NCBI GenBank assembly: GCA_027486835.1
Contig: JAIXOJ010000140.1
Coordinates: 1-34,218, forward strand
From: Chitinophagaceae bacterium
GTDB taxonomy: Bacteria > Bacteroidota > Bacteroidia > Chitinophagales > Chitinophagaceae
Length of the DNA stretch: 34,218 bases
Reading direction: 5' to 3'
Under the pieces are notes generated by a model. That model worked only from the letters and a program-made list of their open reading frames with translations. It was not told the DNA's origin and did no database searches. The position numbers were made by a program, and so were the translations under genes. This document shows positions 1 to 34,218 of this stretch, one piece after another; the first letter of the stretch is position 1; each line of letters begins with the position of its first letter.

Positions 1-126
1 AAATGGTCAGGCACCACAAGGAAATGCTATGTGTCCACTCGAAAATGGTCAGGCACCACAAGGAAATGCTATGTGTCCACTCAGAAATGGTCGGGGACCA
101 TAAAAAAACGCTCGGGGACCAGGTGC
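1..126. repeat. Tandem array A, 21-bp period (truncated by window edge)
   Basis: Six 21-bp units start at 1, 22, 43, 64, 85 and 106. Units 1 and 3 and units 2 and 4 are near-identical, so the array also reads as a 42-bp repeat. Units 5 and 6 are more diverged. Most units begin AAATG or AAACG and carry CCAC or ACCA near position 14-17. The array probably continues to the left. Because 21 is divisible by three, one plus-strand frame stays open (3-191) and reads as 14-residue repeats beginning MVRHHKEMLCVHSK. Nothing else supports translation, so I treat this as a DNA repeat. It is one of four arrays in the window with this period. Confidence 0.85.
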
Positions 127-627
127 TTGAGTGTTTAAGATTGGGTTTGAAGTATTTTAATCTGGGCCTCTGGCTTTTTTTCCAAGAATGAATTAAATCT
201 ATTGAGTTCCAAAGTTATTTTTTGTGGATTATTAGTGGCTAATCTTGGGTTATCCATTGATATTCATGGTGACATTGTATTTTTTGGGAAAGACGAATGT
301 TTACAAAGGGGTTCTATCCTAAATCGAATAATTTCTTGTACCCTCCAATTCTCAAGTAAGTATCACAAAAGTGGAGAGCGGAGGCAAGCCACCATAATTA
401 GTGCGTCTTGCCACCTCATTAATTGATGTTGACCCAATAAATTCGTGTACAAAAACGTTTTTCGCATAGAAGCTTCTTTTTAACTTTTATAGGGGTTTCA
501 AACCCTATAAAAGTTTAAGAAGGAGGCGCAACCCTTTTGCACGCAATAAGTTTGGCCTTTGAAAGATTGATTTGAAATAATTTTATTACTCCAACAAAAA
601 ACTAGAACCTACAACTAAAACCATCCA
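127..627. other. Non-coding stretch with a long imperfect hairpin
   Basis: No convincing gene was seen here. The only structure is at about 471-527: a perfect 13-bp stem (482-494 with 503-515, loop GTTTCAAA) flanked by further partial pairing of CTTCTT with AAGAAG. It lies about 110 bases past the stop of the minus-strand gene ending at 628 and could end or stabilise that transcript. It has no clear U-tract on either strand, so it is not a typical intrinsic terminator. Confidence 0.4.
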
Positions 628-2061
628 TTATTTAATCTGCCAATTGAGTGAAAAGCTAAAATTGGGAGTAAGTGTATAAGGAATATTGGTATTAATAGGA
701 GCAGTGAGGGGCATATTCACCTGCAAACCAAGCGCAATTTGCTTTATTTGATACTGCAATTCTAAGCCGGTTTTGAACACTAAAGGAGCTATCCGTTGGC
801 CAACTGAGCTAGATTTTTCGGTTTTATAGACACTGTCCTTTGCCACCTGATTGCCATTTTTAGTAATCGTGTTGTGCAGCCAACTATCATTGGTTTTCAA
901 GCCGCTAATGCTTGCCCCTATCCGCCACTTAGGCGCGAACAAGTACTGGTAAGTAAGTCCTGCTTCTAGGCCGCTTATCTGTTGTAAATAAACTGTTTCG
1001 GTATAGTTATTCTCCTGCTTTTGTTGAGATGCCTGATGAACAATAGTTTGGTAGCTTGATTTGCTTAACAGAATGGATTGCCCCAAATACAATTGCGCAA
1101 AAGTGTTTAATCGCAGTCCGATTCTATGCTTTGTCTGAATGTCTAAGCCCGCCCAAAACTGAGGCAATACCATCTGCAAATAGCGATCGGGCTTGTTGCT
1201 GCGATAAGGAGCAGAAAACTGGTGAAGCGGAACGTTCCACAACAACCCAAAATGGTATGGTTTCGTTCCTTTATTATTTACTAATGAGGCGGAATGCGTA
1301 GGCAAGCCACTCAATAAAGTATCTATGATTGCTTTGCTATAGGCAGTATAATTGGGTGGTGCGGTTGCTTGCCATCCAAATAATGCTACGGGTTCATTAG
1401 CAGTGTTAGCCAAATTGGAGGTTGATACCTTGGAAAGGCCAGTAACACCACTTGAATTTGTGGATACAGTTTTCTTCCAGTTGGTAAAACTGTCCACAGC
1501 TTCGCTTGCAATGGCTTTTGCAACACCCCTTTTAGCTACTAACGATGGGAGGCTGTTGAAGATTTTCTTAGGTGCTTTCAGATTTTCCTTCGCCTCGGAA
1601 TTTGGGGTTGTTCGCACATGCAGTGAGTTGCTAGAAGGAATGGCCTCTGTGTTAGCCAAATTAGCGTTGTTAAGGACCTGCACATTGCATTTTTGTTCAG
1701 TTGCATTTGGAAGTATGGCAGCATCATTCTGGGGATTATTGGACTTTTTTTCCAATGGTAATACCCCTTTTACAACCCTAGTATCAGCAGCAGTCACCTG
1801 TTTTTTCACAGGCGCATTGTTTTCTATGCTATTCGATTTTGTTACGATGGGTGAGGCATCATTATAGTGTTGTAACAATGCCCAAGAAGCAATTATAAGT
1901 ACAACACAAGCGGAGAAGCCCCACCAAAAAAAGATCCGCCTTTTTTCCCTTTTCCTTTGTTGCGCTTCGGCCTCTAAGGCGGGTTGTAAACTTGCCCAAG
2001 CTGTTTCAAAGGGGATGAATGGTGGCTTAGCACCGTTATTTGATTCCAAATTATTTTGCAT
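628..2061 (-). CDS. Single-pass membrane protein with barrel-like C-terminus; putative anti-sigma partner
   Basis: This is a 477-residue protein. A charged N-terminal cytoplasmic segment (about 1-45, ending in a KREKRR cluster) is followed by one membrane helix at about 44-63. A low-complexity Ser/Thr/Asn/Lys linker follows, and residues from about 260 alternate polar and aromatic positions as in outer-membrane beta-strands, ending in FSLNWQIK. The start codon overlaps the end of the upstream sigma-factor gene by 11 bases, so the two are translationally coupled. In Bacteroidota, an ECF sigma gene followed by a single-span protein usually means an anti-sigma pair. That role is inferred from position and topology; I do not recognise a named anti-sigma domain. 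The barrel reading is by eye and uncertain. Confidence 0.75.
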   Translation of the reverse strand: MQNNLESNNGAKPPFIPFETAWASLQPALEAEAQQRKREKRRIFFWWGFSACVVLIIASWALLQHYNDASPIVTKSNSIENNAPVKKQVTAADTRVVKGVLPLEKKSNNPQNDAAILPNATEQKCNVQVLNNANLANTEAIPSSNSLHVRTTPNSEAKENLKAPKKIFNSLPSLVAKRGVAKAIASEAVDSFTNWKKTVSTNSSGVTGLSKVSTSNLANTANEPVALFGWQATAPPNYTAYSKAIIDTLLSGLPTHSASLVNNKGTKPYHFGLLWNVPLHQFSAPYRSNKPDRYLQMVLPQFWAGLDIQTKHRIGLRLNTFAQLYLGQSILLSKSSYQTIVHQASQQKQENNYTETVYLQQISGLEAGLTYQYLFAPKWRIGASISGLKTNDSWLHNTITKNGNQVAKDSVYKTEKSSSVGQRIAPLVFKTGLELQYQIKQIALGLQVNMPLTAPINTNIPYTLTPNFSFSLNWQIK

Positions 2062-2611
2062 ACAGGTGGTTATTTATGGGTTCTTGTAGCATCGATTTCA
2101 ATTTGTTGCGGCCATCATTTAGGTGCCATTTTACCGTGCCTTCTTTCATTTCTAGGTTTTGGGCTATTTCTTTTATCAGCATTCCTTCCACATAAAATAA
2201 GCTGAAAACAGCCCTTGTAGTAAGGCTGAGTGCCTTTAAAAACTTAGCTACCCTCTCCTCCGATTCATTTATTAAAGGGTTTTGGTGCACTATTTCCACA
2301 TACATTTCTGAGGTAAACTCTTGAAACCGCATTACACTCTTTTTTTGCCTTACCAGCGATAATGCACTATTGCGCACTACCGCATATACCCAACCAAACA
2401 AATCGCCTTTGGCAGCATCAAAGGTTTCGATGCGTGTAAACACTTGCAGCATTCCGTTATTTAGAGCAGTGAGTATATCATGTTCATCATCAAAAAACTG
2501 ATGGCACAATGCAAAAAGCCGAGGATAAAACTGCTGATACAGTTTTTCCTGGCTTTTCCGGTCGAATTGTTTGCAACCGTGCAGTAGTGTTGAAAGATGA
2601 ACGTCTGTCAA
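2051..2611 (-). CDS. ECF-type RNA polymerase sigma factor
   Basis: This 186-residue protein has the two-domain sigma-70 ECF layout. Region 2 spans about 20-90 (YPRLFALCHQFFDDEHDI, then an F.GWVYAVVRN segment). Region 4 spans about 125-178 and includes a helix-turn-helix, IKEIAQNLEMKEGTVKWHL, that would contact the -35 region. It would direct RNA polymerase to a small regulon, probably including its own operon. The start is a TTG; no in-frame ATG or GTG occurs in the 30 bases upstream, and the N-terminus from here matches the family pattern (a LLHGCKQFDRKSQEKLY-type opening). It lies 75 bases after the lipoprotein gene and overlaps the next gene by 11 bases. Confidence 0.92.
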   Translation of the reverse strand: MTDVHLSTLLHGCKQFDRKSQEKLYQQFYPRLFALCHQFFDDEHDILTALNNGMLQVFTRIETFDAAKGDLFGWVYAVVRNSALSLVRQKKSVMRFQEFTSEMYVEIVHQNPLINESEERVAKFLKALSLTTRAVFSLFYVEGMLIKEIAQNLEMKEGTVKWHLNDGRNKLKSMLQEPINNHLYAK

Positions 2612-2686
2612 GATAGTTGTTTGAATGATGTATTATCAGGTAGAAATTTGCCTATAGACCTTTTTGAATCAAAACCATTATTGGTT

Positions 2687-3703
2687 CTATTGTAGTGTGA
2701 GCGGTCTAATGGTTACTTGCCCGTTGGTTGCAGGCCAGGTAAATTGATAAACACCAGAAGCTGTGACCGATAAGCTGCCTGAGTATGTTTTATTACCCAC
2801 TTGTACCGAAAAATCATAAGCCCCTACCCCAATGCTACTGAAACTATTTCTTGCAGTGGCGGGTGCAATAACCACTTGAGGTTCATTAGCCATATACACA
2901 CCACCATAACTAAGGGTATAAGCCTTATTGGTAAAGCTAGCTTGGGAAAGAATAATATCCGAAGTACTTTGATAAGGATAATTGGTAGAAGCGGCGATGG
3001 TCAACAATTTTCTGCCACTTTGGTCGGTTGAGAGCGAGGGGGTTAGCAGCAGCTTATCACCAAAAATAAAATCGGCGGTATCTTTTTGGGTATTGCTTGC
3101 GGTATCATTCAACCAAATCGTGCGGCTTTGTGTGTTAATACCGTCGTTCACGGTTACGGTGCCTGTGAACCCGTCTTTAAAACTGATCGATGCCGATAAC
3201 CTATCTGCTGCCAACACTACGCTTACTGCATTGCCCGAGGTAATCCAAGAAATATTGCGGCTTTTGGTATTAGTGATTTTAAAAAAGATAGATTCTTGTT
3301 GTTTCACGCCCACTACTTTGCTGGCCGAAAGCCCAAAAGCGAGGTTGGTATCTTGGTAATTGGTTGATAAAACCGTTAGTGAATAGGTAATTTGTTTGTT
3401 GGCTTTGTTTGTGGCAACAATTTGATAATTGCCCGCATTGGCAAAATAAAAAGTAGCATATATGCCTACCTTATTGATGGTTACCCCCACACTTGGGGTA
3501 ACTTTCCAATCAACACTTCCATTAGAACCGCTATCGCCAAAGGCAAGTAACAAGGGTTCGCTAATTCTGAGGTTGGGCAGTGATTCCGTTAAAACCTGCT
3601 CAGGGTTATTGTTGTCCAAGCTACTGCCATTGCCAGATTTGGTACAACCTGCTCCGACAAACAGCGCAATAATTAAAGCATAAAAAATGATAGTCGTCCG
3701 CAT
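2687..3703 (-). CDS. Lipoprotein with Ig/PKD-like modules
   Basis: An upstream in-frame ATG at 3724 exists, but I choose the ATG at 3703. It gives a standard lipoprotein signal peptide (MRTTIIFYALIIALFVGAGC) with the lipobox cysteine at residue 20. The mature protein begins with a Ser/Gly/Asn-rich linker. Two or three beta-rich modules follow, rich in Gly, Ser and aromatic residues, with PKD-like wording such as WKVTPSVGV and YQIVATNKAN. It is probably an outer-membrane-anchored surface or periplasmic protein. No enzyme motif was seen. It lies upstream of, and co-directional with, the sigma-factor pair, so it may belong to the same regulated unit. The specific function is unknown. Confidence 0.8.
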   Translation of the reverse strand: MRTTIIFYALIIALFVGAGCTKSGNGSSLDNNNPEQVLTESLPNLRISEPLLLAFGDSGSNGSVDWKVTPSVGVTINKVGIYATFYFANAGNYQIVATNKANKQITYSLTVLSTNYQDTNLAFGLSASKVVGVKQQESIFFKITNTKSRNISWITSGNAVSVVLAADRLSASISFKDGFTGTVTVNDGINTQSRTIWLNDTASNTQKDTADFIFGDKLLLTPSLSTDQSGRKLLTIAASTNYPYQSTSDIILSQASFTNKAYTLSYGGVYMANEPQVVIAPATARNSFSSIGVGAYDFSVQVGNKTYSGSLSVTASGVYQFTWPATNGQVTIRPLTLQ

Positions 3704-3810
3704 ATTAAAAGGTATAGTAAGCATTGAGAAATAGGTTGAAGGTAGCCAGGTATAAACGTGTAAATAAATTCAGCATTCGCTATATAGGATTAAGCGTTAA
3801 AAAATTACTT

Positions 3811-3848
3811 TGGAAAAAATACCCTTCCGTACCTGCACTACGGAAGGG
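3811..3848 (-). terminator. Intrinsic terminator for the large LRR gene
   Basis: A perfect 10-bp stem (3822-3831 with 3839-3848; arms CCCTTCCGTA and TACGGAAGGG) has a 7-base loop. Read on the minus strand it is followed by TATTTTTT, a typical U-tract. It lies about 200 bases past the stop of the minus-strand gene ending at 4050 and before the start of the next minus-strand gene, so it would separate the two transcripts. The rest of 3704-4049 shows no other feature. Confidence 0.65.
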
Positions 3849-4049
3849 GTTGTATAAAAAATAACCCTTGAAAAAGTAGCTACCCGCTATTCGTTAACTG
3901 TCCATAAATGGCCAATATTGCTCTATCAACCCTGTTCAAAAATGTCATTACAAAAAACAGCATTGATAGTCTTTTTTCTAAACACTCTTGTTGCATGATC
4001 AGCAATTTACGGCAGTTAACTATAGGCGGTGAGTGGTTTCAATGAAGGA

Positions 4050-7000
4050 TTATTGAATAAGGAGTTGTTGGTTGTTCAATTGACCATTGGTGTCAACTAT
4101 TTGCAATTGATATACACCTGTTGGTAATTGGAAAGTAAGTTGGTGTACTTCAGATGTCGAATCTGTTTTTTTAGTCCAAACCTTTTGCCCCAACTGATTA
4201 ATAATGGCCACGGAAGACACCCCTTTTCCACTCAACACAATGTTATGCTTAGCCGGATTCGGATAAATTACAAATGGTACAGAAGCGGCTTGACCTAGGC
4301 TCACCCATTTTGTTTCACTATAACTGATCTGACCGTCTTTGTCCACTATTTGTAAGCGATAATACAAACCTTTTAATCCTTTCCACTCCCTAAGCTTATT
4401 ATCTGCAAATTGATATGCCCCAGCTCCTTTTGCTTGCACATTGCCCACGTTTGAAAAGACTTGACCATCGGTGCTTCTTTGTACGATGAAATAGGCCGTG
4501 TTTGTTTCAGTGGCCGTAACCCATTCTGCATTGAATGCTAGCTCACCAGCCTTAACCATAAAGTTTCTTAGACTAACAGGTAATGTGGTACCCTTAATGA
4601 GGGTGGTAGCGGTGTTGGTAATAACTGGTTTATTGTAATCAAAAAATATAGCCGCTTTGTTGTTAACAACGGAACCAGCCGTAAGGGTGGATACTGGTTT
4701 TAATCTAAAAGACACAAAACCATTGCTTTTTAATTGGTTAGCGCCGCTATCCGGCAAATGGATGTCTAAAAACTCGAAGAAAATAGCGCCATTCTTTAAA
4801 ATCACATTGCAATTGTGGGAACTGCCAATCATCTGCAGCACATTGCTTTGTAATAAACTGCTCAGCGTATCGGCCACTACCACATTAAAGGCGGTATCAT
4901 TCCCCAAGTTTTGGAAATGGATGGTGTAATCAATAAACTGTCCATTATTCACCTGTAGGGTACTCAATTCTGGTGTGGCTTCTTTGCTGTTGGGGTCGTA
5001 ACTAGTTCTTATAGGTTGCTTAAAGGTGGTGGTTGCCAGTGTTGCGCCCCCAGAACCAACCAATGATTTTACCCAAAGTGTATCACCCAGTGTTGCTGAA
5101 GTCTTTACTGTAAAATAAAATTTATAATCATGAACTTCTCCTGGGGTAATCGTATCACCCGAGATGTTGATTACATTTCCTACCCTGTTGAAGGTTGCAG
5201 TATAAATATTCACCAGACTATCAAATCTTAACTTGGTACTATCAAAACTAAATTGGGGGTAGATGATTTTGGTTGTAGTACCCACATTGGATATGATGGT
5301 TGTGTAAGCAATGCCCCTTCCTGGGCGGGCGGTATTGGGGACACTTATGATTGCTGTATTAAAGCTATCCTTAACAATGGAGGTTTGAAGCGCAATGTCA
5401 GTTAATGTCAACTGGCTATTACTGGCCGTTAACGTAAACTTGCTGCTGTCTGGTATGGCACTGAAAAACGAAGGTGCTTGAGTATATAAGGTATAGCTGC
5501 CAATTGAATCGGTACTAATCACAAATTCACCTTTGCTATCCGTGAAGGCACTTTGGCCAGAATTTAAGGTTAGGCGTACATAAGGGCGGTAAAATTCACT
5601 GGCATCTTTCACGCCGTTTTTGTTCATGTCGGAAAATACTTTACCAAACACCAACGGGAATGCTTGACAGTGGTTTGAATTGTTGGTGATATTGCAATAA
5701 GGCAGATTGGAAGGAGTTACAGTCAATTTTGAAACAGTGTTAGGAATACAATTAATCTTAGTACCTGTTACAGTCAAACTAATTAAGCTATTGGGCAATT
5801 TTGGTAAGCAACTGAGGTTGGAATCCCCTTCGCAAATCAAAAGCTGCAACCGAAACATTGAATCCAAAGACGGCAAGTACGAAATAGGCGTAAACCCAAC
5901 TTTTAATATGCCAAGTCCGCGCGGCAATTTCAATGGTAAGGCACCAATAGGGTTGTTGCTGCAAAACAATATCCCAAGGGAGTCTGGCAACTTGGGTAAC
6001 GACTGGATATTGTTGAAAGAACAGTCGAGGAAAAAAACTGCAGAGTCTGGCAGTGCTGGGAGGTTTTGTATTTGGTTATTACTACAGAGCACTTCTGTAA
6101 CGCTATTAGGCAGTGTAGGCAAAGTAGTAAGGCTGTTGTAATTGCAATCCAAAATCTTTAATTTTTTTGGAAGAGAAGGCAATGTTGATAATTGGTTACT
6201 TGCACAATTAAAATTTATCAAAGAATCAGATAAACTAGGACAAACACTAAAATTATTGCTAGCTATGCTTAATATTTTAAGATTATTGGGTAATGCAGGT
6301 AGTTTACTTAAAAAATTGCCATCAACAACTAGAGAACTCAATTTATTGGAAAGTCTAGGAAGGGTGGTTAAATAGTTATTGGCCAAATTCAAATCAACCA
6401 GGTTTTTAAAATACTCAATACCGCTTACGCTTGTAATGGGTTTATTGTTAGAGAACTTAAGATTGGTTTCATTAACCACATCCGCACAAGTGGTGTCCAT
6501 CTGCCCTGCTCCATTAAAACATGCAGGATACTTAGCAATTAGCAAGTTTCTAAAGATGCTGTCGGGGATGTTTACGTAGGTACTAGGAATCAGTGTACAG
6601 CTTTTTGGATTAAATGAGCCATTGCAAACTGTAAAGGAAATTGATTGCTTGAATGTAGTGTCGGCGAAAACGCTCAATGAAGCTGGATAGTTAGGTAAGC
6701 AACTAATATTGTTTGTATCAATTGCCAATAGCATCATTGCCTTTGGTAAAACAGGTAAACAATACAAACTTGGATTGCCCCAGCATCGCAAATTGATTAA
6801 TGAGTCGGGGAGGCTTGGCAGTTTGGTAAGTTGATTATTCTCGCAATAAAGCCCAAACCTTGACAGTTTTGGCAAGGCCGGTAGGCTTTTTAATTTGTTA
6901 TTGCTGCAAACCAATGAGGTCAACGAGTCTGGCAAAGTGGGCAAGCTGGTAGCTAAATTATTAGCACAACTAAAGATTCGTAAACTTTTGAAATAGCCTA

Positions 7001-7220
7001 TACCTGTGAAGTCGGTAATTGATCTAGTGTTGGCCTGCATATTTTGAAGGGTAAGAACCCCTTTGCAAGTAGTATCCATTTGCTTAGCCCCATTGAAGCA
7101 AGCAGGTATTTGAGTAATTAAGTAATTTCTAAAATTACTATCGGGTATGCTTACGTACTGCCCATTTGCATTAAAGAAAGCCAAGCAGCAGAGGTATATT
7201 AATAATAGTTGCGTTTTCAT
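4050..7220 (-). CDS. Large secreted leucine-rich-repeat protein with T9SS sorting domain
   Basis: The open frame extends upstream to 7370, but the ATG at 7220 gives a clear signal peptide (MKTQLLLIYLCCLAFFNANG), so the protein is 1056 residues. Two LRR blocks (about 60-190 and 245-490) have 21-residue-type repeats of the form LPxLPDSLxxLxCSNNxL. Each is preceded by a similar module, IPDSxFRNxLI…PACFNGAxQMDTTC, so the N-terminal half contains an internal duplication. A prealbumin/SdrD-like domain follows at about 523-620 (VFSDMNKNGVKD). Next come DUF11-like beta domains with the YDPNSKEATPE motif near 740, an Fn3-like segment, and a C-terminal type A T9SS domain from about 983 (FVIYPNPAK…GVYQLQIV). 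It is probably exported through T9SS and attached to or released from the surface. LRRs suggest protein or glycan binding; the ligand is unknown. Confidence 0.93.
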   Translation of the reverse strand: MKTQLLLIYLCCLAFFNANGQYVSIPDSNFRNYLITQIPACFNGAKQMDTTCKGVLTLQNMQANTRSITDFTGIGYFKSLRIFSCANNLATSLPTLPDSLTSLVCSNNKLKSLPALPKLSRFGLYCENNQLTKLPSLPDSLINLRCWGNPSLYCLPVLPKAMMLLAIDTNNISCLPNYPASLSVFADTTFKQSISFTVCNGSFNPKSCTLIPSTYVNIPDSIFRNLLIAKYPACFNGAGQMDTTCADVVNETNLKFSNNKPITSVSGIEYFKNLVDLNLANNYLTTLPRLSNKLSSLVVDGNFLSKLPALPNNLKILSIASNNFSVCPSLSDSLINFNCASNQLSTLPSLPKKLKILDCNYNSLTTLPTLPNSVTEVLCSNNQIQNLPALPDSAVFFLDCSFNNIQSLPKLPDSLGILFCSNNPIGALPLKLPRGLGILKVGFTPISYLPSLDSMFRLQLLICEGDSNLSCLPKLPNSLISLTVTGTKINCIPNTVSKLTVTPSNLPYCNITNNSNHCQAFPLVFGKVFSDMNKNGVKDASEFYRPYVRLTLNSGQSAFTDSKGEFVISTDSIGSYTLYTQAPSFFSAIPDSSKFTLTASNSQLTLTDIALQTSIVKDSFNTAIISVPNTARPGRGIAYTTIISNVGTTTKIIYPQFSFDSTKLRFDSLVNIYTATFNRVGNVINISGDTITPGEVHDYKFYFTVKTSATLGDTLWVKSLVGSGGATLATTTFKQPIRTSYDPNSKEATPELSTLQVNNGQFIDYTIHFQNLGNDTAFNVVVADTLSSLLQSNVLQMIGSSHNCNVILKNGAIFFEFLDIHLPDSGANQLKSNGFVSFRLKPVSTLTAGSVVNNKAAIFFDYNKPVITNTATTLIKGTTLPVSLRNFMVKAGELAFNAEWVTATETNTAYFIVQRSTDGQVFSNVGNVQAKGAGAYQFADNKLREWKGLKGLYYRLQIVDKDGQISYSETKWVSLGQAASVPFVIYPNPAKHNIVLSGKGVSSVAIINQLGQKVWTKKTDSTSEVHQLTFQLPTGVYQLQIVDTNGQLNNQQLLIQ

Positions 7221-7503
7221 AATTGAAAAAATGAGGTGATTAATATTTAAAAGTAAATTGTTAGTAATGAAAAAAGAACAACCCCGGAGAAGTACAACAC
7301 CTTCTACGCAAATAATACTCAATAAGGTTGGGTAATTGTAAAAATAAAAGTAGGGGTGGTAAGTTAACAATTGAAATGAGGGTGCATGTACCTATCCATA
7401 AAATGTTGGCTTCTTTATGCTTACTTAGAGGAAAGTAACAGCTTGATAACCTTGAGCCATTTGATTTTATACACACTTTAACGATATGCAGTGAAACAAA
7501 CTG

Positions 7504-7511
7504 TATTTTCG
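7504..7511 (+). promoter_or_regulatory. Possible -7 promoter element of the 7540 lipoprotein gene
   Basis: TATTTTCG is one base from the Bacteroidota -7 consensus TAnnTTTG and lies 28 bases before the ATG. No convincing -33 element was found at the usual spacing. The rest of 7221-7539, between two divergent genes, shows no other clear signal. Confidence 0.25.
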
Positions 7512-7539
7512 GAGGGTCTTCCATAAAAACTGTAAGCGT

Positions 7540-8220
7540 ATGAAAAAAATTATTTTGATTGCTGTAGTGGCATCGATTGTAATGGCAGGGGTGGCTTGCT
7601 CAAAAAGAGCCACTGTAATTAATAACGACAATGTGGTGGTAAATAATGGCCCCTATTTATTGCCGTTAACACCGGGCAATCAATGGATTTATATTGACTC
7701 TGTTTTCGACTCAACAGGAAAAGCAACGGAGATTTATGCCGATACCGCCACTCTAACTAACCAAAAAGTGGTTCTAGCAAGCAATCCCACTATTCCTTTT
7801 TACGGCATGTACAACCCTAATGGTTGGTTTGGCGCACGTAGTCTATTTGCCATTGAAAGTTCTAACACATACATCTACCAGATGGACAGTGTATCTAAAA
7901 CGCCCTATATCTTCTATAAACTATCCAGCAGTGATAATAACCTGCTAGGCACTTCTACAGATGCCAGCAATCCAGCATGTATTACCAATTTTGCACAGTA
8001 TGGTTTTGCAACCCCAAAGTTGGTTAATGGGTATTCCTGCACTAGGAATGTTGCTTCCTCAAAAAATTGTAAAAACGTAATTACCCAAGCGGCGGCATAC
8101 TATGTATGTGCTAATGTGGGTATTGTTCGATTGGAGGGATATGTTATCAATAAAGCTAGCCCCACACAGGATTTATACCTCCAGTTTTCGCAAACACTTC
8201 AAAAGTTTATACCTAAATAG
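7540..8220 (+). CDS. Hypothetical lipoprotein
   Basis: This is a 226-residue protein. The N-terminus is a lipoprotein signal peptide (MKKIILIAVVASIVMAGVAC) with the lipobox cysteine at residue 20. The mature part starts with an Asn/Val-rich linker and then LLPLTPGNQWIYIDSVFDS. This opening, a compact 'length/format' phrase followed by beta-strand-like text, is common in Bacteroidota surface lipoproteins of unknown function. Several cysteines (near residues 147, 167 and 177) could form disulfides, which fits an exported location. No catalytic motif was seen. It is divergent from the large LRR gene and the pair may share a regulatory region, but there is no evidence that they act together. Confidence 0.8.
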   Translation: MKKIILIAVVASIVMAGVACSKRATVINNDNVVVNNGPYLLPLTPGNQWIYIDSVFDSTGKATEIYADTATLTNQKVVLASNPTIPFYGMYNPNGWFGARSLFAIESSNTYIYQMDSVSKTPYIFYKLSSSDNNLLGTSTDASNPACITNFAQYGFATPKLVNGYSCTRNVASSKNCKNVITQAAAYYVCANVGIVRLEGYVINKASPTQDLYLQFSQTLQKFIPK

Positions 8221-8269
8221 GTATTGGGAAGTAAGTTGTAGGTGCTAGGTTTTTGGTTTTAGATTTCAG

Positions 8270-8474
8270 GTATCAATATATTCCCACTTGGGAAATAAGC
8301 CATTCTGGGGATATTGCCACAAATGCACGAATGGCGATTTAAAATTGTCGAATGCTACTAGCAGTGATGTTAGTCGCATTCGCTCCAATAGCACGAATCA
8401 ATGATTAATCCGAAATAATTGTAGGATTCTTGAGCTTCTTGAAAAAGTAATAAACTGCTATCACTTTTTTCAAC
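8270..8474 (-). repeat. Dispersed intergenic element, copy 1 (reverse orientation)
   Basis: The reverse complement of this stretch aligns along nearly its whole length with 12703-12922 and 25043-25243. Shared landmarks in order are GATAGCA, an AATTAT run, GATTCGTGC.ATTGG, AATGCGACTA, TAAATCGC.ATTCGT, GCAATA and CCAGAAT. In this copy, GAATGCGACTA and TAGTAGCATTC can pair with one mismatch. There is no open reading frame. It fills the gap between the lipoprotein gene and the methyltransferase gene. Confidence 0.8.
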
Positions 8475-8610
8475 TTTAGTACCTAGTTATGTGCTTTCCC
8501 TTTTTTCGGGTACTACAAATGATTTAGTCATTTGGTACAATAAATTTCAACCTTTACTACACTTTTCTACCTATCACCTTCCACTTAAAACCTATTACTT
8601 TCTCAAGCCC

Positions 8611-9261
8611 ATGTTAGCGATACCAAACTCTATTCAAACTATTGATATACTGGGTAGTTCGGTTCAATTGGTAGTACCAGAAGCAGCTTGGATAAAACAA
8701 CGGTTTGAACAACAATTAAAAGAAGCACCTGAAACGCCACCCCCTTTTTGGGCACAAGTCTGGCCATCTGCCATCGCATTAACTGAATTTTTAGCTGAAA
8801 ACCCAACTTTAGTAGCTGGCAAAAAAGTAATTGAACTTGGTGCAGGTTTGGGTTTACCCGCTCTTTTTGCAGCGCGAACCGCACTTTCTGTTTTTTGCAC
8901 CGACTACTTAGCCGAACCCTTAGCATTTGTGGATGCATCTATTGAAAAAGATGGTTTAGATAACATGAAAACAGGTTTATTAGATTGGCATCAACAGATT
9001 CCTTACGCAGAAATAGTATTGGCAAGCGACATCAATTACCACCCAAATAGCTTTGAATCACTACTTAATTGCCTTAGCAAAGCACTAGAAAATGGGGTTA
9101 CCATTATTTTGGCTACTCCACAACGGTTGCTTGCAAAACCATTTATAGCGGCTCTTGCACCTTGGACAAAAAGCAACCACGAGCGCATCATCAATTATCA
9201 ATCAGTACCTGTACCTATTAGTATTATGTTATTAAGTGCCAACAAAGGCAAACTGGTTTGA
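8611..9261 (+). CDS. Class I SAM-dependent methyltransferase (METTL21/lysine-methyltransferase-like)
   Basis: The frame is open from 8491, but the ATG at 8611 gives the family-like N-terminus (MLAIPNSIQTIDILG) and a 216-residue protein. It has the PF10294-type layout: PPFWAQVWPSAIALTEFL before motif I, the SAM-binding motif I VIELGAGLGLPAL, an acidic motif II region (FCTDYL), and post-II VLASDINYHP where many relatives have a D-x-x-Y/N type motif. These enzymes methylate protein side chains or small molecules. The substrate here is unknown. It sits alone between a lipoprotein gene and a TerC gene, all co-directional, with the dispersed element just upstream. Confidence 0.85.
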   Translation: MLAIPNSIQTIDILGSSVQLVVPEAAWIKQRFEQQLKEAPETPPPFWAQVWPSAIALTEFLAENPTLVAGKKVIELGAGLGLPALFAARTALSVFCTDYLAEPLAFVDASIEKDGLDNMKTGLLDWHQQIPYAEIVLASDINYHPNSFESLLNCLSKALENGVTIILATPQRLLAKPFIAALAPWTKSNHERIINYQSVPVPISIMLLSANKGKLV

Positions 9262-9309
9262 TTCAGTCGATTTGAAAAAATTGCCTACATCCCTATATGT
9301 CCAGCACTC

Positions 9310-9317
9310 TATATTTG
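9310..9317 (+). promoter_or_regulatory. Possible -7 promoter element for the TerC gene
   Basis: TATATTTG is an exact match to the Bacteroidota -7 consensus TAnnTTTG and lies 43 bases before the ATG. The nearest upstream TTG (9281-9283) is 26 bases away, slightly too far for a standard -33 element, so the call rests on the -7 element only. Confidence 0.35.
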
Positions 9318-9360
9318 ACCACTTTGTTGCCACTAAAATGGGCACAATAAGTAATTAGTT

Positions 9361-10101
9361 ATGGAACAGCTTTTTAGTTCGGAAAGTATCATTAGTTTTT
9401 TTATTCTAGTTATTCTAGAAATTGTTTTAGGCATTGATAATGTCATTTTCGTATCCATCATTATCAATCGATTGCCCAAAAGCAAACATAAAAAGGCGAG
9501 AACTTTATGGATGGTTTGCGGGATAGCCATCAGGAGTTGCTTGTTGTTTGGACTGAGTTGGTTACTTGAACAGAAAGGGAAAGAAGTCATTAACGTTTTA
9601 GGGAAAGGTTTTGATATTGCTAGTCTAGTGATGTTGGCAGGTGGGTTATTCTTGATTTACAAAACTGTATTGGAAATTCACCATAAACTAGAGGGCGATG
9701 AAGATCAAGAACAAGCAATCGAAGAAGATTCCAAAGTATCTTTTAGCAGTGCTGCCTTTCAGCTTGTTTTGATTGATACAGTTTTTAGTTTCGATAGTAT
9801 CATCACTGCGGGAGGCACTGCCAAGCACCTACCCATCATGATTGCGGCGGTAATTATTGCCATGATTGGCATGTTCTTTTTCAGCCCAATCATATCTTCT
9901 TTTATCCAGAAACACCCTACTATAAAAATGTTGGCCATGTCTTTTTTGGTGATGATAGGTTTTACACTATTAGTAGAAGGGTGGGATCATGCTTCTGCTG
10001 AAATTCTGCATCTAAAAAATTATGTGTATTTCTCTATGGCTTTCTCCTTTTTGGTGGAGTTGCTCAACATGAAAATGCGCAAGAAAAGCAAAGCGCATTA
10101 A
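9361..10101 (+). CDS. TerC family integral membrane protein
   Basis: This 246-residue protein has about seven hydrophobic segments and the two diagnostic acidic motifs of the TerC family. One is EIVLGIDNVIF in the first helix (about 20-30); the other is DTVFSFDSIITA (about 139-150). These acidic residues lie in the membrane and are thought to bind metal ions. Relatives export Mn2+ or Ca2+, or load metals onto exoenzymes, in addition to the tellurite-resistance phenotype that gave the family its name. A cytoplasmic Glu/Asp-rich loop (about 115-130) separates the halves, and the C-terminus is basic. The length is standard for the short form. There is no neighbouring tellurite gene, so a metal-homeostasis role is more likely than resistance. 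Confidence 0.93.
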   Translation: MEQLFSSESIISFFILVILEIVLGIDNVIFVSIIINRLPKSKHKKARTLWMVCGIAIRSCLLFGLSWLLEQKGKEVINVLGKGFDIASLVMLAGGLFLIYKTVLEIHHKLEGDEDQEQAIEEDSKVSFSSAAFQLVLIDTVFSFDSIITAGGTAKHLPIMIAAVIIAMIGMFFFSPIISSFIQKHPTIKMLAMSFLVMIGFTLLVEGWDHASAEILHLKNYVYFSMAFSFLVELLNMKMRKKSKAH

Positions 10102-10187
10102 TAGGAATTCCAAGGTTTCAAATTACCAACTAACCCCTAACATTTGTCTGCTAAGAAAATAAATAGCGGGCTATTAATTATACGTTT

Positions 10188-11135
10188 ATGAATTTTCCCG
10201 CACCCGTATCCTTATCATGGATAGCTACTTTGATAGGGGCAGAACTTATTGGTAATCCTGATGCGCAGGCCATTGGAATAAATGAAATACACAAAGTAAA
10301 AACTGGCGATCTTGTTTTTGTGGATCATCCAAAATATTACGACAAGTGCCTTCTTAGCGAGGCAAGTTTCATCATTATCAATACCAAAGAGGTAGAGGTG
10401 CCGGAGGGCAAAGCGTTGTTAGTAGTAGATGCACCTTTTGAAGCCTACCAAACCATTACCAACCATTTTCGACCATTCACTCCTTCGCTATTGAGTGTAA
10501 GTGAGTCCGCTATTATTGGCGAAAACACCGTAATCATGCCCCATTCTTTTGTGGGCAACCATGTGGTAATTGGTCATAACTGTATTATCCACCCTAACGT
10601 AACCATACTTGACCATACCGTTATTGGCAACCATGTGGTTATACAGGCGGGAACCGTGATTGGGGGCGATGCCTTTTATTACAATACCAAGAAAACCAGG
10701 GATAACTGGTATAAAAAAATGAACAGTTGCGGCGATGTAACCATTGAAGACAATGTGGAAATCGGGTGTAACTGTACCATCGATAGAGGTGTGAGTGCCA
10801 CCACCACCATTGGAGCAGGTAGCAAAATTGACAATATGGTGCATGTGGGCCACGACGTAGTGATTGGTAAGAATTGCTTAATCGCCGCACAAGTAGGCAT
10901 TGCCGGTGCTACCACTTTAGAAGATGGCGTAACATTATGGGGCCAAGTGGGGGTAAACAAGACCTTGACCATTGGAAAAGGAGCGGTGATACTTGGGCAA
11001 TCAGGCGTAAACAAGAGTATTGAAGGCAATAAAATTTACTGGGGGTCGCCAGTATTGTCGGCCAAAGAAAAACAGAAAGAAAATGTGTGGGTAAAACGCA
11101 TTCCCGCACTTTGGAAAAAAGTGATGGAGGAGTAA
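10188..11135 (+). CDS. LpxD-like UDP-3-O-acylglucosamine N-acyltransferase paralogue
   Basis: This 315-residue protein has an LpxD-type N-terminal uridine-binding-like domain (about 1-100) followed by a left-handed beta-helix of hexapeptide repeats (about 105-290; for example VIGHNCIIHPNVTI). The segment VHVGHDVVIGKN with His219 and His222 matches the region of the catalytic histidine in LpxD, and LIAAQVGIAGATTLEDGV follows as in the family. LpxD transfers a 3-hydroxyacyl chain to the 2-amine in lipid A synthesis. Bacteroidota often carry a second, shorter LpxD-like gene besides the one in the lpx cluster. No lpxC, lpxA or fabZ is next to this one, so it may be that paralogue rather than the main enzyme. 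Substrate is not determined. Confidence 0.85.
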   Translation: MNFPAPVSLSWIATLIGAELIGNPDAQAIGINEIHKVKTGDLVFVDHPKYYDKCLLSEASFIIINTKEVEVPEGKALLVVDAPFEAYQTITNHFRPFTPSLLSVSESAIIGENTVIMPHSFVGNHVVIGHNCIIHPNVTILDHTVIGNHVVIQAGTVIGGDAFYYNTKKTRDNWYKKMNSCGDVTIEDNVEIGCNCTIDRGVSATTTIGAGSKIDNMVHVGHDVVIGKNCLIAAQVGIAGATTLEDGVTLWGQVGVNKTLTIGKGAVILGQSGVNKSIEGNKIYWGSPVLSAKEKQKENVWVKRIPALWKKVMEE

Positions 11136-11254
11136 CCTGCGGTGGGTTAGCATCCTATTTTGTCAGCAGATTTTATTGGAGCAAGGGCTTCCACTTTTAT
11201 ACTTGGCCTAACGACTCCAGCTATACCAACCTTTCACTCCTAATTTATAACCGT

Positions 11255-11815
11255 ATGAGCAAGGTTTTTTTCACTTCCGATCACCATTTTGGACATCGAA
11301 ATATCATTAAATTCTCAAACCGCCCTTTTGCATCTGTTGAAGAAATGGATGCAGCATTAATCCAAAGATGGAATGAAAAAGTAGGCCCTGAAGACGAAGT
11401 TTACCATATTGGGGACATAGGCAAAACATCGCACACCCATTTAGCACCCATTTTGGAACAATTGAATGGTAAAATATACCTAATAAAAGGTAATCACGAA
11501 GGGGCTGCCATGCACTGCCCCAATCGTTTTGAATGGATAAGAGAATATTTTGAACTAACCGTTAAAGATGCAGAAGCGCATAAAGGAGAACAATTCATTG
11601 TATTGTTCCATTACGCTATCAAGGAATGGAATGCCTCACACCACGGAACTTGGCATTTATATGGCCATCATCATGGCAGTTTACCCGACGATCCTACCTC
11701 CCGTTCATTTGATATTGGGGTAGATTGTCACGATTTCTATCCGCTTTCTTATGAAGAAGTAAAGTCTATCATTCAAAAGAAGCATTGGAAACCGCCTTAC
11801 GAAAAAAGAGGGTAG
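11255..11815 (+). CDS. Calcineurin-like metallophosphoesterase
   Basis: The frame is open from 11087, overlapping the previous gene, but the ATG at 11255 gives a start immediately before the first metal-binding block (MSKVFFTSDHHFGHRNI) and a 186-residue protein. The metal motifs appear in order: DHHFGH, GDIG, GNHE, a lone His in FHYAIKEW, and GHHHG. These ligate a dinuclear metal centre. The short length and the DHHFGH opening match the group of small phage-like and bacterial phosphoesterases annotated as hydrolases of unknown substrate. It follows the LpxD-like gene by about 120 bases and is co-directional. No phage gene is nearby. Confidence 0.9.
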   Translation: MSKVFFTSDHHFGHRNIIKFSNRPFASVEEMDAALIQRWNEKVGPEDEVYHIGDIGKTSHTHLAPILEQLNGKIYLIKGNHEGAAMHCPNRFEWIREYFELTVKDAEAHKGEQFIVLFHYAIKEWNASHHGTWHLYGHHHGSLPDDPTSRSFDIGVDCHDFYPLSYEEVKSIIQKKHWKPPYEKRG

Positions 11816-11913
11816 CAAGTTGCTGTTAGCCTTAATCCTTGATTTTTAGACTATTCAATTAAACTTCCTAGTTAATAACACAATCCACAAGTCTCGTTTT
11901 GGTTATATTGAAT

Positions 11914-11938
11914 GCTAGTGCAACGGTTTTGCACCAGC
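11914..11938. other. Hairpin downstream of the phosphoesterase gene
   Basis: GTGCAA (918-923 of this stretch) pairs with TTGCAC around a CGGTT loop, and GCT pairs with AGC beyond one mismatch. It lies about 100 bases after the phosphoesterase stop and could end that transcript, although no T-run follows. A separate TTGTTGA-A-TCAACAA dyad lies at about 11970-11984, upstream of the next gene, and could be an operator. Confidence 0.3.
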
Positions 11939-12033
11939 TATTGCATTTGTATTTCAAAAAGAAACCTCTTGTTGAATCAACAACAAAATAGCCTAACCTT
12001 GTCATTAATTAGAATTCACTTAAAATAGAAATA

Positions 12034-12666
12034 ATGAAAAGAGTATCCCTTCCTTTATTGATGATGTTTGTTGCTTTTCAGTTGGTAGCCCAAACCAAGC
12101 TCATTGCCCATAAAAGCCATAGCGGCAGCAAAGCCAATTTTAAAGCTGCTTTGGAAAACAATCTTTTTGATATTGGAGAATCGAATTATGGAAATCCTCG
12201 ACAAAGTATAAACTTGAAAAGATTGGATAGCATAGTCTTTGTAAATGACAGCACCGCCTTGATTAAAAATAGCGATGGTATTGCTTTTACCAAATGGAAT
12301 ATAGAAATAGAAGACAAGAAAAAATTACTGAAAACCTGTACTTATTGGAATTCCAAAACAGATACTGTCTATTACACACCAACCAAAAAGCCAAAAAAGG
12401 CAATCAGTGCCATTAAAGAAATACTAGAGAAGAAGCAATTTGATAACTCAATTGATAGCGTCACTTTCATCGGTTTTGATACTGCTAGCCACAAGAAAAG
12501 AAAAAAAGAGGCGATGGTCTCTTTTGTTTTTCCCCAAAAAGGAAATGATCAACCACCTTTTGATAAGTCCATGTTTTGGCTAGCTGCTGGGGTAATGCTA
12601 TCATTAATGGCAACAGCTTTAATTAACTGGCGCAAGCATCAAAATAGTAAAATGGCTTTAGGCTAG
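12034..12666 (+). CDS. Hypothetical exported protein with C-terminal membrane anchor
   Basis: This 210-residue protein has a cleavable-type signal peptide (MKRVSLPLLMMFVAFQLVAQ), a soluble lysine-rich middle part and a single C-terminal hydrophobic helix at about 182-200 (WLAAGVMLSLMATALINW). A short basic tail follows. This topology places the middle in the periplasm. The middle has repeated 'DSIVFVNDSTALI' and 'DSVTFIGFDTA' strands, but I recognise no family. Upstream 11816-12033 is non-coding. The gene is followed by copy 2 of the dispersed element, so it is probably not in one operon with the next gene. Confidence 0.75.
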   Translation: MKRVSLPLLMMFVAFQLVAQTKLIAHKSHSGSKANFKAALENNLFDIGESNYGNPRQSINLKRLDSIVFVNDSTALIKNSDGIAFTKWNIEIEDKKKLLKTCTYWNSKTDTVYYTPTKKPKKAISAIKEILEKKQFDNSIDSVTFIGFDTASHKKRKKEAMVSFVFPQKGNDQPPFDKSMFWLAAGVMLSLMATALINWRKHQNSKMALG

Positions 12667-12702
12667 TAGCTATTTTGGTAGGGTTTTAGTCACTAAAGCT
12701 TT

Positions 12703-12922
12703 AAAAAAAGGGATAGCAGTTTGTCACTTTTTCACATAACCTAGACGCTTTCAATTATTTCGGGTTATTCAACGATTCGTGCCATTGGAGCAATGCGACT
12801 AATAGCAAAGCTTGTAACATTCTACAGGTCTAAATCGCCATTCGTGCATTTGTAGCAATAACTCCAGAATAGCTTATTTCTCAAGTAAGAATAGGTAAGT
12901 TTTTCGGGAATAATTCATAAGT
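12703..12922 (+). repeat. Dispersed intergenic element, copy 2
   Basis: This copy aligns with 25043-25243 and with the reverse complement of 8270-8474. It starts in an A-run followed by GATAGCA and ends at GGGAATAATTCATAAGT, 19 bases before the DoxX-like start codon. Similarity is high in ACGATTCGTGCCATTGG and TCTAAATCGCCATTCGT and lower between them. It contains no reading frame. Confidence 0.85.
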
Positions 12923-12941
12923 AATCACAGCATTGATTGAA

Positions 12942-14180
12942 ATGAGGAAAGTGTTAACCAAAAACCTTGAAAAATTATTAACCCAAATTTCTGGTGTGTG
13001 GGGGATATTGAGCGCCTTATTTATTCCTTATCCATTCCATCTTTTCCCCTACCAACAGCCAATAGTTGATTTTCTTTTCCGTCCAATTCTGGTATTTATT
13101 GCTAAGCAAGTCTTCCATAGCTCCCTTGTAAATCCACAAATAGCATCCGACACTATCTTGCTTTATCTCTTGGTGTTATGGCTCTTGTTGATGGCGATTG
13201 GCATAGTAGCAATACTAAGCTTCAGTAATTTTTGGAGAAAGCACTATACAACATTTATTGCCCTTTCACACCGTTTGTTGTGCTACTATCTTGCTTTGCA
13301 GTTATTAGCGTATGGTGCCGGAAAAATAGGAAAGTCGCAGTTTTATCTACCAGAACCTAATATTCTTTTTACTCCTTTTGGCAAATTGGATAAAGACATT
13401 TTGTATTGGAGTTGCATGGGCACATCCCATAGTTACAATCTTTTTCTAGGGTTTACAGAAGCAATTGCAGCTATTTGTATTTGCTTTAGAAAAAGCAGGG
13501 TGGTTGGACTACTCTTAGCAACAGGGATATTGATCAATATTGTGGCCATTAATTTCTGCTTTGACATTTCCGTGAAACTGTATTCCTGTTTTTTAATGCT
13601 CCTAAGTTTGATGCTTTTGCCTTCACAACTCAAGCAATTGTATCATGCGCTTATCCTTCGTGCGAATGGCAAAACACTATTAGCACCTACTGTTTACACA
13701 ACTAAAAAATATAAAACAACAAAGGCCGTTCTTAAGCCAATCGTGATTGGACTTATTTTCTTAGAGGCATTTTACCCAAACATTTCATCTAAAACCTTTA
13801 ATGACGATACCGCATCAAGACCTTATTTGCATGGTGCCTATCAAACCATTGCAGTTTTAATAGGCAATGACTCTTTGCCATTGACTCAAACGCCTATCAA
13901 ACGGTTTTTTATCCATCGAAAGGGCTACATCATTTTTCAAGACCAAGAAGATGACATGCAAGATTATCATCTGGATATTGACAGTACCAATCATCTTCTG
14001 CTGTTGACCGATTATCAACTGAAACAAAAGAAAATAAGGTGTTCCAATACAAAGGATAACTTAATTACGTTGCAGTACCATACCAACGGAAAGGAATATA
14101 CCTTAATAGCCAAAACCCTGCATTGGCAACAGCTTCCTGCATTACAAACCCAATTTCATTGGTCAATTGATGAAGAGTAA
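12942..14180 (+). CDS. DoxX-like multi-pass membrane protein
   Basis: The frame is open from a TTG at 12933, but the ATG at 12942 is preferred and gives 412 residues. At least six hydrophobic segments lie between about 10 and 235. The central stretch (LLAYGAGKIGKSQF, then MGTSHSYNLFLGFTEA, and NIVAINFCFDISVKLYS) follows the pattern of the DoxX superfamily seen in other Bacteroidota: a YG…K…QF motif, a MG.S..YN.F.G..E motif and a N..FD..VKL motif. The C-terminal ~150 residues are soluble and of unknown fold, ending FHWSIDEE. A decayed second copy of this C-terminus lies at 16141-16197, after the next gene. The specific substrate is unknown. Confidence 0.8.
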   Translation: MRKVLTKNLEKLLTQISGVWGILSALFIPYPFHLFPYQQPIVDFLFRPILVFIAKQVFHSSLVNPQIASDTILLYLLVLWLLLMAIGIVAILSFSNFWRKHYTTFIALSHRLLCYYLALQLLAYGAGKIGKSQFYLPEPNILFTPFGKLDKDILYWSCMGTSHSYNLFLGFTEAIAAICICFRKSRVVGLLLATGILINIVAINFCFDISVKLYSCFLMLLSLMLLPSQLKQLYHALILRANGKTLLAPTVYTTKKYKTTKAVLKPIVIGLIFLEAFYPNISSKTFNDDTASRPYLHGAYQTIAVLIGNDSLPLTQTPIKRFFIHRKGYIIFQDQEDDMQDYHLDIDSTNHLLLLTDYQLKQKKIRCSNTKDNLITLQYHTNGKEYTLIAKTLHWQQLPALQTQFHWSIDEE

Positions 14181-14397
14181 TAAAATTACAAGCAAGTGGG
14201 CAACATTCTATTTATTTAATTCCTCTTTATTTTTATTACATAGTTTTCTGCTGCAAATCGATATAGAAAATAAGTTCACCTTTTAACGAAATGAAAGTAG
14301 CTTCAATTCCAATTCGCAATACCCTTTCAGGAAGGAATAGCGATGTTGGCATCATACACAAAAGAAAAATTCTTATTAATAACTTAAAATAAAAAAA

Positions 14398-16131
14398 ATG
14401 AAAAAGTATCTCTACCTTCTTTTTGCAATTTCATTAGCTATTGGAACAACAAATGGGGCAAAAGCACAAATTAACACACAAGATAGCTTGGCGCTTGTTG
14501 ATTTGTTTAATAGCACTAACGGGGTCAATTGGACCACAAAAACCAATTGGCTTAGTTCATCTCCTGTAAGTAGTTGGTTTGGTGTAACAATAGATTCTGC
14601 ATCTAATAGGGTAACTGAACTTAATCTTACAACTACACCCTGGATATCCGCTATACCCTGGATAGCAAGTACTGGTTATTTAAGAGGCGTAAAACTTAAA
14701 GGTAGTATTCCAGCTTCCATTGGTAATCTAACAGAACTCAAAGTGTTGGTTCTAACAAATGTTGATTACAACATTTATTATCCAGGTGGCATAATAATGG
14801 CTTCTTCCGTTTACGACCCAAATTCGGGGTTAACTGGTTCAATCCCGTCAACAATTGGAAATCTTACTAAACTAACGTATCTCGATTTGTCTTTTAACCA
14901 TCTTAATGACAGTATTCCGCCAAGTTTTTATCAATTAACAAAGCTGGACTACATTGATTTGCAGAGAAACGATTTAAGTGGACATTTATCCTCCTCCCTT
15001 GGCAACTTAAATAAACTGAAAACCTTGTTTATTAATCATAACCATTTAACAGGTAGTATCCCGTTCTCTATAGGAAATCTAGTAGAAATGTCCAATCTTG
15101 ATTTTTCTTACAACCAATTAAATGGCCCGATTCCTACAAGCATCACCAATCTAAAAAAAGCCTGTAAAGGATTAAATGGTAGTTATTCCCGTGACAAATA
15201 CATTGTTTCGTACAATTTTAATTTTTCCCATAATAAATTTACCTTTTCTGGCATGGAAATGCTCGCACATTTTATTGACACTGCAAAAATTGGTTGGACA
15301 TATATTTTAGAGTATGAATACAATTATCTGATTGCCCCGCAGGATACAATCATACCTATTCAAAAAAAGGGCAACCAACTATATGTTTCTGTAGGGGGTA
15401 CTTTGGCAAACAACACTTTTAAATGGTATAGAAACGCTAATCTCCAGGCAACTATTACGGGAGACTCTACTTTCACTCCTACAACGAATGGGGTTTACAA
15501 TGTTGTTGCTTCTAATGCAATTGCCGCAACTTGTTGTGTCCCTTACCCTGTTGGATATGGACTAAATCTCTATAGCGATACACTAGTAATCTCTAATTTA
15601 CCCATAAGCCTGTCATCGATTGTTGCATCTTCAATCAATAATACCATTCATGTTAATTGGCAAACTGCAAGTGAACTAAATACTTATAAATTCAATATCC
15701 AACATAGTTATGATGGTAAATCATTCACCGACATTGGAACCGTATATGCAAAAGGCGCAGGGGCTAATAGCTATGAATTTATTGACAAAACCCCATCTAG
15801 TGGCAGCAATTTTTACCGTATAAAAAGTATAGACAAGGATGGTAGCGCAAGTTTTACCAAGTCAGTATTTATCAATTTAAACGAAAACACTTTCTTTTCA
15901 ATTAACCCCAATCCAGCAAACGACGTAGTAGTCATCAAATTCAATAAGCCTATTGACAAGGCAACTATAATTGTTTATGACAACAGCGGTAAAATAGTTA
16001 ATAATCAATCAGTTAGTGGTACTTCTAACGCTTACACAATAAATACTCAAAGCCTGTCTAAAGGAACATACTTAGTGAAAGTGAAGACAGCAACAGAAAG
16101 CTATATGTCGAAGCTTTTGATAATTAAGTAG
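14398..16131 (+). CDS. Secreted plant-type LRR protein with T9SS sorting domain
   Basis: This 577-residue protein has a signal peptide (MKKYLYLLFAISLAIGTTNG…AQ) followed by an LRR N-terminal cap-like region (LALVDLFNSTNGVNWTTKTNW). The LRRs at about 95-255 are of the plant type, with L..L.LS.N.L.G.IP..IGNL repeats of about 24 residues. This class differs from the LRRs of the large protein at 4050-7220. A beta domain follows (about 300-400), then an Fn3-like segment similar to the one in the larger protein (VNWQTASELNTYKFNIQ). The C-terminal type A T9SS domain starts near 499 (FFSINPNPAND…GTYLVKVKT). It is likely a surface or released adhesin-like protein; its ligand is unknown. Confidence 0.93.
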   Translation: MKKYLYLLFAISLAIGTTNGAKAQINTQDSLALVDLFNSTNGVNWTTKTNWLSSSPVSSWFGVTIDSASNRVTELNLTTTPWISAIPWIASTGYLRGVKLKGSIPASIGNLTELKVLVLTNVDYNIYYPGGIIMASSVYDPNSGLTGSIPSTIGNLTKLTYLDLSFNHLNDSIPPSFYQLTKLDYIDLQRNDLSGHLSSSLGNLNKLKTLFINHNHLTGSIPFSIGNLVEMSNLDFSYNQLNGPIPTSITNLKKACKGLNGSYSRDKYIVSYNFNFSHNKFTFSGMEMLAHFIDTAKIGWTYILEYEYNYLIAPQDTIIPIQKKGNQLYVSVGGTLANNTFKWYRNANLQATITGDSTFTPTTNGVYNVVASNAIAATCCVPYPVGYGLNLYSDTLVISNLPISLSSIVASSINNTIHVNWQTASELNTYKFNIQHSYDGKSFTDIGTVYAKGAGANSYEFIDKTPSSGSNFYRIKSIDKDGSASFTKSVFINLNENTFFSINPNPANDVVVIKFNKPIDKATIIVYDNSGKIVNNQSVSGTSNAYTINTQSLSKGTYLVKVKTATESYMSKLLIIK

Positions 16132-16140
16132 GTGCTAAAA

Positions 16141-16197
16141 CATTGGTTGCATCTTGTACTACAAACGCCATTTCATTGGTCAATTGATGGAGCGTAA
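16141..16197 (+). pseudogene. 19-codon relic of a second DoxX-like gene C-terminus
   Basis: Starting 10 bases after the LRR gene's stop, this frame reads HWLHLVLQTPFHWSIDGA and stops. The DoxX-like protein ends HWQQLPALQTQFHWSIDEE. The match is aligned at the same distance from the stop codon, and the DNA shares a block containing TTTCATTGGTCAATTGATG. This looks like the tail of a former paralogue, with the LRR gene occupying the space where the rest would have been. Confidence 0.65.
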
Positions 16198-16267
16198 AGC
16201 AGTAGAACTAGCACCAATTTTTTGCCCTTGATGCCTCCAAGCAAATGATTAATTCCTTCGAGACGCT

Positions 16268-16344
16268 TATATTTGCGGAGATTTAAAGTTTTTAAATATA
16301 TTGAATAAGAGGGTCTTGCTATTCTTAGCGAGACCATTTTTTTG
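16268..16344 (+). ncRNA. Candidate small RNA: promoter motif plus intrinsic terminator
   Basis: An exact TAnnTTTG element (TATATTTG, 16268-16275) is followed about 37 bases later by a strong terminator hairpin. The stem GGTCTTGCTA (16312-16321) pairs with TAGCGAGACC (16326-16335) with one G-T wobble, has a TTCT loop, and is followed by ATTTTTTT. Transcription from the motif would give an RNA of about 60 bases with no reading frame. Alternatively the hairpin is simply the terminator of the upstream LRR gene and the promoter motif is chance in an AT-rich region. No clear -33 element was found. Confidence 0.4.
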
Positions 16345-16399
16345 CCTTTGATTAACCAAGTTCATTCTCCCACCTTTTTAGTAACTCATTATTGCACAA

Positions 16400-16466
16400 C
16401 GGATAAAAGGGATTGGAAAATCCCATTTATCCGTTTAGGCTAGATGCGCTATGCTCACATCTAGCC
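16400..16466. repeat. Two adjacent strong hairpins at the end of the cassette-like region
   Basis: The first hairpin pairs CGGATAAA-A-GGGATT (16400-16414) with AATCCC-A-TTTATCCG (16419-16433) around a GGAA tetraloop. The second pairs GGCTAGATG (16438-16446) with CATCTAGCC (16458-16466). Just beyond, on the minus strand, AGCACATTTGCAATAG resembles AGCATATTTGCATTAG after the next gene (17356-17778), so this is the corresponding trailer of the gene at 16533-17171. A run of ten G at 16497-16506 separates the trailer from that gene. Confidence 0.6.
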
Positions 16467-16532
16467 CAGCGGACTATTGCAAATGTGCTTTTAGGAGGGG
16501 GGGGGGCTATGGCAAATATTTCTTTTTTAAAA

Positions 16533-17171
16533 TCATCTAGAAATCAAAGTGTCAAATTGTAAGTTGTGTTTTGAAAATACTTTTAGCCTATATGAGTCTT
16601 TATTTAGGTCAAGCGTCATATTTAAACTGTCGGTGTCATATTGTAGATTACTTACTTTTTTTGTTAAAAGTCTTTTCTCAATAATTGGAAACCAAATTGG
16701 AGATTTATACAACTCAATTATAGTTCCTCCGTCACTTGAAGTTGAATTTCCATAATTATATTCTCTATAATATAGACTTTCCTGTAGGTAAATTGATTTA
16801 GTCGCACCTAATTCATCACTAATCAACATTACTCCCAAAACACCTACTGTCGCCATGATATAGCCTAAAACAATCGGAATGAAACCAATAATAAATGTCG
16901 CAAGTTTTAAAATTTTGTTGTCAATTTCAAGCAAGTAAAAAACAAGAATACAATATCCCAAATACAGGCCAACTGGAAGTAACATGTCAATAACATCACC
17001 ACGAAAACTCAAATTAAAAATTCGTCCCAAACCGATTACTCCAAGAAAAGAGTAAAACCAAACAAGTTTTCGTCTGCTTAATAATTGTATTTTGGCAATA
17101 GCAAATGCTACAATTGGAAGTCCAAACAGTCCAAATTCTACAATTCCAAAAAATAAAAAAAAGTCGTTCAT
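16533..17171 (-). CDS. Unrecognised membrane protein in a cassette-like unit
   Basis: This 212-residue protein starts at an ATG preceded by an ACAACACAACACG-type leader. The first ~130 residues contain about four or five hydrophobic segments (FFLFFGIVEFGLFGLPIVAF, then GLYLGYCILVFYLLEI, then ATFIIGFIPIVLGYIM and more). The C-terminal ~80 residues are polar and probably soluble. I recognise no family. The gene is AT-rich, stands alone on this strand, and has a trailer and leader related to those of its neighbour at 17356-17778. These are traits of mobile gene cassettes. Confidence 0.65.
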   Translation of the reverse strand: MNDFFLFFGIVEFGLFGLPIVAFAIAKIQLLSRRKLVWFYSFLGVIGLGRIFNLSFRGDVIDMLLPVGLYLGYCILVFYLLEIDNKILKLATFIIGFIPIVLGYIMATVGVLGVMLISDELGATKSIYLQESLYYREYNYGNSTSSDGGTIIELYKSPIWFPIIEKRLLTKKVSNLQYDTDSLNMTLDLNKDSYRLKVFSKHNLQFDTLISR

Positions 17172-17210
17172 TGTTTATTTATTGTCGTGTTGTGTTGTCT
17201 TTAAACTTGC

Positions 17211-17347
17211 CACAAACGTTCCTCAGATTTGCGAAGGGCGGGCTTTTCACCACCAATGTTAATACGGCGAATTGAACTTTCGGCTACCACAAAACTGTCT
17301 GCGGAGTATGAAACCTAGCCTAATGCAAATATGCTGTTATAAGCCGT
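17211..17347 (-). other. Candidate attC-like recombination site between two small genes
   Basis: On the minus strand this 130-base spacer begins with GGCTTATAACAGC just after the 17356-17778 gene and ends near GGAACGTTTGTGGC. It can fold back on itself: ATTTGC near the start pairs with GCAAAT near the end, and GGTTTC pairs with GAAAAGCC further in. The start of that gene's unit carries GTTATAGGGC (minus strand, 17812-17803). It is nearly the reverse complement of the GGCTTATAAC at the unit's end, as expected for the paired R' and R'' sites of an integron cassette. The R' site at the far end is a poor match, and no integrase is in the window. Confidence 0.4.
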
Positions 17348-17355
17348 TTTTTTCG

Positions 17356-17778
17356 TCATTTCTTGTCAATATAATGATACTCCATTGTTTTTTCCTTGTC
17401 TGCCGAATACTCTTTTTCATCTTTCAATATAGATGATTTCATTTTAAATTTTATCTCAATTGTTTTCTTGGTCCTTGATTTAGGTTTTCCTTCCATAACT
17501 GTCGAAATGAATTCAACTGTTAGTGTCGCCCTAATAATTGAAGCACTTTCAATATTATTGTCTGCTAAGTCTTTGTTAAACCAACAAGCAATTTCAGTTA
17601 ACATATGAAGGTCTTTGTCGTATGGCTCACCATTTAGTTTTACTGTCTTTGATAAAAAATCAAGTATAAATTGTCCAGTTTGTAATTGAATAAGTTTATC
17701 CATGTCGTTGACAAGTCTCCAACCTGAAAACATGTCGCAGAAAATGTCTACTTGATGGTTAATTCTTTTTCGTCCCAT
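17356..17778 (-). CDS. Unrecognised small soluble protein in a cassette-like unit
   Basis: This 140-residue protein has no signal peptide or membrane helix. It has a charged, Lys-rich C-terminus (SRTKKTIEIKFKMKSS…EYSADKEKTMEYHY) and a central helical part (HMLTEIACWFNKDLADNNIESA). I recognise no domain. The start ATG follows the leader AACAACACAAAAATAG, similar to the leader of the next gene downstream. GTTATAGGGC lies about 25 bases before the ATG and TATAAC lies just after the stop, so the gene is framed as an integron cassette would be. The upstream region 17779-17971 holds no other feature. Confidence 0.6.
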   Translation of the reverse strand: MGRKRINHQVDIFCDMFSGWRLVNDMDKLIQLQTGQFILDFLSKTVKLNGEPYDKDLHMLTEIACWFNKDLADNNIESASIIRATLTVEFISTVMEGKPKSRTKKTIEIKFKMKSSILKDEKEYSADKEKTMEYHYIDKK

Positions 17779-17971
17779 TCTATTTTTGTGTTGTTCTAAA
17801 ATGCCCTATAACTCATAAAAATCCGCAATTCAATTGCATCAATAAAACCAAAAATAGGCGCATTAATACATGTCTTGCAAGATTTCTACGTAGTGTTTAA
17901 ATTGCTTTAGTGTTTAGGAATTGTCGTAACCCCTAGGTTTGAAACCAATACAAAATTTCTCCAATCACTAC

Positions 17972-18351
17972 CGAGATACTTCTATCCCCAAGCGAGGTAC
18001 TTCCAATCCCCAAGTGAGAAATTTTTATCCCCAAGCGAGATACTTCTAATCCCCAACCGAGATATTCTAATCGCCAACCGAGATATTCTAATCCTCAATC
18101 GAGATACTTCTGTTCAAAAACTAGATACTTCTAATCCTCAACTGAGATATTCTAATCGCCAACCGAGATATTCTAATCGACACCGAGATTCATCTAATCG
18201 GCATCGAGATTCATCTAATCACCACCGAGATTCATCTAATCGACACCGAGATTCATCTAATCGGCACCGAGATTCATCTAATCGGCATCGAGATTCATCT
18301 AATCGGCATCGAGATTCATCTAATCACCACCGAGATTCATCTAATCACCAC
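17972..18351. repeat. Tandem array B, 20-22-bp period (18 units)
   Basis: Eighteen units, most exactly 21 bases, each begin with CGAGAT or a close variant. The first ten are diverged (CTTCTAATCCCCAAC or ATTCTAATCGCCAAC endings). The last eight, from 18184, are near-identical, each reading CGAGATTCATCTAATC plus a variable five-base end such as GGCAT, ACCAC or GACAC. That pattern suggests recent expansion at one end. There are no spacers, so it is not a CRISPR array. It lies between the end of the SNF2 operon and the cassette-like genes. Confidence 0.92.
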
Positions 18352-18451
18352 CCCCATTGTTCGTAGTATCCCACTAAACGTAGGTTTCCAGACTACACTT
18401 GAGTACTGGAGAGTCTCCCGATTTGAATTTTTATAGAAGTACCCCCGCGCA

Positions 18452-20254
18452 CTACCCCGATACCAAATACCCTAACTCCTTTAATCGATTTTTAAATTGA
18501 GGTAAATCAAACTCAGCTACCATCACATGGTATTGTTCGGCTTTTAAAATCAGGGTCTTTAATACAGGGTCTCTCGCAATCAGGTGCTGCAACTCGGGAT
18601 TATCGGTAGGTAGTTTAAATACCGCCCACTGGGTGTCTTGCTTAAAAATGGTGGACTGGCTGATGAGTGATGCAAAAAAGGCTTCCCAAACAGGGGGCAA
18701 GGGCTGCTGCACCATTCTTTTAAACTGGCTAATTTTTACCCCCACATCTGCTGTAGTGTTGCAATCTGCTAGGAAGTTGCCAGGGGTTACTTTATACCTA
18801 GATAGTCCAAGCTTGGTGGAAAACTTGGCAAGTAAACGGTCGAAAAAGAGGAGGTTGCCCTTGGCTATTATTAGTAGGGAATCGCTGCCTAGGGTAATGG
18901 ATCCTTCTTGGGCATAATCCAGCGATGCGAAGGTGTCGTTCATCCCCAGAACATACGCCCCCAACTGCGTCAATTTCACATAAGCGAGCCCATCATAGGG
19001 GGTAACTTCGCCCAACTCTTTTGCCATCAACTCGCTAGAGTGGGGCATTCGGTAGGCAATATCCACTAAGCCAAAAGCCGCAAAAAGAAAAAAAGAGCCT
19101 TTCACAAATGGCACGGTTAACGGTTGTTCATTCGTTACGGGCATCCAGTATTTGCGTGTTGGCTTCTTGGCGCGGCTAGGTACTTCCAAATACAGTTTGT
19201 TGAACAACCAATATTCTGCCATAGGCACAAACTTTAGTTGCTTAAATTCTATGTAGCCCAGCAGATTCTCTAAGCTAATCCATTCGTTCACAGGCATTTG
19301 CCTTACTAGCGAGAGCATGGCTATTTCTGCTTTTTCTTTTTTATCGGCAGTAGGTTCGCTTTGGTTCCATCCTTTTAAATAACTCCAAATGATGGGTGCG
19401 GTTACCATTTGGGTATAGGCTTTTGTAAAAAATGCTTTCAGTAATTCCGCACCATCGGGCTGTGTTTTATAAACAAAACCAAGTACCCCCGCCATCATTT
19501 TGGTTCTAATCTTGGAATACCACTCGTCATCGTGATTAAAAAACTCATCTAGTGCGTTTGCTTTTTGCATTCGTCCAATGGCACTATCTAGGGGGCGACC
19601 ATTGCTAGCAAATTTGATGTGGTCGGCCACACGATAGGCTACCAAAGAGGGCAGTTCCAATTCCATAAACTGCGACACCGCAAAAAGCTGATAAGGGGGA
19701 TTGGTAGGTGCTGCCTCAATGGGTACTAGGTTAAAATGCTTGGGCTTTTCATAAAAAGGAACAAGCAAGTCTTTTATGGCGGGATGGATACTTAGGAACA
19801 GGTCGTAACTAGTGCCGTTAATGGAATTGCCCACCATTGTTGCCTCTATTTTAAACAATAAAAAAGGGTGCAACACCGTTGGAGGGCTGTATCGGAAAGT
19901 GACAATTCGTTGTTCTATCACAGGGCTGCCAATACGGTTTTGTAGTTCTGAATCACTCAGTTTTTCTAACCACATCAGCAGTTCAATGGACTTTGCCAAC
20001 CAACTGGGCAAACTGTTTACAAAGGCTTTGTAGATAATGGCATTGGAAAACACCGAAAAAGCAATCATGAGCATTTCGGTATTAGTGGGGGTTGGTTTAT
20101 GGTGAAGGATATGGTTTATTTTATCCGTTTCAATACCCTCAAAAGTTTGGGTATTGCTCAGGTAAAACGCTTTAGCCAAAGCAAAAAGCCCCTTTTCTAA
20201 ATCGGCTTTAGTGTATAATTCATCTAGCGATAAGAGCGTATCTAAACTAAGCAT
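18452..20254 (-). CDS. Unrecognised ~600-residue protein, second paralogue in the SNF2 operon
   Basis: This is a 600-residue soluble protein with no signal peptide. It is a diverged paralogue of the gene just upstream (20291-22099). Shared landmarks are PSWLAKSIELLMWL.KLSD with WLPKQ…LIWLDGMTD near 85-115, TPYDGLAYVKLTQLGAYVLG near 415-437, and the C-terminal tail LIARDPVLKTLIL…LKELGYLV. The LT.LGAYVLG stretch looks like a winged-helix element. The tail resembles the end of the Helicase_C_3/XPB-N-like domain found in some bacterial helicase-associated proteins. It is the last gene of the three-gene operon, 36 bases after its paralogue. Function is unknown, but the context suggests work with the SNF2 ATPase on DNA. 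Confidence 0.85.
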   Translation of the reverse strand: MLSLDTLLSLDELYTKADLEKGLFALAKAFYLSNTQTFEGIETDKINHILHHKPTPTNTEMLMIAFSVFSNAIIYKAFVNSLPSWLAKSIELLMWLEKLSDSELQNRIGSPVIEQRIVTFRYSPPTVLHPFLLFKIEATMVGNSINGTSYDLFLSIHPAIKDLLVPFYEKPKHFNLVPIEAAPTNPPYQLFAVSQFMELELPSLVAYRVADHIKFASNGRPLDSAIGRMQKANALDEFFNHDDEWYSKIRTKMMAGVLGFVYKTQPDGAELLKAFFTKAYTQMVTAPIIWSYLKGWNQSEPTADKKEKAEIAMLSLVRQMPVNEWISLENLLGYIEFKQLKFVPMAEYWLFNKLYLEVPSRAKKPTRKYWMPVTNEQPLTVPFVKGSFFLFAAFGLVDIAYRMPHSSELMAKELGEVTPYDGLAYVKLTQLGAYVLGMNDTFASLDYAQEGSITLGSDSLLIIAKGNLLFFDRLLAKFSTKLGLSRYKVTPGNFLADCNTTADVGVKISQFKRMVQQPLPPVWEAFFASLISQSTIFKQDTQWAVFKLPTDNPELQHLIARDPVLKTLILKAEQYHVMVAEFDLPQFKNRLKELGYLVSG

Positions 20255-20290
20255 ATCAATGCAATTTATTAATGAGTGATTGCAGCATTT

Positions 20291-22099
20291 TTATTCTATT
20301 AAATAGCCCAATTCTCTCATTCTTGTGGTAAATTTTAATTGGTTATCTGATAGCACCACCAAATTAAATCCCTCCGCTTTATGGACTAACTGTTTTAGTT
20401 GGGCATCTTTAGCCACCAGTTGATGAAGGGCATTGTTGGTGGCTTCAAGGGAAAATACCACGTATTTACTATTCCGTTTAACCATTTTGGTATTGGCCAA
20501 CATTTGTTTGAAATAAGCACTCCAATTGGGCGGTAAGTCCACGCCTACTTTCTGTTTAAACAGTTTTATTTTCTGCTCAATATCCTTGCTGCTTTGGCAA
20601 GATTTTAGAAAAACAGCATCGGAAAACTGATAGCGGGTTGGGCTAATACGGATGCAGAACAAACTCAACAATTTATCTAACGATTCGGCACCTTTCTTTA
20701 CCACAATTTGTAATTCGTCTTTTGATAGCACCAAGGAGTAGGCCTCTTCGATGCCAGCTGGTGTTTGATAAGTTTTAGTGATTCCTAACACATAAGCACC
20801 CAATGGCGTAAGTTTAAAATGAGACAACCCATCATAAGGCGAATAGTAACTACCCCCAAGATCGCTGGTATCTACATTGCCATAAGCCACTTCCATCAAG
20901 CCTAAGGAGGCATATAAAAATACAGAACCGCGCAAAAGGGCTTGCCATACATAGTAGTGTGCCGTAAACACATTTACTTGTTTGGGATTATCGTAATAAT
21001 AGGCATCTAGGTTGGGATGTTGTATTTTACCTTGGTCTGAAATTTCCTCGTATAACGGAATCTTCAAGTCTCGATAGGCAAAGTAGTCAAATAGATTGTC
21101 AACACTAATCCATCCGTCTTTAGGTAAGGTTCTAAAGACGGCAAATAACTGTTGAAACCCAGATTTATTCCACCTTACCTTTTGTACCCCACCTAAATAA
21201 TGGAGCATAAAAGAAGCAGATTGAGGTACTACATCACTCTTTTGCAAGAAATTTTGGAGAAAAGTGGGTATATCGGCATCAATAAAAGAAGCATCTAAGT
21301 ATTTAAAACATCCCACTAGCAGATCTAAACGCAAGCGATGCAGAGGGGCATTGGGATTGGGATAAAACTCATTTATGCTAATTGATTTCGCCAATTTGGT
21401 AAAGGAGCTTTCAATCGGCATACCCTTACTACTGTATTTTAAATTGCCCGACAACACATAATTACTTATCTGCGAAAGCTCGGTGAATAGTTGATTCGTT
21501 GCATCAAAATAGTACAATGCCCTTGGCTTTTCGGCTTGTGCTACCCAGTGGTAAAAGGGGGGATGAGGTACAAATGTTTTTACCTTTTCTTTTAACTCTG
21601 GTAATAGAGAGATGCGTATGCAAGAGGTTGTTTTGGAATGTCTAAGATCGTGGATTCTTTGTACGTTAAAGATTCTATATTCTGCTAGCAATGCCCATCC
21701 TCCGCTTCCATACCGACTACTATGCGAATCGTAGTAAGAAATGTATTTGCCAATTTTATTGTACACCTGCAAATCGGTCATGCCGTCTAACCATATAAGC
21801 TCTTGCAAAATGGTATTTACTTGCTTGGGTAACCAATTGCAAAATGCTTCAAATAGGTACTTATTAAAATACACACTGAAATTCAACACCAGCAACTCCG
21901 TTTTTAGGAAAGGAGTTTTTTTTTGCATCATTACCGCCATCTCAGTCAAACTCACCCCATAATCAATGGGGGAGTCTTTTTTGTATTTAGCAAAATGGCG
22001 AAAAAATTGCAGATAGATAGGGAAACCATCTTGCGTAAGCATATCAATGGTGTACTTATACTTAACGTTAATGAATTCTATTTCGGGAGGTACTTTCAT
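20291..22099 (-). CDS. Unrecognised ~600-residue protein, first paralogue in the SNF2 operon
   Basis: This 602-residue soluble protein lies 44 bases after the SNF2 ATPase gene. It matches the downstream 600-residue protein across its length: SPYDGLSHFKLTPLGAYVLG sits at the same position (about 415-438) and the tail LVAKDAQLKQLVHKAEGF…MRELGYLIE aligns end to end. The LTPLGAYVLG element is typical of winged-helix parts of helicase-associated proteins. I cannot name the family. The two proteins are too diverged for a very recent duplication, so each may have its own role, for example as two subunits of one complex with the ATPase. No catalytic motif was seen. Confidence 0.85.
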   Translation of the reverse strand: MKVPPEIEFINVKYKYTIDMLTQDGFPIYLQFFRHFAKYKKDSPIDYGVSLTEMAVMMQKKTPFLKTELLVLNFSVYFNKYLFEAFCNWLPKQVNTILQELIWLDGMTDLQVYNKIGKYISYYDSHSSRYGSGGWALLAEYRIFNVQRIHDLRHSKTTSCIRISLLPELKEKVKTFVPHPPFYHWVAQAEKPRALYYFDATNQLFTELSQISNYVLSGNLKYSSKGMPIESSFTKLAKSISINEFYPNPNAPLHRLRLDLLVGCFKYLDASFIDADIPTFLQNFLQKSDVVPQSASFMLHYLGGVQKVRWNKSGFQQLFAVFRTLPKDGWISVDNLFDYFAYRDLKIPLYEEISDQGKIQHPNLDAYYYDNPKQVNVFTAHYYVWQALLRGSVFLYASLGLMEVAYGNVDTSDLGGSYYSPYDGLSHFKLTPLGAYVLGITKTYQTPAGIEEAYSLVLSKDELQIVVKKGAESLDKLLSLFCIRISPTRYQFSDAVFLKSCQSSKDIEQKIKLFKQKVGVDLPPNWSAYFKQMLANTKMVKRNSKYVVFSLEATNNALHQLVAKDAQLKQLVHKAEGFNLVVLSDNQLKFTTRMRELGYLIE

Positions 22100-22143
22100 A
22101 CAAAAGCGTAATTTATTGAGAGAGGGATAGCGATTGTTCAGAA

Positions 22144-24942
22144 CTATTTACCAAGCATAAACTGAATATCATCTTCGCTAATGGCCTTGAGCGAAGCACT
22201 GTCGGTGGAAATAATACTGTTGAAAATGGCCGCCTTTTGTTCTTGTAGCATCAATATTTTTTCCTCAATGGTATCTTGGGTAATGAGTTTATAAGTTAGC
22301 ACTGTTTTGTCTTGCCCTAGGCGGTGGCTGCGATCTATGGCTTGGTTTTCGGCTGCTTTGTTCCACCAAGGGTCAAAAATAAATACCATGTCGGCGGCAG
22401 TTAGATTCAAGCCAGTACCCCCTGTTTTCAACGTGAGTAAGAATACTCGGCAATTGGTATCTGTTTGAAAACGATCCACCAATTGTTGACGGTTCTTGGT
22501 TACCCCGCTCATGCTTACATACTCTACCCCTTGTTCGTCTAGCTTTTCGCCAATTAATTCTAGTGCACCAATAAAATTGACAAATACCAGCACTTTGTGC
22601 TTATTGGCCAATGCATCCATCAACTGTTCCATCAGCAATTCAACCTTGGGGGAAGCAATCGCACCATTACTTAGCACCTCGGGGGTAGAGGCCAATTGCC
22701 GCAATTCGCTAAGAGCCTGAAACACAAAAAACTGCGAACTCTGGATTCCCCTAATGGCAATTTGCTGTTGAATGGCTTCTTGATAGTACTGTCTGCGCTG
22801 TTCATACAGTTTCTTTTGCGCATCGCTCATTTCCACATACAACACCTGTTCTATCTTGTCGGGCAGCTCGGTCAACACTTCTTTTTTTAACCTCCTAAGG
22901 ATAAAAGGGTATATTTTTTTCCTTAGGTCATCAATAATTAATTGGTCGTTGTTGCGCTGTATGGGGGTAAGGTAGTTTTGGGTAAAATGTTCTAAACTGC
23001 CAAACATGGAGGGGTTCAAGAAACGGAATAGTGCATACAGTTCGCCCAAATTATTTTCTATTGGCGTGCCACTCAATGCCAATCGGTGTTGTCCTTGCAG
23101 CAGCATCACGGCCTTACTGGTTTGTGCCGCCACGTTTTTAATGTTTTGCGATTCATCGAGAATCACATAATAAAACTGTTTTTCCTGCAAGCTTTCCGCA
23201 TCGTTGCGCACCATAGCATAAGTGGTTAATATCACGTTATACTCCATTGCCTCCTCTAGGTTGCGAGAGGGTGCATAATAGATATAATAAGAGAGTTGTG
23301 GTGCAAATTTTTTCAGCTCCTTTTCCCAGTTATAGAGCAAGCTTTTGGGCATTACAATCAACGTGGGCAATGATTCCTTTGGATAAATGGAGGCCAGCAA
23401 AGCGATGGTTTGCAAAGTTTTTCCTAAGCCCATATCATCAGCCAAGCAACCCCCAAGCGACACGCTGTGTAAATATTGCAACCAACGATAGCCTTGTTCT
23501 TGATAGGGCCGCAGGGTAGCATTAATGGTATTAGGCAGTGGTATATTGGCTTGGTGTATGTTATTGAATCCTTCGAAAATAGACCTTGATTTCTCAAAAT
23601 TAGCAGCTGCTACTTTTTCATCTATCAATTCCTCAATCAATGGTAAATCAAAGAAAGAGAAGTGTACGTTGTTTTTCTGTTTGGTAAACAATCGCTGTAG
23701 CTTTTGCATATAGCTTTCGTTTACAATGGCGTGCGTGCCATCACTTAGCAAAATGTACTTGTTCTTGCGATATTGTTGCAGCGCATCAAAAAGAGAAAAC
23801 TGTTCGTTGTTAAAATGCAGGCTAGCCTCCCCTTCAAGAAAGTCAATGCCGTGGCTAAGCCTCAATTCCAGCCGAGGTTTTATAGCCGATATTTTATAAC
23901 TTTTGAGTTGTTCCGCCCCCATTATTTGGTAGGTTTTGAGTAAGTCGGGTAAGTCGTTATAGATAAACTCCGCGGCTATTTCTCTAGGAATGATAAACAA
24001 ATCGTTCTCCAGTATATAGGTTAAGCCCTCTTTCTTTTCTTTTTTGCCCAAATGTTTTTGCAATCTTTTTTCAATGGCTTCTATATCTGATTCAGCACTG
24101 TTTTGTTCTATTTGTTTCACTTCAATTACCCGCTCCAAGTCATTAATGCCCGCAAAAGCAGACAATTCATAGTCGTTTAGCAAACCAGCATTAATGCCTG
24201 GCAACTGCTGAGACACCCGCATATACAACGCATCGTCCACATCAATTTTTTCAAACAGCAGCACAGGCGAAGTTTGAATGGCTTCGGGGGTAATGGAAAC
24301 CGTATAGTCTTCATATGCCAATTCTATATTGACAGTAAAAGAGAAAAAGATGGATAAAAATTTGGGCAAATCATCTCTATTAACCGTGGTATTGAAAAAG
24401 GGCAATGCCTTAAAATTGGCACCAACAGGGGCAGTTTCTGCCACAAGATTGTTAGCGAAAACATACCGTTCGTTCAGAAATAAAAAATGCTCGATTACTT
24501 GATTATCCGCCCAAAGCACCAATTTAGAAGCAAGCGTATGCGCTTCTTCATCTAGGGATGTTAATTGCAAACGCAAGATGGCTTTTTCTTGGAAAGCCGA
24601 AACCGTTTCGCCCTCTTCCGTTTGCAGTAATTGACTTTTCAGTAATGGTTCAATAAGGATTTCGTGTTTATGCAGATAGATTTCATTCGATGGATTTTCC
24701 CAATCAATTACAAAATCGGCCTTTGCCTTAATGGCTTGAATAGATTTTACCACCGTTCGTACGGCACCGCTATAATGTTGATAGTCCACATCCACCTCTG
24801 CTCCATTTTTATCCTGAATCTGCACAAATGCACCTGCATCATCAAACAATAATTTAAAGGTGATGGGGATATGTTTCCCGCTTCCAGTTGCTACACCTTG
24901 TTTTTCCTTCTTAAAAATTTCAAATATCGATTTGCCCGCCAT
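22144..24942 (-). CDS. SNF2-family DNA-dependent ATPase/helicase-like protein
   Basis: This 932-residue protein has a ~470-residue N-terminal region of bacterial SNF2-associated type (KYILLSDGTHAIVNESYMQKL near its end) and a C-terminal SNF2 ATPase. Motifs appear in order: the Q-region LRPYQEQGYRWLQYL, motif I DMGLGKT (Lys about 508), motif II DESQ (about 596-599) in place of DEAH, motif III LSGTPIENN, motif V GGTGLNLTAAD and motif VI QAIDRSHRLGQ. SNF2 proteins translocate on DNA and remodel protein-DNA contacts; they do not usually unwind. No SWIM zinc finger is seen at the N-terminus. It is the first gene of a compact operon with two paralogous ~600-residue proteins, which is the main clue to its partners. 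Confidence 0.95.
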   Translation of the reverse strand: MAGKSIFEIFKKEKQGVATGSGKHIPITFKLLFDDAGAFVQIQDKNGAEVDVDYQHYSGAVRTVVKSIQAIKAKADFVIDWENPSNEIYLHKHEILIEPLLKSQLLQTEEGETVSAFQEKAILRLQLTSLDEEAHTLASKLVLWADNQVIEHFLFLNERYVFANNLVAETAPVGANFKALPFFNTTVNRDDLPKFLSIFFSFTVNIELAYEDYTVSITPEAIQTSPVLLFEKIDVDDALYMRVSQQLPGINAGLLNDYELSAFAGINDLERVIEVKQIEQNSAESDIEAIEKRLQKHLGKKEKKEGLTYILENDLFIIPREIAAEFIYNDLPDLLKTYQIMGAEQLKSYKISAIKPRLELRLSHGIDFLEGEASLHFNNEQFSLFDALQQYRKNKYILLSDGTHAIVNESYMQKLQRLFTKQKNNVHFSFFDLPLIEELIDEKVAAANFEKSRSIFEGFNNIHQANIPLPNTINATLRPYQEQGYRWLQYLHSVSLGGCLADDMGLGKTLQTIALLASIYPKESLPTLIVMPKSLLYNWEKELKKFAPQLSYYIYYAPSRNLEEAMEYNVILTTYAMVRNDAESLQEKQFYYVILDESQNIKNVAAQTSKAVMLLQGQHRLALSGTPIENNLGELYALFRFLNPSMFGSLEHFTQNYLTPIQRNNDQLIIDDLRKKIYPFILRRLKKEVLTELPDKIEQVLYVEMSDAQKKLYEQRRQYYQEAIQQQIAIRGIQSSQFFVFQALSELRQLASTPEVLSNGAIASPKVELLMEQLMDALANKHKVLVFVNFIGALELIGEKLDEQGVEYVSMSGVTKNRQQLVDRFQTDTNCRVFLLTLKTGGTGLNLTAADMVFIFDPWWNKAAENQAIDRSHRLGQDKTVLTYKLITQDTIEEKILMLQEQKAAIFNSIISTDSASLKAISEDDIQFMLGK

Positions 24943-24984
24943 ATTGTTATTTATTTCTCCTTAGCGGAATACCGCCAACGCATA

Positions 24985-24992
24985 CAAACATA
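24985..24992 (-). promoter_or_regulatory. Possible -7 promoter element of the SNF2 operon
   Basis: On the minus strand this reads TATGTTTG, an exact TAnnTTTG match about 43 bases before the SNF2 start codon. No good -33 TTG is seen at the right distance upstream, so this is a half-site call. Confidence 0.35.
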
Positions 24993-25042
24993 ATCAACTG
25001 CTTGAATGCTTGCGCTTTTTTAATTCCTTTCAGGCAATAAAG

Positions 25043-25243
25043 GAAAAAAAGTGATAGCAAGTTGTCACTCTTTCAAATAGCCCAGAATCCTTTAATTATA
25101 TTGGATTACCCAACGATTCGTGCCATTGGATCGAATGCGACTAGTAATACTAATGGTAGCATACGACAAGTCTAAATCGCTATTCGTTCATTCGTGGCAA
25201 TAACCCCAGAATGGTTTATTTCTTTAGGGAATTTTTCATAAGT
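25043..25243 (+). repeat. Dispersed intergenic element, copy 3
   Basis: This copy has the same A-run plus GATAGCA start, ACGATTCGTGCCATTGG core, AAATCGCTATTCGTTCATT segment and TTCATAAGT end as copy 2. It lies between the divergent SNF2 operon and the pseudouridine synthase gene. It contains no reading frame. Confidence 0.85.
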
Positions 25244-25311
25244 GAAATGGAAAAAGATTGGGCGTATAAACACATCAACCTGATAAACCCTTCTTGCTGC
25301 TCTGCCTTGCC

Positions 25312-25343
25312 TTGGCTTAGTCATTTCCTAACCACTATTTTTG
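25312..25343 (+). promoter_or_regulatory. Likely promoter of the pseudouridine synthase gene
   Basis: A TTG (25312-25314) and TATTTTTG (25336-25343) are 21 bases apart, which fits the -33/-7 architecture known from Flavobacterium and Bacteroides. Transcription would begin near 25350, before the GTG start at 25392. The alternative TTG start at 25341 would lie inside the promoter. Confidence 0.45.
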
Positions 25344-25391
25344 ACTCCTTCCCGGGCTTGCTCATTTTTCACTGTTTCATTTAATCATCAC

Positions 25392-25982
25392 GTGCACCGA
25401 TATTATATTTTTCATAAGCCCTTTCAAGTGCTTACACAGTTCACAGCACAACCTGGCAAGCTTACTTTAGCCAATTATTGCAAAGTTGAAAAAGATGTAT
25501 ATCCGGTGGGAAGGTTAGATGAAGACAGTGAAGGTTTATTAATTCTAACGAATGACAAAGCTTTGAACCACCGTTTATTGCATCCTTCACATGCCCACAA
25601 ACGGTGTTACCTAGCCCAAGTGGATGGTGGTATTACTGAAGAAGCCTGTACAAAGCTGTCTAATGGTGTACTGATTACAGTAGATGGAAAACCCCACCAA
25701 ACCAAACCCTGTACTGCTACTTTACTTACGGAACCACCCATAGTGTCCCTAAGGAATCCGCCAATAAGGGTGAGAAAATCCATTCCCGCCCCTTGGATTC
25801 GCCTTGAATTGACAGAAGGAAAAAACAGACAGGTGCGAAAAATGACAGCAGCAGTTGGTTTTCCTACGTTACGACTTATCCGAATTTCTATCGGTAATAT
25901 TTCCTTAGATCTACTTCAACCAGGTGAATTACTTGCCATCGAAAAGCATGACTTGTATATCGGCTTGTTTGGTAAGCTATAG
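25392..25982 (+). CDS. rluE: 23S rRNA pseudouridine synthase, RluE-like (RsuA/RluE family)
   Basis: This enzyme isomerises a specific uridine to pseudouridine; RluE of E. coli modifies U2457 in 23S rRNA. The catalytic block YPVGRLDEDSEGLLILTND contains the essential Asp. Other family blocks follow: RNPPIRVRKSIP.PWIRLELTEGKNRQVRKMTAAVGFPTLRLIR is close to the RluE wording. The frame extends upstream to a TTG at 25341, but that start overlaps the promoter motif. The GTG at 25392 gives 196 residues and an N-terminus (VHRYYIFHKPF) matching the RluE start, which has no S4 domain. It converges with guanylate kinase across repeat array C. Confidence 0.9.
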   Translation: MHRYYIFHKPFQVLTQFTAQPGKLTLANYCKVEKDVYPVGRLDEDSEGLLILTNDKALNHRLLHPSHAHKRCYLAQVDGGITEEACTKLSNGVLITVDGKPHQTKPCTATLLTEPPIVSLRNPPIRVRKSIPAPWIRLELTEGKNRQVRKMTAAVGFPTLRLIRISIGNISLDLLQPGELLAIEKHDLYIGLFGKL

Positions 25983-26045
25983 CATATCAACAAGGGGCTG
26001 AACTTCTATTTTACCTCTTGCTTAGTGCAGTTCAAAATTTTGCAC

Positions 26046-26276
26046 AACAAGGCATCTCAAATGCACAAGAGGCCATCTCAAATGCACAACAAGCCATCTC
26101 AAATGCGCAACAAGTCATCTCAAATGCGCAACAAGCCATCTCAAATGCACAACAAGCCATCTCAAACGCACAATAGGCTATCTCAAACGCAGAACAAGCA
26201 ATCTCAAATGCACAAAAAGTCATCTCAAATGCACAACACGTCCCCGCAAAATCACAACATGTCCCTTCAAATGCGG
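26046..26276. repeat. Tandem array C, 21-bp period (11 units)
   Basis: Eleven 21-bp units begin AACAAGCCATCTCAAATG or a close variant and end in CAC or CGC; the last two are diverged, and a 24-base degenerate unit follows. All units keep exact length, so frames stay open on both strands. The plus frame 26025-26375 (GTG start) reads as heptads of the type MHNKPSQ; the minus frame 26032-26223 reads CCAFEMA heptads. Either could be translated, but the two-strand openness is what a 21-bp DNA repeat without stop triplets gives by itself. The array lies between two convergent genes. The remaining spacer 26277-26403 holds nothing recognisable. Confidence 0.92.
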
Positions 26277-26403
26277 TTTAACCTCCCCTCTCAATTTCAG
26301 AACAAATTATTGCCCCTTAAATGGTTAAATATGAATAGCCGCCGCAGGCAAAACCCTTGGATTTCAATAGTGTAAGTCACTGTTCAAATGAATTAAAATA
26401 AAT

Positions 26404-26454
26404 GGGGAGATTCCTAACACCAAATACCTAACACCTATAACTATAATCTATAAC
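26404..26454. repeat. ACCTA-rich low-complexity spacer
   Basis: This is a degenerate run of CCTAACACC, ATACCTA and CTATAACCTA-type words right after the guanylate kinase stop. Similar text occurs at about 8225-8275 (reverse sense), 8545-8600, 28845-28860 and 29106-29147, always between genes. Confidence 0.5.
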
Positions 26455-27030
26455 CTACTGTAAAGCATCCCCCAAAAAATCTTTTAAAATATCCTCTGTA
26501 GCAACACAGGCCTCTTGCAGGTTTTCGTTGATGACGATTTTGTTGAAATGGTGCTTAAACGAAATTTCGTAGCTAGCCTTGTTGATTCTTGTTTGTAAGC
26601 TTTCCTCCGTTTCTGTTCCTCTGCTGGCCAATCTTATTTTTAATGCATCTACACTTGGCGGTTCAATAAACAAGCTTAAAGATTGTTGCAAATATTGGTT
26701 CTGCACATGGATAGCTCCTTTTACATCAATATCCAGCATAGGAATTTTGCCAGAAGCCCAAATGTTGCTAATCTCTTCTTTTAAAGTGCCATAATAAGTG
26801 CCTTCATACACCATTTCCCATTCAATAAATGCTTGTTGCTCAATCTTTTTCAAAAAATCTTCCACCGACAAAAAATGGTAGTCAACGCCATTGGTTTCAT
26901 GAGTGCGCTGTTTTCTAGTAGTAGCCGATATAGAAAAAGACAGCTTTTTATACTTGCCTAGTAAATACTTAGTGATAGACGTTTTGCCCGCGCCAGAAGG
27001 GGCTGTAATAATGATGAGTTTATTTTCCAT
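26455..27030 (-). CDS. gmk: Guanylate kinase
   Basis: This 191-residue enzyme phosphorylates GMP to GDP with ATP and is essential for GTP and dGTP supply. The P-loop APSGAGKTS is at residues 10-18. The GMP-binding region SISATTRKQRTHETNGVDYHFLS follows, then EWEMVYEGTYYGTL, DIDVKGAIHV and the lid-region RLASRGTETEESLQTRI, all in the standard order. The length is typical of bacterial Gmk. It stands apart from its neighbours, with array C downstream and a 195-base featureless gap upstream (27031-27225 lies on its 5' side next to the CDGSH gene). In Bacteroidota gmk is often next to nadD or a YicC-like gene; neither is seen here. Confidence 0.97.
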   Translation of the reverse strand: MENKLIIITAPSGAGKTSITKYLLGKYKKLSFSISATTRKQRTHETNGVDYHFLSVEDFLKKIEQQAFIEWEMVYEGTYYGTLKEEISNIWASGKIPMLDIDVKGAIHVQNQYLQQSLSLFIEPPSVDALKIRLASRGTETEESLQTRINKASYEISFKHHFNKIVINENLQEACVATEDILKDFLGDALQ

Positions 27031-27225
27031 AGTATTTATGCTATAGTCTGCTTTGGGGATGTAAGGGTAACCTAAATATATATTGACTCAGAAAATGAAC
27101 AGTTGAGAACTGATGGGTTAAATGATCCGTTAATGCCATTACATTGTACTTTTTAACTAAAACAGTTATTTGCCATTTAGCTACATGTACGTTGAATGTA
27201 TCACCAGATTCCCTACGATTTTAAT

Positions 27226-27498
27226 TTACAGGGATTTATGACTGCCATCGCAAAATGGTGGATTTTTCGTCTGCTTACAATTGCATAACCATACTTCTCC
27301 ATCTTCCTCGGCAGTAAATTTTAAACTCTTAAATGGCATCACCACTTGCCCTTCTACTTCTGTTGCAAGCGATTTATGTTTCCCATCACAAATAGGATTT
27401 TTGTCGCTCAAACCACAGGTACACCAAGCATAGGTTTTACCTTTTTCTACTTGAAAACCATTAGGTTTGTTGTCATACACTTTTGGAAACTCACTCAT
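27226..27498 (-). CDS. CDGSH iron-sulfur domain protein (two motifs)
   Basis: This 90-residue protein contains two CDGSH-type [2Fe-2S] sites: CTCGLSDKNPICDGKH (about 28-43) and CNCKQTKNPPFCDGSH (about 72-87). Each has the three-Cys, one-His ligand set C-x-C-x(8)-C-x-x-x-H. The double-motif form without a membrane anchor is the MitoNEET-like class found in many bacteria. Such proteins are linked to redox sensing or iron-sulfur transfer, but their partner here is unknown. There is no neighbouring gene of related function. Confidence 0.93.
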   Translation of the reverse strand: MSEFPKVYDNKPNGFQVEKGKTYAWCTCGLSDKNPICDGKHKSLATEVEGQVVMPFKSLKFTAEEDGEVWLCNCKQTKNPPFCDGSHKSL

Positions 27499-27687
27499 AA
27501 TTTGGGAATAATATTTAAAAACACTTCAAGACCAACGAAGGCAACGAATTAAGGGTAAAATGAGCAATCATTCTTGCATATAGTTTATTAGGCTAAAAAA
27601 AATGAAAACAAAGCCAGAAAATATTTTCACAAAAAGCCCAATCAGATAACTATTTTCGTCCCCACAATTTTTTTAAATAAATTAACG

Positions 27688-28839
27688 ATGAGTGAACAAA
27701 AAAAAGTAATGGTAACGGGTTGCTTTGACCTAATGCATAGTGGACATGTGGCATTTTTAAACGAGGCCAAGAAACTCGGGAAAGTGTATGCCTGCATCGG
27801 CAATGACGAGAATGTTTTTCAATTAAAAGGTAGGTACCCAGTTAACCATCAGTATGAGCGTAAATACATGCTTGAAAATTTGGCATCAGTTACCGAGTGC
27901 AAAATCAATAAAGGATTTGGCATCATTGATTTTTTAGAAGAGATTTCAGAAATAAAACCCGATGTTTTTTTGGTAAATGAAGATGGTTCTACACCAGAGA
28001 AAGCACGTATTTGTGCAGAAAGGGGCATTGAGTACAAGGTTTTTCACCGAGTACCTCATGGCGACCTTCCTGTCCGTTCTACCACAAGCTTAAGAACAGA
28101 ATGCTTAATTCCTTTTAGAATTGATTTAGCAGGTGGCTGGTTAGATCAACCTTTTGTGTCTAAATATTATCCTGGGCCCGTACTCACTATTTCTATTGAG
28201 CCAACAATGGAATTTAACAACCGCAGTGGCATGTCCTCTAGCACTAGAAATAAAGCCATTGAACTTTGGAGAACGGAAATTCCTACAGGTGACAGAGAAA
28301 AATTGGCCAAAGTGCTGTTTACTTACGAAAATCCTCCAGGCACTGAAATAATTGCAGGTTCACAAGATGCTTTGGGTATTGTGTTACCCTGCCTCAACAA
28401 ACTGAGCTACAACGGAGGTTATTGGCCAGAAAAGATTGAATCAATCACTGATGAAGCAACCATTAGTTGGATCGAACAGCATTTGTTTTTGGTTACGCTA
28501 GGTCCAAGGCATTCTGGTTATTCAGTACTAGACAATACAAGCATTGGCGAAGCGGGTGCAAAAGCATTGGCAGATGCGGCAATTGAATGCTGGGATGCTA
28601 TTCAGGCCAAAGACGTACAAGCTTTTGGTAAGGCAATGACAGCGGCTTTTGAAGCCCAAATAAGTATGTTCCCTAACATGGTAAATGAAGACATCCTTAG
28701 TCAAATTGAAAGCTATAAAAGCAAAGTGGCCGGTTGGAAATTAAGCGGTGCCGGCGGCGGTGGCTACTTAGTATTCGTTGCAGATAAGCCACTTGAAAAT
28801 GCCATTCAAGTAAAGATTAGGAGAAAAGATACCAACTAG
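27688..28839 (+). CDS. Fused cytidylyltransferase-like and GHMP-kinase-like sugar enzyme
   Basis: This is a 383-residue protein of two parts. Residues 1-135 are a nucleotidyltransferase of the cytidylyltransferase/RfaE type with the signature TGCFDLMHSGH and its HxGH-type histidines (17 and 20). A short linker VRSTTSLRTE follows. Residues about 135-383 have GHMP-kinase features: an N-terminal IPFRIDLAGGWLDQPFV, a phosphate loop region, and the C-terminal KLSGAGGGGYLVFV. Such proteins would phosphorylate a sugar and attach a nucleotide to it, as HldE does with the modules in the opposite order and a different kinase fold. The usual GHMP P-loop PxxxGLGSSA appears only as SGMSSSTRNKA, so kinase activity is uncertain. 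The sugar is unknown. A TATTTTCG motif at 27651-27658 may be the promoter. Confidence 0.88.
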   Translation: MSEQKKVMVTGCFDLMHSGHVAFLNEAKKLGKVYACIGNDENVFQLKGRYPVNHQYERKYMLENLASVTECKINKGFGIIDFLEEISEIKPDVFLVNEDGSTPEKARICAERGIEYKVFHRVPHGDLPVRSTTSLRTECLIPFRIDLAGGWLDQPFVSKYYPGPVLTISIEPTMEFNNRSGMSSSTRNKAIELWRTEIPTGDREKLAKVLFTYENPPGTEIIAGSQDALGIVLPCLNKLSYNGGYWPEKIESITDEATISWIEQHLFLVTLGPRHSGYSVLDNTSIGEAGAKALADAAIECWDAIQAKDVQAFGKAMTAAFEAQISMFPNMVNEDILSQIESYKSKVAGWKLSGAGGGGYLVFVADKPLENAIQVKIRRKDTN

Positions 28840-28929
28840 TTAAGTGTTAGGTGTTTATCGGATAATTAGTTAGGTTGACTTAATAAATAAAACATTAAAA
28901 AAACCAATGACTACTTAGTCATCACTTTC

Positions 28930-28989
28930 TGAATCGAAACTTACTGTAGAGACGCGATTAATCGCGTCTCTACAGTAAGTTTCGATTCA
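28930..28989. repeat. 60-bp perfect palindrome
   Basis: Left arm 28930-28959 and right arm 28960-28988/9 are exact reverse complements with no loop, including TGAATCGAAACTTACTG and the core GTAGAGACGCGATT|AATCGCGTCTCTAC. The core closely resembles palindromes I remember from many cyanobacterial and Bacteroidota intergenic regions. It lies about 90 bases after the nucleotidyltransferase/kinase gene. The rest of the 347-base gap is AT-rich with no gene. Confidence 0.95.
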
Positions 28990-29186
28990 ATAGCTAGGTA
29001 GTACGAAAGCGAATTGAAACTAACAATTAAGTGCTGAATTTATTGTGGCAAAAAAACTTAGAGTTAAGAAATAGCTTTTCAAGTATTGGTTTCATTACTT
29101 GTTAACCCAAACTACCTGCCACTTACCACCTACTACTAACAACTTTCCTTTATTGTAATTTATTCATTTTTTAAACCAATCTAATT

Positions 29187-30131
29187 ATGTCTATCCCTGT
29201 TGTTGATCTAGCTGATTTTTTGAGTGGCGATTCCGCTAAAAAAGACGCATTTGTTCAGTCGTTAGGCGCGGCTTACGAGCAAGTAGGCTTTGTAGCAGTA
29301 AAAAACCACGGACTTTCGGATGAACTTATTGCCAAGTTGTATAAATATGTAGAAACTTTTTTTTCATTACCAACCGAAGAAAAGAAACGTTATGAAATAC
29401 CAGAACTTGCAGGCCAAAGAGGCTTTACAAGCTTCGGGAGGGAACATGCAAAAGGAAGTGATGCCCCAGACTTAAAAGAGTTTTTTCAGTTTGGACAAAT
29501 GGTAGAAGATGGAGACTCTGTTAAAGAAGTTTATCCAGATAATGTTCAGGTAACCCAATTGCCAGAGTTTAACCCCACTCTAGAAAATGCTTACAAAATG
29601 TACGAAAAAACGGGTGCAGCATTGTTGCAAGCCATCGCTTTATATCTGAATTTGGAGGAGCATTATTTTGATGAACATATCCATAATGGTAATTCTATCT
29701 TACGCTGTATTCATTATCCTCCGATAACTGTAGCTCCTAAAAATGCTATTCGTGCCGAACAGCATGAGGATATTAATTTGATCACCCTTTTAGTAGGTGC
29801 GTCAGCGGATGGATTGGAAATTTTAAATAAGCAGGGTGAATGGATTGGGGTTACGGCATTGCCCGAACAAATAGTAGTGAACGTAGGCGATATGCTCCAA
29901 AGACTAACCAATAATAAACTGCGCAGCAGCACCCACAGAGTGGTAAATCCTCCAAAAGAAAAATGGCACACCCCAAGGTTTTCTATGCCTTTCTTTCTGC
30001 ATCCACGAAGCGAAATGAGTCTAACCTGCTTGGAAAACTGTATTGATGAATCGCATCCAAAAGCTTTTGAGGACATTACCGCAGGGGAATATTTAGATGA
30101 ACGATTACGGGAAATTGGTTTGAAAAAATAA
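29187..30131 (+). CDS. 2-oxoglutarate/Fe(II)-dependent oxygenase, isopenicillin-N-synthase-like
   Basis: This 314-residue protein begins SIPVVDLADFLSGD, the standard N-terminal domain of the DIOX_N type. The iron ligands are His193 and Asp195 (in EQHEDINLITLL) and His250 (in RSSTHRVVNP). Arg264-x-Ser266 (PRFSMPFF) would bind the 2-oxoglutarate carboxylate. All are spaced as in isopenicillin N synthase and plant 2OG oxygenases. These enzymes hydroxylate or desaturate small molecules; the substrate here is unknown. The gene appears alone, followed by a long hairpin before the chromate transporter gene. Confidence 0.92.
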   Translation: MSIPVVDLADFLSGDSAKKDAFVQSLGAAYEQVGFVAVKNHGLSDELIAKLYKYVETFFSLPTEEKKRYEIPELAGQRGFTSFGREHAKGSDAPDLKEFFQFGQMVEDGDSVKEVYPDNVQVTQLPEFNPTLENAYKMYEKTGAALLQAIALYLNLEEHYFDEHIHNGNSILRCIHYPPITVAPKNAIRAEQHEDINLITLLVGASADGLEILNKQGEWIGVTALPEQIVVNVGDMLQRLTNNKLRSSTHRVVNPPKEKWHTPRFSMPFFLHPRSEMSLTCLENCIDESHPKAFEDITAGEYLDERLREIGLKK

Positions 30132-30220
30132 ATAGTTTAAGCCTGATCATTGGAATTTAGTTGAATTAAATTCCTCTCTGTTTATAGGCAGAAGCCTAGA
30201 CATAAGAACTATTAAATCCT

Positions 30221-30266
30221 AAAAGGGAAGTAAGTGGCTGTTAAAATTTGCCACTACTTCCCTTTT
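30221..30266 (+). terminator. Long-stem terminator after the oxygenase gene
   Basis: AAAAGGGAAGTA-A-GTGGC (30221-30238) pairs with GCCAC-TACTTCCCTTTT (30250-30266), a 17-bp stem with one bulged A and an 11-base loop. A short T-rich stretch follows. It separates the oxygenase from the transporter gene and could work in both directions. Confidence 0.55.
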
Positions 30267-30345
30267 GTTATGGATGCTATAGTTGGTCTGGTTTACTTTC
30301 CCCCGAATAATTTGTCGCCTTCCATTTCTAAGCTTACCTGTTACA

Positions 30346-31605
30346 ATGGTTCTACTCCGTCATATCCCTTTTTTGCGTGCTGTTTTTTGGCACAGTATCA
30401 CGGCCTTTGGTGGCCCGCAGGGGCATTATGGAATGATGATGAAAACATTTGTTGAACAACGAAGGGACGTAACCGAGCAAGAATTGATGGATTTCGTCAG
30501 TTTTTGCAACATGCTTCCAGGTGCATCTTCCACCCAAACCCTTACCCTCATTGGCTATAAACGAGGCGGCATTCCCTTAGCAATTTTAACGCTGGCAATC
30601 TGGATAACCCCTGCCTGTCTTATAATGGGAGGCTTTTCTTTTCTGCTAGATTATTATGATGACCAAGCAGTAAGCATTCAAATATTTCATTTTATTCAAC
30701 CCATGGCGATAGGATTTATAGCCTATTCTGCCAAACGGGTGTTTGGTTTAGCCATTACCAATACCATTACCAGAGTTATTCTTTTCGCCTCAACTATCAT
30801 CACCTATCTATGCTTCAAAACGCCATGGGTATTTCCTTTGGTAATCATAGCCGCAGGCATTGCCACTAATTTCAGCGATAAACGGATTCCTCAAAAGGGT
30901 ATTAGACCCAAACAAATTAAATGGGGCAACATGTTGTTGTTTTTGGTGCTGTTTGGAATAGCAGGTTATTTATCCGAAACTTCCACAAGAGAAAATTGGA
31001 AAAGCCACAAAGCCTTCAACCTTTTTGAAAACAACTACCGTTTTGGTAGTTTGGTTTTTGGTGGTGGTGATGTGCTGATGCCCATGATGTACGAACAATT
31101 TGTAGTTCGCCCAACAACAGATTATACCAAGTCAACAGGAAGGGATGTTTTACGAATGAAAAAAACAGATTTTTTAACTGGTTCGGGTATCGTTAGAGCC
31201 ATACCTGGCCCTGTATTTTCAATTGGTGCATTTACTGGTGGTATGGTTTCAAGGGATGATAATACTATCGGTACTCAATTGTTAGGTTGTTTCTTAGGTG
31301 GCGTGGGTATTTTTCTGCCAAGTCTTTTGTTTGTCCTATTTTTCTTTCCCGTTTGGCATAATTTAAAGCGATATGCAGTTATATACCGGTCATTAGAAGG
31401 AATCAACGCCGCGGTGGTGGGTTTGATGGCTGGTGCCACTTGTTACCTTACTACCGACATCATTCAATTCGATGTTTCCAATCATTTAATCGACATTATA
31501 GCAGATGTAGGGGTGATTGTATTGACATTTTCTGCTTTACAGTTTTCTAAAATCCCTTCCCCTTTTATCGTATTGGCTTGTATTGGTCTAGGCTTGGTTC
31601 TATGA
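30346..31605 (+). CDS. chrA: ChrA-family chromate transporter
   Basis: This is a two-domain CHR-family membrane protein of 419 residues from the ATG at 30346; the frame is open upstream to a TTG at 30283, but the shorter start gives the usual [19 protein letters not shown] opening. CHR motifs are present in both halves: [13 protein letters not shown] and [16 protein letters not shown] in the first; [11 protein letters not shown] and [18 protein letters not shown] in the second. About ten to twelve membrane helices are expected. The long form exports chromate by a proton-coupled mechanism in characterised members. No chrB or chrR is nearby, so physiological substrate is uncertain; sulfate or another oxyanion is possible. 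Confidence 0.92.
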
Positions 31606-31696
31606 TCAGTTATAAGCTATGGAATATTGACACAATAAATTCAGTATTACAGAATTGGGTTCAATATTGTTTCCTATCTATAATATTTACCACTTT

Positions 31697-32617
31697 CTAG
31701 TTCACTTTCAGGTATGGAGATATTTTTTGGTAAAGAGGTTCTTTTATAAACACAATCTTTTTGATGTCTTCCACTTGGTGATAATTTCCGTGCAATTGCC
31801 GATACAACACCAATGCTTTGGCCAAGTTTTTATCGATATACGGATGTGATGACAACTCGTTTTCCTGTGCTGTATTCAAGTTTATTTGGGTAATTGTTGG
31901 GTTGTCTAACGTACAAAACAAACTGATTTGCTGCATGGCAGTATCGTTCATACCAAAGGTTTCTTTCAATTGGTCTAACCTTAAGAAGCCACCCAGCTTC
32001 TCTCTATACTTAATTATTTTGTAAGGAAGGCCATTCGTCATACCTGCCATAAATTTCAAATCATTGGCAGTTGCTTTGTTAATATCTATTTGAGTGGGTT
32101 TAGTTGGGCTGTTGCTAGGAGCTTGGTTTGATTTGAAATTGAATTTATCGGTGGTAGATATTGAAGCAATTTTGATGTAAGGAATCATTCGTTCGGCCTC
32201 TTCAGGTTGTAACCCCCATATTTTTCGAATGTCTTCCGGTTGTTTGAATTTTCCGCCTTTGTTTCGATAGTTGATAATCGTGTGAATGGTTTTATCCCTC
32301 AACCCTAATTTCTTCCACCCTTGTTCATCCACTGTATTTGGGTCAAAGAAAAAGGGTTCGAATACCGTCGCTTGTTTATCTGCAAATGTTTGATGAGGGT
32401 AGTTAGCTGTACTTGATTTTGCTGGTTCCGAAACTTCTGCTTGTTCCAATAAAGAATCTAGTTGCCATTGCGATTCCTCATCCACAGTAATGGTGGCATT
32501 TTTAGTAGGATAAACATAAGGCAATACCAAAAAGAATACAATCAACAAGGAAACCACAATAGCGGCATTCCGCTCTTTACGAGAAAAGGTGAGATAGTCT
32601 TTTATCCATTTTTTCAT
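31697..32617 (-). CDS. Membrane-anchored helix-hairpin-helix protein (ComEA-like)
   Basis: This 306-residue protein has one membrane helix at about 18-35 (AAIVVSLLIVFFLVLPYVY) and a periplasmic linker. Three helix-hairpin-helix repeats follow: about 110-155 (GLRDKTIHTIINYRNKGGKF), 175-225 (INKATANDLKFMAGMTNGLP) and 240-305 (INLNTAQENELSSHPYIDKN). HhH pairs bind DNA without sequence specificity; ComEA proteins use them to capture DNA during natural transformation. Three repeats behind a single anchor are common in Bacteroidota proteins of this group. The gene follows the PhnP-like hydrolase gene by 19 bases on the same strand. A DNA-uptake role is possible but not shown by its neighbours. Confidence 0.88.
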   Translation of the reverse strand: MKKWIKDYLTFSRKERNAAIVVSLLIVFFLVLPYVYPTKNATITVDEESQWQLDSLLEQAEVSEPAKSSTANYPHQTFADKQATVFEPFFFDPNTVDEQGWKKLGLRDKTIHTIINYRNKGGKFKQPEDIRKIWGLQPEEAERMIPYIKIASISTTDKFNFKSNQAPSNSPTKPTQIDINKATANDLKFMAGMTNGLPYKIIKYREKLGGFLRLDQLKETFGMNDTAMQQISLFCTLDNPTITQINLNTAQENELSSHPYIDKNLAKALVLYRQLHGNYHQVEDIKKIVFIKEPLYQKISPYLKVN

Positions 32618-32636
32618 GCCCTTAATTTTTGCTTCA

Positions 32637-33419
32637 TTAAAAATAACCTTTAACCACTAGACCATCATAAGCAAGGCTCATGCCTTTGGGTAGTTCTGCA
32701 TTAATCACATCATTGAGCCCCAATTGATGGCCTATATGTGTAAAATAAGTCTGCTCTGCATTTACTTCTCTAGCTAGTTGCACCGCTTGATCTAAAGTAA
32801 AGTGCGAATGGTGACCGTCTTTTCGGAGTGCGTTTACAATTAAAATTTCAGAACCCATAATTTTTTCTTTTTCTGTTTCGTCAATTCTGTTAGCATCGGT
32901 AATGTAAGTAACGCTACCGATTCTGTAACCATAAACAGGCATTTTCAGGTGCCAAACTAAAATAGGTATAATAGGTATTTCCCCTATTGTAAAAGGATTC
33001 AAATTTATTTGATGCAGTTTTATATCTGGTATTCCTGCAATTTTTTTTTCGCTGAAGGCATAATAAAACTCCCTGCGCAGATGTTCTTCTGTTAGCGCAT
33101 TTGCATAAACGTGAATGGTTTTGTCATAAATAAAATTGTAGGGTCTCACGTCGTCAAGACCACCGATATGGTCTTTATGAGGGTGAGTAAATACAACAGC
33201 GTCCAAGTCTTGATTATCTATTCGCAACATCTGTTGGCGAAAATCGGGAGTGGTATCAACAACCAAAGTTGTTGTTGTCGATTTTACCAAAATACTACTA
33301 CGTAAACGGTTGTCTTTTACATTGTTTGATTTACACACTTCACAAGCACACCCAATCATTGGCACGCCAGAACTGGTGCCTGTTCCCAACAGCGTAACAG
33401 TAAACGGGTTATTTTTCAC
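32637..33419 (-). CDS. PhnP-like metallo-beta-lactamase-fold phosphodiesterase
   Basis: This 260-residue protein opens with LLGTGTSSGVPMIGCACEVC, the typical start of the PhnP group, including a Cys24-x-Cys26-x2-Cys29 cluster that holds a structural zinc. The catalytic metal motif HPHKDH (His79, His81, Asp83, His84) follows, then VTYITDAN and the C-terminal ligand region THIGHQLG. PhnP opens cyclic ribose phosphates in phosphonate breakdown; with no phn genes nearby a related cyclic phosphodiester substrate is likely. The start codon is GTG. An in-frame TGA lies two codons upstream, so no longer start is possible. It is likely cotranscribed with the HhH gene. Confidence 0.92.
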   Translation of the reverse strand: MKNNPFTVTLLGTGTSSGVPMIGCACEVCKSNNVKDNRLRSSILVKSTTTTLVVDTTPDFRQQMLRIDNQDLDAVVFTHPHKDHIGGLDDVRPYNFIYDKTIHVYANALTEEHLRREFYYAFSEKKIAGIPDIKLHQINLNPFTIGEIPIIPILVWHLKMPVYGYRIGSVTYITDANRIDETEKEKIMGSEILIVNALRKDGHHSHFTLDQAVQLAREVNAEQTYFTHIGHQLGLNDVINAELPKGMSLAYDGLVVKGYF

Positions 33420-33423
33420 GGTT

Positions 33424-33431
33424 CAAAAATA
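33424..33431 (-). promoter_or_regulatory. Possible -7 element directly at the PhnP-like start
   Basis: On the minus strand TATTTTTG lies only 5 bases before the GTG start codon. If used, transcription would begin about at the start codon, giving a leaderless or near-leaderless mRNA. No -33 element is visible, so chance is a fair alternative. Confidence 0.25.
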
Positions 33432-33610
33432 AGTGGCTTTGCGAATGGAAGGCTTGTTAAGTAAAGGGTTGCCATTATTTTAGGTGTAATAAAAAGGAAG
33501 AGTTGTTTTGAATGAATAGGCAGTTAGAATTATCGATCAATCAACCATGGCATTTCCACTCCAATATAGGTAAAGCGCAAATCAAAACCCTTGATTGAGC
33601 AAATCAGTAT

Positions 33611-33639
33611 CAGGTGGTTGAGCTTGTCGAAACCACCTG
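33611..33639. repeat. REP-like hairpin
   Basis: CAGGTGGTT pairs perfectly with AACCACCTG around an 11-base loop. Read on the minus strand it contains GGTTTCGACAAGCTCAACC, a word I recall from small palindromic repeats in several bacterial phyla. It lies between the PhnP-like gene and array D. Confidence 0.7.
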
Positions 33640-33659
33640 TACAATTCTTAACTTAATGA

Positions 33660-33960
33660 CATTGAGAACTAGGGCTTCATTACTCAAAATTGGTCTTGCT
33701 TATTGAATAATCAGTTGTCATTACTCAATAATCTGTCTTGGATACTCATTAATCAGTCTTGGATATTGAGTAATGCAGTTTGGATACTCACTAATGCGTA
33801 ATGGATACTCAATAAACAGTCTGGATACTCACTAATGTGGAGCGGATACTCAATAAACAGAGTGGATACACAATAATCAGTCTTGGATATTGAGTAATGC
33901 AGTTTGGATACTCAATAAACAGTCTGGATACTCACTAATGCGTAGTGGATACTTAATAAG
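33660..33960. repeat. Tandem array D, 20-21-bp period (about 14 units)
   Basis: From 33660 the units are 21 bases, with a few of 20. Most read GATACTCAATAA or GATACTCACTAATG followed by a CAGT or TGGAG-type tail and GGA. Two units (33764 and 33888) instead carry TATTGAGTAAT, nearly the reverse complement of ATTACTCAATA, so neighbouring units can pair as hairpins. The occasional 20-base units break reading frames, which argues against this array being translated. It lies in the divergent region before the right-edge promoter. Confidence 0.9.
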
Positions 33961-34174
33961 AAGAAGAAGAAACACACGAATTCTGCATGATTAGTTGAAT
34001 AGAGGTGTATAAAAACGATAAATGAAGGGAAATGAAACACAGCAAGCGAAATAAATCGAGCCGGGGTATATACTATATAGTATAGTGAATAGGGAAAGCG
34101 GGATAAAAAGCGGCTGTAATTGTTAAATAAGTTAAATAAAGAGTCAAGAGATTAAATGTAAGAGAAAGCCCCCC

Positions 34175-34218
34175 TATATTTGCACCCCGCCGCAAGGCAA
34201 GGGAAAAGTTCTTTAAGC
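34175..34218 (+). promoter_or_regulatory. Likely stable-RNA (rRNA operon) promoter and leader start
   Basis: TATATTTG (34175-34182) is an exact Bacteroidota -7 element. It is followed by CACCCCGCCGCAAGGCAA and by AAAAGTTCTTTAAG at the window edge. A GTTCTTT word shortly after the start of transcription is what I recall from rRNA leader regions of this group, where it belongs to the antitermination signal. No -33 TTG is obvious. Upstream, a 16-bp palindrome TATACTATATAGTATA lies at 34069-34084. If right, 16S rRNA begins a few hundred bases beyond the window. Confidence 0.5.

Follow-up and report, generated by a model that had tools for sequence, protein, structure and literature searches.

Unrelated tandem arrays with a common 21-bp period in the non-coding DNA of a Chitinophagaceae-like genome

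The window, 34,218 nucleotides long, is the whole of one contig (C207) of a 6.4-Mb Chitinophagaceae-like genome, so that what the earlier note called a window edge is in fact a contig end. It holds four tandem arrays, called with Tandem Repeats Finder (TRF), whose units are contiguous and head-to-tail, with no spacers, and fall within the 10–60 bp unit length of minisatellites (Table 1). The earlier note had placed arrays at 1–126, 17972–18351, 26046–26276 and 33660–33960. TRF finds all four, mostly with limits within about 5 bases of these, the exceptions being the first, which is found to 100, the rest being degenerate, and the start of the fourth, which lies at 33677.

Table 1. Tandem arrays of the window, as delimited by TRF.
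Feature	Coordinates	Strand	Period and copies
Array 1	1..100	.	period 42, 2.4 copies, truncated by contig end
Array 2	17970..18352	.	~18 copies, 21 bp
Array 3	26041..26274	.	period 21, 11.1 copies
Array 4	33677..33959	.	~13 imperfect copies, period 21

Array 1 is built of two diverged 21-mers, 52% alike, and resembles an array in contig C7 (L261, 12326). Array 2, merged from two TRF rows (17970–18350 and 18151–18352), has 22-bp variants in its left part and is more uniform in its right part. It occupies a co-directional gap, as previously described and as the open reading frames confirm, and has relatives in this genome that sit at contig ends (contigs 11, 50, 110 and 204), while no relative of its sequence was found in the 12 congeners searched. 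Array 3 does lie in a convergent gap, between genes for a pseudouridine synthase (plus strand) and a guanylate kinase (minus strand); a related array, in inverted orientation, is found near the end of contig C168. Array 4 shows higher-order periods of 41–42 and 103 in addition to 21, is related to the terminal stretch of contig C113, and is followed by 259 bases to the contig end.

Is the common period a coincidence? Periods were counted over 1,324,709 bases (20.7% of the genome), a sample that is not random: contigs 11, 50, 110 and 204 were chosen for their matches to array 2, contigs 168 and 113 for matches to arrays 3 and 4, several further contigs for matches to one protein, and the remainder by contig number or length. 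In this non-random sample, 137 arrays score at least 80, and 58 of them have period 21, 18 have period 42, two have period 20 and one has period 22. When only periods of 12–70 bp and at least three copies are considered, 96 arrays are left, with 57 of period 21, 16 of period 42, two of period 20 and one of 22. In the 156.6 kb of contig C23, which entered the sample by its number and was later tiled because of its length, eight arrays have a period of 21, 41 or 42. Low-copy duplications also favor 21 bp (eight, versus one each at 19, 20 and 22). Periods 21, 42 and 63 are all present, whereas 31/32-bp arrays are lacking from the 1.32-Mb sample, as are 10/11-bp arrays at a score of at least 80; with a looser cut-off a few 10-bp arrays emerge, three of them with at least 3.2 copies. 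The earlier note would have settled for chance if a genome-wide scan showed no excess of 21-bp periods; the counts among the 137 arrays of the sampled bases rule chance out. In 18 of 24 period-42 arrays, the two halves are related 21-mers, with a mean identity of 0.49 at shift 21 versus 0.23–0.29 at other shifts.

The sequences themselves have little in common. Among 47 unit families (62 arrays) there is no common motif (information 6.58, versus 6.57 ± 0.16 in 15 shuffles) and no evident palindrome (5.31 versus 5.17 ± 0.11 pairs), nor was internal 7- or 10-bp similarity of the units found. This bears out the proposal that a single unit length, dominated by 21, is common to unrelated sequences. 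None of 30 tested units has a seed or target copy outside arrays in the 1.32-Mb sample. Within arrays, identity between copies is nearly flat with distance (0.85 between neighbors and about 0.81 ten copies apart), which fits either a burst or repeated exchange. Several arrays of the same family align to each other with the same quality whichever 21-bp shift is used, as would be expected had they expanded separately. The register is not perfect: within arrays there are single ungapped steps of 20 and of 22, and arrays such as L133 (547–1383), at about 20.7 bp per unit, and L009, at about 21.5, drift out of phase. The arrays have a higher G+C content than their flanks (0.430 versus 0.352; higher in 71 of 89, Wilcoxon p = 2.4e-10), and the mutations of copies within arrays run towards A+T, a combination expected of GC-biased conversion. 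However, the excess is not specific, the G+C content being 0.409 in this genome's 38 arrays of other periods, and it is weak in congeners (27 arrays, p = 0.052).

Almost all of the arrays (84 of 85) lie outside called genes, a count to be read with the bias of a crude gene caller, which discards open reading frames that are more than 40% array. Gaps with arrays are co-directional in 24 cases, divergent in 12 and convergent in three, compared to 168, 47 and 27, respectively, among other gaps of at least 300 bp; the caller overlooked the pseudouridine synthase gene next to array 3, so that this gap was misfiled as co-directional in one tally. There is no clear preference for any orientation. The suggestion that the arrays are not simply terminators is supported. 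Such arrays occur in seven of 11 congeners sampled, and none scoring at least 70 was found in 400 kb from nine other genera of the family. They are limited to the genus in these samples and turn over fast, not being retained between species.

What kind of process would yield one length from many sequences? The length step, its independence of sequence and the location outside genes are all plain from the arrays. The account that we hold to be the best, albeit tentatively, is that these are intergenic minisatellites that were amplified and homogenized in steps of two helical turns, whatever their sequence. Any short non-coding sequence may become a unit, and duplication and homogenization would then proceed by 21 bp, equivalent to two turns of B-DNA, so that unrelated arrays would have the same period and diverged pairs of units would appear as 42. 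The step could come about when copies lying on the same face of the helix misalign as the DNA is replicated or recombined, perhaps favored by a genus-specific factor, such as a polymerase, a recombination protein or a nucleoid protein, and recurrent exchange would maintain the likeness of the copies. A protein binding at every second turn, as the earlier note suggested, would be a speculative candidate. The period fits two helical turns, which falls short of proof: the presence of 21, 42 and 63 and the lack of 31/32 speak for a two-turn basis, while the phase drift in some arrays and a family-wide 7/14/21 rhythm speak against it. Because this weaker rhythm pervades the non-coding DNA of the family, 21 may also be read as three times seven. 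Conservation within units follows a strong 10.5-bp rhythm in this genome (35 families, z = 4.9) and, by helical face, in 42 families (z = 4.2). However, this is suggestive only, and possibly an alignment artefact, since the rhythm is absent in the seven families from congeners (z = −1.4) and is weak (p = 0.07) in the 20 arrays that lack indels.

Alternatively, the arrays could be kept for coherent bending, serving as spacers or as nucleoid-protein sites, a doubtful prospect in which length would be fixed and sequence free. According to this argument, tandem 21-bp units bend coherently because the bend of every unit falls on the same face, and the 10.5-bp conservation in this genome is in its favor. 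Curvature was calculated as contour over end-to-end length using a wedge model. By this measure, random 21-bp units are the most curved of the lengths tried (1.50, compared to 1.10 for 20 bp and 1.16 for 22 bp), and the consensuses of real units slightly exceed permuted ones in curvature (1.69 versus 1.47; 60% exceed their own null median). In this curvature prediction, of the kind called for in the earlier note, the median of the actual arrays (1.16) is not above the 1.20 of random tandem 21-mers. Units of 11 bp (1.32), 32 bp (1.26), 10 bp (1.20) and 31 bp (1.20) would all be more curved than those of 42 bp (1.16), and yet 42 is common; the lack of 31/32-bp arrays and the scarcity of 10/11-bp arrays leave selection for bending live but weakened. 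Furthermore, the arrays do not persist from one species to another, and where indels lie more than 16 bp apart, one does not offset the other (10 alternating versus 27 of the same sign). The number of HU genes is no different (two here, compared to two to four in the other 10 genomes searched).

It is unlikely that the arrays or their units spread as mobile elements, MITE-like or REP/BIME-like, and then expanded. Some unit families do occur at several loci, also inverted, MITE-like elements are frequent in the gaps that hold arrays, and two 42-bp families (L015 and L208) carry hairpins kept by compensated changes. On the other hand, none of 79 arrays has flanking inverted repeats at an alignment score of at least 16, own flanks score no better than mismatched flanks (means of 8.01 and 8.20), flanks of same-family pairs match on both sides only in L013/L146, and most unit families have a sequence of their own. 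RAYT-type transposases (PF01797), which have matches in 12 of 13 genomes of the genus, are not enriched (four here, 0–8 across 60 genomes of the family sample). Hairpins as a general rule were suspected from the 42-bp arrays and rejected for the 21s, the mean z of 68 arrays being −0.98. On their better strand, 14 of these 68 surpass 95% of permuted units in folding, 13 with periods of 40–62 and one of 21; the four arrays of the window show no exceptional folding (z = −0.6 to 0.8 against permuted units). Compensated stems are found in two of 28 period-42 arrays (p < 0.005 each), the mean number of pairs kept being 3.11, compared to 2.57. A reverse-transcriptase product (DGR, retron or group II intron) was rejected, since, of the 11 genomes searched at E 0.001, this one has no PF00078 match; the same is true of G004, G006 and G007, all of which bear arrays, and G012 has one match. 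A CRISPR array was likewise rejected, the units being contiguous, with local spacing equal to the 21-bp unit length in 424 of 450 votes and no unique spacers. Rfam gave no matches in the window and four other array stretches (93,465 bases). An origin from the 7-bp repeats of the family's non-coding DNA, with 21 as the third multiple, is less likely still: matches are in excess at lags 7, 14 and 21 outside arrays in this genome, its congeners and other genera, and many array periods are multiples of 7, but the units lack self-similarity at shift 7 (0.252, inside the 0.23–0.30 of other shifts), and the other genera have the rhythm without 21-bp arrays having been found in them. Very unlikely is the reading that the unit is a seven-codon repeat and the arrays encode heptapeptide-repeat proteins. 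Twenty-one is three times seven, and an open frame of 116 aa (26025–26375) spans array 3; that frame has no Pfam match, however, and while all 43 period-21 units tested have an open frame, so do permuted units (42.9 of 43). A 3-bp conservation rhythm is absent (z = −0.4, 42 families), indels, mostly of one base and frame-breaking, occur in 29 of 76 arrays, and a single array of the 85 lies within a called gene by the biased count given above, all of which disfavors the seven-codon reading of the earlier note. Coding, MITE, REP/RAYT and reverse-transcriptase origins are thus disfavored.

REP/BIME elements, which are associated with RAYT transposases, are intergenic and have palindromic units. 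The present arrays share the intergenic location, with palindromic units in the hairpin subset of the 42-bp arrays, but have no common sequence, mostly no hairpin at period 21 and no excess of RAYT genes. The STRR of cyanobacteria are short, tandemly repeated heptamers in non-coding DNA; 21 is three heptamers, but the units here have no internal 7-bp similarity. Minisatellites in the MLVA typing literature have mixed unit lengths. Bacterial VNTR loci are tandem, noncoding or coding, and variable between strains, whereas here one unit length dominates genome and genus. Another comparable system is BrickBuilt, a MITE minisatellite of Porphyromonas gingivalis, which is also from the Bacteroidota and has 23-nt tandem units without spacers at many, always intergenic, loci (PMC4596501). 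BrickBuilt is a single sequence family of 19 copies, contained in a MITE that has a leader, a tail and small inverted repeats at its ends (PMC4596501), whereas the present arrays have many unrelated sequences, a unit of 21 and no flanking inverted repeats. Phased A-tracts and the ~10–11 bp helical periodicity of prokaryotic genomes likewise tie a length to the DNA helix, although what is described there is a dinucleotide rhythm and not tandem arrays of one unit (PMC3940949). As the earlier note maintained, no matching system was found in the literature searched.

Tandem duplication ranks among the chief ways in which genomes change, and the question of what fixes the length of the copied unit is here made testable. 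A genus has a 21-bp unit for dozens of unrelated sequences, while the sampled sister genera are without such arrays; some gene difference between neighboring genera should therefore alter the duplication step. If, on the other hand, the arrays are kept for their shape, they would be natural phased-DNA elements with free sequence. The findings suggest a process in these cells that generates or retains repeats according to their length rather than their sequence. It is possible, though by no means probable, that the genus has an activity able to gauge two helical turns, so that copies would be produced or preserved by length alone, in effect a sequence-blind DNA ruler. Taken together with this, and just as speculatively, such a ruler could be seeding unrelated minisatellites throughout the non-coding DNA.

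All four tandem arrays of the window were recovered by Tandem Repeats Finder, and the genome-wide excess of 21-bp periods on which the earlier note had staked its case was found. The sample of this genome comprised stretches summing to 1,324,709 bases with the window (20.7% of the 219-contig assembly, which spans 6,398,453 bases and includes the window as the whole of contig C207); it was not random, several contigs having been chosen because they matched the window arrays or one protein. In this sample, 58 of the 137 arrays scoring at least 80 had a period of 21, with further periods of 42 (18 arrays), 41 (7), 40 and 20 (2 each), and 22 and 63 (1 each). When only periods of 12–70 with at least three copies were counted, 21 accounted for 57 of 96 arrays and 42 for 16. 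Unit spacing measured locally was 21 in 424 of 450 votes, and in the period-42 arrays a shift of 21 gave the top self-match in 18 of 24, with a mean identity of 0.49 vs. 0.23–0.29 at shifts 1 to 20.

Arrays of the 21 type (periods 20–22, 40–43 or 63) make up 1.66% of the sampled bases. Contig C23 carries eight arrays with period 21, 41 or 42 in its 156.6 kb, a density that would extrapolate to about 330 per genome. Contig termini often lie within such arrays (13 of 46 starts and 11 of 36 ends seen), indicating that the assembly breaks there, so that the true number and length of arrays are probably higher. One array of about 40 copies (in stretch L133) has a 20-bp unit recurring at intervals of two to four copies, which works out at about 20.7 bp per copy.

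That the arrays share a period and not a sequence, as the earlier note had it, holds well beyond the window: 62 arrays collapse to 47 unit families without a common motif (information over all rotations and both strands 6.58 vs. 6.57 ± 0.16 in 15 permuted shuffles). Certain families do recur at several loci. The array pairs L007/L020, L132/window array 3, L019/L202 and L149/L210 match equally at every 21-bp shift, as after separate expansion, and L013/L146 and window array 4/L133 match at a single shift, as after block duplication. Relatives of window array 2 were confined to this genome, with none in 12 congeners.

With respect to genes, all arrays but one lie outside called genes, both in a first sample (68 of 69) and in a larger one (84 of 85), a count made with a gene caller that drops ORFs consisting mostly of array. 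Array-bearing gaps were co-directional in 24 cases, divergent in 12 and convergent in 3 (168, 47 and 27 among gaps of at least 300 bp without arrays). No array lay within 100 bp of any of 48 flanking gene starts, 5 of 30 flanking gene ends had one within that distance, and none of 79 arrays was surrounded by inverted repeats. The suggestion that orthologous gaps might hold arrays of different consensus found a single instance, in flanks of homologous genes that are not proven orthologous gaps, since the gene on the far side may differ: next to the guanylate kinase gene that borders array 3, 1 of 11 congeners has an array of different sequence, and no array follows the homologue of the gene next to array 2 in any of the 6 congeners whose sampled DNA covers its 3' flank.

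Among the 41 arrays scoring at least 80 in the 11 congeners sampled (549,765 bases), 27 were of the 21 type, and these were spread over 7 of the genomes. G001, G003, G005 and G009, each sampled over 10–20 kb, had none at that score; G003 has one lower-quality array adjoining the guanylate kinase gene. (Shared 31-mers identify G003 and G006 with the MAGs 338R_metabinner_42 and Jr-11may16-263, each labelled Chitinophagaceae; judged by a helicase-like protein, the named relatives nearest to the genome of the window are MAGs with the labels Chitinophagaceae, Segetibacter, Ferruginibacter and Chitinophagales.) Nine other Chitinophagaceae genera (399,860 bases) had no array of period near 21 scoring at least 70; they do carry arrays of 7–10 bp. 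A wider set of other lineages (1.51 Mb) gave two arrays of period 21 or 42 with at least 3.2 copies. G013, from a different family, has two period-41 arrays in the 90 kb sampled, and 120 kb of G014 and G015 had no such array.

Copies within an array are related in a nearly star-like manner, with a mean identity of 0.85 between neighbours and 0.81 ten copies apart. Substitutions are biased to A+T (C to T 5.3% and G to A 3.8%, vs. A to G 2.3% and T to C 2.4%). The G+C content of the arrays is nevertheless 0.430 vs. 0.352 in their flanks (higher in 71 of 89, p 2.4e-10) and 0.393 in coding DNA, an excess that would fit GC-biased conversion in exchange between copies. Since G+C is also high in arrays of other periods (0.409, 38 arrays) and the difference is weak in congeners (0.389 vs. 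0.348, 27 arrays, p 0.052), the enrichment is not peculiar to the 21s. Column conservation lacks a 3-bp rhythm. A 10.5-bp rhythm has z 4.9 in 35 families of this genome and p 0.015 in 10 families found only in the last-sampled stretches; it was weak in 20 indel-free arrays (p 0.07), and 7 congener families did not show it (z −1.4). Of 76 arrays, 29 contain indels. Pairs at most 16 bp apart mostly cancel (22 vs. 6), but more distant pairs do not (10 vs. 27, driven in part by one array, L133); thus the unit keeps its length locally, and over an array the phase can drift.

Why 21? The arrays may have been amplified and homogenised in steps of two helical turns, which is the cause we tentatively prefer. 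Its chief rival, a rather improbable one, is that the cell keeps the arrays by selection for phased or curved DNA. Curvature prediction was a check proposed in the earlier note: in a wedge model, arbitrary sequence is most curved at a unit length of 21 (1.50, vs. 1.32 at 11, 1.26 at 32, 1.20 at 10 and 31, and 1.16 at 42). Real consensus units are only slightly more curved than permuted ones, and real arrays (median 1.16) do not exceed random 21-mers in tandem (1.20). Because 10, 11, 31 and 32 bp are all modelled as more curved than 42, selection for bending should also yield arrays of 10/11 and 31/32 bp. None of 31/32 bp was found, and 10-bp arrays were few (three reached 3.2 copies or more under the most permissive cut-off, none a score of 80), yet arrays of 42 bp abound. 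An exact 21-bp step is favoured over curvature selection mainly on this ground.

A possible background is the family-wide 7/14/21 rhythm of non-coding DNA outside arrays, but the 21-bp units lack inner 7-bp similarity, and other genera share the rhythm without 21-bp arrays. Heptamer repeats of 20–80 bp occur throughout the family, often no more than about 10 bp from where a gene starts or ends; several of their unit sequences include TAA, which would place stop codons in all frames. Hairpin units were rejected as a general rule, holding just for a subset with periods 40–62; two alternating 21-mer arrays have stems at the same site, with compensated changes between halves. RAYT genes were not enriched, reverse transcriptases were absent in four of five array-bearing genomes tested, Rfam gave no match, and HU copy number was ordinary. 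The best HU-like match here scores 92 bits vs. 108–115 in four array-bearing congeners; either this gene could have diverged or the assembly could lack the usual copy. Non-coding DNA of the first sample (976 kb) also contained two MITE-like elements, one of about 92 bp with 20–22-bp inverted ends (up to 19 matches) and one of about 140 bp (up to 11).

Positions of individual features in the sampled stretches
Feature	Stretch	Position
Array of about 40 copies	L133	547-1383
Alternating 21-mer array	L015	1-236
Alternating 21-mer array	L208	19611-20000
Heptamer repeat	L217	2096-2178
Heptamer repeat	L220	2141-2180
Heptamer repeat	L034	1454-1493
MITE-like element, about 92 bp	L195	6929-7449
MITE-like element, about 92 bp	L202	4759-5467
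MITE-like element, about 92 bp	L206	18623-18814

In searches of open-licence papers, no title or opening of an abstract described a bacterial class of sequence-independent 21-bp minisatellites; the closest system found there is BrickBuilt of Porphyromonas gingivalis (PMC4596501). In lake bacteria, including Planctomycetes, intergenic tandem repeats underlie non-coding deletions, according to passages of PMC9426551 that give no unit lengths. The description of the present pattern is close to certain, and its cause is not. The 21-bp pattern is real and strong, and in the samples examined it is confined to the genus.
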